Notes under the pieces: generated by a model
Databases searched by the model: none
What the model saw: the letters and a program-made list of their open reading frames with translations, nothing else
What the model was told of the DNA's origin: nothing
Program-made: the position numbers and the translations under genes
Shown here: positions 1 to 45,564 of the stretch, one piece after another
Position numbering within the stretch: position 1 is the stretch's first letter
How the letters are laid out: each line of letters starts with the position of its first letter
Virus record (IMG/VR): IMGVR_UViG_3300046471_000246
Span: 1 to 45,564 of that record
Direction: 5' to 3' (one strand)
DNA length: 45,564 bases
Source of the DNA: a virus

Positions 1-273
1 GAACGCACAGGTCGCGCCCATTTTCTGGGCTTCGGCGATCACCGACAGGGTCAGGGTAGTTTTACCGGAAGACTCAGGACCGTAGATTTCGACGATCCGG
101 CCTTTTGGCAGGCCGCCGATACCCAGTGCGATATCGAGACCCAGCGAACCGGTGGAGATAGAAGGAATAGCCTGGCGGTCATGGTCACCCATGCGCATTA
201 CGGCACCTTTGCCGAACTGACGCTCGATCTGACCCAAGGCCGCAGCCAAGGCTTTCTTCTTGTTGTCGTCCAT
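1..273 (-). CDS. recA: RecA recombinase, N-terminal part (gene runs off the left edge)
   Basis: RecA forms filaments on single-stranded DNA, drives strand exchange and stimulates self-cleavage of LexA and of phage repressors such as the CI found later in this window. Only about 91 codons are present, starting at the ATG at 271-273. They read [20 protein letters not shown], then the conserved stretch with [19 protein letters not shown] and the Walker A motif GPESSGKTT at about residues 67-75. A LexA box lies just upstream. The remainder of the gene is outside the window. Identification is certain. Confidence 0.98.
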
Positions 274-317
274 TGAAGTCCTCACGTAATAAATTGGGGG
301 CCTGACGGCCGATATAA

Positions 318-333
318 CTGTATAAGTAGCCAG
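318..333 (-). promoter_or_regulatory. LexA (SOS) box of recA
   Basis: The sequence CTGTATAAGTAGCCAG fits the CTG-N10-CAG LexA operator and reads CTGG-N8-ACAG on the recA strand. It lies 45 bases upstream of the recA start codon, the expected place for autoregulated SOS control. One outer half-site is off the strict CTGT-N8-ACAG form. Confidence 0.85.
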
Positions 334-360
334 TATTATTCCACAGGGTTAAACGCGCGC

Positions 361-861
361 CTACCCCCGATGTGGTATTTCTCCGGAGGCCAGTTTTATC
401 AACCCCTCCAGCGCAGCCTTCACGGTGTGTCGGCGAACCGCATCGCGATCGCCCTCGAACTGGTATCGCTGCGAATACTGCTGATGCCCTTCACCCCAGC
501 AAATCCATACGGTCCCGACCGGTTTCTCGGCTGAACCGCCGTCCGGCCCTGCCACCCCACTGACCGCAACCGCGAACCGGGCAGCGCTTTTTTCCTGCGC
601 GCCGGCCACCATGGCCTCGACCACTTCCCGACTGACGGCACCCACCGCCGGGAACAGCTCGGCCGGAACATCCAGTTGTCGGGTCTTCTGTGCATTGGAG
701 TAAGTGACGTAGCCTGCTTCGAACCAGGCAGAGCTGCCTGGAATCCGGGTGATCGCTTCGGCAATCCCGCCTCCGGTACAGGATTCGGCGGTCGTCACCT
801 GCGCGCCGGCCGATTGCAGGGTCTTGCCCAGAACAGCCGCCAGTTGAGTGATGTCGTCCAC
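361..861 (-). CDS. CinA C-terminal-type protein / NMN deamidase (PncC family)
   Basis: This 166-residue protein is the stand-alone CinA C-terminal domain, known in bacteria as nicotinamide-nucleotide amidohydrolase (PncC), which recycles NMN to nicotinate mononucleotide. It shows the family motifs TTAESCTGGGIAEAIT near residues 26-41, WFEAGYVTYSN, and AVSGVAGPDGGS near residues 107-118. The chosen start is a GTG at 859-861 because GAGGAGG lies six bases upstream; the longer frame to 939 has no such site. It sits directly upstream of recA on the same strand, the usual cinA-recA order in Pseudomonas. The N-terminal competence-damage domain of longer CinA proteins is absent, as is normal in this genus. 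Confidence 0.93.
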   Translation of the reverse strand: MDDITQLAAVLGKTLQSAGAQVTTAESCTGGGIAEAITRIPGSSAWFEAGYVTYSNAQKTRQLDVPAELFPAVGAVSREVVEAMVAGAQEKSAARFAVAVSGVAGPDGGSAEKPVGTVWICWGEGHQQYSQRYQFEGDRDAVRRHTVKAALEGLIKLASGEIPHRG

Positions 862-964
862 AACATGCCTCCTCGATAGACCGGAAAAAAACCATACCGT
901 ACACGACGTCGTGTTGCGTGCAAGTTCGGCAGCCAGCAATCACTGCTGGCTGCACACGAGGTCT

Positions 965-1111
965 TCAGGCGGGCTCCGCATTCTCGGCGCGGTGTTTTTC
1001 AGGGCACGGTTTCTTCACGGTCTCGATCACGGTTTCGCTGGGGCGACGCTTGGCTTCCTCGAGGGGAATGAAGCGCCCATTCACCGAGTCCCTTCCACGT
1101 TTTCTTTTCAT
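965..1111 (-). CDS. small basic hypothetical protein, 48 aa
   Basis: The ORF runs from an ATG at 1109-1111, preceded by AAAAAGGACG at a normal ribosome-binding distance. The product is very basic at its N-terminus (MKRKRGRD) and contains GRFIPLEEAKRRPSETVIE, a pattern resembling short conserved Pseudomonas proteins of unknown function. It lies between cinA and the host side of attL and would be divergent from the native mutS promoter. No catalytic motif is visible and no function is assigned. Confidence 0.6.
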   Translation of the reverse strand: MKRKRGRDSVNGRFIPLEEAKRRPSETVIETVKKPCPEKHRAENAEPA

Positions 1112-1357
1112 ACAACGTCCTTTTTGAAATGAGCCGCCCACCAACGAGCGGCGACATCGACAGCCTAGACAGACGCGGGCTAAAAATATCGATTTGAAAT
1201 GAAGGGTGACGAATGAGCCGACTCTGCGGCGCTGGATCGTGCGTGGTAACCTTGCGCCCATCGAAAAAGCAATCGGACATGTCGACGGCCCACGTAGGTG
1301 GTATTCCGTTTGGCGCTCCGTATTTGCCCCAATCTCCCAACGAATTTGCCTAAATAA
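1112..1357. other. intergenic host flank upstream of the original mutS start
   Basis: No convincing gene is seen here. In the uninterrupted chromosome this stretch should carry the mutS upstream region. It contains TTTGCCCCAA at 1323-1332, a near-copy of the TTTGCCCCAT sequences in both prophage arms and at almost the same distance from the att core as the right-arm copy. That raises the possibility that part of this flank is left over from an earlier related prophage. Confidence 0.5.
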
Positions 1358-1401
1358 CTGATGAACAAAGCAATTTCCGATCTCTCTTCGCACACCCCGA
1401 T
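1358..1401 (+). repeat. attL: left attachment-site copy (5' end of mutS)
   Basis: Bases 1367-1401 are identical to 42991-43025 (35 bp, beginning AAAGCAATTTCC and ending CACACCCCGAT). With one mismatch (C at 1366, T at 42990) the match extends left to CTGATGAA, 44 bp in all. The core encodes the MutS N-terminus [13 protein letters not shown]. An intact tyrosine recombinase and a complete prophage lie between the copies, so this is the integration-generated direct repeat. Confidence 0.93.
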
Positions 1402-1489
1402 TGTGCTCAGGTATGAGAACGGATTCACCCTCAGAGGCCCGCTAGCTGGGGCCTCTGAGCATTTTGGATGTAGACGCAACGTAACTTAA
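1361..1489 (+). pseudogene. mutS: mutS 5' stub left at attL
   Basis: The original mutS start ATG AAC AAA is retained here, but after 13 MutS codons the frame runs into prophage DNA and stops at 1487-1489. The resulting 42-codon ORF keeps [13 protein letters not shown] and then reads IVLRYENGF of phage origin. It cannot make a MutS domain. It marks where the native mutS promoter now points, so transcripts from that promoter would enter the prophage left arm and meet the hairpin at 1430-1459. Confidence 0.85.
1430..1459. terminator. strong hairpin just inside attL (terminator-like)
   Basis: CTCAGAGGCCC at 1430-1440 and GGGCCTCTGAG at 1449-1459 form a perfect 11-bp stem with an 8-base loop. It is followed by CATTTTGG, only a short T run, so termination strength is uncertain. 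It would shield the prophage left arm from transcription entering from the native mutS promoter. Confidence 0.5.
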
Positions 1490-1520
1490 AGGGCATTAAG
1501 TGGCATAGAACGGCGTACGC

Positions 1521-1541
1521 TTTGCCCCATTTTTGCCCCAT
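1521..1541 (+). repeat. tandem TTTGCCCCAT repeats, candidate integrase arm-type sites (left arm)
   Basis: TTTGCCCCAT occurs at 1521-1530 and again at 1532-1541. A third identical copy is in the right arm at 42946-42955. Short direct repeats on both sides of the att core at tens to ~150 bases are typical of arm-type integrase-binding sites in tyrosine-recombinase phages. Binding itself is inferred. Confidence 0.55.
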
Positions 1542-1717
1542 GCCAATTGCAGAACGGGCAGTTATTCCACCTACGACGGGGTGGCCGCGGCGCTGGACTT
1601 GGCTGATAAAACCTCTCGCCTTATCCACTCCCGACCGCCGCCCGACGATGACGCCTAATAGAAAGAAGCCCTGGCTTCGCCACTGGGGAGCGACCACTGC
1701 AAGTCGTAGGAGTTAGC

Positions 1718-1843
1718 ATGAGTTTTGCGCAGGTTAATGAGATGATCGAAGTCAACGATCTCCTAGAGAGCAACGGGCTGATCAATGCAGGGCATGAGCT
1801 GTTGCAAATTCGGCCGGGCTGGACTGGGGACAGCACACATTGA
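1718..1843 (+). CDS. small hypothetical protein, 41 aa
   Basis: An ATG at 1718-1720 follows TAGGAG at five bases. The 41-residue product (MSFAQVNEMIEVNDLLESNG at the N-terminus) is acidic and helical in appearance and ends at 1841-1843. It is too short for a firm family call. It is the only short frame in 1490-1980 with a good ribosome-binding site. The frame upstream ending near 1654 has coding-like composition but no start. Confidence 0.4.
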   Translation: MSFAQVNEMIEVNDLLESNGLINAGHELLQIRPGWTGDSTH

Positions 1844-1980
1844 ACGCTGCTTGACTGCAAGCCAGGCTCAGGTACCTCGACCTTTGACAACGTGTCGTAA
1901 CGCTCGCCGCTCAAGTCTGTAGAAAAAACCAAGCGCAAGACTTACCCTTAAGTTTTCCTCCACTACGATAGGGATATACG

Positions 1981-3813
1981 ATGGCCGGCTCTGCCCTTAC
2001 CGCTGCTTTCCTAGTCAAACTCCTCACCCCCGTGGCGACCGATCTATACGCAAGCGCGAAAGGACAAGTAAAGCAAGAGCTTTCCAAGTGGAATACTAAA
2101 AGGGGAATTCAGAACATGGCCACAACCTTATCCCAAATAGATAAGGTTAAAACCATATGGTCCCCTGAACTTGAAAAATCTTTAAGCGAGATTTACTACC
2201 CATCCGCTTTGATCATCCAGGGGAAACGAACCGTTATAGACGATATCAGTGAACTGCCACAGGGAAATCTTGTTATCGAAGGTATAGTCGGACAAGGGAA
2301 ATCAATGTTTATGCGACATATTGCCGCATCGATGGTGGCTGCACCCAACATCACTAGGATCCCTGCCTTTATCGAATTACGCAACATAAGTAAACGGCGA
2401 AGCCTATCCAGCTTAATCAGCTCTTTCATTAACTCACTGAGCGCTAAACACACTGCAGAAACATTTGAATACTTAGCATCGTCGGGAAAAATGGCTTTAA
2501 TCCTGGATGGCTTTGATGAAATACCTAGCAACTGCATCAGTGAGACGATAGTTGAACTTCAGACGCTTCAAATCAGCCATCCAGATCTCAAAATCATCAT
2601 CTCAAGCCGCCCTCAAAGTCATATCCAAAATGCTGCCGGTCTTAAAGTAGTCAAACTAGCGGAGCTGTCCGACTCTGACTATGACCCATTCCTCATGAAG
2701 CTGATTACAGTTACCAGCAAACGAAATGAAGTTCTAGGAGCGTTATCAGATTGCGCTACAAGCATCCAAGGTATCATTGTGACGCCTTTAATGCTAACTC
2801 TTGTAGTTATTGTATATCAAACAGAAAAAGAAATTCCTTCGACACTATCGGGTTTTTTCGACCGGCTGTTTGGTGTGGTTTTCGCTAAACACGACAGGCT
2901 TAAGGCAGGTTTCAACAGACAGCACCATAGCGGGCTTTCGGAAGAGCAGCTGAAAAAGCTGTTCGAGATATTTTGCTTCATGGCCATACAACACGGCCTA
3001 GGCAGATCAATGAGAGAGCAGGTTTTTAACAAAACCTTTGAGCAATCTGTAAATTTTGCCCCAGAGTTGCAATGCCCGATCGAGGGTTTTAAGAAAGACA
3101 TCATAAATGTCGCGTGCCTCATCATCGAGGAGGGCATGGACATCAGGACCTTTCTCCATAAAAGCATTTTAGACTACCATGCGGCTGCATTTGTGTGCAG
3201 CCTGACCGAAGCCCAAGCAAAACGATTCTACACAGCTGCGTATGTAAATTACGATCGATGGGAACACGTCCTCAACTTCCTCGAATCAATTGATAAGCTT
3301 CGCTATGGCGAGCACTATATCATTGACAACATCCCGAATGCGCTGGAGAGTCTTAGATCATTGATAGCATCTCAAGACCAACAATTACTTATTAACTACA
3401 TTGAGACGATCGCACCCAACGCTGAGGCGGAATTCACCGGCAGTCTAATGACCAAATACACGAGAACTGTGCGCAACAACGGGGAGTTAGACAAAATAGT
3501 TTCAGACGCGCTACCTAGAGCCGTATTCGCCATGTGCGGCGACGCTTCACGCGACGAAGTGGCAAGAGTCGCCCTTCGTACCGGACAAGATTCTGACAAC
3601 AAAAATGTTATACCTCTCAGAGTTTTGATTGGCGAATTAGGCTACGATCACATTCTTAAAGCCTTAAAACGAGTCGAATTCGACCAAGAGGCTAGGCTGC
3701 TCAAGTTCCAAGATTTTGTAAAGGCCGAGAAGCTGAAGGATAGTCTGTTTATCGATATGCTTGCTGATCCGAACCTACCGAGAAAAGAAAGAAAGGGTAG
3801 GAAAATTAGTTAA
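1981..3813 (+). CDS. NACHT-domain STAND NTPase, candidate anti-phage protein
   Basis: The 610-residue product has the hallmarks of a NACHT P-loop ATPase: Walker A GIVGQGKS at residues 101-108, Walker B LILDGFDE at 173-180 with the acidic pair typical of NACHT proteins, and a sensor-like strand KIIISSRP at 204-211. An N-terminal segment of about 90 residues precedes the ATPase, and roughly 350 mostly helical residues follow. Bacterial NACHT proteins (bNACHT) are known antiphage sensors acting by abortive infection; that role here is inferred from architecture and location. The gene is alone on its strand, visibly AT-richer than phage structural genes, and abuts a tRNA-Gly fragment, suggesting horizontal cargo. 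No N-terminal effector domain could be recognised. The ATG at 1981 follows AGGG. Confidence 0.8.
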   Translation: MAGSALTAAFLVKLLTPVATDLYASAKGQVKQELSKWNTKRGIQNMATTLSQIDKVKTIWSPELEKSLSEIYYPSALIIQGKRTVIDDISELPQGNLVIEGIVGQGKSMFMRHIAASMVAAPNITRIPAFIELRNISKRRSLSSLISSFINSLSAKHTAETFEYLASSGKMALILDGFDEIPSNCISETIVELQTLQISHPDLKIIISSRPQSHIQNAAGLKVVKLAELSDSDYDPFLMKLITVTSKRNEVLGALSDCATSIQGIIVTPLMLTLVVIVYQTEKEIPSTLSGFFDRLFGVVFAKHDRLKAGFNRQHHSGLSEEQLKKLFEIFCFMAIQHGLGRSMREQVFNKTFEQSVNFAPELQCPIEGFKKDIINVACLIIEEGMDIRTFLHKSILDYHAAAFVCSLTEAQAKRFYTAAYVNYDRWEHVLNFLESIDKLRYGEHYIIDNIPNALESLRSLIASQDQQLLINYIETIAPNAEAEFTGSLMTKYTRTVRNNGELDKIVSDALPRAVFAMCGDASRDEVARVALRTGQDSDNKNVIPLRVLIGELGYDHILKALKRVEFDQEARLLKFQDFVKAEKLKDSLFIDMLADPNLPRKERKGRKIS

Positions 3814-3884
3814 GCTGGGTGCTTGTCACGCGTTATCAGTTTCCCAAGCTGATAACGAGGGTTCGATTCCCTTCACCCGCTCCA
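3814..3884 (+). pseudogene. 3' fragment of tRNA-Gly(CCC), probable att remnant
   Basis: From 3833 to 3884 the sequence matches the 3' two-thirds of a tRNA-Gly(CCC): an anticodon stem with loop TTCCCAA (anticodon CCC), the T-arm GGGTTCGATTCCC, the acceptor strand CACCCGC, discriminator T and encoded CCA. The 5' side is not a tRNA: there is no D-arm, only a 12-base stretch between a GCTGGGTG sequence that partly pairs with the acceptor and the anticodon stem. A functional tRNA is therefore unlikely. tRNA 3' ends are classic integrase targets, and arm-like repeats follow directly. Confidence 0.75.
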
Positions 3885-4003
3885 ATGAATTCAGGGCTTC
3901 CAGCCTACCCCGCATAATCTAGGTGTCTGTTAAGGTGTCTGTTTCCTAATCTACAGCCACCTGCGCCGCTCGACTAAAATCCCCACCGAATCTCTGCTCA
4001 AGC
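3885..4003. repeat. gene-free stretch with tandem AGGTGTCTGTT repeats
   Basis: AGGTGTCTGTT occurs at 3921-3931 and 3933-3943, spaced 12 bases apart, about 40 bases after the CCA of the tRNA fragment. This is the layout of arm-type sites next to a tRNA-derived att core. No gene is seen. Confidence 0.5.
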
Positions 4004-4117
4004 ATTCCATCCGCTTGCCCTCGCCCTTTGCCTTGAGCTCGGATACTGTATATGCAAACAGTATTTACAATTCGGAGGATAGACCTTTGATCGAAGACAG
4101 CTATCAAATGCGTGATG
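4004..4117 (+). repeat. SOS-promoter repeat, copy 1
   Basis: This ~114-bp segment is clearly homologous to 5115-5228. Both start ATTCCATCCGCTTG, carry the same LexA box, a purine-rich ribosome-binding site and the first codons of a short gene (xIEDSYxxRD versus VVEDSYEKRDD). The two copies flank the minus-strand zinc-ribbon gene at 4209-5003. Confidence 0.85.
4044..4063. promoter_or_regulatory. LexA box, copy 1
   Basis: TACTGTATATGCAAACAGTA contains CTGT-N8-ACAG at 4046-4061 with the favoured flanking TA on each side. It precedes the truncated gene starting at 4087. Confidence 0.88.
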
Positions 4118-4194
4118 TCCACCGTTTTTTCAGGACTGCTCTTTTTTTTGGCAATAAAAAAACCGCCTCTCGGCGGTTTGCGTATCGGACCTGA
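4087..4194 (+). pseudogene. truncated SOS-controlled short gene (35 aa)
   Basis: A TTG start after TTCGGAGGATAG opens LIEDSYQMRD, the homologue of the start of the 5198 gene. Homology then breaks at about 4117 and the frame runs through a terminator stem to a stop at 4192-4194. It is best read as the stump left when the cargo gene 4209-5003 entered, or when the promoter segment was duplicated. Confidence 0.6.
4155..4178 (-). terminator. rho-independent terminator of the 4209 gene
   Basis: AACCGCC at 4161-4167 and GGCGGTT at 4172-4178 form a stem with a 4-base loop. Seven A residues on the left give a T run on the minus strand, directly downstream of the minus-strand gene ending at 4209. Confidence 0.85.
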
Positions 4195-4208
4195 TCAATA
4201 AACCACCT

Positions 4209-5003
4209 TCACCTCAAAATCTCGGCGCGGGAGAACGCCAGATTGATTTTGAATACCGCCGGGCATGCAGGACATTTAATCGGGCGCCAGATATCTTGTG
4301 GGCTCTGCGGAATAGGTGCTTTGCACTCAGTGCACTCGATCCAGATCATCGGCGCAGGTTGGAGGACTTGCTCGCCCGCTTCGGTCAGTACCTTCAGGAA
4401 CAGCAAATTGCACTGCGTGTTTGCGCAGTTGACGATTTCATTGCTATCAAATTCATGCTGGCCGACATAAAGCATGGTTCCGCACTTGCACTTGGCCATG
4501 ATCACAGCCTTATGGGCAAGCACGATAGAAGCCTCGGAAACCAGTTCAAGCCGTTCAACAATCCCATCCAACGACTCACGGGTCAGGACCTTCGGTGTAC
4601 TGCCGTCCTCCTTTGGCAGGGGGGAATGTAAATACGAACCCAGCTTGTTGTAGAGGGTTCGAAATTTCTTCCAAGGAATCGATCGCGTCTCTCCGAGTGT
4701 CACCCATGCTTCTTCCGGCAAATCTGCGGGATATTCAACACCCGCCGCCGGACCAATGGAAATCTTACCGACCGTCTCAGTCATCGGATCGAATGACGCT
4801 AGCAGCTTCACGATTTGATCTGGCTTCCATGTCTTCGTAACACTCCCTGGAATTACGTCGCCGTACTGTTGGAGCTGACGGTAGGCGACTTTTTCCAAGC
4901 AGAACCGTAGGTCGAGACTTGCATAACGAAGTGAGTGTTCATCCGCTACGTCTAATAGCTTTTTCACTCGATCTAGATCAGCCTTGATGTTGTACAGCCC
5001 CAT
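4209..5003 (-). CDS. cargo protein with C-terminal zinc ribbons, unknown function
   Basis: The ATG at 5001-5003 is chosen because GGGAGGGGGCT precedes it; the frame extends upstream to 5027 without a comparable site. The 264-residue product has a helical N-terminal domain of about 170 residues including RYASLDLRFCLEKVAYRQL and a YNKLGSYLHSP segment reminiscent of HEPN-like helical domains. It ends in two cysteine clusters: CKCG...CANTQC, and CTEC...CPAC. That combination suggests a nucleic-acid-associated effector, but no family is claimed. It is a single gene with its own terminator, antisense to its neighbours and bracketed by the duplicated SOS promoter segment, so it looks like a cargo cassette. 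Confidence 0.65.
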   Translation of the reverse strand: MGLYNIKADLDRVKKLLDVADEHSLRYASLDLRFCLEKVAYRQLQQYGDVIPGSVTKTWKPDQIVKLLASFDPMTETVGKISIGPAAGVEYPADLPEEAWVTLGETRSIPWKKFRTLYNKLGSYLHSPLPKEDGSTPKVLTRESLDGIVERLELVSEASIVLAHKAVIMAKCKCGTMLYVGQHEFDSNEIVNCANTQCNLLFLKVLTEAGEQVLQPAPMIWIECTECKAPIPQSPQDIWRPIKCPACPAVFKINLAFSRAEILR

Positions 5004-5027
5004 AGCCCCCTCCCGATTGAACCGCAC

Positions 5028-5114
5028 AAAACAGTTGAAATTACGTGTTTTAAAACGTCAAAAGCCCGCATCCGCGGGCCTTGGCACAACGTATTGTACT
5101 AACTACACGGCGAT
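5028..5114. other. intergenic, weak hairpin only
   Basis: GCCCGC at 5064-5069 pairs with GCGGGC at 5074-5079. Four T residues follow on the minus strand, so this could end leftward transcripts coming from the 6208-7159 genes. Nothing else is recognised. Confidence 0.35.
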
Positions 5115-5228
5115 ATTCCATCCGCTTGCTCTCGCCCTTTGTTCTTAACTCGGATACTGTATATGCAAACAGTATTCACGGTTAAGAGGATAGGCCTGTG
5201 GTCGAAGACAGCTATGAAAAGCGTGACG
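5115..5228 (+). repeat. SOS-promoter repeat, copy 2
   Basis: This is the partner of 4004-4117. The LexA box is identical, and the ribosome-binding and start regions differ by scattered substitutions, so the copies are homologous but not recent duplicates. Confidence 0.85.
5155..5174. promoter_or_regulatory. LexA box, copy 2
   Basis: The same 20-bp TA-flanked CTGT-N8-ACAG operator (core 5157-5172) as at 4046-4061. It lies 25 bases upstream of the GTG start of the 5198 gene and should place the operon 5198-6113 under SOS control. Confidence 0.9.
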
Positions 5229-5497
5229 ATGCCAACGATTGGATCTCCATTCCCGTCGTCGCCTGGAGTGACTTATCTATGGCGAACTGGTCGTCGGCAT
5301 GGGCGATTCGTTCCTCGGGTAATGTTGGGTGTGTCGCGTGCGCAGCTGAGCAGTCAAGCAGCCGCAAATATATGCCCTTCATCCATGAGCAAAATTGCCG
5401 TTTAAAGGTCGACAAAACGCAGCGGCCATGGGTCCTGTTAAAAACCCTGATGACCGCGCTTCGCTTGGACGAGCAGCAGCAATGCTCTCCCTTCTAA
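5198..5497 (+). CDS. SOS-controlled hypothetical protein, 99 aa
   Basis: A GTG start follows AAGAGGA at seven bases and lies directly behind a perfect LexA box. The N-terminus VVEDSYEKRDDANDWISIPV is coding-like and is partly repeated at 4087. The later part, with several Cys and Ser residues, is less convincing, and the frame overlaps the next gene by about 70 bases. The original gene may therefore have been longer or have suffered a frameshift. Function is unknown. Confidence 0.5.
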   Translation: MVEDSYEKRDDANDWISIPVVAWSDLSMANWSSAWAIRSSGNVGCVACAAEQSSSRKYMPFIHEQNCRLKVDKTQRPWVLLKTLMTALRLDEQQQCSPF

Positions 5498-5895
5498 CTG
5501 GCAGCGGCCAAGAGGTGGGCGACGGCGAGTCGGCCGAGTGGCCGGATGAGTTCACGCGAGAGGAAATGCTCGAGCAGCAGAACATCCTGTTGGTCGAGGA
5601 GTGCCGGATGCTTCAAGAGGATTTGACCCGCTATCGGCAAAATTTGGCCAAGATGGTCGACCTCAACATGATTGCTACTACCGAGCGAGACAAGCTCCGG
5701 CGCCAACTGGACGAGCACATATCCGAGCTTTCAAAAATGAGGCTAAACGCTTGTGAACATTGGAAGACGATCAATGGCATGAAGATCATCATCGCCCAGC
5801 GGGGTGAGTTGCTGCGGCAATTCAAGATTCCGGAACAGTATCTGGGTGCCTGTGAGCCTGACCAGGTGCCCGAGCAATCAAAGGAGGGATTATGA
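5428..5895 (+). CDS. coiled-coil hypothetical protein, about 155 aa
   Basis: The frame is strongly coding and predicted coiled coil from about residue 35 to 130, with heptad-like segments such as LLVEECRMLQEDLTRYRQNL. It ends in a TGA overlapping the ATG of the next gene (ATGA at 5892-5895), which indicates a translationally coupled pair. The start is uncertain: ATG 5428 is taken, but the frame is open to 5395 and another ATG occurs at 5482; none has a strong ribosome-binding site. It is the second gene of the SOS-controlled operon. No family is recognised. Confidence 0.6.
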   Translation: MGPVKNPDDRASLGRAAAMLSLLTGSGQEVGDGESAEWPDEFTREEMLEQQNILLVEECRMLQEDLTRYRQNLAKMVDLNMIATTERDKLRRQLDEHISELSKMRLNACEHWKTINGMKIIIAQRGELLRQFKIPEQYLGACEPDQVPEQSKEGL

Positions 5896-6113
5896 TTTTG
5901 GATGAGGGAACGTTGCCGCCGAGGTATCGCGAGGAATTCATTCGGCTACTGTCGATGATCGAGGTGGCGACAAATGTCGCCGGAGTGCGTGACGCTGGAC
6001 GTTACGCGGAGGGGGTTGTTCGAGGGATCGAGATTGCACGGTCCATGCGTGAGGCAGATATCGAAGAGTTGTACTTGCTAATCTATAGCGCCGTCGAAAC
6101 CAGACTTGGATAA
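5892..6113 (+). CDS. hypothetical protein, 73 aa
   Basis: The ATG at 5892 follows AAAGGAGGG and overlaps the preceding stop codon. The product is acidic and all-helical in appearance (PPRYREEFIRLLSMIEVA near the N-terminus) and resembles short proteins common in Pseudomonas prophages. It is the last gene of the LexA-box operon. No function is assigned. Confidence 0.7.
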   Translation: MILDEGTLPPRYREEFIRLLSMIEVATNVAGVRDAGRYAEGVVRGIEIARSMREADIEELYLLIYSAVETRLG

Positions 6114-6207
6114 TCGTCATCTCAATCCGCCAACGTTGAGCCTGCAGAAAAGACGAAGCCTCAAAGCTAGCTATTTTACCTGCTTCAATGCAGCGAAGTT
6201 GATGCTG

Positions 6208-6456
6208 TTAAGTACCCCTAACCCGGTTTCTGGATCCGCATTTTGAGCAGCGGAATATTAAGCCTATGAATTCACCCCTTCCCACTTGCTCAGCTATGAC
6301 GACTCCACAAGCGCCGCACAGGTAGTCGCAATCACCCGCTCCTGAGAAGCAACGGTATGGATTGGCGCGGGAGAAGTCGGGCGGGACCTGGAAATTAAAA
6401 ACAGCGCCCCCCTCAGCAGCTGCTTTAGATATGACTTCAAGCTTGATTTTTTTCAA
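6208..6456 (-). CDS. zinc-ribbon protein, 82 aa
   Basis: The frame begins at a TTG (6454-6456) preceded by GGAGC, and overlaps the end of the upstream gene by 20 bases, so the two are probably co-translated. It contains CGACG and CSKCG pairs separated by about 18 residues, a zinc-ribbon arrangement, plus two further cysteines in GAGDCDYLC. It may be a nucleic-acid-binding or accessory subunit for the HEPN-like partner at 6437-7159; this is inference. Confidence 0.6.
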   Translation of the reverse strand: MKKIKLEVISKAAAEGGAVFNFQVPPDFSRANPYRCFSGAGDCDYLCGACGVVIAEQVGRGEFIGLIFRCSKCGSRNRVRGT

Positions 6457-7159
6457 TATAACGCTCCATTAAGCTCGTCACTTCAAAAAGACGGGATTTT
6501 AAAACATCCACCTCTATTACAGACAGCATTATTCTTCCATGCAGGCAAACATCAACATTGTCACCACCATCGTCCTTAACTGTAATTTTCTGTAACCCAA
6601 GAAGGTCCAACCCACCTTGATGCATGGTGCCGTTATGGTGCTGAAAAGCATTACGAATTTCGACATGTTTTCTGATAAATTCAAAGTGTTGAGAAACACC
6701 TTCAAGAACGATTATTTTCTTTACAGTGTCAAACTTGTCCTTGTACTTAACAAAAGCAAAGTCTTCCGCTAAAGAATTGCGCACCTGCTCGGCAAGTGGG
6801 ACACCGGATGCAAAGTTAAATGTAGCCTTTTTTACTTTCAGTCCCGGCCAACTTTTAACTCCGTCGAAATGCTGCCGAAGGGCAACGAAGTAAATCTCGT
6901 TTAACAAATCATGCCAAATAGCGATAGCTTTGCTCTGAAAAAGCTCGATCGCCCCTCTCCTGACAGTTTCGCGGTTCGCAATAAGTTCGCTTATCCAAAT
7001 AGGCTCGGAGGATGCTCCGCCGGAGAGATCAAGGCACATTGAGGCATTTGGCATTTTCTGCATTGCGTCCAGGCCGACATGAAATGCTGCCACGCCTAGC
7101 ATTAAGTCTCTGAATAAGGAACTCAACTCTCCTTGAAATTTACCAATTGCTTCCAGCAT
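6437..7159 (-). CDS. HEPN-like hypothetical protein, 240 aa
   Basis: The ATG at 7157-7159 follows GGGAGAATGAA. The product is helical and carries VEIRNAFQHHNG near residue 170. R-N-x3-H matches the R-x4-H signature of HEPN ribonuclease domains found in toxins and abortive-infection proteins. Only the motif supports this; the fold is not proven. The gene is AT-richer than the phage structural genes and forms an overlapping pair with the zinc-ribbon gene. It lies downstream of the spanin end of the late operon, a typical site for lysogenic-conversion genes. Confidence 0.6.
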   Translation of the reverse strand: MLEAIGKFQGELSSLFRDLMLGVAAFHVGLDAMQKMPNASMCLDLSGGASSEPIWISELIANRETVRRGAIELFQSKAIAIWHDLLNEIYFVALRQHFDGVKSWPGLKVKKATFNFASGVPLAEQVRNSLAEDFAFVKYKDKFDTVKKIIVLEGVSQHFEFIRKHVEIRNAFQHHNGTMHQGGLDLLGLQKITVKDDGGDNVDVCLHGRIMLSVIEVDVLKSRLFEVTSLMERYIEKNQA

Positions 7160-7328
7160 TTCATTCTCCCTAAATCGTTAGCGGATATTCCACCCGCCCT
7201 GCAGGGTCGTCAAGCCACCATTCATACCGCCATAGCGCCATAGCGCCAACGCGCTGAAAACCTGACACGACTTCAGCGCAACATTTAACGCGCGGCTTAG
7301 TCACGTCGCTATGCCGAAAAAAACTGGC
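7160..7328. other. intergenic stretch with a short tandem repeat
   Basis: CATAGCGC is repeated in tandem near 7229-7245. ATATTCCACCCGCC at 7185-7198 resembles the start of the two SOS-promoter repeats (ATATTCCATCCGCT at 5113-5126). No gene is seen. Confidence 0.35.
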
Positions 7329-7853
7329 TTAACGTTGGGATGACAGCCCGTCATAATTGCGCTGACATGCTAGTCCTGCTATTCGGGCGCCGTCGTAAGC
7401 TCTTGCCAGCTCTCCCGCTCTTTTGTCAGCCCGCTGGAACAGGTCGGAGAGCACCATGGCGGCGCGGCTGGCTGAACGGCTTCGCTCGGCAGCTCCGGCG
7501 TCACAGGACACGTCGCCTGCTTGGCTGGCCAGTTGGTTGGCTGACTGGTACAAGCGCTGACCAGCAACGTCAGCGACAGCAGCATCAGCGGTCGCAGATT
7601 TCGTTTGTTCTCTCGCATCACTTCCCACCTGATTGGCCGCCGTCTGCCGGCGCTGCTCTTCGATTCGATTGGCCATAGTGGCCGCTGCGAAGCCTTTGGC
7701 CTGGAGTGTCTGTTGATCCGCCCAAAGGGCTTTCCATCGGGCGTCCGTGACCGTAACGCCGTGTTGGTAGGAACCGAACAGCGCGGCAGCAGCAAGCGCC
7801 AGCAGCAGAAGGACCGCCGCCCCCGCTGCGACCAGCTTTGCCTGGGCGCTCAT
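7329..7853 (-). CDS. Rz-like i-spanin (lysis protein)
   Basis: The 174-residue protein starts with an uncleaved signal-anchor (a run of Leu, Ala and Val at residues 7-28), followed by a long helical periplasmic region rich in Ala, Gln and Arg. This is the architecture of Rz-type inner-membrane spanins, similar to DUF2514 lysis proteins of Pseudomonas phages. It connects the inner membrane to an outer-membrane lipoprotein and disrupts the outer membrane in the last step of lysis. The partner Rz1 gene is embedded in another frame at 7379-7618, and the start overlaps the end of the endolysin gene. Confidence 0.85.
   Translation of the reverse strand: MSAQAKLVAAGAAVLLLLALAAAALFGSYQHGVTVTDARWKALWADQQTLQAKGFAAATMANRIEEQRRQTAANQVGSDAREQTKSATADAAVADVAGQRLYQSANQLASQAGDVSCDAGAAERSRSASRAAMVLSDLFQRADKRAGELARAYDGARIAGLACQRNYDGLSSQR
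7379..7618 (-). CDS. Rz1-like o-spanin lipoprotein, embedded within Rz
   Basis: The frame starting at ATG 7616-7618 encodes MRENKRNLRPLML, then a signal peptide ending in the lipobox LVSAC (cysteine at about residue 22). A proline-rich mature region follows (PAKQATCPVTPELPSEAVQP). A lipoprotein signal inside the Rz gene, in a different frame, is the hallmark of Rz1. The mature product would sit in the outer membrane and pair with the i-spanin. Confidence 0.88.
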   Translation of the reverse strand: MRENKRNLRPLMLLSLTLLVSACTSQPTNWPAKQATCPVTPELPSEAVQPAAPPWCSPTCSSGLTKERESWQELTTAPE

Positions 7854-8290
7854 AGCAACGCCCGCCGCACGCCCTCGGCAATCACCGCCGGCGCATACGG
7901 ATTGCCGCCGTTTTCGTGCGCGATGATCCCGGTGACGACAGCAGTCAGAATCCGCCGATCGCGTATATCAATGCGCTGATCCGGATCGACGCCGGCGGCC
8001 TTGGCCACTGCCTTTACATATGCGCTGGTGTTGTTCTCCACCGAGGGGGCCCAGCGGTTGATCGTTTCGTGGACGGTGTCGATACCAGGTCCACCCACAC
8101 CGGGCATGCCGTCCTTGCCGCGATAGGCCAGCAACAGTTTGCCCAGGGCGCGAACCCCGTTTTCTGCCGTGTCAAAGCGCGCAAAGCGTTTCTCGATCGC
8201 CGGATCTGGCTTGAGCTGCCCCACCCAGTCGTTGCGCGAGTTGTAATCGATGTTCCCAGGGTTGTTATTGCGGATTCCGCGAGCGGCCAT
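7850..8290 (-). CDS. endolysin, P5-type muramidase-like
   Basis: The N-terminus AARGIRNNNPGNIDYN with WVGQ, and later RFDTAENGVRALGKLL, match the structural-protein-P5/lysozyme-like family (compare PRD1 P5) used as endolysin by many Pseudomonas phages. At 146 residues it is a single catalytic domain. There is no signal peptide, so export must depend on the holins encoded at 30604-31255. Its stop overlaps the Rz start by four bases, forming an endolysin-Rz-Rz1 cassette. A terminator separates it from the tail-fibre genes. Confidence 0.85.
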   Translation of the reverse strand: MAARGIRNNNPGNIDYNSRNDWVGQLKPDPAIEKRFARFDTAENGVRALGKLLLAYRGKDGMPGVGGPGIDTVHETINRWAPSVENNTSAYVKAVAKAAGVDPDQRIDIRDRRILTAVVTGIIAHENGGNPYAPAVIAEGVRRALL

Positions 8291-8307
8291 TTACTTTTCT
8301 CCAGGCG

Positions 8308-8331
8308 AAAAAAAGCCCGCACATGGCGGGC
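8308..8331 (-). terminator. terminator between tail-fibre and lysis genes
   Basis: GCCCGC at 8315-8320 and GCGGGC at 8326-8331 pair around a 5-base loop. Seven A residues on the left give a T run on the minus strand, just after the gene ending at 8354. Confidence 0.85.
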
Positions 8332-8353
8332 ATCGGTGTTTCGGGTGGGGTTA

Positions 8354-8893
8354 TTAGGAGGGTTCGTCCAGTGCTGTTTGTTCGACGGCATCAGGCGCCA
8401 CTGGTTGCAGACTGAGCACCAGAGCATTCAAGCGCTCGATGTCATTCTGCAAAGCCTTGATGTTGTCCTGATCAGCTTGGGCGGCGATTTTCAGCGTATC
8501 AATCTCGGACTGCTGGGCAGCTTGGTTGCGCAGGCTGTCTTCGGCGATCGCCTCCATTTCATCGATACGGCCAGACAGTGACTGGTTCGAACTGACTACA
8601 TCGCCCAACTGGACTTTGGTTTGATCAATGATCTGCGCAGCCGCTTTCACCTGGGCCTGCAACGTCTCGTTGGAGCTGATCGCCGTCGTCAGCACTGGGC
8701 CTAGGATTGTGTTGAGTACGGCAATACCCTCTTCGTCGACCGTATAAACCGGCTGAAGCTGACCTTCGGTGTCGCGAGTCACCACGCCGTCATTCAGCAA
8801 TTCCCAGATGGTTTTGTAACTGGTTCCGAAGGTGCCGTCGGCATTAATCCGGAAGAAAAGCTCGTACGGACGGGTTCGTTCTACAAGTGCCAT
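8354..8893 (-). CDS. coiled-coil protein following the tail fibre, possible tail-fibre accessory
   Basis: This 179-residue protein has a globular N-terminus (MALVERTRPYELFFRINADG) and a long coiled coil from about residue 70 to 160 with repeated Gln, Asp, Ile and Leu. It directly follows the tail-fibre gene, separated by 13 bases. Position suggests a fibre-associated or chaperone function, but no family is recognised with certainty. Confidence 0.7.
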   Translation of the reverse strand: MALVERTRPYELFFRINADGTFGTSYKTIWELLNDGVVTRDTEGQLQPVYTVDEEGIAVLNTILGPVLTTAISSNETLQAQVKAAAQIIDQTKVQLGDVVSSNQSLSGRIDEMEAIAEDSLRNQAAQQSEIDTLKIAAQADQDNIKALQNDIERLNALVLSLQPVAPDAVEQTALDEPS

Positions 8894-8906
8894 GGTTTAA
8901 GAATCC

Positions 8907-11612
8907 TTAAGCGAGTGAATAGCGGACGTTGGTGAGGTCGATAACTTCGCTGGCTGCGAAACCACCTTTTGCCCCAACCGAGAAGACACCTGTACTGAGC
9001 GCAGACAGGTACGGCGTTGTTGCTGTCGGGCTGAACAGCCCGAGCAGTAGGGTGTCCGTGCTGGCCAAGTAGCTTGGTCGATAGCCCGCCGGCATCGCTG
9101 TTAACTGGCGAAGTGTGTTCATGCCGAGCGCGGCGTCGATCGTCACCTTCCCCCGAAACTCGACGCAGTCATCAATGACCCGGTATTGCGGCTTAGTGGG
9201 CCCCGCGGTGAAACCTGCGGTCAGCACCATGTCGATCCAAGCGCCCGCGTTCAACACAATCCAGGCGGTGCCATTGGAGCGCTGACGCTGAGGTCCACCC
9301 GGAGTGTCCGTCACATCGATCTCACCGCCTGGATTGGCAGTAGCCGACGGGCGTGTAGCGATTGTGAACTGGCCGGGGCGGATAGCCGCCGTGACCGTCA
9401 AGCCGCCGCTCAGCGCCAACTGCGCAATGGTCGTCAATCCCGTCGCACGACTCACGGCCAAGGGGACGCTGAGATAACTATTGGTGTCGCTGTACCGCAC
9501 AAGCTGAAAATCTGAGCCGGCGTTGCTGCCGGCTTCTGCGTCTGCGGACTTCAGAAGATCCCAGCGACGCGATGTACCCGTGGCCAGTCGGAGCGTTGCT
9601 GACTGCCCGGCGTCAGCGTCCACTGACAGGATGGTGGCGAGCGCTTGACCGTTTCGAGTTACACGAGTGTCGCCGGCCACGGCGAGAGTCGCGCTGGCGT
9701 CGACGGCCGACTGACCGATGCCCACCTTGCCGCCACCCGAAGCCAGAAGCGCGTAAGAAGTTGACGCAGCGTTGGTCCCCGCGCAGTTGAACAGGTGGTC
9801 GGTTTGGGTCGTGTTGTTGCCACGGTTGATCGCGACCTGAACGCTACCGGCAGTTGTGATGTTCCGATGCAGGCGGATAAGAGCTGAGTCGGTTGCGTTG
9901 ACGGGTACATCGTCGATATCAATCTGCCCACCAGCACCAGCCTTAACGTGGCGAAGGTTGCCACCAAGACCGCCGATGACGTTGAGCGGGCTGGCCGACC
10001 CAGCGATTAGGTTACCGGTAGCAGCCAGGTTGCCGCCCACGTCGACCTTTGAACCGGTAGCCGCGCCACGCCCCAGCCCTACGAGAAGGTTGTTGGCCTC
10101 GTTGATCGTGGCGGCGATACCCCGCGAAACACTGCCGGTCACAGTGTTCTCGAAGTTCATGTACGTGGCTTGGTTTGTGTCGGTGTGGTCGGACGCGGCG
10201 TAAACGCTAAGCGACGCGGCGTTCGTTAGAGCTTGGCCCGCAGCCCGAACCCCGGCAAACACGAACTGGCCGAGGCGGTCGGTAGCGATAAGCGGCATCG
10301 GGGCTGCGATGGTGCCCCGCCCCTTACCCAAGATAACCTCTGTGACGCCGAAGTTATCGATGTAGCTGCGCATGTTTAGCGAGATGCCGTTGTTCGCCTG
10401 CGCGACAATGCTGCCACCCAGTGTAAGCCCCGCGCCTATTGTGGTTGAGCCCGCAACACTTAGATTCCCCGTAGCAGCCGGGAAATTCGTGTTCAGCTTC
10501 GCGTCGATCTGACCCTGTGCTTTACCGAGGCCCGTCACCGGCGTATCAGTGCCGAGGATTGGGGAGTTAATTGCGGCCAATCCTGTCATCGGTGTTTGGC
10601 GCACCCGAGACTGTAGAAAGTACTGATTACTAGTGCCCTCGGGGAGGCTATCGGTATCCGGGTTCGCCGTTGCGTTCGCAGCCACCCCGCCGAGTTTCGT
10701 TTTCTCCGCGTCGGTGTACGCGTTGGTGTTCGGGTTCGACTCGTACAGCGTCTTGACCTGCGCGGCGGTGACACCAGCAGTCGGGCCGTTGTACACCCAT
10801 TTCGAATCGTTGTTGTCCCACAGGTACTGGATTACGTCGGTGCCGGTGGATGGATCGACGAACGCATAGTCGCCGATGTTCGCCGTGGGCACCGCTGATT
10901 GAAGCGCAGCCAGCGTAGCGAACATGCCTCGGAAGTGATTCGGGTCGAGGCCGGCTAGCTTGGCCTTTTCCAGCGCGGTGTAGTTCTCATCGGACAATTG
11001 CTTGCCGGCGACGGTGGCGACCTTCGCGTCGAGCGCATTCTGCAAGCCCGCCACGGTGCCGATGGCCTGGGTACCGGTGTGATTCCCGCGCGCCAGCAAA
11101 AAGGAATCGGATTGGTTGGCCGTCGCACCAGCAGCTATCGCGTTCAACTTGCTCAGCAGCGCGCCGGTGAAGTCATTGGCGGACAAGCCGTAACCGTTTA
11201 CCTTGTCAACCTTGAGGCCCAGCGCTTGAACCAGATCAGTCTGATCTGCAAGTAAGCCGCCGATCGCGCCCCATGTCGGAGCCCCTGCCACCCTCCCCCA
11301 GCCGCCGGCCGTGCGTCCGTACAAGATCCCGTCTGCCAGGTTCAATGCAACACGGGCACCAAAGAAGGACCAGTGCCCGTCGAGGAACCGCGCGACCTTG
11401 CCAGCCTGCCCAGCCCAAAGCCCGGTCGGAGCCGTGCCCACCACATGCCGATCGCCTTCGGCCGGTACCGCCGGCGGCGCATTGGTATTGACCGACAGGA
11501 CGGCCAACTGCACCAGGCCGTCGATGGCAATGATCGCTTCGTTAAGCCCCGCTGCCGGGTCAATCGTGTTTTCCGGCACAAACGGAATGGCGTTGTTGAT
11601 GCTAACCGTCAT
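8907..11612 (-). CDS. tail fibre protein, 901 aa
   Basis: The ATG at 11610-11612 is chosen because it forms an ATGA overlap with the stop of the preceding tail gene; the frame is open further upstream but that is inside the neighbour. Residues 1-120 contain the DUF2793-like region (PFVPENTIDPAAGLNEAI, later GLWAGQAGKVARFLDGHWSF). A long low-complexity shaft follows with GNHTGTQ and AAGATANQSD-type motifs typical of phage fibres, and a GQFTIATRPSATANPGGE segment lies near the tip. It probably binds the host surface receptor. Length and repeats suggest a trimer. Confidence 0.88.
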   Translation of the reverse strand: MTVSINNAIPFVPENTIDPAAGLNEAIIAIDGLVQLAVLSVNTNAPPAVPAEGDRHVVGTAPTGLWAGQAGKVARFLDGHWSFFGARVALNLADGILYGRTAGGWGRVAGAPTWGAIGGLLADQTDLVQALGLKVDKVNGYGLSANDFTGALLSKLNAIAAGATANQSDSFLLARGNHTGTQAIGTVAGLQNALDAKVATVAGKQLSDENYTALEKAKLAGLDPNHFRGMFATLAALQSAVPTANIGDYAFVDPSTGTDVIQYLWDNNDSKWVYNGPTAGVTAAQVKTLYESNPNTNAYTDAEKTKLGGVAANATANPDTDSLPEGTSNQYFLQSRVRQTPMTGLAAINSPILGTDTPVTGLGKAQGQIDAKLNTNFPAATGNLSVAGSTTIGAGLTLGGSIVAQANNGISLNMRSYIDNFGVTEVILGKGRGTIAAPMPLIATDRLGQFVFAGVRAAGQALTNAASLSVYAASDHTDTNQATYMNFENTVTGSVSRGIAATINEANNLLVGLGRGAATGSKVDVGGNLAATGNLIAGSASPLNVIGGLGGNLRHVKAGAGGQIDIDDVPVNATDSALIRLHRNITTAGSVQVAINRGNNTTQTDHLFNCAGTNAASTSYALLASGGGKVGIGQSAVDASATLAVAGDTRVTRNGQALATILSVDADAGQSATLRLATGTSRRWDLLKSADAEAGSNAGSDFQLVRYSDTNSYLSVPLAVSRATGLTTIAQLALSGGLTVTAAIRPGQFTIATRPSATANPGGEIDVTDTPGGPQRQRSNGTAWIVLNAGAWIDMVLTAGFTAGPTKPQYRVIDDCVEFRGKVTIDAALGMNTLRQLTAMPAGYRPSYLASTDTLLLGLFSPTATTPYLSALSTGVFSVGAKGGFAASEVIDLTNVRYSLA

Positions 11613-13189
11613 AAGGTCACCGAGATTGCCGGGCCTAAGCCCGTGATGGAATTTTTCTGCCGCACACTGAGCGTGCCGGCGACATAGGGAAAGGTCATGG
11701 TCATGTCGATGGTGTCGTAGCTGTTCGCACCCAGCGTTAGGCGGTACCCGGTGAAGTAGCGACCCATACCCACACCCGCGCCGCCACCAAGGCGCCCAAC
11801 ACCTTGCCAAGACACTACGGCGTTGCCGCCATCGCGCACGACCTTGAGGTACGCCGGGGCCCGCTCTTGCTGCGACACGCCGGCAAACGTGACGGTAACG
11901 ACCGGCCCGTCAGCCAGGCCGTACGACGTAACCCGAAAGGTCAGCGGCCGATTCAGCTCGTACAGCTCGGCCTCGACAAACGCCAGGTCCAGGCGATCGA
12001 GGAAAACGAACCGCTCGCCGGTAACGTGCGCAACGGCCGCCGATCCTTTGCGACCGCGCAGCAAACCACCCAGCAACCATTCGGTATCGCCGATCTGTTC
12101 CACGGTTGAAAAGTTGATCAGCTCATTACCCACGATCGCCAGGTTCGTGCGGTTGAGCATTTCGGTCATGGTCGCCGGTATCAGCTCCATATCCTTGCGC
12201 AACAGCTTGACCGTCAGTGTGTTGAGGTCATCCCGGTAGTACGGCGAATGCGCAGCGCAGTCGGCCGTCAGCGCGCCCATGATCGCGTTGGAGGTGGTGC
12301 CCTCTGAATCGATCCAGTTGGCCCCGCCATCCTTGCTCAACTCGACCACAGCGCCTTGCCAGTCCTGGGTCAGGCTCGATACGGCGATGTAATAGCCCAG
12401 GGCATCGTCCGAAGACTTGAGAATGCTGGAATCGATGAATTCCATGCGCGACTCACTGGCGATCAGGCTGGGCGGTGTCGATGGCACGCCGGCCGGCACA
12501 CCCTGGATCGTCGACTGGTAAGCCGTGGCCCGGTCATAGGTCAGTTTGTAAGTTTGCTGACCTTCGTCAATCTTGCATTCGGTGATCCGTAGCCGATCAC
12601 CCTCGAACAGAATGATGTCGGCCCCGGTCAGCTGAATGAAGTTGTCCGCCAGGGCAAATTCGAAGTCGCCGCGCTGCTCTTCAATGGCGATCTTGTGGGA
12701 CACCACCACCGATCGCGCCGCGTCATCCGCGCGCATGATGACCGTCGTCGCGGTTGAGCTTTCCCCGGTCGCGCGATTGTCAAAGCTGCGATCGGATGTT
12801 TGCTTGTCGGTGGTAAGCCCGCCGTCGGTGTCGTAATACTCCAGGTTGATCACGCGAGGGACGGTAATGCTGTCCCCGCGGCTGACCCGCTCGACCTCCT
12901 TGCCATCGTCGATCAGATCCTGCCGGGTGATCGTGGCGACCGGATCGCCGCCCCGTGGCACGAAGTGGATCACCCCGCCATGGTTTGACGGGTCAAAGGT
13001 GAACACGCCTGACAGCGTGTTGATGGCGGCCGCCACCGAATGCGCGCTGGTGGTCGAAAACCCGTCGACATAACCTTCCAGCAGGCTGACATCAAAACCA
13101 CCCAGCGGAATCCCGGCGCGCTCGCATAACTCGGCGACGATCGAGGACAGCGCCCAGCTGCACAACAGCGGGTCGTAGGCCTGGCTCAA
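11609..13189 (-). CDS. phage tail tip protein, C-terminal half of a gpJ/GTA-type host-specificity protein
   Basis: The 526-residue product opens abruptly with SQAYDPLLCSWALSSIVAEL, a region that in related siphoviruses is internal to a much larger tail tip or central fibre protein (Phage-tail_3 type). It continues with strand-rich segments (LSGVFTFDPSNHGG, GGLLRGRKGSAAV) that end in a fibronectin-like part. The start GTG/ATG near 13187-13189 overlaps the stop of the gene before it. The N-terminal portion of the same kind of protein appears to be at 14701-15711, so in this phage the tail tip seems to be encoded in separate pieces. Confidence 0.75.
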   Translation of the reverse strand: MSQAYDPLLCSWALSSIVAELCERAGIPLGGFDVSLLEGYVDGFSTTSAHSVAAAINTLSGVFTFDPSNHGGVIHFVPRGGDPVATITRQDLIDDGKEVERVSRGDSITVPRVINLEYYDTDGGLTTDKQTSDRSFDNRATGESSTATTVIMRADDAARSVVVSHKIAIEEQRGDFEFALADNFIQLTGADIILFEGDRLRITECKIDEGQQTYKLTYDRATAYQSTIQGVPAGVPSTPPSLIASESRMEFIDSSILKSSDDALGYYIAVSSLTQDWQGAVVELSKDGGANWIDSEGTTSNAIMGALTADCAAHSPYYRDDLNTLTVKLLRKDMELIPATMTEMLNRTNLAIVGNELINFSTVEQIGDTEWLLGGLLRGRKGSAAVAHVTGERFVFLDRLDLAFVEAELYELNRPLTFRVTSYGLADGPVVTVTFAGVSQQERAPAYLKVVRDGGNAVVSWQGVGRLGGGAGVGMGRYFTGYRLTLGANSYDTIDMTMTFPYVAGTLSVRQKNSITGLGPAISVTL

Positions 13190-13881
13190 GGGGGAACCTC
13201 CATCATGAATTGCAGCCGTAGCTGATCGCTGAAGCCGATACGCAAAATGCCGCTGGTGATGCCGGTGGCCAGCAACCGCTCCACCAGGTACCGATCGCGC
13301 TGCTGCCGGTAGTACAGGCCGCCATCACGCACGTAGGCCAGAATCACATCGCTTCTGCTGGTCTGCGTCTGCCGCTTGTCATCCAGTAACACCTTGGGTG
13401 TGATCGCCGAGGCCGGCAGATCCGTGACCACCTGAGCCGAGGCCACTGGGTCATACCACCGAATTTTTGCCCGACCAGCCTGCACGAACGACAGAACCGG
13501 GCGCATGTTCTGATCGAAGCTGAAACTGATCTCGGTGATATCTGGCGCTTCGTACAGCACGAACTCGGCGGTGTTCTGAGCGCTCAGCAGCACCTGATTC
13601 CTGATCAGCCGCGCACGCCACACCTGGTACTGGTTTCCCTGCGTCGAATCGTTGAGCGCGATGCCGCCGTCTTCGTAGTCGATGTAGCGGGTTACCGCCA
13701 TCGCACGCGCGCCCGTGAAGTTGCCCGGCACCACTTGGCTGGACAGCACGTTGTCCGGCAGCATTACAAAATCCGCCTCGACCAGCTGTAACGGATCGTA
13801 AATTTCAACTCTTGCAAGTTGGTTTTCATGATGTTTGGCGTAAATCCAAACTGGAAAAACGTCGGACCACAGCACACACAT
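13186..13881 (-). CDS. tail tip-associated protein, start uncertain
   Basis: The well-conserved part begins at about ARVEIYDPLQLVEADFVMLP and ends at 13186, overlapping the next gene by four bases. The only in-frame ATG upstream is at 13881, which forces a 118-base overlap with the preceding gene. Another ATG at 13830-13832 is one base out of frame. If the AAAA run after it had one more A, the protein would begin MKNQLARVEIYD. A one-base loss in the homopolymer, or a sequencing error, is therefore plausible. Function is probably structural, in the tail tip. Confidence 0.6.
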   Translation of the reverse strand: MCVLWSDVFPVWIYAKHHENQLARVEIYDPLQLVEADFVMLPDNVLSSQVVPGNFTGARAMAVTRYIDYEDGGIALNDSTQGNQYQVWRARLIRNQVLLSAQNTAEFVLYEAPDITEISFSFDQNMRPVLSFVQAGRAKIRWYDPVASAQVVTDLPASAITPKVLLDDKRQTQTSRSDVILAYVRDGGLYYRQQRDRYLVERLLATGITSGILRIGFSDQLRLQFMMEVPP

Positions 13882-14696
13882 ATCGCCCCAATGCCCGCCG
13901 GGTCGTTACCTTTGTCGGTCGAAACGATGATTGTAAGATCGCGCCGAAAGGTTCCGGACACATACTCAGAGGCAACGCCAGACGACGCCCCGAGAGCGTA
14001 GAACTCACCCGCGGGCGTGCCCGTAATAGGTCCAATGACACCCGTGTAAAGCCTCGCCAATCCGTTTGTTGGAACGCCGAAAATAATCCGGTTATCTTGC
14101 TGCGTGAAGTGACTCAGTAAGTTCAAATACCAGCCAACGTTTGAATTCACGGTCCCGACATTGGCCGACCGTCCTACAACTTGATACCCGCCTAATGATG
14201 CGTTGAAAAAGTCTGCGGTTGGTTGGTACACGCGCAACTGATACGTGATCCTTAACTGTTCATCTGCCAGCACAGTTACCGTGGTCACGTTGCCCGATGC
14301 ATCTTTGACCAGGGCACGGCTAAAAAGTGTGGTTCCACTAGCAGCTGCGCCAATGCCTAATTCGCTGATGTTCCCCGTAGCCTGGCCGATTGCGTATGTG
14401 TACACGCTATTCACAAACAGGTAACGCTCGGTGGTATTGATCTGCGAAATCGGGTTGCTATCCATGTACTGGCCCGCAATCCGCGCAACCAATTGCGTGT
14501 CGCTTACTGCTGGAGGGGTTGAGCCGCTACCGCACTGAGAGAAAGAGCCGAATAGGGTTTGTGTAGCCAACATATCAAGCCCCTGATTCAAGATCAGGTT
14601 GGGGAACCAGTCAGCAAGCAGTCGTGTAGAACCATCAGCGCGCAGGGCTTCCAGCTTGAAAAGTCCTGCGACTTCAAAATTTTGTTCTAATTCCAT
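13764..14696 (-). CDS. putative tail decoration/receptor-binding protein, inserted in the tail tip locus
   Basis: The 310-residue protein begins MELEQNFEVAGLFKLEALRA and continues ADWFPNLILNQGLDMLATQ. This opening is seen in phage minor tail or fibre-like proteins, and many Gly, Ser, Thr and Ile residues indicate beta structure. It follows the repeat-rich tail tip gene by four bases and has visibly lower GC than the flanking tail genes. The last 21 residues (after MKTNLQE) lie in the region of the suspected frameshift, so the true C-terminus is uncertain. It may be a variable host-range module. Confidence 0.6.
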   Translation of the reverse strand: MELEQNFEVAGLFKLEALRADGSTRLLADWFPNLILNQGLDMLATQTLFGSFSQCGSGSTPPAVSDTQLVARIAGQYMDSNPISQINTTERYLFVNSVYTYAIGQATGNISELGIGAAASGTTLFSRALVKDASGNVTTVTVLADEQLRITYQLRVYQPTADFFNASLGGYQVVGRSANVGTVNSNVGWYLNLLSHFTQQDNRIIFGVPTNGLARLYTGVIGPITGTPAGEFYALGASSGVASEYVSGTFRRDLTIIVSTDKGNDPAGIGAICVCCGPTFFQFGFTPNIMKTNLQELKFTIRYSWSRRIL

Positions 14697-14700
14697 TACA

Positions 14701-15711
14701 TCAACCTATAAGTGAAAGTTCGGTAACGGCGGCAGTTACGCTCAACGCTTCAACATCGTATGAAGTGGCCACAACAACATTGCGAAGAACTATTCCAGTA
14801 GCTTGCGCGGTTGCATCTAAGGCGTCGGTATAACCAGAGGTCTTAACCACATCGCGCAGCACCAAAGCTGAAGGCGTTGCGCTGGCATCAAGCGCCTCGA
14901 CTGGGGTAACGGCCTTGACCATGTCGCGCAGGGTGATTGCCACAGGCATCGCGCGAGCGTCTAAGGCCTCCGCATCGCCACCGCCGTTTACAATCCCGTC
15001 TCTCAGCGATAGCGCTGACGGCATAGCGTGCGCGTCGAGCGCTTCGATTTCCTCCATCCCGTACGGCCGCGAAGTCAGCGCATAACCCTCGGCGCGCTCA
15101 ACCTCAAACAGCCATTGCGGAACCGCCCCGCTCATGTCCGTCAGGTCTTCATTCAGCGCGACCATGTAGGCCGTGCCGCGATACGCGGGAACGTTACCGG
15201 CACCCCATATCGCTTCCAGATCTGGCGACGGCATCTGCGTCCATGCGCCGAGATAAAGCCGATACGCCTTGAGGAACACGCCGTTGTTGGCACGACCCCA
15301 ATCGTTTCCGCGCGCGTCATACACCAGCTTGTTGTTGCGCCAGATCCGCGCAAATGCGGTGATCGGCCCTTCGCAAACGCCCAGGGCGTAAGTGCGAAAG
15401 ACATGCTCGACCTTCTGCGTCTTCTTGCTGCTGCCACCCTTGCCGCCGCTGTCGACGCTCTCTTTCACCATCCGCTTGATGGGTTCTTGGCAGTGAATGA
15501 GGTTGCCCCCGATCGGGCGAACCCGGCCCCAGATAATTGCGCGGGGTTCGGATTCCTTGGCGGTCTGCTGGCTGATCTCGCCGAGCTTGGATTCGATGGG
15601 GTCGCTGGTTAAGCCCAGCGCCTTATCCAGCTTCACGTCCATGCCCAGGCTGGTGAAACGGTCGATCTTGCCGAATATTGAGTTGCTGCCAAAAATCAGC
15701 GTGCTACTCAT
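14701..15711 (-). CDS. tail tip protein, N-terminal gpJ-like part with five ~24-aa repeats
   Basis: Residues 1-215 (SNSIFGKIDRFTSLGMDV, ESEPRAIIWGRVRPIGGN, VFRTYALGVCEGPITAFARI) match the start of host-specificity or tail tip proteins of lambda/GTA-like siphoviruses. From about residue 221 the protein changes into five imperfect repeats of about 24 residues, each starting EALDA or DALDA and containing ALxLRDxV. It then ends, where relatives would continue for hundreds of residues. The ATG overlaps the NlpC/P60 stop (ATGA). The repeats probably form a beta-rich spacer. Confidence 0.75.
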   Translation of the reverse strand: MSSTLIFGSNSIFGKIDRFTSLGMDVKLDKALGLTSDPIESKLGEISQQTAKESEPRAIIWGRVRPIGGNLIHCQEPIKRMVKESVDSGGKGGSSKKTQKVEHVFRTYALGVCEGPITAFARIWRNNKLVYDARGNDWGRANNGVFLKAYRLYLGAWTQMPSPDLEAIWGAGNVPAYRGTAYMVALNEDLTDMSGAVPQWLFEVERAEGYALTSRPYGMEEIEALDAHAMPSALSLRDGIVNGGGDAEALDARAMPVAITLRDMVKAVTPVEALDASATPSALVLRDVVKTSGYTDALDATAQATGIVLRNVVVATSYDVEALSVTAAVTELSLIG

Positions 15712-16130
15712 TGCCAGGGCCTATAGATCCGCACAATGCGTCGACGCCACGCATCATCAATGCCGTGCTCCGTGACCGATATCTGGCTGAAACTATGGAT
15801 CAGCGTCAGGCCCAGCTCATTGGACGCGATCAGTCCGACGTGTGACGGCTCGGTCGAGCCATCCCAAGCCATCAGCACCACGTCACCGGCGCGCAGATCC
15901 TCGACCGGTTCGCCGAAGTGCTCGAGCATTTCACGCTCCAGACCATCCATGTGCGGGGTGCGGCTGTAGTCCAGCCGATCGCGCATCAGCAGCCCGCCGG
16001 CGGCCATGGCGATGACCACCAGGCCAATGCAGTCGATGCCGTATTTGCTTCGGCCCCGGTGCCGCCACTTGCTCCCCAGAAAGGTGCGAGCCTCGGCAAT
16101 GGAAGCGTCAATCGACAATTGCAGATCCAC
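15708..16130 (-). CDS. NlpC/P60-family tail peptidoglycan hydrolase
   Basis: The 140-residue protein has the catalytic cysteine in YGIDCIGLV (about residue 33), the histidine in EPSHVGLI and a second conserved histidine in LIHSF, the NlpC/P60 arrangement. In long-tailed phages this tail tip hydrolase opens the murein for DNA entry. The GTG start at 16128-16130 follows GGAGGTTTGA. It sits between the DUF2163-type and tail tip genes, the standard order. Confidence 0.92.
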   Translation of the reverse strand: MDLQLSIDASIAEARTFLGSKWRHRGRSKYGIDCIGLVVIAMAAGGLLMRDRLDYSRTPHMDGLEREMLEHFGEPVEDLRAGDVVLMAWDGSTEPSHVGLIASNELGLTLIHSFSQISVTEHGIDDAWRRRIVRIYRPWQ

Positions 16131-17022
16131 TCAAACCTCCGAACGTTTGCGCGCCAGGCGTCATCGATTCCGTGCCGTCACCGACCGGAATGTATGGCTC
16201 GCCCTTGTAGTTGATGTAGTTGCCGTAGGCCGTGCAGAAACTCGGGGACTTGTTGCAGTCGCGGCGGATCTCGAACTGGTGGCCGACCTCGATCAGAAAC
16301 GGCACCGGCTCCAGCAACGCCACGGTGTGACTGGCAGGGCTATACCCTTCGACCTGGTACAGCCGAGAGCCCCGGTTGGGCCCGGTGATCCAGCGCAGTC
16401 GGCCCGGCACCACCTCCTGATCCAGGACCAGCCCGGAAGCGGCGAACACCACATGCGGTTCGCCGCCGAGCGCCGTTACCGTGCCGGCACGCCACATGCC
16501 AGAAGCGTCCACGCCACAGCCGGTTTGCCCGCGGGCCTCACTGCCAAACACCGCGCGACAGCGCCGCGACCACAGGTAACCAATGCTCTGTTTGAGCCGC
16601 ATGGCATAGCTGAGCAATTCCGGCACATAGATCGCCTGGCCGTCGACCGTCACCTGGCCCACGTCGCCGGCATCCATGACAATGTGGCCCATGCTCAGGT
16701 CAGCCCAGTTGACCAGGCGCATCTGCCATGCGGCGTCGTCCAGCTCCCCGGCCAACGCCATTTCCAGGGTGATGCCCGGCATGTCGACCGACAGCAGCGC
16801 CGTGGCTTCGGCGTTGTCTACCGACAGACCGGTGTCGGTGGCGATCACCGAGGGGTCAAAGCCATTCGCTGCGACGTACAACACGCCGTCGTAATAAACA
16901 TCGCGGTTCAACGTGGTCAGGCCGAACACCCGGCCATCGCTGAACGTTAGGCGTAACAGCCGGCAGGTGCTGGTGACGGACTGTTGTAGGTGCGCCAGTA
17001 GCGCAGGCGGGCATGACCTCAC
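16108..17022 (-). CDS. DUF2163-type tail tip protein (BR0599-like)
   Basis: The 304-residue product carries SVTSTCRLLRLTFSDGRVFG near the N-terminus and RDCNKSPSFCTAYGNYINYK near the C-terminus. The conserved cysteine-rich C-terminus is characteristic of this baseplate-hub family of siphoviruses and gene transfer agents. The GTG start overlaps the stop of the DUF2460 gene (GTGA) and its end overlaps the start of the NlpC/P60 gene, so these genes form a tightly coupled tail tip operon. Confidence 0.88.
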   Translation of the reverse strand: MRSCPPALLAHLQQSVTSTCRLLRLTFSDGRVFGLTTLNRDVYYDGVLYVAANGFDPSVIATDTGLSVDNAEATALLSVDMPGITLEMALAGELDDAAWQMRLVNWADLSMGHIVMDAGDVGQVTVDGQAIYVPELLSYAMRLKQSIGYLWSRRCRAVFGSEARGQTGCGVDASGMWRAGTVTALGGEPHVVFAASGLVLDQEVVPGRLRWITGPNRGSRLYQVEGYSPASHTVALLEPVPFLIEVGHQFEIRRDCNKSPSFCTAYGNYINYKGEPYIPVGDGTESMTPGAQTFGGLSGSAIVD

Positions 17023-17615
17023 GTCGGCACCTCCACCAGATCCACGTCAGCGCCGAGCATGAAACCTTCGTCACCTGGTGCCACCGGCGAAAAGTCCAGA
17101 CGGTCCGAGGCAAAGCGCACCGGCACGTCAAATTCACCTGACCAGGTCAGCACTGCATCCACAGTCGCCGTTACCGTAACGTTTCCCGTGACGTAGTCGA
17201 CCACCACCATCGGCATGACCTGGCCATCGGCGTAGATCGTCACCGTGCCGGCCACCGGCTTGCTAATCGGCCGCAGCAGATTCAACGGGCCGAACTTGTA
17301 GGTTTTGGTCAGCTGCACCTGCTGCTCACCGCCGGTGCCGTAACCGATCTGTTCGCGGTCCGCTTCGTAGTCAACCCAATCCTTGAAGCGGAAGGCGATC
17401 GCGCTGCCCATGCTCGCCATGTGCGCGCCGCGCACCAGTAGATGGTCCTCCGGATACAACGCGCTGTAGCTCACGCTGTAGCGGCCCAGCGGGCGCGTCC
17501 AGTTGGCATTGCGCCGTTCCTGGCCAGAGCGCAGGGCGGTGATGCGGGTGTTAAATTCCTGTCCGAAATGCGACCCGTAGGCCACATCGTCCAGCAGCCG
17601 GGTTTCATTGAACAT
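17019..17615 (-). CDS. DUF2460-type distal tail protein
   Basis: The 198-residue protein opens MFNETRLLDDVAYGSHFGQE and contains RSGQERRNANWTRPLGRYSV, the diagnostic N-terminal motif of DUF2460 tail proteins that follow the tape measure in lambda/GTA-like siphoviruses and form the distal tail ring. The ATG at 17613-17615 overlaps the tape-measure stop (ATGA). Confidence 0.9.
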   Translation of the reverse strand: MFNETRLLDDVAYGSHFGQEFNTRITALRSGQERRNANWTRPLGRYSVSYSALYPEDHLLVRGAHMASMGSAIAFRFKDWVDYEADREQIGYGTGGEQQVQLTKTYKFGPLNLLRPISKPVAGTVTIYADGQVMPMVVVDYVTGNVTVTATVDAVLTWSGEFDVPVRFASDRLDFSPVAPGDEGFMLGADVDLVEVPT

Positions 17616-20600
17616 CAACCTAATCTCCCAATCGCCGTTTGCTGTTTGCGCACGGCGTCACGCTGCATCTGGTTGGAGGTACGGTTATCGACGCGGCCGG
17701 TGGTGTAGATGTTTTGCGTCACGGCCACCGAGCGATCGACATTCGTTGAGCCGCCCCATCGAGCACCCTGCCCGCCGCTAGAACCACCAGCGGCCGCTAG
17801 GTCACTACCACCCGAAGGCAACATGGAAATGTCGCCGTTGCTCAGCGCTTCCAGCGTGCCAACGCCGATGCGCGCGGTAGCCTCCGCGTTCATGACGTAT
17901 TCCTGGCCATGCACCGCACCGACCACCTGTTTCCGGCCGAAATTGCCGGTGTAGCCACCCTTCTCGAATCCCACGCCGGCGATTTTTGCAACGTTCACCG
18001 CCGCCGCCACACCTACGCCGGCCGCCGCGATAAAGTTGAAGGGAGGCGGGAAAGCGCCCAGCGCACGCTGTACACCGAGAATCCCTTGAATGGTCGCTTC
18101 GGCGATCGCCGAAGCCTTACCGATCGCGGCCAGCTTCTTGTTTTCCGACGTGCTGAGCGCGGCCATGTTGCCGAAGAAATCCGCTGCGCCCGTGAGCATC
18201 GCGGTGTTTTTCGCCGAGGAAATGGCGGCCTCGTTGTCCCTGGCCTGCTTGTTGATGTTGGCCACGCGATCGGCGTAGGACTGCTCGTTGATGACCTTAA
18301 GGTCCAGATAGCCTTGTTGCTTCTCCAGCTCGGCGGCGCGCCACGCTTCCAGATCCTCGGCGTCCTTGTTCAGGCGTTCTATTTCACTGGTCGGCCCGCC
18401 AATGGAAACGTCGATGCCCGCAGCTTTTGGCGCCTGGGTGACACCCTCCACGGTTTTGGGCGGCAGCTGGGCTTGCAGGTTGATATCCCGAATCTTTTTC
18501 AGATTCTCCAGCTGGGTTGCCGCTTCGGTGTTCCCTTGGCGCTGGTACTCCAGCATTTTCGCCGCATCGTCCAGTTCGGACTGCGCCGCGTTGGCGGCTT
18601 TGAGCTGGCCCGTCTCTTTCAGGATCTCGATGCGGGCCTGCTCGATCTTGATCGCATCCTCAGCCGACTTGTTCAGCCGGCCCAGGGCATCCAGTTCGGA
18701 GGCCAGCCCCTTCAAGCGCTCCTGTTGCTGGGTGTTCAATCCAGCCAGCTTGCCGGTCTGCAACTCGAAGTTGAGTTTGGAAACTTCGGTAACGGTCTTC
18801 TGCTTGCCGGTTGTCTGGTCAATCAGCGATATCTGCCGCAGGTAGGCTTCCTCGGCCGACTCAAACGATTTGAGCTGAGCCTTGGCAGCGCTGGCCGCTT
18901 CACTGGTGGTCTTGCGTGCCGCCGCCGCTGCCGCGTCGTCTGCGGCCTTTTGCGAGTCCTTCGCCGCTGCCGCCGACCGGATGGCCACGACCATGCCTTC
19001 GGTCAGCAGGGTGTTTTCAGCAATGAACCGATTCGCTGCCTGGAGCGCTGTTTTGTCTTGCGCCGCCCCGAGCTGCTTTTGCAACTGGTCCAGGTACTTC
19101 TGCCCGTCGGTTTCAGCCTGCGCCTTGGCCGCGTTGTTCTGCAGCTGGGCACGGGTGTTTTCGTCCGTTTCCCCGGACAGCTCAGCGAGCGCTTGTTTCT
19201 GCTTGTTCAGCGTGGCGGTCAGGTCAGAAACCTTGATTTGACCGGTCTCGATTGCCTGCGCCATTTCCTCGGTGACGCCGGGAATCAGCCGCACCTGGTC
19301 GGCCACCGTCTTCCAGTCCACCGACTGGCCGGCGGCCGAATCCTTCACCGCCTGGTTGACGATGTCCATGGCCTTCTGAAACTCGGCCGGCAGCGGCGCG
19401 ATGCCACCCATAAAGCCGGACGCGCCCGCCAAACCCGCACTGGACAAGCTGGCTTGCAGCTCAAAAGCGATCGAGCCAGCCGCGGCGGTCAGGTCTTTCT
19501 GTGTGTCCGCGATCGAGGCCCGCAGCTCGCGCAGCGTGACCGACTGCGTGGCGCGGTTCAGTTTGTTGAATCGCTCGGTGAGCTTGTCGAGCGGGTCGGC
19601 CAGGTCGCCTAACTTCTGCTCCAGGACACTGGTGTTATCACGCAATGTCAGGAACGCCGTGGCAGCGCCGACGGCCAACATGGCGATGCCGACCGGGCCA
19701 CCCAACAGGCCGAGCACCGTGCGCGCAGGGCTGACCATTGCAGACTGCGCGGCCGTTACGGCGGCCGTGGCTCGCGCCTCGACCATGCGCGCCTCGGCAA
19801 CCTGGAGCGCCATTTCCCGCTCAACCGCCATGCCGCTGATACGGGTTTTGGAAGCGGCCAGTTCTTTCTCGGCGAGGAACAGCGCCGTAGCGGCTTTTTG
19901 CTGTTCGGCCTGCGCAGCCAGCAACACGGTCGCTGCCTCGGCGCGGCGCGCGATCGCTGTTTCCAGCGAGGCCTTGGTGGCCGTTACCGACGCCGCTGCT
20001 GATACCCCGAGGTTGCGCGCATACACGGCCAGCGCCGCGGCCGCTGCAACGCCGGCGATTTCCGCAAGGGTCTCGAAATTATCGCCCAACAGCGAGATAC
20101 CGCTGGCCAGCAGGCCGGTACCGTCGTACGTCTCATTGAGACGGCCGACGTAGACCGAAAAGGCATTGCTGAGGTTCTGGATTGCGTCACGCACGGCCAC
20201 GCCCATGCTGTCAGCCAGCAGGCCATTGGCCTCGGCGGATTTCTGTAGGCCGGTGGTCAGGGTGTCGAGGCTGAGTTTGCCTTGGGCGCCCAGGCTTCGG
20301 ATCTGCTCCGACGTTTGCCCGGTCGATTTGGCGATGGTGTCGACGATGGTCGGCATTGCCGCGAGGATCGATTGCCAGCCGTCGGCCTCGATCTTGCCGG
20401 TTTGCAATGCTTTGGAATAGGCATCGATCGCCGCCGCGCCCTTCTCGGCTGACGCCGAGTTGGTCACCAGCAGGAAACTGAAACTGTCCATGACATCGAG
20501 CGCTTGCTCGGTGTTGTAGCCCATCGACTTAAGGCTGTCCGCCGTCCGGATGTACAGTTCCTGGGCTTCGCTCAGCGGTCGGTAGGTACGCTTGGACGTG

Positions 20601-20935
20601 CTCAGCAGGCGCTGCTGCACCAGGTCGTACTCGCCGACGCTGCTGGTTGCCTGACCGATGCGATCGGACATCTGCCCATAGGAGTCGGCCGTTTCCACGA
20701 TCTTGCCGATCGAGGCAGCACCAACAGCTGCCGCCAATACGGTTTTGATCAGGCCCGCCGCGCTCTCCGCACTGCTGCCCGCACGATCAAAGGCGGTGTC
20801 GACCCGCCCTAGGCTCTTGTCGATCTTGGTCGACGCCTGGGACACGCTGGTGTCGGCACGCGCCATTTCCTGACGCAGTTGCGCCGTCGTCGCTTCGATG
20901 CGGACCAACATGCCTTGAACGTCAGCATCTGCCAT
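17615..20935 (-). CDS. tail tape measure protein
   Basis: At 1106 residues this is the longest gene of the tail operon and sets tail length. The N-terminus (MADADVQGMLVRIEATTAQL, with SFSFLLVTNSASAEKGAAAI) is the TMP domain. The middle holds hydrophobic stretches (AVYARNLGVSAAASVTA, LLGGPVGIAMLAVGAATAFL), followed by long Ala/Gln coiled coils and a C-terminal glycine-rich part with a further hydrophobic segment. TTTAGGAGAAAGGT precedes the ATG. It follows the frameshifted chaperone genes, apart from one inserted moron. Confidence 0.95.
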   Translation of the reverse strand: MADADVQGMLVRIEATTAQLRQEMARADTSVSQASTKIDKSLGRVDTAFDRAGSSAESAAGLIKTVLAAAVGAASIGKIVETADSYGQMSDRIGQATSSVGEYDLVQQRLLSTSKRTYRPLSEAQELYIRTADSLKSMGYNTEQALDVMDSFSFLLVTNSASAEKGAAAIDAYSKALQTGKIEADGWQSILAAMPTIVDTIAKSTGQTSEQIRSLGAQGKLSLDTLTTGLQKSAEANGLLADSMGVAVRDAIQNLSNAFSVYVGRLNETYDGTGLLASGISLLGDNFETLAEIAGVAAAAALAVYARNLGVSAAASVTATKASLETAIARRAEAATVLLAAQAEQQKAATALFLAEKELAASKTRISGMAVEREMALQVAEARMVEARATAAVTAAQSAMVSPARTVLGLLGGPVGIAMLAVGAATAFLTLRDNTSVLEQKLGDLADPLDKLTERFNKLNRATQSVTLRELRASIADTQKDLTAAAGSIAFELQASLSSAGLAGASGFMGGIAPLPAEFQKAMDIVNQAVKDSAAGQSVDWKTVADQVRLIPGVTEEMAQAIETGQIKVSDLTATLNKQKQALAELSGETDENTRAQLQNNAAKAQAETDGQKYLDQLQKQLGAAQDKTALQAANRFIAENTLLTEGMVVAIRSAAAAKDSQKAADDAAAAAARKTTSEAASAAKAQLKSFESAEEAYLRQISLIDQTTGKQKTVTEVSKLNFELQTGKLAGLNTQQQERLKGLASELDALGRLNKSAEDAIKIEQARIEILKETGQLKAANAAQSELDDAAKMLEYQRQGNTEAATQLENLKKIRDINLQAQLPPKTVEGVTQAPKAAGIDVSIGGPTSEIERLNKDAEDLEAWRAAELEKQQGYLDLKVINEQSYADRVANINKQARDNEAAISSAKNTAMLTGAADFFGNMAALSTSENKKLAAIGKASAIAEATIQGILGVQRALGAFPPPFNFIAAAGVGVAAAVNVAKIAGVGFEKGGYTGNFGRKQVVGAVHGQEYVMNAEATARIGVGTLEALSNGDISMLPSGGSDLAAAGGSSGGQGARWGGSTNVDRSVAVTQNIYTTGRVDNRTSNQMQRDAVRKQQTAIGRLG

Positions 20936-20975
20936 ACCTTTCTCCTAAACTACCAATCACTTAAATCGCGGACAT

Positions 20976-20999
20976 AAAAAAACCCGCACTTGGCGGGTT
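20976..20999 (-). terminator. intrinsic terminator after the membrane moron
   Basis: AACCCGC at 20981-20987 and GCGGGTT at 20993-20999 form a stem with a 5-base loop. A run of A at the left gives seven T on the minus strand. It lies between the moron and the tape-measure gene, inside the tail operon. Confidence 0.88.
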
Positions 21000-21021
21000 C
21001 TGGTAAAGACACATCGGACTG

Positions 21022-21468
21022 TTATTTACACAACGCGGTCCACATACGGAAGAAGTCCGCTGATTTAACACCGCTGTCGCGCTCCAGCGCCACTTGGCCA
21101 TCGCCGATGACTACAAACCGCTGAAAACCTGTGAACGCGCCAAAACTATTCTTTGAGTTCACTTCGCCACAGAATCCGTGTTGCCCACGGAACTGCGCGC
21201 TTGCAGCATCTTTCAGCGAAGCGGACACATGCTCCCTCGCTACACGTTCGCGTTTGATTTCGTTTAACTCTGCGGTGCTATCTGCCCGCTCGACCTTCTT
21301 ATCTGAACCGCCACATAAATAAAACATCCAAACCAAAATCACCGCCCCAACGCCTGAAAAAAATACTGCCCTAAGACTATTTTCAGATGCTGGTTGTTTC
21401 GCAATCATGCCGCAGAGAGACAAAACGAATACAACGATAAAGAACGTGAGGACGACAGCTAAAAACAT
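21022..21468 (-). CDS. membrane-anchored moron within the tail operon
   Basis: The ATG at 21466-21468 is chosen because AGGGAAG lies six bases upstream. The 148-residue product has two hydrophobic segments near its N-terminus (residues about 2-22 and 34-52). A soluble domain with two cysteines follows, containing GQHGFCGEVNSKNSFGAFTG and FQRFVVIGDGQVALE. It is placed between the tail chaperones and the tape measure and carries its own terminator. That pattern suggests an independently acquired gene expressed from lysogens, possibly acting at the cell envelope such as in superinfection exclusion (inference). Confidence 0.65.
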   Translation of the reverse strand: MFLAVVLTFFIVVFVLSLCGMIAKQPASENSLRAVFFSGVGAVILVWMFYLCGGSDKKVERADSTAELNEIKRERVAREHVSASLKDAASAQFRGQHGFCGEVNSKNSFGAFTGFQRFVVIGDGQVALERDSGVKSADFFRMWTALCK

Positions 21469-21512
21469 GTGCAACTTCCCTATTAAATTTTGAGCGCCGT
21501 GATTCTATACGG

Positions 21513-22078
21513 CTAATCCCTCTTACGTCCTGACAGCGCCATCCGTATTTTCTCTGCAACAGTTGCCGGTTGGGGTTTGTCTGCATCCGGCTTACCGCCA
21601 TTCTTTATTCGCGTCCACTCGATCTGCGCATCCAGAGCCATTAGCAATTCTGGGATAGGGGTGTGCCAAGCCACTGCAGGAGGCCAGCCAAGCCAGCCGA
21701 CTGCCCTGGAATAGAGACTGTCGACATAGCTGCCGTCGACTATGAGGTCGACGCCTCCGGCTCGGGCGCTTTTCCCGAGGTTTTGCCGCCGGGGTTGTAA
21801 AGCGCTGCCAGGTATTTGCTGAGTTTGATAGACACCTCAAACACACCTTCGAACCAGACGTTTTCTGCAACTACGTCGCGGCGTTTTTCGTCCAGATCCG
21901 CGCCGGCCAAAATCACACTGGCGCACGCATCAACGCTCAATGCCTGGAGCGCTGAGGAAGTTGCATTAAGTCCACCAAAGCGCGACTCGATCGCGCGTAC
22001 GGCGGCCAGAGTGGGCAGCAGCGCGTAAATTGTGCCGTTCACTTCAATCTCGGTGGTGCCGTGCAGAGTCCTGCTCAT
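21513..22078 (-). CDS. tail assembly chaperone, -1 frameshift product (gpGT-like)
   Basis: Reading from the 22078 start through a slippery GGGAAAA at 21776-21770 and shifting -1 gives a 188-residue fusion: 103 codons of the upstream chaperone plus 85 codons that begin SARAGGVDLIVDG and end VAEKIRMALSGRKRD at the TAG 21513-21515. The extension has no start codon of its own at a sensible place and is clearly coding (VGWLGWPPAVAWHTPIPELL). This mirrors lambda G/GT. Both products help load tail tube protein on the tape measure. Confidence 0.8.
21740..22078 (-). CDS. tail assembly chaperone, short form (gpG-like)
   Basis: The 112-residue protein (MSRTLHGTTEIEVNGTIYAL, then TLAAVRAIESRFGG) resembles the GTA gp10/tail chaperone family that follows the major tail protein. 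Without frameshifting, translation ends at a TAG at 21740-21742, ten codons after the slippery heptamer. It is encoded directly after the tail tube gene and before the tape measure, the canonical position. Confidence 0.85.
   Translation of the reverse strand: MSRTLHGTTEIEVNGTIYALLPTLAAVRAIESRFGGLNATSSALQALSVDACASVILAGADLDEKRRDVVAENVWFEGVFEVSIKLSKYLAALYNPGGKTSGKAPEPEASTS
21770..21776 (-). promoter_or_regulatory. -1 ribosomal frameshift heptamer GGGAAAA
   Basis: On the coding strand the 0-frame reads TCG GGA AAA GCG, so G-GGA-AAA fits X-XXY-YYZ. Slippage re-pairs with GGG AAA and opens the 85-codon extension. This is the same class of site as the GGGAAAG of lambda G/GT. Confidence 0.82.
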
Positions 22079-22099
22079 GATTCAGATCCTCAATGGATC

Positions 22100-22113
22100 G
22101 GGGCCGAAGCCCC
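22100..22113 (-). other. short stable hairpin after the tail tube gene
   Basis: GGGGC-CGAA-GCCCC (UUCG-type loop on the minus-strand transcript) lies between the tail tube and chaperone genes. There is no T run, so it may protect or pause the mRNA rather than terminate it. Confidence 0.4.
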
Positions 22114-22118
22114 GCCAT

Positions 22119-22604
22119 TTACGCTGCGACGATTTCGATGATGTCGGAGTTGATGCCGATGGTGACGTTACGGCGCACGACGTTATCAGCCGCACCCGGT
22201 GCCACGGTGTTGTTCATCACCTTGCCGCGCATGTAGAACACAGTCGGCAACACTGCCGGGACCGCATCTGCATCGCCGTCGTTCAGGGTAATCTTGATGT
22301 TGTAATCACCCTTGCCACGGTCCTTGTGCGCAACCTTAAGCGCCGACTGGCCCACGTCGCCGTTATCCAGACCGAGCGCCAGGGTCAGATCACCGGCATC
22401 TGCCGTGCCCTTGTACTTGCGCACACGACCGCCGCGCAGCGACGTGAAGGTCACCGAACTGAACGTGTCGCCGAACTCGCCCAGGTCTTCGATTTCACCG
22501 ACATCGACGTACGTGTCTGCCTTGTATTCAGTCTCGGTATCGGCGCCGGTCTTGCCGCCAATGGCGAACCGACATTCGGCCGCCGTATTCAGATTATCGG
22601 GCAT
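22119..22604 (-). CDS. major tail tube protein
   Basis: The 161-residue protein (GKTGADTETEYKADTYVDVG, then EFGDTFSSVTFTSLRGGRVR) has the size, position and strand-rich composition of siphovirus tail tube proteins related to the GTA major tail family. It polymerises into the tube around the tape measure. A clear TTTGGAGGATTACCC precedes the ATG. It lies between the terminator/neck proteins and the chaperones. Confidence 0.88.
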   Translation of the reverse strand: MPDNLNTAAECRFAIGGKTGADTETEYKADTYVDVGEIEDLGEFGDTFSSVTFTSLRGGRVRKYKGTADAGDLTLALGLDNGDVGQSALKVAHKDRGKGDYNIKITLNDGDADAVPAVLPTVFYMRGKVMNNTVAPGAADNVVRRNVTIGINSDIIEIVAA

Positions 22605-22660
22605 GGGTAATCCTCCAAATGCACATTGGATAAAGCCGCTGAGCGGCCGTTGTTGGGGTT

Positions 22661-23047
22661 TTAGTGGGTGGTGATGACGCGCAGCGTGATCGAACCCTGA
22701 TAGGTCACGCCATCCGCATCCCGCTGAGCCTCGGCCTGTTGCACGCGGACGGACACAGCGCGACCTACGGCCAATGGCAAGCGGCGCTCATCGAGCGCGG
22801 CGACCACCTCGCCAATAATGCGTTTGACCTCGGCCTGGCCATGCAGATCGGACCACACCGAAAAATAGACCAGCCGCTGTTCGCGCTTGCGCCCGAAGAC
22901 GGGCGAGTCATTGGTGGAGATCTCCCGATCAATCGAGACATAAGGCTTTGGGGTGTTCATCGGTGCACCGTCAAACACCGGGCATGATATTTCAGCTTCA
23001 AGCCTGGCTGTCAGAGCCACCTGTAACGCCAAAGATGGATCAGGCAT
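22661..23047 (-). CDS. DUF3168-type tail terminator/neck protein
   Basis: The ATG at 23045-23047 overlaps the stop of the HK97-gp10-like gene by eight bases. The 128-residue product begins MPDPSLALQVALTARLEAEI and contains KPYVSIDREISTNDSPVFG and IIGEVVAALDERRLPL, typical of DUF3168 (GTA gp8-like) tail terminator proteins that cap the tail before head joining. Confidence 0.87.
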   Translation of the reverse strand: MPDPSLALQVALTARLEAEISCPVFDGAPMNTPKPYVSIDREISTNDSPVFGRKREQRLVYFSVWSDLHGQAEVKRIIGEVVAALDERRLPLAVGRAVSVRVQQAEAQRDADGVTYQGSITLRVITTH

Positions 23048-23615
23048 CGCTTGCTCCCTCGCTTGCCTTGCGTAACGTATCCGCAACCGCCGCCCGTATG
23101 CATGCCAGCACATATTCCCGGTTGACGTCCTTGGCCGGGCGCAACCACGGGTGTGCCGGCCGCGCCGGGATATCTGGATATTTTCCGTAGAAATGCGAAC
23201 CGTCGGACTTATTCTTCGTTTCGCGGGCGCGTAACGCGTTACGCCTGCCACTTAACTTGGACTTGTCACGGTTGTTCGTATGCTCACCACCTACGGCGCT
23301 TTTGTCCGCCCGGCGGTACAGCGAGCCGCTGTAACCCTTGGTCCCGTACTCCAGAAACTTCAGGTAAAAAAACCGGCGGTTGTCTTTCTTGCCGCGCAGA
23401 CCGATCTGCGCATCCAGCCCACTTTTCGACACGAACGCCTTCAGCGCGCCCGCCGCGTCACCGGTGTCCCGAGGGACCAGTTGCTGCATGGTCCGCAGGA
23501 TCGCATCGGCGCCTTTCTGCATGGCTGGCCGCACCTCGTTGTCCATCATGGTGTGGATGTTGCGCAGGGTGCGGCGCAACTTGAAGTCACCCGACATCCG
23601 CGATCGACGAGCCAC
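23040..23615 (-). CDS. HK97 gp10-family neck protein
   Basis: The 191-residue protein includes LRRTLRNIHTMMDNEVRPAM, RTMQQLVPRDTGDAAGALKA and FYLKFLEYGTKGYSG, the conserved core of HK97 gp10-like head-tail joining proteins. The frame starts at GTG 23613-23615; a second possible start is ATG 23595-23597 (MSGDFKLRR). Neither has a strong ribosome-binding site, and coupling to the preceding gene, which ends at 23619, is likely. Confidence 0.88.
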   Translation of the reverse strand: MARRSRMSGDFKLRRTLRNIHTMMDNEVRPAMQKGADAILRTMQQLVPRDTGDAAGALKAFVSKSGLDAQIGLRGKKDNRRFFYLKFLEYGTKGYSGSLYRRADKSAVGGEHTNNRDKSKLSGRRNALRARETKNKSDGSHFYGKYPDIPARPAHPWLRPAKDVNREYVLACIRAAVADTLRKASEGASDA

Positions 23616-23618
23616 GGT

Positions 23619-23810
23619 TTAGGCCTTGTCCTTGGCGGCCTTATCGATGGTCGCCGCAATTGGCTGCTCAGCTGCTGCCGAGTCAGTCACTTCGACCGCA
23701 ATGCCACGGGCAATAAGGGCACTGCCGGTGGTCTTATCAGTGGTGAATTCTTCGCCCTTTGCCTTATCACCCACGGCGCCCGACAGGTCGCCCAATGCTT
23801 TTAGTCTCAT
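23619..23810 (-). CDS. small neck-region hypothetical protein, 63 aa
   Basis: The ATG follows CTGAGGAAATC. The product is short, polar and Ala/Lys-rich (RLKALGDLSGAVGDKAKGEE) and resembles the 24452 gene in placement and composition. It lies between the head-closure and gp10-like genes in close spacing. No domain is recognised. Confidence 0.6.
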   Translation of the reverse strand: MRLKALGDLSGAVGDKAKGEEFTTDKTTGSALIARGIAVEVTDSAAAEQPIAATIDKAAKDKA

Positions 23811-23820
23811 ATTGATTTCC

Positions 23821-24153
23821 TCAGGGATTTGCGACGCTGGAGCACAACAGCCGCAGCATGGTTGTTTCGTTGTCCAACAACGCTGCCTCGATCAGGTACG
23901 TCGTCGACACCCCCTTGCGTACGTTAACCAGGCGATTACCGGCGACTGCATCCGATCGGGGATGCATGCGGATTTCAGCAGTGACCGTGGCTTCGATGCT
24001 CTCGGCAATCGGCACACTACGTCCGGTAGGCAAGGTGATTTCGCACCAGGCCCGACCAATTTCACGCCAGGTGGTATCGAACCCAGCGGAAGCGTTCTTG
24101 ACCATGACCGGCTCTTGCAGAGCACAACGGTGACGCAGTGGCCCGGCTCTCAT
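23821..24153 (-). CDS. head closure protein (SPP1 gp16/HK97 type)
   Basis: The 110-residue product begins MRAGPLRHRCALQEPV and has W-x-E-I and A-x-x-x-P-x-x-G-R-S elements (RAWCEITLPTGRSVPIAES), the pattern of the phage head-tail joining/head closure family. Its start overlaps the stop of the connector gene by three bases. Confidence 0.87.
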   Translation of the reverse strand: MRAGPLRHRCALQEPVMVKNASAGFDTTWREIGRAWCEITLPTGRSVPIAESIEATVTAEIRMHPRSDAVAGNRLVNVRKGVSTTYLIEAALLDNETTMLRLLCSSVANP

Positions 24154-24452
24154 CAGAAAAGCTTCCTGTACCAGAGCAATCGTTCAACCGCCAAAGGCAG
24201 CGCGGCGGCGATCGTGCCGACCACCACCGCTTCGCGGTTTGCATACCAATGTCCGACCAGCAGCAGAATTGCCTGCTCGACGTCAGCCGTCAGGCCCATT
24301 TCATCAGGTAATACTGGGTCACCCTCGACCAGAACACGATCACAATGCAAGGCTACGTGGACTTTGGCGGCGTCCACGTAGCCCTGAATGACCACGTCCT
24401 CTTCGTCACCGTCGACCCGGAGGTGCAGCTTCACGCGGTCAAGATCGAGCAT
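24153..24452 (-). CDS. head-tail connector (HK97 gp6-like)
   Basis: The 99-residue protein (MLDLDRVKLHLRVDGDEEDV, later AILLLVGHWYANREAVV) carries the DLxxVKxHLRVDxDxED signature and the WYxNRE motif of the gp6-like head-tail connector family that binds below the portal. Its start and the preceding stop share bases (TAATG). Confidence 0.93.
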   Translation of the reverse strand: MLDLDRVKLHLRVDGDEEDVVIQGYVDAAKVHVALHCDRVLVEGDPVLPDEMGLTADVEQAILLLVGHWYANREAVVVGTIAAALPLAVERLLWYRKLF

Positions 24453-24667
24453 TATTTTGTCTCGTCAGGGCTCGCCGCTTTGTCGGCCGCAGGCTTGGTC
24501 GCTTTGTTGGCCGCAGGCTTGGTCGCCTCAACCAGACCTTTGCCAATCAACAGGTTCGCCAGTTCTTCGTCTTCGACGTCGAGCACCTGTCCCGCTTGCA
24601 CTCGACCGGTGTCGGTCTTGAGCTTTTCAGGATCACCTTCAAAGCCCCACAGCACCTTCAGTTCCAT
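24452..24667 (-). CDS. small head-region hypothetical protein, 71 aa
   Basis: The ATG at 24665-24667 is preferred over the one four codons upstream because GGAG lies at the right distance. The product begins MELKVLWGFEGDPEKLKTD and ends in two tandem copies of ATKPAANKATKPAADKA-like sequence, an Ala/Lys/Pro tail. It sits between capsid and connector, downstream of a small terminator. Function is unknown. Confidence 0.65.
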   Translation of the reverse strand: MELKVLWGFEGDPEKLKTDTGRVQAGQVLDVEDEELANLLIGKGLVEATKPAANKATKPAADKAASPDETK

Positions 24668-24682
24668 GTGTTTCTCCATACG

Positions 24683-24703
24683 AAAAAGGGGCTCTAGAGC
24701 CCC
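24683..24703 (-). terminator. terminator-like hairpin after the major capsid gene
   Basis: The perfect palindrome GGGGCTCTAGAGCCCC at 24688-24703 is followed on the minus strand by five T residues. It lies just after the capsid gene in the middle of the structural operon, so it could lower expression of distal genes relative to capsid. Confidence 0.7.
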
Positions 24704-24729
24704 AAGGATTGAACCGCCGGAATGTGTTT

Positions 24730-25935
24730 TTACGCGAGCGCGAAGCGACCTTTAACAAAGGCGTACTTCTTGCGCACGGCCAAGCCCAAGCGTTCTTCCA
24801 CCAGGATTGCACGCTGGTTCTTGATGAAGTCGTCGTTGATCATGCCGACCTTGATGGTGAAACCCATGCGATCGTAGATCCGCGCGCCCTGCTGGAACGA
24901 GCCGGTCAGGAACTCGCCACCGGTGGTGGAACCATCCCCCTCGTCCATGCTGTCGGACGCAACGACTGGTCGGCCCCACAGAATCGGCGTGACCAGGCCT
25001 TGCAAGTTGGCGAACAGGTAACGATTGTCCGCGTCCTTTTGCAGCTCGATGTTCATCCAATCCAGATCGGACATGACCACGGCGTCAGCGGGCAGCTTCG
25101 ACTGCTTACGGGCCTGGTAGATCGCGCGACGGACAGTATCGATCGCAGTGTCACTGGCCTTGCTCAGATCCGCGTCAAACACGGTGGCCTGAGTCATGAT
25201 GCCGTTGAGGTTGTTACCTGTACCGTCCCCCTTCAACAGCTGCCCTTCGCGCTTCAACTCCAGGTCGTAGCGCAGCAGCTCCTGAATGTAGCTGTACAAC
25301 TGGGGGACATCGTCCAGGGCCTCGTCGGTTACCGGCATCCATACGGCAATCTTCTTAACGATGTCGGTGACCTGCTCGAACGTCACGTTGCTTTGCGGCT
25401 TGGCGGCGCCCTCACCGACCATGCCCGCGCCAAGGGTATGCAGCAACTCACGGAAGTAGGTAAACGACTGCCCCGTGACTGGCGTGGTCGGGATCAGATC
25501 GCGGATCAGCAGGTTCTGACGGGGGGCGCCCTGAATTACCGGATCATATTGCGGCGCTACCAGGCCGGAGCTCGTGACCTTGGTTTCGGTCATGCTGGCC
25601 AAGTCGGATTTGGTGATTTCAATTTCTGCCGACGGCTGATTTTTTTGAGTCAGCGCCTGGTATTTGTCATTGCCTTTGACGAAGTCAATGAAGCTCTTCT
25701 TCTCCGGATTGAGGCCGCGCAGCTTGATGCCTTTCTCCTCAAGCTTTTGCACTTGCTCGATGACTCGTTCGATTTCGCCCTTTTGGTTTTCGATCTGCTT
25801 TTTCAGATCAGCCGAGGCACTATTACCTTTTTCCAGTTCGTCCGACACCGCGTCGTATTTGACTTGCAGGGTGCCGAAGCCTTCCTTGAGTTGCTTCTCA
25901 AGGGCTTCGCGAATTTCTTTTACGTCAGCGGTCAT
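24730..25935 (-). CDS. major capsid protein, HK97 fold
   Basis: The 401-residue protein has an N-terminal coiled-coil scaffold-like delta domain (residues about 1-100: EIREALEKQLKEGFG, KKQIENQKGEIERVIEQVQK). The HK97 capsid core follows, with SSGLVAPQYDPVIQGAPRQN, the E-loop region and a C-terminal KVGMINDDFIKNQRAILVEE. The protease gene upstream should remove the delta domain. Order protease-capsid-connector is standard for this group. Confidence 0.95.
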   Translation of the reverse strand: MTADVKEIREALEKQLKEGFGTLQVKYDAVSDELEKGNSASADLKKQIENQKGEIERVIEQVQKLEEKGIKLRGLNPEKKSFIDFVKGNDKYQALTQKNQPSAEIEITKSDLASMTETKVTSSGLVAPQYDPVIQGAPRQNLLIRDLIPTTPVTGQSFTYFRELLHTLGAGMVGEGAAKPQSNVTFEQVTDIVKKIAVWMPVTDEALDDVPQLYSYIQELLRYDLELKREGQLLKGDGTGNNLNGIMTQATVFDADLSKASDTAIDTVRRAIYQARKQSKLPADAVVMSDLDWMNIELQKDADNRYLFANLQGLVTPILWGRPVVASDSMDEGDGSTTGGEFLTGSFQQGARIYDRMGFTIKVGMINDDFIKNQRAILVEERLGLAVRKKYAFVKGRFALA

Positions 25936-26576
25936 GGCCGAGCTCCAAATTGAGTTGAGAACAGGTTGGAAATTTCTTTCAGCCCTTCCACGATCACCGT
26001 GGCCGCTCCGTCACCATCGCGGTGCACAGCGGGATAGCCGAGCGAGGCGACCGCAGCCGCCTCCTTTTGCGAGAGCCCCATGCGATCGCGCAGGGCCTTC
26101 TCAAAAATTCTGATGTCCGATTTAACGTCGGTAACTTGCGCGGCGGGGTTCATGCCAAAGGGCACCAGCGACGCTTCCCATAGTTCCGCCTGCTTGATGA
26201 TCCGCACGCTACGGCCCTCACGTTCTTCATACGCGGCGAGCAGCGTGTTGAAGCCGATTGACATGCTGTCGAGCGTGCCTTCCTTCATCAGTTCGTAAGC
26301 GTCACGGGCGTAGCTCACCGCAAGATTGACCTTGCCTTTGATGTACAGGCCGTGATCGTCCTGGCTGAAATCAGCCGACCCAACCAGCCGGGTCAGGTCA
26401 TGAAACAGCGCCAGTTTCAGTCGGCCGGCACGGGTGGTTTTCACTTTGGTGAACGCCCCCGGCAAGATCACGTCGTCACCCAAATCGATGTTATTGAACA
26501 CGGCCGCATAGCCTTCAAAGTTGCCCTGGTCGTCACTGGCCTTAACTTCGAATGGAACTTCAATCTTGCTTAACAT
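25932..26576 (-). CDS. HK97-family prohead protease
   Basis: The 214-residue protein begins VPFEVKASDDQGNFEGYAAV and contains DVILPGAFTKV, the histidine in LALFHDLTRLVGSAD and the serine in TLDSMSIGFN, the His and Ser of U35/S78-type prohead proteases. It trims the capsid scaffold during maturation. The start overlaps the portal stop by 17 bases and its end overlaps the capsid start by four. Confidence 0.94.
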   Translation of the reverse strand: MLSKIEVPFEVKASDDQGNFEGYAAVFNNIDLGDDVILPGAFTKVKTTRAGRLKLALFHDLTRLVGSADFSQDDHGLYIKGKVNLAVSYARDAYELMKEGTLDSMSIGFNTLLAAYEEREGRSVRIIKQAELWEASLVPFGMNPAAQVTDVKSDIRIFEKALRDRMGLSQKEAAAVASLGYPAVHRDGDGAATVIVEGLKEISNLFSTQFGARP

Positions 26577-27771
26577 TGGTGCTCATCTCCCACCGGGTGA
26601 CCCGGTCGTATTCGTCGCCCACCAGCGGCGGAAGGTTTTCTTTGCGCCGCACTTCGTTGATGGTCATCCACCCGGAACCGCCTGAGCCGCCGAGCGCGCT
26701 GCCGAAGTAAGTGGCGCGGCCCGCGCTATCTGCGCGCAGAATCCCTTCTACGAGAAATTCCACGAACAGTGTCGTGTCGCTAAACAGCTTGTCGTTGAGC
26801 TCGTCCTCGATCGCCTTGATGTAAGGGCTGAGGCCGAAGGTGATGAAGCCGCTGGTTTGCTGCTCCAGGTTGGAGCCCATGATCGAAGTCTTTCCGGCGC
26901 GGTTCGCCAGGTACAACGGCACACCGTATATCCCGGCAATCGCCTCTTCCTGAAACTGCTGCGACTCGATGAACTGGCTGTCCTTCTGCGACATACCCGC
27001 TGGGACAATCTTGGGCCCACCTTCAAGCAAGCCCATTTTTCCGATGTCCTCAACATCGCCTTCGCGAATCTTGGGGAATTTGTCGAGGACCTGCCCGCGC
27101 TGTTCCTTGGTCAGGAACTGTTCGTAAATTACGTAACCGCCGGTAAATCCGCCTTTGCGCATGAAACGCGACGACCAGTCCTGGGCCGCCTTGGCCAGCC
27201 CCATCGACTCCTTGTGAAACTCCACAGGCGATAGCCCATTGATCCCGTCAGCACTGAAGATCTTGAAATGCAGCATGTTCGCCGGCGAGACCGGGAAAGT
27301 GTTACCGCCAGAGGTGACCCAATAGATCAGCTCATCATCCGTATCCACGCGCACCGCATCGGAGCTCAAAGGGATCAAGCCAATGAATTCGCCACGGTCG
27401 TCGCGCTCGATCAGCGCGAAGGCATTACCGCGTAAAGCCATGTTCACGATGACGGCCTTGATGAAATTAAGCCGCGTCATGAACGGGTTGGGTTTAGCGA
27501 GTATGCGTTTTGCGCGCTTTTCCGCTTCAGCAAGGACGCGCCCATCAGGCTTGTCGTCGTAGAGTTTCAGGGGCAGCCCTGAAACTGTCTCGCTAAGAAT
27601 TTTGACGCAGGCCCACACGATGGGAATGGCCATCGCTCGCTTGGGAGTGATGACCGCACCAGAACGCGTCTGCCCCCCGATATCGGTTTCGACCTCTACG
27701 TATTTCCCGGTCGTGGGATCATTGAAGCCGAAGAAACTCCAGCTCATTGGGTTGTACCAGCGAGACGCCAT
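26560..27771 (-). CDS. portal protein, HK97 type
   Basis: The ATG at 27769-27771 is chosen (MASRWYNPMSWSFFGFNDPT); the frame runs further but only into the terminase gene. The 403-residue protein carries VWACVKILSETVSGLPLKLY, NAFALIERDDRGEFIGLIPL and TSIMGSNLEQQTSGFITFGL, all diagnostic of HK97-like portals. It forms the dodecameric DNA gate of the head. It follows the large terminase with a spacing of seven bases. Confidence 0.95.
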   Translation of the reverse strand: MASRWYNPMSWSFFGFNDPTTGKYVEVETDIGGQTRSGAVITPKRAMAIPIVWACVKILSETVSGLPLKLYDDKPDGRVLAEAEKRAKRILAKPNPFMTRLNFIKAVIVNMALRGNAFALIERDDRGEFIGLIPLSSDAVRVDTDDELIYWVTSGGNTFPVSPANMLHFKIFSADGINGLSPVEFHKESMGLAKAAQDWSSRFMRKGGFTGGYVIYEQFLTKEQRGQVLDKFPKIREGDVEDIGKMGLLEGGPKIVPAGMSQKDSQFIESQQFQEEAIAGIYGVPLYLANRAGKTSIMGSNLEQQTSGFITFGLSPYIKAIEDELNDKLFSDTTLFVEFLVEGILRADSAGRATYFGSALGGSGGSGWMTINEVRRKENLPPLVGDEYDRVTRWEMSTNVKQD

Positions 27772-27778
27772 ATTGAGC

Positions 27779-29542
27779 CTATAGAAGTCCAGAGAATCCA
27801 TGTTGGATGTAGTCGTCGATGTCGCCCTTCTCCTTTTCCTTGGCCCCATCTGCGGCACCAAAGGCCATTGCCATGGCAACCACCCCGTCGATCCGACCCG
27901 TGCTTTTGCGCTTGGCGAAGATTCGGTTGTCTTTTTGGTCCGCTTCCAGAACGGCGCTTGCCGCGTTCCAGCGCAGGACGGGGTTGGTCTTGATCTTTAC
28001 CTGCCGCTCGGTCAGCGCCTTTTCGGTCATCTCGATAGAGCGCGGCATCCACAGGCCGGAATCCTTTGAGACCGTGTAGCCCTGCCCGTGGGCCATCAGC
28101 GGTATGTCGACGCCCTGGGCATCCAGCTCGGGCGTGAAGTACTTGATTCGGTATGGGTCAAAAGCGATGCCCTTGATTTCATAACGGACTGCCAACTCGC
28201 CACAGCGGGCCGCTACAAACGAGTAGTCCACGGCCATGCCGGCAGGCGCATGCAGGAAGCCGCCACGCAGCCAGGCGTCATACGGCACACGGTCAACCCG
28301 CGCCCGTTCGAGCAGCGTGTCCTTGGGCGTCCAGAATTCAGCGACCACCAATTTCAGGCGCGGAAAGTACAGGACAAGGGCTGTTAAATCGCGCGTACCG
28401 GAAAGGTCGAGACCGCCATAGCACGGTTCGCCAATCGGAATGCTGTCGAGGTCGTAATCCTCTTCGCAGGCCATCCAGACGTCAGCAGCCAGCCAGGGGT
28501 TCTCGGCGTCTACCCACTCGCAGAAATTGAGACGGCGGACCGTCGATTCTTTCGACGGCATGCCCCGAGCCTCGGTGACCTGCTCGCGCAAGTACTTCAG
28601 TCCTGGAACACCGCCATTGGCATCACCGGCTTTGCCAAACGCCAGACTGGGGTTCGACTTGTACCAGCAGCCCTCATCCTTGAACGGGTCGTCGCCCTCA
28701 TCCAGCGAGCAGATAAAGGCGAACATGCTGTCGTCGGACTTGTTGCCCGCACTGACGGCTTTGCCATATTCGTGGTAGTCGTAGCAGATCGTGGTCCGGT
28801 CGTGGCCGCTGTTGGTGATCATCACGATCAACGCCTGCCGACGGCTCTTGGTACCGGCCCGCATCATGTCTACGACCATGCGGGTCTTGTGTTCGTGGAT
28901 CTCGTCGAGCAAGGCAATGTGCGGACGTGGGCCCGACTGGCCATCGTCGGCGCTGATCGGACGGAAAAAGCTACCGGAGCCATAGTGCGCCAGGTTCCAA
29001 ACCTTCTCCCCGCGCCCCGATTTTTCAATGCGATCAGCGAGCAGTCCTGACTGATCGACCATTGAAACCGCATCGCGGAACAGGATCATCGCCTGATCTT
29101 TTTTCGTAGCCGCAGCGTAGATTTCTGCGCGAGCCTCGCCGTCTGAGGTCATACCAAACAGCCCGATACCGGCTGCAAGAGGCGACTTGCCGGAACCCTT
29201 TGCGGTCTCGATATAAGCAGTCCGGAAGCGCCGGTATCCATCGGCGCCTTTCCAACCAAACAAAGACCCGACAATGAAAGCCTGCCAAGGGTTGAGGATG
29301 AAGGGCATTCCTTCGTACTCACCGCCGTTGAGGCACAACACATTCTCGAAATAACCGATGGCATGCTCGGCGGCGTCGGTGTCGAACCGCAGACCGCGTG
29401 CCGGGCCCAGCGCCAGATCGTTCATGTGACGTTGACATGCATCCCGGACGGCCTGTCCTGCGATGATCTCTTTGGCCAGAACGGCCTGGGCGTAAAGCGT
29501 TGCGCGATCAGAAGTACCTGTTTGCGATGTCCTGTTCTTCAT
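27779..29542 (-). CDS. terminase large subunit
   Basis: The 587-residue protein shows LNPWQAFIVGSLFGWK (adenine-binding/Q motif region), Walker A in ETAKGSGKSPLA at about residues 112-123, Walker B LLDEIHEHK at about 210-218, and a C-terminal nuclease part with GGLDLSGTRDLTALVL and DPYRIKYF. It belongs to the HK97/Terminase_1 type that packages DNA into the procapsid. Its start overlaps the end of the small subunit by 35 bases. Confidence 0.96.
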   Translation of the reverse strand: MKNRTSQTGTSDRATLYAQAVLAKEIIAGQAVRDACQRHMNDLALGPARGLRFDTDAAEHAIGYFENVLCLNGGEYEGMPFILNPWQAFIVGSLFGWKGADGYRRFRTAYIETAKGSGKSPLAAGIGLFGMTSDGEARAEIYAAATKKDQAMILFRDAVSMVDQSGLLADRIEKSGRGEKVWNLAHYGSGSFFRPISADDGQSGPRPHIALLDEIHEHKTRMVVDMMRAGTKSRRQALIVMITNSGHDRTTICYDYHEYGKAVSAGNKSDDSMFAFICSLDEGDDPFKDEGCWYKSNPSLAFGKAGDANGGVPGLKYLREQVTEARGMPSKESTVRRLNFCEWVDAENPWLAADVWMACEEDYDLDSIPIGEPCYGGLDLSGTRDLTALVLYFPRLKLVVAEFWTPKDTLLERARVDRVPYDAWLRGGFLHAPAGMAVDYSFVAARCGELAVRYEIKGIAFDPYRIKYFTPELDAQGVDIPLMAHGQGYTVSKDSGLWMPRSIEMTEKALTERQVKIKTNPVLRWNAASAVLEADQKDNRIFAKRKSTGRIDGVVAMAMAFGAADGAKEKEKGDIDDYIQHGFSGLL

Positions 29543-30035
29543 TCGGGAAAAGCTCGCCCTGAGGTGCGGGCGCTTTCAGCGACCTCCGCGCCATGGGCGA
29601 GAAACCGAATTTGGCGCCTGCATCGTTTGCACGCCGCTCGGCGTCGTTGCGCAATTTGCGCCAGATGGAAAGGTCCTGAGCGCCTGTCTTGTACGTCTGC
29701 ACATCGCCGCGCGTACCCGATGACATGGTGGCGTTTAGGGCCTGAATATTGAGCGTCCAGCGACGGTAATCCGACACCGCCTCGCAGTACTGAGCCATGG
29801 CCTGCATATCCATTTTGGAGATCAAGCCCAGCTTAACCAGGTCGGGCACCACCCGCGCCCACTCTTGGCGAGCGTCGTCGTCGAGCCAATCCGGCATCGG
29901 CGGTGCCTCTACCGGCATCACGGGCTGTTGGTGCTCACGCAGAAGGTTTGCTGCGTTCTTTTTGCTTGGATTTCCGTTCAGCAAATGGACGATGGCCGGC
30001 TTGGCTGGACGTCCAGAATTCTCGTTCCCGGCCAT
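29508..30035 (-). CDS. terminase small subunit, P27 family
   Basis: The 175-residue protein begins MAGNENSGRPAKPAIVHLLN and contains GNPSKKNAAN and MPDWLDDDARQEWARVVPDL, the typical N-terminus and W-LDDxAxxEW motif of P27-family small terminases. These recognise cos DNA and bring the large subunit. The candidate cos region lies immediately upstream, next to an HNH gene. Confidence 0.94.
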   Translation of the reverse strand: MAGNENSGRPAKPAIVHLLNGNPSKKNAANLLREHQQPVMPVEAPPMPDWLDDDARQEWARVVPDLVKLGLISKMDMQAMAQYCEAVSDYRRWTLNIQALNATMSSGTRGDVQTYKTGAQDLSIWRKLRNDAERRANDAGAKFGFSPMARRSLKAPAPQGELFPNEEQDIANRYF

Positions 30036-30250
30036 TCAAAACACCTCAGTTTTCACGTACAGTCGACTGCAACCGCGAAGGGGTACCCCCCCATTTTTCC
30101 CGCCGTTGCGTAAAGACCGTCGAGGGCGGTCCTACGCTGGAAAAACCCCATATTTTGACCCGCCCCCTCATTTCCGACCGTTCATCGGCTGAAACCCTCG
30201 AAAACGTCAAAAACCGCCGGAAATTCGGGCGTTATCGCGACAGATTCTCA
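30036..30250. other. candidate cos region between HNH and terminase genes
   Basis: This 215-base gap has no gene. It contains the palindrome GGGGTACCCC at 30080-30089 followed by a C run, and further GC clusters and direct repeats of short A/C tracts. In HK97-like phages that encode HNH-terS-terL in this order, cos lies here. The exact nick positions cannot be read from sequence. Confidence 0.5.
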
Positions 30251-30604
30251 TTACATCGCCCAATGATGGCCAGGATCGAGCGGAATTCCGTTGGTGCCGC
30301 AGCCAATCTCATGCCCACGCTTCTCCGACCGTTGCTTGGTCGAGTCGTGATGCACTTTGCAAAGCGACTGCCAGTTATCGCTGTCCCAGAACAGCCGCCG
30401 CGCCTGGGCAATCAGCACCTCATCGCAGCCAGCTAACGCAGCCCTCAGGCCATGCCTGACCTTGTGGTCGACGACGGTCGCGGCCACGACTCGCCCCTGC
30501 TCCTGACACATGACGCAGAGTGGATACTTGTCGAGGTACGCCCGACGAGCCTTATCCCACTTGCTGTCATACACCTTCGGTATGTGGGCATCCGGACCGG
30601 CCAT
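30251..30604 (-). CDS. HNH endonuclease (packaging-associated)
   Basis: The ATG at 30602-30604 gives a 117-residue protein with CVMCQEQG, VVDHKVRH and DNWQSLCKVHHDSTKQ, i.e. paired CxxC/CxxH zinc ligands around the HNH catalytic core (His in VDH, Asn in DNW, His in HHD). Such HNH proteins next to terminase genes are needed for cos cleavage in HK97-like phages. Its start shares a base with the stop of the upstream holin. Confidence 0.92.
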   Translation of the reverse strand: MAGPDAHIPKVYDSKWDKARRAYLDKYPLCVMCQEQGRVVAATVVDHKVRHGLRAALAGCDEVLIAQARRLFWDSDNWQSLCKVHHDSTKQRSEKRGHEIGCGTNGIPLDPGHHWAM

Positions 30605-30894
30605 CAGCCCTCCCTCCACACGCGGGCCAGGTTGCCGCTGCTCTGGCACACCGAGCCGACGAACACGCCAAGCATCACCACCAGCGGCCAAGACACTGCC
30701 GGCATGATCAGTAGCCCTTTGCTGATGTACATCATGGCCGCGCCGGAGCTGACCATCATCAGCCACGCAAGGCAGCTCATGTTGCGGCGGAACCGCGCGC
30801 CCTTGCGCCGAAAGGTAAACAGTCGAACGAACAATGCCAGGCACAACCAAAAAGTAATCTGCGTGAGTAGAGCGGGAATCAGTGGGTTATCCAT
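30604..30894 (-). CDS. phage holin, three-TM type
   Basis: The ATG at 30892-30894 yields 96 residues with three hydrophobic segments: residues about 4-25, 42-59 and 63-82. The sequence RLFTFRRKGARFRRNMSCLA matches the cytoplasmic loop of the 3TM holin family (Phage_holin_3_7). Holins time lysis by permeabilising the inner membrane so that the signal-less endolysin at 7850-8290 can reach the wall. The start overlaps the upstream holin by eight bases. Confidence 0.85.
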   Translation of the reverse strand: MDNPLIPALLTQITFWLCLALFVRLFTFRRKGARFRRNMSCLAWLMMVSSGAAMMYISKGLLIMPAVSWPLVVMLGVFVGSVCQSSGNLARVWREG

Positions 30895-31255
30895 CCTGAC
30901 CTCCAGGCTGATCGGCGCCGATCCTGCCCCGCCGCTTGATTGCAGCAAGAGCAACGGTCACAACCAACACCGCCGCGCCAAACGCCGCCGGACCGGAGTA
31001 CTTGAACGGGCGGATGCCCCACACCTCGAAGTCAACTAGCGCCGGCGCAAACAGATATCCCATCACAAACGAGACCAGGAGAAAGACAGCGCGCTTCCAT
31101 ACCGGCAGTTCCTCGGTTGTGGTGAAGAACACCAAAGCGCCGGCAAAGGCACCAATGGCAGCGAGCAGATCGATACCTGTGAGCAGTCCCGCAAATCCGG
31201 CCCCTGCTGCACCGAGCACCACGACGGATGCGGTCGTGCTCGCTGGCTCGGCCAT
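30887..31255 (-). CDS. second holin (LydA/Phage_holin_3_3-like)
   Basis: The 122-residue protein begins MAEPASTTASVVVLGAAGAG and has hydrophobic stretches at residues about 10-35, 55-72 and 85-107, with charged ends (VWKRAVF, IKRRGRIG). This resembles the LydA-type holin of Pseudomonas phages. It is the first gene after the late terminator and is followed at once by the other holin, so the pair may act as holin and antiholin. Confidence 0.82.
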   Translation of the reverse strand: MAEPASTTASVVVLGAAGAGFAGLLTGIDLLAAIGAFAGALVFFTTTEELPVWKRAVFLLVSFVMGYLFAPALVDFEVWGIRPFKYSGPAAFGAAVLVVTVALAAIKRRGRIGADQPGGQDG

Positions 31256-31516
31256 GGTCGTACTCCACTGCAGTCACCCAAGGGGCGGAAATAGAAAACC
31301 CCGCCGAAGCGGGGTTTGGTAACGGCCTGGGAAAGGCCGGGTATAACTGCACAGCACCGTGCTCATTGGCGATACACCTAAGCGGTTCTCGCATATCGTG
31401 GTGACTTTTTACTCTGCTCCGGAAAGACCGAAAAGCGGTGTTTTTCGGTACACCCAGATGTGACCAGAACACGACCACAATACGACCACAATGCGACAAA
31501 CTATCCGGACGAACGG
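31256..31516. promoter_or_regulatory. late-operon leader region
   Basis: No gene is seen in these 261 bases. The region holds the terminator at 31297-31316 and, by position, the late promoter and antitermination-loading site between the Q-position gene and the first holin. No individual promoter hexamer could be chosen with confidence. Confidence 0.5.
31297..31316 (-). terminator. terminator upstream of the late operon (tR'-like)
   Basis: AACCCCGC and GCGGGGTT pair around a CGAA loop. On the minus strand the stem is followed by TTTTCTATTTC. A terminator just upstream of the first late gene and just downstream of the 31517 gene is the arrangement seen in phages whose late genes depend on antitermination. 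Confidence 0.8.
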
Positions 31517-31996
31517 TTAAGCACGCGGGCGACCTGCCCCATTGTTAGTGATTCGACACTGGGAATTGCGCGCACGCCTGCCAGTGTATCCCCGCGTAGC
31601 ACCGCTTCTGACGACCAAGGTCAACATCACCTGCTGATGAAGACGTTGCACCCAGTTCCGATACGTCCTGTCGGCACCCTCAGGAATTCCGGCTATCCGC
31701 ATCTGCTCGCGGACGGTTGCAGCTTCACAATATCTCTGACGGGCGAGGAGCGCTAAGCGCGGTCCGTTACCTGTACTACGCGCGAGCTGGGCAACGGCCG
31801 CTTCAATCTCGGATGCGATGAAGTCCATCCCTACACCACCACCGCCCAGTATCCTTGATCCCGGAGTGCCACGCGGCGCACAGCCACCCCATTCGATGAT
31901 GGTTCCCAACTGGCTACCCAAGGCACCGCCACCCAGGCCGTGCTGACGCAACTGCTCGCCCCAATGCAGCATCAAGTCCTCGATTTCCTTAATCAT
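31517..31996 (-). CDS. Q-position hypothetical protein, possible late regulator
   Basis: The 159-residue product begins MIKEIEDLMLHWGEQLRQHG, has a Gly-rich stretch, then AVAQLARSTGNGPRLALLAR and a helix-turn-helix-like segment around AATVREQMRIAGIPEGADR followed by TYRNWVQRLHQQVM. Similar proteins are common at this place in Pseudomonas prophages. It is the last gene of the early operon and is followed by the late terminator, which argues for a Q-like antiterminator or late activator; sequence alone does not prove it. The ATG overlaps the stop of the iteron-bearing gene (ATGA). Confidence 0.65.
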   Translation of the reverse strand: MIKEIEDLMLHWGEQLRQHGLGGGALGSQLGTIIEWGGCAPRGTPGSRILGGGGVGMDFIASEIEAAVAQLARSTGNGPRLALLARQRYCEAATVREQMRIAGIPEGADRTYRNWVQRLHQQVMLTLVVRSGATRGYTGRRARNSQCRITNNGAGRPRA

Positions 31997-32325
31997 CCCC
32001 TCTTCCTCTTCGAAAACAGACCCAACACAGAATTTTGACTTCCCGACACAAACCCAACACAGGAAAAACTCTTTAAAACCAAACGTTTATTAATATTTGT
32101 GTTGAGTGTGTTGGGTTTGTTGGGTTTATAGGTCCTCGCATAGAGATTTTTTTCCTCTCCAAATGAATCAAAAAATACGTCGCAGGCACGCGCGCGCGCG
32201 CAAACCCAACACACCCGACACAGTGCCCGTTTAGCCCCGAATTCATTGACCTTTACCTGTGTTGACTTGGCAATATCAACCCGACACACACCCAACACAC
32301 CCAACACACTTTTATTCGGACTCAT
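31993..32325 (-). CDS. hypothetical protein encoded across the iteron region, 110 aa
   Basis: This frame starts with an ATG that shares ATGA with the primase stop (32322-32325) and ends in a TGA that shares ATGA with the next start (31993-31996). The double coupling is the main evidence that it is a gene. Because the DNA is full of CCCAACACA-type repeats, the protein is repetitive (VLGVLGVC, ALCRVCWVC, YKPNKPNTLN). It contains no recognised domain. It could be an origin-binding or simply origin-carrying gene. Confidence 0.55.
   Translation of the reverse strand: MSPNKSVLGVLGVCRVDIAKSTQVKVNEFGAKRALCRVCWVCARARACDVFFDSFGEEKNLYARTYKPNKPNTLNTNINKRLVLKSFSCVGFVSGSQNSVLGLFSKRKRG
32021..32308. repeat. 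iteron cluster CCC(A/G)ACACA, candidate replication origin
   Basis: CCCAACACA or CCCGACACA occurs at 32021, 32042, 32053, 32205, 32214, 32280, 32291 and 32300, with an inverted copy at 32107-32115 and a partial one at 32116-32124. An AT-rich stretch (TTTATTAATATTTG, 32086-32099) and an alternating CG run near 32190-32201 lie between the clusters. Iterons, AT-rich DNA and an adjacent primase-helicase gene are the ingredients of a phage origin. Confidence 0.65.
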
Positions 32326-34997
32326 GCTGCTATCGCCTTGACGTGATCCCACGAATCCACGTGCCACCCGGCAAGCTTGGCTTTCGCACGCCAATCGTCG
32401 ACAAGGGCGCCAAGCGCTGCTGCCTTCAATGATGGGGGCTGGGAAGCCTCAGGATCATTGGGAAAAAAGAACGCACCGAAACGACGGTTATTACCCTCGG
32501 TCCATGGTATCGAGCGGGTTTTATCGACTTCAGAGCTGACGAATAGTGAAAACTTGGTCTGGCTCATCACATGTTCTCTATTGCGCTGGCACCACTCAAC
32601 GAACAGCGCGTACAGATCGCTACTTAGGCAGGCACCCCAAAGATTTCGCCCAAGCTCCCCGTATTTCCACAGGAACAGAAAGGTTTGCCAGCCAGCCCGA
32701 CTGAGTGCCACTAACCGCTCACGGGCGTCAGTGCTTGGCGGCCGGGTGCGCTCGTTGAAATCACCCAGGTCGACACGCAGTAGCCAGGAGTACAGAGCAG
32801 CCACACCGCCATCTAACAGCTCGCGGCCGATTGCCTTCTGGCGATCCACCGGCAGCGTGTCTAACGGCCACATGACCAACATCCGGCGATCACTCTCGCT
32901 GATTGGCCAAGGCAGAATTTCGTTGCTGAGAAATACAGCGTTCATATGGTTGGATTCCTCCCAGCCATTGATGAACTTTGATTCCATGCGTACGGTTTTC
33001 CCGGTTACCAGGTGCTTGATCTTGCCCACCTGGTTGTAACGCTGATCGCGGCTCACAACCTCTTCAAACACAGCCCAAAGCTTACGGCTTTGCCATGCGT
33101 TGAAATTACTCTCCAACTGCGTCTGCCCAACCGTTGCCGCGTATTGCCCGTACAAAGCACCAAAAGTGTCGGCGAACAAAAGGCTCTTCCCCGACCCCTC
33201 CATCGTCGAATGCATCAGAACGGCGGTGTCCATCTTTGCGCCGAGATACTGGAGCGGATAAGCGAGCCAACGCGTCAGCCATGTTGCCGCATCGGTGTCG
33301 TGGTTACAGAGGAAGGAGATTAGCCACCGAAGGTTCGCGCAGGCGTCATCACTTTCGATAGGTTCCAAAGGCAGCCCCTCGAATGTGTTGATGTATACCG
33401 ATGGATCCTTGGTCATCGTTGGGTCAAACACGATGTGATCGACATCAACCACACGCCGATCTGCGCTGTTCAACCAGAGCGGGTAGGTATCACCTAGAGC
33501 CATCTTCACAGCGCCTTCGGGCACGCGCCGCTTTTTCTCTCTGTCCCAAACATCCTTCGTTCCGTCGATGTAGACATATCGATCAACCGGCCCAAGACCG
33601 AGGGCACCGCCCTTCCTGCCGGTCATTTTGCGGGCTTGCTCACTGGCCCGGACCAGTTCATCCGAAACAAGCTTTTTGCGCGAATCCTCCAACCATAGCT
33701 TTACCAGGGGTCTACCGATCAGGGCTTCAAACGCTGCCTTCTTCATCCCTCGAGCCTTATCGCCGTCCCACACCTGCGTTGTGCCTTCGACCAACGCAAA
33801 GCGGCGAATTACCTGTTCAAGGGTCAGTCCCTCCCCCGCCCCCCCGTCAGCTGCAGGAGCGGCCTCGCTTACGGCGCCGGGCTCTGCTTCGGAGACTGAT
33901 GGGGTCGGGGGAAGGTCGTTTGGGTAAGCTCGCGAGGTTTGCATTCCGAGCATCCGCGCAGCTTCTTTCACGGCCCGGGACTGGTCGCCGCCATGTTCAA
34001 GCAGGCAAAAAACTTCAAAGGCGTCATTCTGGTGACCGTTAGCCAGCGGATCCGCGCCATGATGGGAATACACTTTCCCATCGCTGATCGTGATGCCTGG
34101 GAGCCCCGTACTACTCTGCGGATAAAGCCATTTGCTGCCACGCTTGATGTAACCATGGGCGCGCAACAACTCGGCCACGTCATGGCCTCGGTTGAATTCA
34201 TCAATCACCGAGGGACGATCACCAGATGGTGCAGGGCGTGGCTTCGATTTAACCGTAAGCTTCTGCGCTTTTGGTGCCCATGGACAGGCGGCTTCTGCAT
34301 CGCGCTTGAACAGATCCCAGTTTTGCCAGATGGCCAGCAATTCGGATGTGAGCACAGGAAGCCCATCAGCAGCCGGCGGTGTTTGCCAGGTATATGGCTT
34401 ACCGGTGCCTGGGTGGATTGACGGCGGCAACACGTCCTGCACCAAGCCGGCTCGCAGCTCGAAAACCGTGAAGCGTTTGTATTGCTCAGCCTCAGCCCGA
34501 AACAATAGCTCGCGGGCGGAATCGCCGGCGTCCTTAGCTCTGTTGGCTTTGAGCATGATCGACTTATGAATCGAGCCGTCCGGATCGTTTGGATTCGGCC
34601 AGGCCAACGAATGCCGGGTCAGATCGATGTCATCAGGCAACCGAAACAGCACACGAAACCGTGCGGGATTACCGACCACCGTCGGGAACGCAACAGCCAT
34701 CGCATCCAGGTCGAGGCCCAGCAACTCGAAGAGTACGTGGCGAGTCCACTGGACATCGTCCACATCCAATGAACAGACGCGGCTTGGGCCCAGCACAACG
34801 CCGAGGTTGTGCTGCGGGTGTTTCACCCAAAAGGCTTCGGCCTTAGCCGCATCGGTGAGATATCCGCCGGGTTGATTCCAGCCCCGACCTTTCGGCGCCT
34901 TCTCACCCGGTTCGATTGGGACGAGTGCCAGGTTAAATGTTGCGATGTATTGCCGAGCCCATGCTGCGGTACTACTTGGGGTCGAACGCTCGGTCAT
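32322..34997 (-). CDS. replicative primase-helicase (prim-pol plus D5/SF3-type helicase)
   Basis: The ATG at 34995-34997 overlaps the stop of the DksA-like gene (ATGA) and gives 891 residues. Residues 1-210 form a bifunctional primase/polymerase domain (LALVPIEPGEKAPKGRGW; catalytic DVDD at about 78-81). A linker follows with zinc- or DNA-binding-like segments, then a superfamily 3 helicase with Walker A MEGSGKSLLFAD (GSGKS at 601-605) and WAVFEEV as Walker B. This is the P4-alpha/D5 class: it primes and unwinds at the phage origin, which may be the iteron cluster immediately downstream. Confidence 0.92.
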   Translation of the reverse strand: MTERSTPSSTAAWARQYIATFNLALVPIEPGEKAPKGRGWNQPGGYLTDAAKAEAFWVKHPQHNLGVVLGPSRVCSLDVDDVQWTRHVLFELLGLDLDAMAVAFPTVVGNPARFRVLFRLPDDIDLTRHSLAWPNPNDPDGSIHKSIMLKANRAKDAGDSARELLFRAEAEQYKRFTVFELRAGLVQDVLPPSIHPGTGKPYTWQTPPAADGLPVLTSELLAIWQNWDLFKRDAEAACPWAPKAQKLTVKSKPRPAPSGDRPSVIDEFNRGHDVAELLRAHGYIKRGSKWLYPQSSTGLPGITISDGKVYSHHGADPLANGHQNDAFEVFCLLEHGGDQSRAVKEAARMLGMQTSRAYPNDLPPTPSVSEAEPGAVSEAAPAADGGAGEGLTLEQVIRRFALVEGTTQVWDGDKARGMKKAAFEALIGRPLVKLWLEDSRKKLVSDELVRASEQARKMTGRKGGALGLGPVDRYVYIDGTKDVWDREKKRRVPEGAVKMALGDTYPLWLNSADRRVVDVDHIVFDPTMTKDPSVYINTFEGLPLEPIESDDACANLRWLISFLCNHDTDAATWLTRWLAYPLQYLGAKMDTAVLMHSTMEGSGKSLLFADTFGALYGQYAATVGQTQLESNFNAWQSRKLWAVFEEVVSRDQRYNQVGKIKHLVTGKTVRMESKFINGWEESNHMNAVFLSNEILPWPISESDRRMLVMWPLDTLPVDRQKAIGRELLDGGVAALYSWLLRVDLGDFNERTRPPSTDARERLVALSRAGWQTFLFLWKYGELGRNLWGACLSSDLYALFVEWCQRNREHVMSQTKFSLFVSSEVDKTRSIPWTEGNNRRFGAFFFPNDPEASQPPSLKAAALGALVDDWRAKAKLAGWHVDSWDHVKAIAA

Positions 34998-35197
34998 TTC
35001 CGCCGCTCCCGCAGCTCTTGGCAGGAAACGCACGTTTGGCACCCTAAAACCTTCTCACGTCGAAGAGCAGGAATGGGCTCATCACAGTCGTAGCAGAATT
35101 GAGCGCTGGCACGGACAGGCATCTTGGCGCGCTGCAACAAAGCCATATCAAGGAGATATTGGGCCTGATCGTTGGCAACATCTATGACGTCAGCCAT
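34994..35197 (-). CDS. TraR/DksA-family zinc-finger protein
   Basis: The ATG at 35195-35197 gives 67 residues ending in the C4 zinc finger CYDCDEPIP...CQTCVSC with RR and K in between, the hallmark of TraR/DksA-like phage proteins. Such proteins bind the RNA polymerase secondary channel and can redirect transcription. Start and stop overlap the CII-like and primase genes, so it is co-translated in the early operon. Confidence 0.9.
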   Translation of the reverse strand: MADVIDVANDQAQYLLDMALLQRAKMPVRASAQFCYDCDEPIPALRREKVLGCQTCVSCQELRERRK

Positions 35198-35678
35198 TGT
35201 CCCGATCCTCCATTGCCAGGCGGGCGCCGGCCATGATGCCAAGGACCTCACGGATCACGTCAGCACCATGTTTCTCAAGGTCGATGACTTCGTGCAACTC
35301 CCAAATATTATCGGCGGCGCCGTCGTGCATCTTGGCAACAAACTCCCCCGTTTCGCCGAGCAATTTGCCGACTGCAAGCAGAGCCTCTTTTGTTGCGGCA
35401 ACGGGGGCAGGACGATACCAAACGGCGCCTGCAGGACGCATCAAAGCGTCAAGCAGTCGGTAGTCGCCTGTGAGACGGATTACCTCTTCCAGCTCGTCGG
35501 GCGTCAGCCAGCGACGCTCTTCATCAAGCTTGAGCTTCTTCTGGAGAGTGTCGTTCTCGACGACCATGTCGAAGGCAAGGGCAGTGAGTCCGCCCTTGTA
35601 GTCGCGCCCTGCGCGATAGAGCGCCTGACGCAACGAAAGAACCTGACCAGCGTCAGGCAAAAGATCTGTGCGACTCAT
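35190..35678 (-). CDS. phage CII-like regulatory protein (Phage_CP76 type)
   Basis: From the ATG at 35676-35678 the 162-residue product has LSLRQALYRAGRDYKGGLTA, LAFDMVVENDTLQKKLKLDE and LTPDELEEVIRLTGDYRLLD, matching the P2 CII/CP76 regulator family with an N-terminal helix-turn-helix. It is the second gene behind Cro on the early operon and probably controls the lysis-lysogeny choice or early replication. A perfect inverted repeat sits immediately upstream of the start, where a strong ribosome-binding site is lacking. Confidence 0.88.
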   Translation of the reverse strand: MSRTDLLPDAGQVLSLRQALYRAGRDYKGGLTALAFDMVVENDTLQKKLKLDEERRWLTPDELEEVIRLTGDYRLLDALMRPAGAVWYRPAPVAATKEALLAVGKLLGETGEFVAKMHDGAADNIWELHEVIDLEKHGADVIREVLGIMAGARLAMEDRDNG

Positions 35679-35679
35679 A

Positions 35680-35702
35680 ACCGTAAATACCCCGTTTACG
35701 GT
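35680..35702. promoter_or_regulatory. inverted repeat at the CII-like start
   Basis: ACCGTAAA-N7-TTTACGGT is a perfect 8-bp inverted repeat ending one base before the start codon. It could be an operator or an RNA hairpin over the translation initiation region. It does not resemble the CI operators. Confidence 0.55.
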
Positions 35703-35774
35703 GTAGCCATGGGACAGGGCACGCCCTATCCTACGACCACGACCGATGTGCATGTGCTGTGTGTCGTCGTAGCT

Positions 35775-35809
35775 GGACTGGGGGATCTTGTGGTGAGAGG
35801 ACCCAGTCC
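35775..35809 (-). terminator. possible attenuator between cro and the CII-like gene
   Basis: GGACTGGG at 35775-35782 and CCCAGTCC at 35802-35809 form a perfect 8-bp stem with a 19-base loop in the leader after cro. There is no T run, so a tR1-like, rho-dependent or regulatory hairpin role is only suggested. Confidence 0.35.
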
Positions 35810-35825
35810 GGCGCCTTCAAATGTT

Positions 35826-36059
35826 TTATGCAGCCGACTTGGTTTGCGCTCCAATCTCGCCTTCTGGAAAAACACTCTCCAGGCTGCAGGCAACTCCAGA
35901 CGATTTCAGAATCGAAACAATTCGACGGCATTCGGCCAATCCCGGAGTCCGCCGGAGCGTCTCGTAGTGTCCGATTGCGGCTTGCGTCAAACCGACCTTT
36001 TCAGCCAGCTCCTGCTGCGTAAGCTTTGCAGCCTTTCGAGCAATACTTAGGGCGCTCAT
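35826..36059 (-). CDS. Cro-like transcriptional regulator
   Basis: The 77-residue product is a single helix-turn-helix domain: SIARKAAKLTQQELAEKVGL with TQAAIGHYE as recognition helix. The C-terminus VFPEGEIGAQTKSAA resembles other Pseudomonas phage Cro/CI-type regulators. The ATG at 36057-36059 follows GAGGAGG. It is divergent from CI across the operator region and is the first gene of the early lytic operon. Confidence 0.9.
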   Translation of the reverse strand: MSALSIARKAAKLTQQELAEKVGLTQAAIGHYETLRRTPGLAECRRIVSILKSSGVACSLESVFPEGEIGAQTKSAA

Positions 36060-36085
36060 GGCAACCTCCTCAATGTTCGGACGAG

Positions 36086-36114
36086 ACAATACACTTTGTA
36101 TTTTTTCCGTGCAA
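36086..36114 (-). promoter_or_regulatory. early promoter (PR-like) of cro
   Basis: On the minus strand TTGCAC (36114-36109), a 17-base spacer and TATTGT (36091-36086) form a good sigma-70 promoter 26 bases before the cro start codon. Operator AATACACTTTGTATT at 36088-36102 covers its spacer and -10 box. Confidence 0.8.
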
Positions 36115-36161
36115 GCTCTCAATACAGTCTGTCGATTGCCCATAAAAATACGCCCTGTATT
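36088..36161. promoter_or_regulatory. CI/Cro operator triplet
   Basis: Three AATAC-N5-GTATT-type sites lie between cro and cI: AATACACTTTGTATT (36088-36102, perfect), AATACAGTCTGTCGA (36121-36135, one half well kept) and AATACGCCCTGTATT (36147-36161, near perfect). The lambda-like arrangement of three sites between divergent regulators supports the assignment. Confidence 0.85.
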
Positions 36162-36163
36162 AT
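36136..36163 (+). promoter_or_regulatory. candidate PRM-like promoter, leaderless cI
   Basis: TTGCCC (36136-36141), a 16-base spacer and TATTAT (36158-36163) lie so close to the cI ATG at 36171 that transcription would start at or next to the start codon. No ribosome-binding site is present, as in lambda cI from PRM. Confidence 0.55.
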
Positions 36164-36170
36164 TTTGGGC

Positions 36171-36812
36171 ATGAGCGAATGGTATGAAATAGCTAAAAAA
36201 ATCATGGAGGCCCAGGACATAAGCCAAGAGCAGATGGCTGAACGCCTGGGCGTCACACAAGGCGCCGTGGGACATTGGCTGAACGGAAAACGGGAGCCGA
36301 AGCTGGAAATGATCAATCGCCTGCTGGCTGTCCTTGGCGTCCCGGGTTTGGCAATAATCGTTCCGTCACCCGAAGGAGGCGAAGGCGTTAGTCCGCTACC
36401 ACCACCAGATCGGCTATACAGATATCCGGTCGTGAGCTGGGTTACCGCTGGCGATTGGGCAGAAGCGGTAGAGCCGTTTGAGCCAGGTGCCGCAGACAGT
36501 TACGAGCTGACTGACTACAAAGCTAAAGGCCCAGCGTTCTGGTTGAAGGTGCGAGGCGACTCCATGACCTCGCCCATCGGGCAGAGCGTGCCCGAGGGCA
36601 TGTTAATCCTGGTTGATACGGGCATTGAGCCAAGCCCGGGGAAGCTTGTAATCGCCAAGCTGCCAGAGAGCAATGAAGCTACATTCAAGAAGCTTGTAGA
36701 GGACTCAGGACAGCATTTCCTTAAGGCCCTGAATCCTGCTTACCCCATGATTCCTCTCAACCCAAATTGCCGCTTAATCGGCGTTGTAAGCTTGGCAAAG
36801 ATGACTCTCTAG
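36171..36812 (+). CDS. CI-type prophage repressor with S24 autoprotease domain
   Basis: The 213-residue protein has an N-terminal helix-turn-helix (DISQEQMAERLGVTQGAVGHW, residues about 16-36, recognition helix TQGAVGH) and a C-terminal LexA/CI peptidase S24 domain: cleavage Ala93-Gly94 in VTAGDW, nucleophile Ser131 in RGDSMTSP and general base Lys163 in VIAKLP. RecA filaments should trigger self-cleavage and prophage induction. It is transcribed divergently from cro and followed by its own terminator. Confidence 0.95.
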   Translation: MSEWYEIAKKIMEAQDISQEQMAERLGVTQGAVGHWLNGKREPKLEMINRLLAVLGVPGLAIIVPSPEGGEGVSPLPPPDRLYRYPVVSWVTAGDWAEAVEPFEPGAADSYELTDYKAKGPAFWLKVRGDSMTSPIGQSVPEGMLILVDTGIEPSPGKLVIAKLPESNEATFKKLVEDSGQHFLKALNPAYPMIPLNPNCRLIGVVSLAKMTL

Positions 36813-36834
36813 CGTACCCACTAATACCCAAACG

Positions 36835-36858
36835 ACCCTGTTTAGCAGGGTTTTTTTT
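36835..36858 (+). terminator. cI terminator
   Basis: ACCCTG-TTTAG-CAGGGT followed by eight T residues forms a compact intrinsic terminator shortly after the repressor gene. It separates cI transcription from the SOS-controlled gene downstream. Confidence 0.92.
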
Positions 36859-36911
36859 CGTCTCGCATTTACACAAATACCATCTTTTTCGCGCAGAACT
36901 TTGTCAGAGCC

Positions 36912-36952
36912 TTGAACCAAGACCGACTTAGACATACTGTATATAAACACAG
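36912..36952 (+). promoter_or_regulatory. SOS promoter with LexA box
   Basis: TTGAAC (36912-36917), a 17-base spacer and TACTGT (36935-36940) make a promoter whose -10 region is covered by the perfect LexA box CTGTATATAAACACAG at 36937-36952. It drives the gene at 36970. Confidence 0.88.
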
Positions 36953-36969
36953 TAAAAGGAGGTTTCGTA

Positions 36970-37218
36970 ATGAGCAGTTGGACCCCAGATGTCACCGAGC
37001 AAGATCAGTACACAAAGCTTACGCGTCGAGTTCAGGCCGTTGTCACCAGCCAGAAAGCGCAAATTGATCACCAAGCGCTGATCATCCGTGAACCCTCTGA
37101 TTCCAGGCGAAACTGGGACAGGCTTGTCTCCGAGCTTAAAGATTCCGAGGGCCTTTCAGTCACCGCGCCGGACGATCAAACGCTGCTAATTTCGTGGTTC
37201 GTAACCGTCAGCGATTAA
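36970..37218 (+). CDS. DUF1654-like SOS-controlled protein
   Basis: The 82-residue protein has YTKLTRRVQAVVTSQKAQID, NWDRLVSELKDSEGLSVTAP and QTLLISW, the pattern of DUF1654 proteins found in Pseudomonas phages and genomes. A strong AAGGAGG and a LexA box precede it. It stands between cI and the rightward CI-controlled operon, so it may help relieve repression or modulate induction after DNA damage; this is inferred from position and SOS control. Confidence 0.75.
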   Translation: MSSWTPDVTEQDQYTKLTRRVQAVVTSQKAQIDHQALIIREPSDSRRNWDRLVSELKDSEGLSVTAPDDQTLLISWFVTVSD

Positions 37219-37243
37219 AGCAGGCAACGCAAACGAGGCATAA

Positions 37244-37283
37244 AATACAAATCGTATTGCCTATTTCAAATACATATCGTATT
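37244..37283. promoter_or_regulatory. second CI operator pair over a PL-like promoter
   Basis: AATACAAATCGTATT (37244-37258) and AATACATATCGTATT (37269-37283) are both perfect AATAC-N5-GTATT sites. TTGCCT (37257-37262), 17 bases and TATTGT (37280-37285) form a promoter for the rightward operon that these sites overlap at the -35 and -10 ends. Confidence 0.88.
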
Positions 37284-37319
37284 GTCTGCGCCGTACCCCT
37301 CTCACCACGAGTACGAGCC

Positions 37320-37517
37320 ATGCAAACGACGCAACGTCCCAACCGCTGCCCGGTGTATCTGCACCCGGCAGCGGCCTCCAGCCTTAATGCAATTCAGGCC
37401 ATCCAGCGCCGCACCGGCCTGCTGGTGATTATCTCCCCCAAAGGACGTCCGGCCTTGGCAAAACCAGCCATGGGTAACACTGACTTCCACGAACCATGGG
37501 GCGGTGACGCAGCATGA
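37320..37517 (+). CDS. small hypothetical protein, 65 aa
   Basis: The ATG at 37320-37322 lies 35 bases after the -10 box of the CI-controlled promoter. The product (MQTTQRPNRCPVYLHPAAAS, then IQRRTGLLVIISPKGRPALA) is short and basic with no recognised domain. The stop overlaps the dNMP kinase start (ATGA), so it is the leading gene of the rightward operon. Confidence 0.65.
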   Translation: MQTTQRPNRCPVYLHPAAASSLNAIQAIQRRTGLLVIISPKGRPALAKPAMGNTDFHEPWGGDAA

Positions 37518-38086
37518 AACCAATTCTTATCGGCCTAACCGGCCCCGCTCGCTCGGGTAAAAGCAGCACCGCGAACCACCTGGTAATCGAACATGGCTTC
37601 GAGTGCTACGCGTTCGCCGACCCGCTGCGCGACGCGCTGACTGCCATCTTTAAATTATCCCCTCAAAACTTCGAAGGCGCCGCTAAAGAAGAGGCGATCG
37701 CATGGCTAGGCCGCTCTCCTCGGCAGCTGATGCAGCTGCTGGGCACCGAATGGGGCCGGCACATGATCAGCGCTAACTTGTGGGTTGACCTCGCGGAACA
37801 ACATCTGAACGCGATCGCTGACGCATCGTTGACGGCGCCGCACTTCGTGATAAGCGACGTGCGCTTCGAAAATGAAGCTGACTTCATTCGCAAACGAGGC
37901 GGTTGCGTAATCCACGTTCGCCGCCTCGACGCTCCCGACGTAAATCCACACGTGAGCGAAACAGGGGTCGCGATACAGGACAACGACCTGGTAGTGCACA
38001 ACGACGGCGATCTATCAGAGCTTCATGGACAGGTCAATGAGTTGCTGTATGCGCTCCAAGCCCGCAATGCGCGCTTCGCGGCCTGA
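37514..38086 (+). CDS. deoxynucleoside monophosphate kinase
   Basis: The 190-residue protein carries an N-terminal P-loop GLTGPARSGKSSTAN (residues about 7-21), FADPLRDAL and a lid region with LLGTEWGRHMISANLWVD. These are the features of phage T4 gp1-like dNMP kinases, which convert dNMPs to dNDPs for phage DNA synthesis. Its start is coupled to the preceding small gene. Confidence 0.9.
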   Translation: MKPILIGLTGPARSGKSSTANHLVIEHGFECYAFADPLRDALTAIFKLSPQNFEGAAKEEAIAWLGRSPRQLMQLLGTEWGRHMISANLWVDLAEQHLNAIADASLTAPHFVISDVRFENEADFIRKRGGCVIHVRRLDAPDVNPHVSETGVAIQDNDLVVHNDGDLSELHGQVNELLYALQARNARFAA

Positions 38087-38095
38087 GTTGACGAC

Positions 38096-38377
38096 ATGAA
38101 TAGAACCCTGGACGAAACCGCAGCAGTACTTGGCCTTCGACCACGCGCTTTCCGCACTCGTCTGCGAGAACTGCGCATCCTGACCGCCGCTGGCGACCTC
38201 GCAAGTCAACATCGCGAGAATGGCTATCTCTTTTCGGATCCGCGCAGCCGCTGGAATCCGAAGATCCGCCAGTACAGCCATTACGCGGTTGTGATGGTGA
38301 AAGAGGCCGGCATCGACTGGCTTGCAAAGCAGCTCGGAATCACAGTCACGGCTCATAAAAAGGACACAGCAGCATGA
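38096..38377 (+). CDS. phage antirepressor-like protein (KilA C-terminal domain)
   Basis: The 93-residue protein (LDETAAVLGLRPRAFRTRLR, ILTAAGDLASQHRENGYLF, VMVKEAGIDWLAKQLGI) matches the KilAC/ANT domain found at the C-terminus of phage antirepressors. An N-terminal partner domain is absent, so it is a stand-alone domain. It overlaps the next gene by ATGA. Confidence 0.85.
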   Translation: MNRTLDETAAVLGLRPRAFRTRLRELRILTAAGDLASQHRENGYLFSDPRSRWNPKIRQYSHYAVVMVKEAGIDWLAKQLGITVTAHKKDTAA

Positions 38378-38748
38378 CCCAGACAGCGATCACGCATGCA
38401 ATCGGCGCGTTGAAATTGGTGCCAATGTTCCTCAACCACCCGACGGTAATCAGTCGCGCAACCCTGATCGGCGCAACCACCGAGGCACTGGCAATGCTGG
38501 CGGTTTTGCCGCCGGTAACTAGCGAGCTGGCAGAGGCTTTTCGCCTGGTCGACGCGGTCACGCATGACGGCCAAATCGCCTATGTGACACCGACCAATAG
38601 CCCCGAGCGGCCGTATGGCGCCGTCGTAGCAGACGCCGCAGGGCGGCTGCTGGCTACAGCGACAGGAAAGACTAAACAAGGTCTCGCAGAGTTAATCCGC
38701 CTGCAGTTGGTACCCCAACAAGAGGGGTTCGGGGAGAGCGTAGCGTGA
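38374..38748 (+). CDS. hypothetical protein, 124 aa
   Basis: The frame is coupled at both ends (ATGA with the gene before, GTGA with the gene after). The product is Ala/Leu-rich without clear membrane segments (ALKLVPMFLNHPTVISRATL, PPVTSELAEAFRLVDAVT). No family is recognised. Within this operon it could be a small regulatory or metabolic protein. Confidence 0.75.
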   Translation: MTQTAITHAIGALKLVPMFLNHPTVISRATLIGATTEALAMLAVLPPVTSELAEAFRLVDAVTHDGQIAYVTPTNSPERPYGAVVADAAGRLLATATGKTKQGLAELIRLQLVPQQEGFGESVA

Positions 38749-38987
38749 GTCACACCCTTGAACAGTTGCGAGACGAGTTCCCTACACCCTGCCCGGCCCT
38801 TAGCGCGGTCAGGGCAAGATACTTTTCGCACATCACCAGCGACCGGTACCTGCTCCGCAAAATCAGTTCCGGCAGCATCGCCCTCAAGGTCACGCGCCTG
38901 GGTGGATCGAGCAAGGGTCAGGCCGTCGTCTACCTACATGACCTCGCCACGTACCTCGATGCACAGGCGGCCCAAAAAGCTGCCTAA
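38745..38987 (+). CDS. PrtN-like (pyocin activator family) regulator
   Basis: The GTG start follows GGGGAGAG. The 80-residue protein contains FPTPCPALSAVRARYFSHIT, DRYLLRKISSGSIALKVTRL and AVVYLHDLATYLDAQAA, the pattern of the PrtN pyocin-activator family, small DNA-binding activators encoded by many Pseudomonas prophages. Here it is behind the CI-controlled promoter and upstream of xis/int. Its target promoter is unknown. Confidence 0.88.
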   Translation: MSHTLEQLRDEFPTPCPALSAVRARYFSHITSDRYLLRKISSGSIALKVTRLGGSSKGQAVVYLHDLATYLDAQAAQKAA

Positions 38988-39056
38988 CAGGCCGCCGTTT
39001 TCTTCCAGCGGCAATCAACCCAAACCCCCAACTCCGGCGCCGTCCTCTCACCACCG

Positions 39057-39070
39057 ATCCGGCGCCGGAT
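39057..39070. repeat. 14-bp perfect palindrome
   Basis: ATCCGGCGCCGGAT lies in the 99-base gap between the PrtN-like and membrane-protein genes, with another CCGGCGCCG at 39034-39042. It may be a protein-binding site. There is no T run. Confidence 0.35.
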
Positions 39071-39086
39071 CAATGGAGCAAAGCAC

Positions 39087-39473
39087 ATGCAAATACAACA
39101 CATCGCAATTCTTATCGTGGCATTGGGCCTGGCTGGCGGCCTCTATCTCTCGGTCGTCTACGCGCTAACTGGTGCCAAGTCCCGGCACTACAGGGCCGGA
39201 CTAATTGCTGGGCGACTTCAAGCACGAACCGAGAACAACGCACTGACACTTGCGGACCTCCAGACGCTTGTCGACATCTCCAACACCTTACGGCTTGCAC
39301 ACAGCACCTGGTTCCCTATGCCTGGCACCGAGCCGCAGCGGAACCGAGTCGTTGATCAGCTCGCAGCGCTGCACAAGATCGCCATAAGAGTTCGCAATCA
39401 AGGGCCCCACGGGACTGAAGGAGTAATTCATCCGGCTGCATTGCCGATCGCTAAACAGGAGCAAACGGCATGA
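39087..39473 (+). CDS. membrane-anchored hypothetical protein, 128 aa
   Basis: An N-terminal hydrophobic helix (IAILIVALGLAGGLYLSVVY, residues about 6-25) precedes a soluble region with RTENNALTLADLQTLVDIS. The ATG follows GGAGC at a normal distance. The stop overlaps the next short gene (ATGA). Similar short genes are frequent in this part of Pseudomonas prophages; function is unknown. Confidence 0.65.
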   Translation: MQIQHIAILIVALGLAGGLYLSVVYALTGAKSRHYRAGLIAGRLQARTENNALTLADLQTLVDISNTLRLAHSTWFPMPGTEPQRNRVVDQLAALHKIAIRVRNQGPHGTEGVIHPAALPIAKQEQTA

Positions 39474-39586
39474 GCTGGCACTTTGTTCTTTCGCTCTGGG
39501 CTGCGCTGTCCTTCCCCATCGCATTATCAGTGGGGCCACGGCTCCGCTTGCTTACAACCGGCGAGCCTGGAGGGCTGAATGAATAA
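39470..39586 (+). CDS. small membrane peptide, 38 aa
   Basis: A 38-codon frame starts in the ATGA overlap with the preceding gene. It encodes a single hydrophobic helix (MSWHFVLSLWAALSFPIAL) followed by a basic tail, and overlaps the next gene by eight bases. Tight coupling on both sides supports translation. Function is unknown. Confidence 0.55.
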   Translation: MSWHFVLSLWAALSFPIALSVGPRLRLLTTGEPGGLNE

Positions 39587-39743
39587 GCCATTACGCCGCA
39601 CGGTGCGAGTACGTATGGCGCCGTTAAACCTTGACCTGCAGGTGATTTGCGACAAGTGCAACACGAGCCGCGCGCACGGCAATCATAAAGCCTGCTCAAA
39701 AGCGCGGCAGACAGAGAACGCACACCGGTGGAGAGGTTGCTGA
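39579..39743 (+). CDS. small cysteine-containing protein, 54 aa
   Basis: The frame runs from ATG 39579 after CTGGAGGGC and encodes a basic protein with CDKCNTSRAHGNHKACSKA, a possible small zinc-binding site (C-x2-C...H...C). Its stop overlaps the excisionase start (TGATG). Confidence 0.6.
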   Translation: MNKPLRRTVRVRMAPLNLDLQVICDKCNTSRAHGNHKACSKARQTENAHRWRGC

Positions 39744-39940
39744 TGAGCCTCCCACGCTGGGTAATGATCAATCGCGCATCGGAACTCACCGGCTATAGCG
39801 AGGACGCAATCCGACACAAGGTGAAAAACGGCACTTGGGCCCAAGGCCGCGTTTGGAGGAAAACTCCAGACGGGCGCATCGCAATTAACATGACGGAGTA
39901 CGACAAATGGGCCGAGAGCGCGCCGCAGGAAGCAGCCTAG
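39743..39940 (+). CDS. xis: excisionase (recombination directionality factor)
   Basis: The ATG at 39743 follows GGAGAGG at six bases. The 65-residue protein (LPRWVMINRASELTGYSEDA, IRHKVKNGTWAQGRVWRKTP, DGRIAINMTEYDKW) has the winged-helix excisionase pattern and is encoded directly upstream of, and overlapping, the integrase gene. It should bias the integrase towards excision. The preceding CI-controlled operon links its synthesis to induction. Confidence 0.87.
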   Translation: MSLPRWVMINRASELTGYSEDAIRHKVKNGTWAQGRVWRKTPDGRIAINMTEYDKWAESAPQEAA

Positions 39941-41145
39941 ATATCGAGTTAGCCAAGCATAAGGGTCTTGAACTGCATGGAGGCAACATACGAATAGTCT
40001 TTATGTGGCGCCGCAACCGATATCGTCAATCTCTCGGCCTCCTTCCGACCAAGGCTAACATCAAGCACGCAGCCCAATTGCGGGCGGCTATTCTTCATGA
40101 AATCAAGACCGGGACGTTTGATTTTGGCCGCCACTTTCCGAACTCGCTGAACACCCAGAACAAAAGCTCTCGCAGGGATGAGCCACTAAGGTCATTGCTA
40201 GCTCGATACAAGGTGCTGAAGGCGGTAGACATCACGCCGATGACTGAAAGCAAGTATGCCGTCGCCTTGGATATATGCGTCGAGCTGGTGGGGATTGACC
40301 GCTTTGCCAGCATTCTTCTACCTGAAGACGTGCAGCTCTTGCGAACGCAATTGATCACAGGTCGGGCCCCCTCCACCAGCAATCACTACTTGGCTACGTT
40401 TGCGGGTTTTCTGGCTTGGTGCGAAACAAACGGTTATGCACGGGCCGGGCTCGCCGCTGCATGTATCCGTTTTGCTATGAGTGTAAAAGATCCAGATCCG
40501 CTGACGCGGGATGAGTTTGATCGGCTGCTCACGAAAGGTTGTCTACATGTGCAGGACAGCGCGGCAGTAACACTCGCCGTTTACACCGGCTTGCGCCCAG
40601 GAGAGCTTTGCGCCCTCGCAGTTGAGGACATAGATCTCGAAGCAGGCCTGATCAACATCACTAGGGCTATCACTGCGGAAGGTGATTTTAAAGTGCCAAA
40701 AACCGAGAAAAGCCGATCGGTCTTGCTGATGCCACCCGCAATTGAAGCGTGCAAGCAATTGATTGGCCTGGTCGCCGATCTTAAACCTGTGAAAGTCCGC
40801 GTACATCAGAATCGTCACGAAAGCCGGGTTGACCAAGTGACGCCGCTGCTATCTCCAAGCACTCAAGCGCGCAAGGATATAATCAATACCTGGTTTAAGC
40901 CAACAGCTTGGAATAGTAAATGGGGAAATATCCAGCGAAGGGCAGGAATCAGACTTCGCCGTCCCTATCAAACGCGGCACACCTACGCATGCTGGTGCCT
41001 AACAGCACGGGGAAATCTTGCATTCATCGCTAAGCAGATGGGTCATAAGGATTACACCATGCTTGTGGAAGTTTACGCAAAGTGGATGGACGATGAATCA
41101 CCTAGAGAACTTGAGCGCATCTGGGAGAAACTAAGAAATCAATAA
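39907..41145 (+). CDS. int: tyrosine recombinase integrase
   Basis: The 412-residue protein has an N-terminal arm-binding domain (GLELHGGNIRIVFMWRRNRY; DUF3596-like), a core-binding SAM-like domain (about residues 90-190) and a catalytic domain with Arg230 in TGLRPGEL, Lys265 in VPKTEKSR, Arg357-His358 in YQTRHTYA, His380 in QMGHKDY and nucleophile Tyr390. The usual histidine before the second arginine is Tyr354, a tolerated variation. It overlaps xis by 34 bases and is the likely catalyst for integration at the mutS-derived att sites. Confidence 0.96.
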   Translation: MGRERAAGSSLDIELAKHKGLELHGGNIRIVFMWRRNRYRQSLGLLPTKANIKHAAQLRAAILHEIKTGTFDFGRHFPNSLNTQNKSSRRDEPLRSLLARYKVLKAVDITPMTESKYAVALDICVELVGIDRFASILLPEDVQLLRTQLITGRAPSTSNHYLATFAGFLAWCETNGYARAGLAAACIRFAMSVKDPDPLTRDEFDRLLTKGCLHVQDSAAVTLAVYTGLRPGELCALAVEDIDLEAGLINITRAITAEGDFKVPKTEKSRSVLLMPPAIEACKQLIGLVADLKPVKVRVHQNRHESRVDQVTPLLSPSTQARKDIINTWFKPTAWNSKWGNIQRRAGIRLRRPYQTRHTYACWCLTARGNLAFIAKQMGHKDYTMLVEVYAKWMDDESPRELERIWEKLRNQ

Positions 41146-41164
41146 ATCAAGCGCAAATGATAAC

Positions 41165-41776
41165 TTAACGCCCAAGTTTGGCGAGCTTCTCTCTGCGTGC
41201 TTCTCCAGCGGCACGCACGCCAGCTCTAACTTCCTCCGCACTATCTTCAATCAAATTATTAAGTGCAAAAGAATGAATATCGTAAATCTGAAAAGGCAAG
41301 ATAAGTGTTCTATAGCAACCCAAGAAGAAAAACCCTGCAGCAAAAAAAGCCGCCGCATCCTTATCCAACGAAGTCTTTACTTTAATGGCTACCATAGTCA
41401 ATAAACAGAATGCCAGACACATCAAAAATGCAAAAAGCGTATTTATCTGAGAGAGCAGAATATACTTTACCTTTAGAACATAGCGAAGCGTTTGTTCATA
41501 GGTGAGCTTTCCTAAGTACTGACCTCTCCCCGAAAAAAGCATCGCAGTAATAACAAACCCAAATATTAATCCGGAAAATGCTATAACTGCATTGAGCAAA
41601 CCTTCATCTATAAAATCCGTACCAAAAAGACTTAAGCACGACCCAATTATGAAAACAACAGAATTAAATATCAAATAAACGGAATTACTTTGCGCCGAAC
41701 GCGCCACATCCGCTAATTCGTTGTTAACTACCTGGACGTTCCTTACCTCTTCGGGCAGTAGGTATGAAAATTTCAT
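41165..41776 (-). CDS. multi-pass membrane protein of the right-arm cargo pair
   Basis: The 203-residue product has four hydrophobic segments: about residues 33-52 (YLIFNSVVFIIGSCLSLFG), 63-82 (VIAFSGLIFGFVITAM), 108-131 (SQINTLFAFLMCLAFCLLTM) and 140-160 (AAFFAAGFFFLGCYRTLIL). A charged C-terminal tail with NNLIEDSAEEVRAGV and ARREKLAKLGR follows. The start ATG 41774-41776 lies inside the upstream gene; an alternative TTG is at 41783-41785. It is AT-rich and convergent with int. It may be a membrane effector for the soluble partner; no family is recognised. Confidence 0.65.
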   Translation of the reverse strand: MKFSYLLPEEVRNVQVVNNELADVARSAQSNSVYLIFNSVVFIIGSCLSLFGTDFIDEGLLNAVIAFSGLIFGFVITAMLFSGRGQYLGKLTYEQTLRYVLKVKYILLSQINTLFAFLMCLAFCLLTMVAIKVKTSLDKDAAAFFAAGFFFLGCYRTLILPFQIYDIHSFALNNLIEDSAEEVRAGVRAAGEARREKLAKLGR

Positions 41777-42845
41777 TATCTGCAAGCGCTCCGAATTCGT
41801 CTAAAATCCTTTTTCCATTACGTCCGGGTGTACACAACTCTTCGAGATAGACACTCATTTTGTGAGCCAGTTCAGCTCTATCTGGGTTCTTCCCACCAAC
41901 ATCAGCGACTTCAATAGTTCGCTTAATCTTGAATTTGGAAAGACCACGAATTGAGGAGCCATCCGCCAAATGAATGATAACACTATCGATTTCATCCTGC
42001 TGCTGCGCTTCGTCGTAAGCTTCAATTACTTTTTCAATGGGCAATCTATCCTTAGATCTCCATTCAACAGTCATCATCCCATTGCTCGGCATATATCCTT
42101 TGACGCCAGAAAGCATGCCTAGTAATTCGCTTTCGGCATTAGGGACCGACTGACTCAAGCCCAAAGTAAAACCAGTCGCGCCATTTCCACGTTCGATCTC
42201 GCTTTTGAGTCCGGACGAAATGGCGTCAGTAAAGAAAAAATTAAATCTTCTGCCTAGCTGATGCTCTCTAACCAATCTATTTAGATACCGTTGTATAAAA
42301 TTAATCCCCCCAGCACCCCGCGTACTTTCAATGATCGCTGACTGACCAAACACCAATACATGGGATATTTGAATCAGCTCTCTAGCATCCTCTTCACCAT
42401 CGACTTTTACGTCGATCACAGCATTTTCTTGATGTGGATCAGGAGTTAAGGTTTGCGGAATAGTGCCCGGCTCGTAAGACCAGACCTCGAACAAAACTGT
42501 ACTCTCGTCTAAATCTTGAAAGTTGTTAAAGAAATAACATTGCTGAGGGACACGTGTCCCATCTGCAAGCGCAACCATCTGTTCCCAGATTCTGGAACCA
42601 ACGGTTGGACAGAGATCCCGCACTGTCCTCATCAAATCAACCAACGTAACCTCTTCACCGGGTTTATGCGCTGAGAATTGTACTGGTTTGAGTTGTAGGG
42701 TACGACTGATAGGCTTACGTGCCATAGGTGATCCTTCAGGGAATTCTAATGCACCCTGAATACCGCGCCATCCGCCAGATGTTGCCTGACGAGTGAGAGC
42801 CATCCAAGGCGTCAAATTGACAGCAGTATTTCGCGGCTTGCCCAT
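41724..42845 (-). CDS. unrecognised soluble protein of the right-arm cargo pair
   Basis: From the ATG at 42843-42845 (preceded by GAGGGAGATT) the product is 373 residues; a second good start at 42723-42725 after GAAGGATCACC would give 333. The N-terminal 40 residues are basic. The rest contains [60 protein letters not shown] and [20 protein letters not shown], then [20 protein letters not shown] and [20 protein letters not shown]. No known motif is seen. It overlaps the membrane protein gene by 53 bases and lies next to attR, in reverse orientation to the phage genes, typical of moron defence cargo. Confidence 0.65.
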
Positions 42846-42934
42846 GTTAATCTCCCTCACAGGGGTCAAGTCGCAAGCCAACATAGCGATATGCTGGCAT
42901 TTTTCCAAGATTAATTCAGCTAGCAAAAAAGCAT

Positions 42935-42955
42935 TACGCCCCAAATTTGCCCCAT
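42935..42955 (+). repeat. candidate integrase arm sites, right arm
   Basis: TTTGCCCCAT at 42946-42955 is identical to the two left-arm copies, and TACGCCCCAA at 42935-42944 is a degenerate one. They lie about 35 bases before the att core. Confidence 0.55.
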
Positions 42956-42981
42956 CACCTATTGCAAAAACCTCTAAGTAC

Positions 42982-43025
42982 CTGATGAATAAAGCAATTT
43001 CCGATCTCTCTTCGCACACCCCGAT
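42982..43025 (+). repeat. attR: right attachment-site copy (start of intact mutS)
   Basis: The 35-bp core 42991-43025 is identical to 1367-1401; with CTGATGAA and one mismatch it extends to 42982. The prophage thus supplies the ATG and first codons of mutS together with everything upstream. Confidence 0.93.
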
Positions 43026-45564
43026 GATGCAGCAGTACTGGCGGCTGAAAAACCAGCACCCGGACCAGTTGATGTTTTATCGGATGGGTGACTTTTACGA
43101 AATCTTCTACGAAGACGCGAAAAAAGCCGCCAAGCTGCTGGACATCACACTGACCGCACGCGGCCAGTCTGCCGGCCAGAGCATCCCCATGTGCGGGATT
43201 CCGTACCACGCCGCGGAAGGCTATCTGGCGAAACTGGTCAAGCTGGGCGAGTCGGTGGTGATCTGTGAGCAGATCGGCGATCCGGCAACCAGCAAGGGCC
43301 CGGTCGATCGGCAAGTGGTGCGGATCATCACGCCGGGAACGGTCAGCGACGAAGCGTTGCTCGATGAGCGCCGTGACAACCTGATCGCCGCGGTACTGGG
43401 GGATGAGCGTCTGTTTGGTCTGGCGGTGCTGGACATCACCAGCGGCAATTTCAGCGTGCTTGAAATAAAGGGTTGGGAAAACCTGCTGGCGGAGCTGGAG
43501 CGGATCAATCCGGTCGAACTGTTGATTCCAGATGACTGGCCGCAAGGGCTGCCCGCGGAGAAACGTCGGGGCGCGCGACGCCGGGCACCGTGGGATTTCG
43601 AGCGGGACTCGGCGCTCAAAGGCCTGTGCCAGCAATTTTCGACTCAGGACCTCAAAGGTTTCGGCTGCGAGAACCTGACGCTGGCCATCGGCGCGGCCGG
43701 TTGCTTGCTGGGCTATGCCAAGGAAACCCAGCGCACCGCCCTGCCGCATTTGCGCAGCCTGCGCCACGAGCGTCTGGATGACACCGTGGTGCTGGACGGC
43801 GCCAGCCGGCGTAATCTCGAGCTGGACACCAACTTGTCCGGCGGCCGCGAAAACACCCTGCAATCGGTCGTCGACCGGTGCCAGACGGCCATGGGCACGC
43901 GCCTGCTGACGCGCTGGCTCAACCGTCCGCTGCGCGACCTGAAAGTCCTGCAGGCCCGCCAGCAATCGATCACCTGTTTCCTGGACCGCTATCGCTTCGA
44001 GAGCCTGCAGCCACAGCTGAAGGAGATCGGCGACATCGAGCGGATTCTCGCGCGGATCGGCCTGCGCAACGCGCGCCCTCGCGACCTCGCACGGCTGCGC
44101 GATGCACTTGGCGCCCTGCCCGAGTTGCAACTGGCCATGGCCGAACTCGATGCTCCCCATCTGCAACAATTGGCGCAGACCGCCAGCACCTACCCCGAGC
44201 TGGCGGAACTGTTGCAGCGAGCGATCAACGACAACCCGCCTGCGGTCATTCGTGACGGCGGCGTGTTGAAGACCGGGTACGACGCCGAGCTGGACGAGTT
44301 GCAATCGCTGAGCGAAAACGCCGGCCAGTTCCTGATCGATCTCGAAACCCGGGAAAAGGCCCGCACCGGTCTGGCCCACCTGAAGGTCGGCTACAACCGC
44401 GTGCACGGTTATTTTATCGAGCTGCCAAGCAAGCAAGCCGAGCAGGCGCCTGCCGATTACATCCGCCGTCAGACCCTCAAGGGTGCCGAGCGCTTCATCA
44501 CGCCGGAGCTCAAGGAATTCGAAGACAAGGCGCTGTCGGCCAAGAGCCGCGCCCTGGCTCGGGAGAAGATGCTGTACGAAGCGCTGCTCGAAGATTTGAT
44601 CGGGCATCTTGCGCCGTTGCAGGACACCGCGGCGGCATTGGCCGAACTGGACGTCCTGAGCAACCTCGCAGAGCGCGCGCTGAATCTGGACCTCAATTGC
44701 CCACGGTTCGTCGATGAGCCGTGCATGCGCATCGAACAAGGCCGTCATCCGGTGGTTGAGCAGGTGCTGTCATCGCCCTTCGTCGCCAACGACCTGGCCC
44801 TGGACGACAACACCCGCATGCTGGTCATCACCGGTCCGAACATGGGCGGTAAATCGACCTACATGCGTCAGACCGCGCTCATCGTGCTGTTGGCGCATAT
44901 CGGCAGCTACGTACCTGCCGCCAGCTGCGAACTGTCGTTGGTCGACCGGATCTTCACGAGGATCGGTTCCAGCGATGACCTGGCGGGCGGGCGCTCGACG
45001 TTCATGGTTGAAATGAGCGAAACCGCGAATATTTTGCACAACGCAACGGACAAAAGCCTGGTGCTGATGGACGAGGTCGGACGCGGCACCAGCACGTTCG
45101 ACGGGCTGTCGCTGGCGTGGGCCGCCGCGGAATGTCTGGCGCAACTGCGCGCCTATACGCTGTTCGCAACGCATTACTTCGAGCTGACGGTCTTGCCGGA
45201 AAGCGAGCCGCTGGTCGCCAACGTTCACCTTAATGCCACCGAGCACAACGAGCGGATCGTCTTTCTGCACCGCGTTCTGCCGGGCCCGGCCAGCCAGAGT
45301 TATGGCCTCGCCGTCGCTCAGTTGGCGGGCGTTCCGAGCAAGGTGATCACGCGGGCAAAAGAGCATCTGGCGCGCCTGGAGACCACCAGTCTTCCTCACG
45401 AACAGCCGAAGGCGAAACCCGGCAAACCGCCGGTTCCGATGCAAAGCGATCTGTTCGCCAGCCTGCCGCACCCGGTGCTCGAAGAGCTGTCGAAAGTCAA
45501 AGTCGACGACATGACACCGCGTCAGGCGCTGGACTTGTTGTACGCATTGCAAACTCGGCTCTAA
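42985..45564 (+). CDS. mutS: DNA mismatch repair protein MutS
   Basis: MutS recognises mispaired bases and with MutL starts mismatch repair. From ATG 42985 the protein is 859 residues, normal for Pseudomonas, starting [19 protein letters not shown]. The mismatch-reading GDFYEIF motif has Phe37 and Glu39, and the ATPase has Walker [10 protein letters not shown] at 617-625 and Walker [16 protein letters not shown]. The C-terminus carries the family dimerisation helices. The frame is open upstream to 42793, but that part is phage DNA and is not like MutS. No strong ribosome-binding site or promoter is seen upstream. The stop is the last codon of the window. Confidence 0.97.

Follow-up and report, generated by a model that had tools for sequence, protein, structure and literature searches.

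A temperate phage inserted at the start of mutS in Pseudomonas brings the gene a new front and displaces one that itself appears to be phage-derived

Introduction

The closest described relatives of the locus considered here are elements lodged in the HTPMMQQ motif of mutS, which Chu et al. 2017 (PMC5296598) report from hundreds of Beta- and Gammaproteobacteria, with V. splendidus 12B01, P. putida F1, E. coli 536 and B. multivorans CF2 among its examples; in P. putida F1 excision was observed and left the reading frame intact. At mutL of S. pyogenes lie the SpyCI elements, of whose host strains most of those tested were mutators, and in strain Manfredo, where SpyCIM5 has decayed, a promoter inside the broken int gene drives mutL (PMC3430984). 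Elements associated with dusA are described as bringing new 5' sequence with putative promoters (PMC4482086), and the prophage-01-like loci are described as being without integrase and head genes (PMC2647930).

The stretch of DNA analysed here, called the window throughout, comprises 45,564 nt (IMG/VR record IMGVR_UViG_3300046471_000246, positions 1 to 45,564) and contains an element between positions 1,358 and 43,025.

Results

The element and its attachment site

Judged from its gene content, the element between the two mutS core copies is a complete-looking temperate tailed phage (prophage) of Pseudomonas, as terminase, portal, major head protein, tape measure, repressor and integrase genes were all recognised within it by PHROGs and Pfam. 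The setting and gene order are as follows.

1-273, minus strand: recA, 5' part, host, truncated at the window edge (Pfam RecA, 4.4e-38)
361-864, minus strand: cinA, host (Pfam CinA, 4.4e-53)
965-1111, minus strand: 48-codon frame between cinA and the putative fossil junction (Pfam, no match)
1981-3813, plus strand: NACHT-domain protein, accessory gene adjoining attL (Pfam, 1.8e-9)
8907-29542, minus strand: structural block including tail proteins (PHROGs; intervening genes searched in part)
17615-20935, minus strand: tape measure (PHROGs)
24730-25935, minus strand: major head protein (PHROGs)
25932-26576, minus strand: protease (PHROGs)
26560-27879, minus strand: portal (PHROGs)
27779-29542, minus strand: large terminase (PHROGs)
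32322-35042, minus strand: DNA primase (PHROG 1156, 5.8e-128)
36096-36812, plus strand: phage repressor, HTH and S24 peptidase (profile searches)
39907-41145, plus strand: tyrosine integrase, Arm-DNA-bind_2 and Phage_integrase (Pfam, PHROGs), whose relatives sit at mutS
41165-42848, minus strand: two accessory genes located after int and before attR (start at 42848 picked by eye)

Frames like the one at 965-1111 seem readable in the cinA-mutS gaps of L165, L185 and L310, conservation being judged by eye only. The integrase lies 1.8 kb from mutS, and the two accessory genes in the intervening slot had no match in Pfam, PHROG or PADLOC; the larger is related to cargo of L013, L042 and L086. PADLOC gave no match for ten window proteins, and a search of phage records with 24.6 kb of the prophage returned short matches only, in 12 records.

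The junctions with the host gene comprise the following features.

1361-1401, plus strand: attL, old mutS start, codons 1-14, with the exact core at 1367-1401
1361-1489, plus strand: orphan mutS stub of 42 codons from the left core copy (open reading frame)
1430-1459, plus strand: hairpin of 11 pairs with a weak T tract within the stub, possible terminator
42985-43025, plus strand: attR, phage-supplied mutS start, codons 1-14, with the exact core at 42991-43025
42985-45564, plus strand: mutS, 859 aa, hybrid phage/host gene (Pfam, all five MutS domains, I-V)

The original prediction had placed a 35-bp core shared by attL and attR in codons 3-14 of mutS, and this is what was found: 35 identical nucleotides that begin with codon 3 and end at the second base of codon 14, with a match that extends back through TGATGAA, and hence through the mutS start, with a single mismatch at codon 2 (AAC in the host, AAT in the phage). 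Its further statements, that the MutS frame is intact in the lysogen and that the ATG, codon 2 and all upstream DNA are supplied by the phage, also hold, the first from the open frame and its five domains and the second as seen at attR. When the prophage was excised in silico, the same 859-residue MutS was obtained as with the prophage in place. Empty sites are present in relatives (L115-L122) and both junctions were recovered in 22 further lysogen genomes, albeit on different contigs in at least three drafts (G002, G019 and G022); the mutS site is thus a real att site. The length of the identity is particular to the window, as right-anchored identity spans 5-23 nt in the 22 other lysogens, and the 35-bp stretch does not define the recombination core of the family. 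Junctions of attP type in relatives L005, L011, L014 and L068 suggest that free forms exist in the family.

The native mutS front had been pictured as facing a 42-codon stub and a hairpin. The stub is present; the hairpin lies inside it, and the front appears to be phage-derived, as set out below. One terminator-like site was found at the stub hairpin against 1.2 expected in shuffles, and the 100 nt after the core fold at z -2.5 in the window; a terminator after the stub is ruled out as a constant feature, since only 8 of 23 attL reach z <= -2 (100 nt, single-base shuffles). Displaced stubs in relatives span 13-67 codons, one of them (G004) being out of frame, and this span together with the variable sequence past the core rules out a conserved stub peptide.

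The phage-side front across relatives

Integrase loci were gathered with the window's integrase as the sole query. The core lies downstream of int in 93 of 105 integrase-bearing loci, the other 12 being 11 viral loci whose contigs end less than 1.5 kb from int and one genome-contig locus. All 93 phage-side junctions keep an in-frame ATG, at the same codon in 92 and one codon upstream in L062, which was left out of the substitution analysis for that reason. Across codons 2-10 of 74 distinct phage heads, which are non-independent samples, pN/pS is 0.34; column shuffles average 1.01, with 0 of 200 reaching so low a value, and the DNA just upstream gives 0.96-1.11. The frame, the ATG and the pN/pS ratio show that the phage-borne codons are constrained as mutS, and we infer that selection acts on the phage copy of the mutS front. 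Each end of the phage also carries a candidate arm site for the integrase.

1524-1540, plus strand: phage arm site, twin GCCCCA-N5-GCCCCA, 122 nt past the core
42938-42954, plus strand: phage arm site, twin GCCCCA-N5-GCCCCA, with the second arm 36 nt ahead of the mutS ATG

All 23 of the 23 attL have the twin motif at +120 to +122, in one case with a mismatch, and the 872,283 nt scanned ahead of mutS across 90 genomes contained it 0 times in strict and 3 times in loose form.

As the original prediction had stated, the phage side presents no strong promoter or ribosome-binding site: a simple scan found no sigma70-type promoter on either mutS front of the window, and the Shine-Dalgarno match of the phage front is only 4 nt, TAAG at -10. 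Leaderless mutS mRNA was considered, for which a literature search gave no useful support; the conserved CTAA(G) more plausibly represents a weak Shine-Dalgarno sequence.

This bare upstream DNA speaks for a phage-controlled mismatch-repair switch, whereby mutS would be weakly or differently expressed in the lysogen, excision would restore it and the mutation rate would track the phage. A 5-nt Shine-Dalgarno match occurs in 6 of 34 short-start host fronts versus 1 of 93 phage fronts, V. splendidus 12B01 and SpyCI offer precedents, and in G004, where the displaced host stub is out of frame, excision would leave mutS broken. However, the displaced front of the window is no better equipped, having no promoter and a ribosome-site match of 3 nt versus 4 nt on the phage side; MutS is identical with and without the phage, all 93 junctions keep frame and start, the phage-borne codons are constrained as mutS, and phage-type fronts are retained by many genomes with no full integrase in reach. 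We therefore regard a switch, as originally proposed, as improbable.

A quite different possibility is that the site is simply a safe harbour, the front being swapped with mutS level and mutation rate equal on every front. This is a serious contender, though we hold it to be somewhat less probable than its opposite, and it is compatible with the explanation preferred below. Frame, start and protein are all preserved, as it requires; however, the upstream DNA is wholly different between fronts, and 23 of the 93 loci have int on the mutS strand, at most 60 nt ahead of the gene, so that some difference in mutS level is likely.

The displaced front and its relatives

The displaced front of the window, taken to be native in the original prediction, appears to be a decayed int-attR junction and thus phage-derived itself. 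Two features point to this.

1206-1361, plus strand: putative decayed integrase C-terminus, 51 codons, ..RGNLAPIEKAIGHVD.., TGA stop overlapping the old mutS ATG as TGATG
1315-1331, plus strand: putative twin arm site for an integrase, decayed (2 mismatches in 12), with the second arm 35 nt ahead of the old mutS ATG

The frame at 1206-1361 aligns to the integrase (RGNLAFIAKQMGHKD) in a short match of 15 residues, and Pfam found nothing in it. An integrase-tail profile matches the window weakly (E 0.0047), with no match from the window in reverse-strand or shuffled controls; the best tail alignment, 54 with 16 integrases, compares with a maximum of 53 in 1000 shuffles with 6 integrases, a marginal result from an uneven test. 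As the window's own tail match is short, weak and marginal in shuffles, the case rests on the relatives. Three living relatives also have an integrase-tail frame ending on the mutS ATG as TGATG. On a matrix built from 51 phage arms, the arm region of the displaced front reaches 18.5, and 0 of 29,296 control ATGs score as high. The host side of attL thus combines twin arms at phage spacing with an integrase tail, weak when taken alone, and has no full integrase.

Scoring of the arm region assigns a phage-type mutS front to 85 of the 119 genus genomes sampled, of which 60 exceed every control ATG; the class border of -34.5 was set after the scores had been seen, and 25 of the 85 fall below the top control ATG, with L200, L166, L256 and L189 classed as phage-like yet well within the control tail. 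In leave-one-out scoring some training arms also score low (minimum -10.2), and L343, which comes from the same genome as L278 and has a long start but no arms, was counted as short-start. At the expected distance from the ATG, twin arms having 2 mismatches were found in 48 of the 85 phage-like and 0 of the 34 short-start genomes, and in 18 of 29,296 controls. The integrase-tail profile (E <= 0.01) matches 19 of the 85, two of which (L209 and L236) are also beside a full integrase, and none of the 34 or of the reverse-strand and shuffled controls; plain integrase remnants are seen in L293, L181 and L318. Between cinA and mutS lie 75-202 nt in 9 short-start genomes versus 466-504 nt in the 8 loci closest to the window, the distance being 1.2-1.5 kb in four other short-start genomes and cinA lying beyond the covered sequence in 11 of 25.

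A phage-type front without a full integrase of the family was found in 35 of 60 genomes with about 14 kb upstream covered, while in 30 loci with 1.5 kb flanks an integrase is visible only inside those flanks; the 8 rows labelled as having an integrase are a lower bound, L191 being so labelled by hand (its genome, G011, holds L084). In a tree of mutS from 90 of the 119 genomes plus the window (16 kb for 60 genomes, 3.4 kb for 30), the short-start forms are basal and the phage-like clade has a support of 90 (not starred), with long outgroup branches. The short-start L170, L171 and L306 are placed inside this clade, so mutS fronts have also been exchanged again. Arms are absent in 23 of 26 readable loci from the order, the sample being the best 29 loci besides L344 from 95 genomes searched, of which 26 were readable and at least one (L347) came from the genus sample.

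These distributions bear on the reverse course of events, in which phages would have captured the arm region from a host mutS promoter and the host fronts would be ancestral, with no fossils among them. A TTTGCC block and CTAA are indeed common to phage and host fronts at nearly the same spacing from the ATG. However, the twin motif also stands at the other phage end in every attL, as expected of an integrase arm site, arms with 4 mismatches or fewer occur in 0 of 34 short-start genomes, the order mostly has none, and host fronts contain decayed integrase tails and extra cinA-mutS DNA; such a capture is very improbable. The fossil reading of the displaced front draws support from its arm sites and integrase tail as well as from gene spacing and the tree.

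Five proteins each were searched from L285 and L294, and 8 of the 10 belong by PHROG match to tail families, namely sheath, baseplate and fibre for L285 and, for L294, tape measure, baseplate and fibre assembly.

Discussion

The best explanation, which we consider highly probable, is that an integrase phage hands over the mutS front, at times lastingly, and that the displaced front is an older junction of the same kind. The tyrosine integrase would target the conserved HTP(M) codons near the mutS start, and attP would carry a spare front made up of the twin arms and the weak TAAG ribosome-binding site, followed by TGATG and an in-frame run of codons 1 to about 12. Because attP carries this replacement, integration severs the host start as a dead stub and fuses the phage start to the host mutS body, which the sequence shows to leave the MutS protein here unaltered. 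Transcription of mutS in the lysogen may then come from int read-through where int lies 0-60 nt upstream, and here perhaps from the short gap between the leftward accessory gene and mutS; an altered level or timing of mutS expression in the lysogen is possible. In an earlier round in the host lineage, an older mutS phage, its body now gone, would have left the decayed int-attR junction that is now displaced, so that lysogeny amounts to a hand-over of the mutS front which may turn permanent once the element has decayed or been domesticated, as beside tailocin genes. The identical MutS, the kept frames and starts and the phage-type fronts that lack a full integrase in reach argue for mutS being preserved rather than shut off.

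The mutation rate is set by mutS, which also restricts recombination between species. The evidence says that lysogeny has, to all appearances, rewritten its front repeatedly and often lastingly. A bolder proposal is offered only tentatively, namely that successive phages have permanently rewritten the mutS promoter and start across most of a Pseudomonas genus and that domesticated phage DNA now sets the amount and timing of MutS, and with them a mutation rate differing among short-start, fossil-front and lysogenic strains. Related species hold this one gene behind short-start, fossil and live-phage fronts, which amounts to a natural experiment, and the twin GCCCCA arms, the RGNLA tail and TGATG provide a sequence mark by which old insertions may be recognised. 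In the two loci examined (L285 and L294), the mutS-cinA tailocin hot spot is linked to the window's integrase family. No published description of fossil mutS fronts was found in the part of the open literature searched; the geometry of insertion is already known, the window adding one more case of it, and it is the phage-derived displaced front that appears to be new.

Comparison with known systems

With the elements of Chu et al. 2017 the window shares insertion at HTPMMQQ (its core ends inside codon 14, HTP|M), a new start and upstream DNA given to mutS by the element and a displaced host mutS stub on the far side (1361-1489 in the window). Their integrase is described as near mutS; that of the window lies 1.8 kb from the gene. 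The window differs from them in that no 2-bp scar is predicted, and the displaced start of 12B01 is described as ancestral host sequence (PMC5296598), whereas that of the window appears to be a decayed phage junction. SpyCI, the analogue first suggested, does likewise place a phage-like element where a mismatch-repair gene begins and, in the broken int promoter of Manfredo SpyCIM5 (PMC3430984), offers a close parallel to a fossil int-mutS junction; it is nevertheless more distant than the elements in mutS itself, being found at mutL of a Gram-positive host with mostly mutator strains, whereas the window has a full phage at mutS, with the frame and protein of the gene intact. The dusA islands and prophages (PMC4482086) resemble the window in that one integrase family keeps to the 5' terminus of a conserved gene and gives it new 5' sequence, although the target gene is another one. 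The mutS-cinA tailocin loci of the fluorescens complex (PMC2647930, PMC7815802 and PMC8319346) occupy the same chromosomal place as the window's element, which, unlike the prophage-01-like loci, possesses head, packaging and integrase genes and is a phage. Phage insertion at the start of mutS was thus known before, and what the present evidence adds is the lasting exchange of the front.

The prophage and its junctions

The 45,564 bases of the window, a virus record with Pseudomonas-type host flanks, contain a tailed temperate phage located between cinA and mutS, the main features of which are:

Left flank: recA and cinA, host genes (Pfam)
1206-1361: open frame of 51 codons, RGNLAPIEKAIGHVD, aligned with integrase RGNLAFIAKQMGHKD
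1981-3813: gene for a NACHT-domain protein, beside attL
Between the flanks: phage genes for large terminase, portal, head protease, major head protein, tape measure, tail proteins, primase, S24-type repressor and tyrosine integrase
41165-42848: variable accessory slot, from int to attR, also found in L005-L105 (integrase loci)
Right flank: mutS, host gene

As originally predicted, a 35-nt core is present in two identical copies (1367-1401 and 42991-43025), the right one forming the beginning of an 859-codon mutS and the left one that of a 42-codon stub with a hairpin. When the host flanks were joined in silico a mutS of the same 859 residues was obtained, with codon 2 indeed the sole difference, and a silent one. 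Two PHROG families whose function is unknown include relatives of the NACHT-domain protein; past its gene, a stretch of 44-48 nt (~3837-3884) has 93-94% identity to stretches of two other phage records, MT835913 and PP232116, in the latter case at the very end of the record.

An integrase family that targets mutS

The fixed target of this integrase family is mutS. With the window integrase as query, 70 loci were found in viral contigs and 34 in genome contigs, 32 of the latter labelled Pseudomonas or Stutzerimonas, giving a set of 105 with the window included. In 93 of these the mutS core is found downstream of int, as 89 attR and 4 attP-type junctions, the latter suggesting free or circular phage, and an in-frame ATG is present in all 93. 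In 23 of the 93, int lies on the same strand no more than 60 nt before mutS, the distance in the remainder being 79 nt to 4.4 kb; in three of the 23 (L050, L071 and L100) the int stop overlaps the mutS start as TGATG, and thus translation of the two genes may be coupled there.

More than 300 nt separate int from mutS in 66 loci, all but one of which (65/66) have an open frame of at least 100 codons, that nearest attR being directed away from mutS in 62 of the 65. Ten cargo proteins, one from each of ten families, were searched: a PIN_8 domain was found in that of L007, representing the largest family (23/65 loci), and likenesses to LmuA (L058) and to AriA/PtuA-type ATPases (L047) raise the idea that this may be a defence slot. 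The larger slot gene of the window (374 codons) gave no family match; relatives of it are found in L013, L042 and L086.

A twin motif, GCCCCA-N5-GCCCCA, was found 120-122 nt inside the phage end at all 23 attL sites (22 genomes and the window), one twin carrying a mismatch, and in the window a further copy of this twin precedes the phage-side ATG, by 47 and 36 nt. Strict twins occur exactly twice in the window, at 1524 and 42938, and in 90 genomes the DNA upstream of mutS (872,283 nt in all) yielded no strict and three loose twins. Based on their presence at both phage ends and their spacing, these motifs are very probably integrase arm sites.

The phage-supplied head of mutS

At the level of codon comparison, the phage-supplied front is conserved as coding sequence. 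Across 74 distinct phage-supplied heads, pN/pS for codons 2-10 was 0.34 when read in the mutS frame, against 0.77 and 1.47 in the two other frames and 0.96-1.11 for the 27 nt that precede the start; column shuffling gave a mean of 1.01, with none of 200 shuffles as low as 0.34. As these heads are kin by descent, and some possibly include host stretches, the values describe the heads, with controls, but do not amount to a formal test.

Both junctions are present in 22 other lysogen genomes, where right-anchored identity extends over 5-23 nt; this places the crossover at the HTP codons and makes codons 1 to ~11 or 12 of phage origin. The displaced host start was of the short type in 9 of the 22 and already phage-type in 13. 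In G004 (Pseudomonas sp. QS1027, which holds L076; L389/L159) attL and attR are only ~10.7 kb apart and the displaced stub is out of frame, such that excision would be predicted to leave mutS out of frame, as is likewise the case in V. splendidus 12B01.

Two types of mutS front

The DNA upstream of mutS was read in 119 genomes sampled evenly from the genus of G009 (Pseudomonas sp. Root562, the genome of L082), and by score 34 fronts were short-start and 85 phage-arm-like, the border having been chosen after the scores had been viewed. In short-start genomes the usual N-terminus of MutS is M(S/T)DLSxHTP or a similar sequence, arm sites are absent, and the gap to cinA is 75-202 nt in 9 genomes with adjacent cinA and 1.2-1.5 kb in four more. 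In the phage-like genomes MutS mostly begins with either of two sequences, one of them ending in (V/L)SDLSSHTP; 60 of these genomes have an arm-region score above that of every control ATG (n=29,296), the other 25 scoring lower; and the distance to cinA is 466-504 nt for the 8 rows closest to the window, most of the remaining measurable gaps being longer. Twin arm sites (at most 2/12 mismatches) were found in 48/85 phage-like and 0/34 short-start genomes and at 18/29,296 control ATGs; the host arm of the window has such a twin, with 2/12 mismatches. A 5-nt ribosome-site match was found in 6/34 short-start fronts against 1/93 phage fronts, the former thus appearing somewhat better matched.

Probable fossil fronts and their exchange

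An integrase-tail profile matched upstream of mutS in 19 of the 85 phage-like genomes at E ≤ 0.01 and in 35 at E ≤ 0.1 (two matches, L209 and L236, adjoin a full integrase), and in none of the 34 short-start genomes; reverse-strand controls gave none at 0.01 and one at 0.1, and shuffled controls none. Judged from its sequence, L293 is a plain example of a fossil int-mutS junction, with cinA at a distance of 1.5 kb and a frame-damaged integrase end directly before the arms. In the window, the stop of the 51-codon frame (1206-1361) overlaps the old mutS ATG; its integrase-tail match taken alone is weak (E 0.0047, Pfam none), and the reading is therefore carried by the relatives. The original prediction took the displaced front to be native; it does lie on the host side of the prophage, but appears to be phage-derived, a fossil of an older mutS phage.

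A tree built from 1.5 kb of mutS, with 91 labelled rows plus 7 others, requires 12 changes between the two front types. Short-start forms are basal, with long outgroup branches and weak deepest support. A set of 57 rows including the window (support 90) comprises 49 phage-like rows in which no integrase was seen, 5 in which one was, and 3 short-start rows (L170, L171 and L306), the last indicating that fronts have been exchanged again. The short-start fronts of these three and of L331 have a AGTATTAGAC block and GTCAAATAGACA in common, and possibly come from a different element family.

Fronts of phage origin are retained in genomes where a full integrase was not seen: within ~14 kb upstream of mutS in 60 genus genomes, 35 had a phage-type front without a full integrase of the family, 6 had one with it and 19 were short-start. 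Both phage-like loci examined for tail genes (L285 and L294) have tailocin-type clusters upstream of mutS, which suggests that the tailocins at mutS-cinA came in with the integrase family. At order level, arm-like upstream DNA was present in 3 of 26 readable loci (L346, L353 and L360) and absent in 23; by this likeness, the family may extend beyond the genus sample.

Proposed hand-over of the mutS front

The original prediction was of a phage-controlled mismatch-repair switch; we instead read lysogeny as a hand-over of the mutS front, possibly with a change in mutS level. The sequence shows that attP carries the front in frame and that lysogeny in the window leaves MutS unchanged. Transcription of mutS would then come from the phage side, by read-through from int where the two adjoin and, in the window, from the gap of 136 nt that separates the ATG from the leftward gene (whose start, 42848, was chosen by eye), with translation through TAAG probably weak.

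Comparison with known systems

Phage insertion at the mutS start is itself already known. Chu et al. (2017) described the same geometry, in which the element supplies start and promoter and excision in P. putida F1 leaves the mutS frame intact; the window element is thus a new addition to their class. No recognised report of fossil mutS fronts was found in a limited literature search; their layering and spread would be unfamiliar to most specialists, and allow a direct test of how a phage front affects mutation rate. The displaced start in 12B01 was regarded as ancestral host sequence (Chu et al., 2017); that of the window, however, appears not to be. SpyCI of strain Manfredo, in which a promoter within a broken int drives mutL, is the closest earlier case of a fossil int beside a repair gene, and the dusA islands provide a parallel case with a different target gene.

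Follow-up and report, generated by a model that had tools for sequence, protein, structure and literature searches.

The locus considered here raises the question of what occupies a short gap behind a phage primase-helicase gene: a replication origin, a protein-coding gene or both at once. It lies in a window of 45,564 nucleotides, by which we mean the whole stretch of DNA that was analysed (positions 1-45,564 of the IMG/VR virus record IMGVR_UViG_3300046471_000246), in our view a temperate Pseudomonas phage. The ORF list, taken together with Pfam and PHROG matches, gives the early region on the minus strand a typical temperate-phage layout. A CII-like regulator (35190-35753) is followed by a small TraR-like ORF, a primase-helicase of 906 residues (32322-35042), the gap of 333 nucleotides (31993-32325), a putative Q21-like antiterminator of 159 residues (31517-31996) placed directly before a holin recognised by Pfam, and then the DNA-packaging genes; portal-like, terminase-like and capsid-protease-like ORFs, as judged from the ORF list, occupy 25932-30035.

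The comparison set consisted of about 198 loci, taken from IMG/VR and from genome contigs. The same post-primase architecture recurs in a group of about 200 related prophages, chiefly of Pseudomonas; relatives are annotated as complete phages, and the closest phage relatives share the repeat layout directly 3' of the primase. Searches of more distant genomes added few informative loci. Two loci that were mis-located on another ORF (L100 and L154) were excluded from the tallies of the conserved element, the CG tract, the DnaA boxes, the openness of the frame in the other iteron classes and the Q-like neighbours.

A candidate iteron origin behind the primase-helicase

The preliminary description had reported a cluster of CCC(A/G)ACACA repeats in a frame behind the primase-helicase, an AT-rich core, an alternating CG tract and an ATGA shared with a neighbouring gene at either end of the frame, and it was right in every detail that we checked. 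The 45.6-kb window holds nine exact copies of the repeat where 0.69 would be expected, all of them within 32021-32308, a number reached in none of 100 shuffles of the window. Eight are direct copies on the plus strand, and the one on the minus strand is joined by three imperfect inverted copies. From the primase stop onwards, these iterons form group 1 (32280-32308; CCCGACACA at 32280, CCCAACACA at 32291 and 32300), a single imperfect inverted iteron (TGTGTTGAC, 32258-32266) matched in position by an inverted copy in relatives, group 2 (32205-32222; CCCAACACA at 32205, CCCGACACA at 32214), the inverted group 3 (32098-32124; the exact TGTGTTGGG at 32107 between the imperfect TGTGTTGAG at 32098 and TTTGTTGGG at 32116) and group 4 on the plus strand (32021-32061; CCCAACACA at 32021, CCCGACACA at 32042, CCCAACACA at 32053), which occupies the same positions in relatives. 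A literature search with the repeat sequence matched only unrelated primers.

Across nearly all of the approximately 198 loci, the primase is followed by the same succession of elements: grouped direct iterons, one inverted iteron, the CG tract, the inverted group, the AT-rich core and a direct group. The CCCAACACA class, including four loci with CCTTACACA, makes up 168 of these loci, while the remainder carry CCCTAACCA, CCCTAGACA, CCCTAGTAA, CCCTAGCA or unrelated repeats at similar positions. L191, L192, L198 and L199 mix CCTTACACA and CCCAACACA in one gap and might represent intermediates of iteron change. In L250, a distant relative of the primase-helicase has behind it ten copies of the 7-mer iteron TGGCACA, together with two T-run/GCGAG elements.

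The AT-rich core (32065-32098), a candidate DNA unwinding element flanked by groups 3 and 4, is the least stable stretch of 34 bp within 1.2 kb on either side, and instability as great is reached at only eight of the window's 45,531 positions. The least stable stretch of the relatives likewise lies between the last two iteron groups, at an offset of 210-240, in 152 of 191. The alternating purine/pyrimidine CG tract is seen at 32186-32202, and the longest such run at this place has a median length of 18 nt in relatives, as against 5 nt in the primase control. Single-sequence folds had no structure in common at the CG tract, and a conserved RNA hairpin or terminator was set aside as its explanation.

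A further conserved element, CTATGCGAGG on the sense strand (32134-32143, minus strand), is preceded by a run of T or A in most relatives. Elements of this TATGCGAGG-like kind are found in 142 of 196 gaps, where the density in the primase predicts 0.11 per gap. In the wider form (T)n-CT-YATGCGAGG, it is found, with the CG tract on one side and the inverted iterons on the other, across the iteron classes (gaps of L001-L201) as well as in the distant L250. A strict pattern for DnaA boxes found them in the gaps of L104 and L107 only. The DnaA-box-like TTATCCACA adjoins the CG tract in the CCCTAGACA clade to which these two belong (in L247 by eye) and is absent from the main clade.

Judged from sequence, the gap is well supported as a putative iteron origin of the 'pri-rep-ori' kind known from PICI/SaPI elements, here in full-size temperate phages, and strong comparative evidence suggests that the segment acts as a replication origin. 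Such an origin would sit in the early operon with its initiator gene on one side and a Q-type antiterminator gene on the other.

Iteron type and the two halves of the primase-helicase

The primase-helicase of the window combines an N-terminal Prim-Pol domain (Pfam, 6e-20) with a C-terminal, SF3-like DUF5906 helicase (3e-18). Its C-terminal half has a profile match to the C-terminal region of the NrS-1 polymerase (7e-18), and VIA structural matches link the protein to NrS-1 (Z 16.7) and to the SaPI5 primase-helicase (Z 11.8, rmsd 5.9 over 339 residues); a sequence-level PDB match to the latter was not found.

Four comparisons of natural recombinants separate the two halves of this protein. Along most of their first 360 residues the primases of L001 and L007 (phage KT1) are 92-100% identical, but along most of the C-terminal half they are 35-55% identical, and their iterons differ (CCCAACACA versus CCCTAACCA). 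L008 and L096 repeat this pattern, with similar N-terminal halves and divergent C-terminal halves and iterons. Conversely, L008 and the window have unrelated N-terminal halves, C-terminal halves of 80% identity and an identical iteron, and L007 and L096 have unrelated N-terminal halves, C-terminal parts of 67% similarity and, again, an identical iteron. These comparisons constitute strong evidence that the iteron type travels with the C-terminal helicase half rather than with the N-terminal half. We infer from this co-inheritance that the C-terminal half of the upstream primase-helicase would bind the iterons directly, melt the AT-rich core and start replication.

In L008, L009, L145, L200 and L096 the N-terminal half has been swapped for an unrelated primase type, annotated as PriCT-2, while the helicase half and the iterons are kept; the replacement appears as a modular exchange near residue 360-390.

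An open frame through the origin

The same DNA is spanned by a frame of 110 codons on the minus strand (31993-32325) that holds the whole origin. Its start shares an ATGA with the primase stop (32322-32325) and its stop shares another with the start of the next gene (31993-31996). The product has no match in Pfam or PHROG. In the main iteron class, the primase stop is TGA in all 168 loci and the last primase codon ends in A in 165 of them and in G in the other three, A making up 9% of third positions nearby; therefore, an ATG or GTG start always overlaps the primase stop, and such a start is kept in 168 of 168. Ahead of this start, pairing of Shine-Dalgarno type reaches -6.9 kcal/mol, as against -3.3 kcal/mol at primase sites chosen at random. 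The frame is open for at least 105 codons in 159 of the 168 loci (about 95%) and broken in nine, and in most loci its stop overlaps the downstream start (by -1 in 112 and by -5 in 22). With the iterons fixed and the spacers shuffled, openness would arise by chance with a frequency of about 1% for the window and 1-9% per locus.

Two other readings of the primase end were considered and set aside: the primase frame is not open past its TGA, which argues against an extension by read-through or frameshifting, and the conservation of the final A is more readily explained by a start codon than by a slippery site. No stop separates the origin frame from the Q-like gene in L066 and L091, where a fusion of about 270 residues is predicted. 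In L003 (phage Turba) the primase is annotated in two pieces and the origin frame closes after 83 codons, possibly through a frameshift due to sequencing or decay.

Open frames are also found with other iterons. In one such clade, L109-L115, a different frame is used: it begins at an ATG located five bases ahead of the primase stop and stays open to the start of the next gene. The frame is likewise open in L101, L119 and L121. However, 19 of 28 loci of the other iteron classes are not open throughout, including all those with CCCTAACCA and CCCTAGTAA, and half of the CCCTAGACA clades are closed; in the closed clades an open frame is harder to maintain because the repeats hold TAG or TTAG-type triplets. 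The proposal that the frame persists only ahead of a Q-like gene was discarded, as a Q-like relative follows in all tested loci, open or closed. Since it also lies behind closed frames, passage through the origin is not indispensable, nor is it obligatory across the family.

Selection for translation, not for a protein

We compared sister pairs of loci, 83 pairs outside the iterons and 55 ungapped pairs with 1256 substitutions in the frame. Across the latter, substitutions at the three codon positions of the frame number 423/430/403, as against 323/223/1489 in the primase; across the 83 pairs the corresponding counts are 632/596/594 and 873/476/3568. Sister pairs give the frame an omega of about 1.15, its amino-acid replacements have BLOSUM scores as if drawn at random, and its indels fall 8/57/22 by length modulo 3. 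Taken together, the flat codon positions, the omega, the random replacements and the indels indicate that the sequence is not selected as a protein. Moreover, the same iteron arrays are translated as VLGVLG, VCWVCWV or CVGCVG in different relatives, and in gapped pairs with shifted segments both frames are still open in 15 of 23.

Stop codons tell of selection of another kind. In the 55 ungapped pairs, the ATGA frame gained a single new stop, where about 71 were expected (range 49-83) under a null that fixes the changed sites and draws only the new base; a null with movable sites expects 85.7. The other five frames gained stops at 0.7-1.3 of expectation. The primase control behaves as a gene in the same tests, and a small intergenic control behind the antiterminator has no stop avoidance. 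Because frame-specific avoidance of stops can arise only from translation, translation must be what is selected. Thus, tested as a gene, the frame has selection for openness and no purifying selection on its amino acids: the substitution statistics establish that its translation is selected and its amino-acid sequence is not. The proposal in the preliminary description that this DNA is origin and gene together, like lambda O, accordingly survives in part: an iteron origin served by its own primase-helicase and a translated frame in the same DNA still stand, whereas a working protein does not fit the omega or the lack of codon-position bias.

Probable ribosome passage towards the Q-like gene

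The 159-residue protein downstream matches phrog_4300 (2.6e-54), a family without annotated function. The six best VIA matches of its model are all to Q of bacteriophage 21 (Z 8.1-9.8); the model is mostly helical, with a pLDDT of 77 and Foldseek E-values above 1. A relative of this gene is present in all 190 loci with enough flank. RNA that is rich in C and poor in G is the kind on which Rho loads, and the transcript across the inverted iteron group is of this composition (19 C and 5 G in 70 nt).

These contexts suggest that the ATGA coupling at the primase stop would start the frame and the antiterminator start would end it. Ribosomes passing in between would shield the nascent RNA and so allow transcription to continue to Q despite Rho-dependent polarity, and their passage might also, or instead, keep translation of Q coupled to that of the primase. 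In our view, the most likely function is protection from polarity by ribosomes between initiator and Q, possibly combined with coupled translation; the Q-like gene has a strong Shine-Dalgarno of its own, so that its initiation does not strictly need coupling, which is then probably not the sole reason. The account as a whole, namely an origin bound by the C-terminal half of the primase and threaded by a frame selected for translation and for ribosome passage towards Q, appears to us probable. The wider proposition that such frames are selected only to be translated, as filler threaded through cis-acting DNA with ribosomes following RNA polymerase, and that this recurs with unrelated iterons and with other starts and frames, has the balance tilted slightly in its favour.

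Several other explanations need to be weighed against this account. Translation or transcript traffic might act on the origin itself, by preventing R-loops or by regulating initiator access or replication timing. The direct iterons give a G-rich transcript, which could be prone to R-loops, and the frame spans the entire origin; yet the frame ends exactly at the next gene, a position that suits an effect on the operon no less well, and we regard this explanation as unlikely. That the frame encodes a functional, fast-evolving protein of 110 residues would account for the conserved start, stop and openness, but the absence of any third-position excess or bias to conservative replacements, the tolerated frameshifting indels, the arrays read in different frames and the missing domain matches make it quite improbable.

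Less credible still are two readings that dispense with translation or with the origin. Iteron-like arrays can also be operator or centromere sites, and the repeats could be operators for a repressor or a partition protein; this is very improbable, as three features match the pri-rep-ori modules tested in PICIs (PMC6092414), namely a site 3' of a primase-helicase, iterons on both sides of the AT core and inheritance together with the helicase half. Lowest of all we place a non-coding origin in which nothing is translated and the frame is open by chance or through constraint on the repeat DNA. Arrays of CCCAACACA type are indeed stop-free in every frame, and the annotations of several related phages show no gene in the gap. 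Nevertheless, the near absence of stop gains in this frame, its confinement to one of six frames and the rarity of openness with shuffled spacers all speak against such an origin.

This locus is a clean and statistically strong case of translation being selected without selection on the protein. If the passage account holds, some of the 'hypothetical proteins' of phage operons would be roads for ribosomes, and a conserved open frame alone would not prove a functional protein.

Comparison with known systems

The downstream protein has the place of bacteriophage 21 Q before the lysis genes, and its predicted fold may be similar, although there is no significant sequence match and identity is about 9%. 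The initiator resembles the NrS-1 polymerase in joining Prim-Pol and a hexameric SF3 helicase in one protein (PMC7102993); NrS-1 is the best solved relative of its C-terminal half, with only 14-16% identity over the structural alignment. A search of the NrS-1 paper with terms for origins and repeats found neither an origin nor iterons (PMC7102993).

The likeness to lambda O holds for the layout: as in the lambda ori within gene O, iterons and an AT-rich region lie inside translated early-operon sequence (PMC6022878). It fails in that the lambda origin lies inside the initiator gene, whereas here a separate frame follows the initiator. In lambda, the O protein still complements after in-frame deletions within the AT-rich portion of ori (PMC6022878). 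The initiator O protein matters in lambda, unlike the product of the window frame, which is without amino-acid constraint, and lambda replication relies on O plus the host DnaB, where the window would use its primase-helicase.

The closest described system is the PICI/SaPI pri-rep-ori, the organisation of which was considered by its authors to be shared by no other known replicon (PMC6092414). As in those elements, the putative origin lies immediately 3' of the primase, the gap beginning at the primase stop in both the window and its relatives; two iteron sets (groups 3 and 4) flank the AT-rich 32065-32098; and the initiator is related in fold to the solved SaPI5 primase-helicase. Unlike them, the window is no satellite but a temperate phage of full size, equipped with capsid, portal and terminase genes, and its origin has additional upstream iteron groups, the CG tract and a selected open frame running through it. 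These findings would extend the satellite type of origin to full-size temperate phages of Pseudomonas, a large group, whose natural recombinants assign iteron specificity to the initiator's helicase half.
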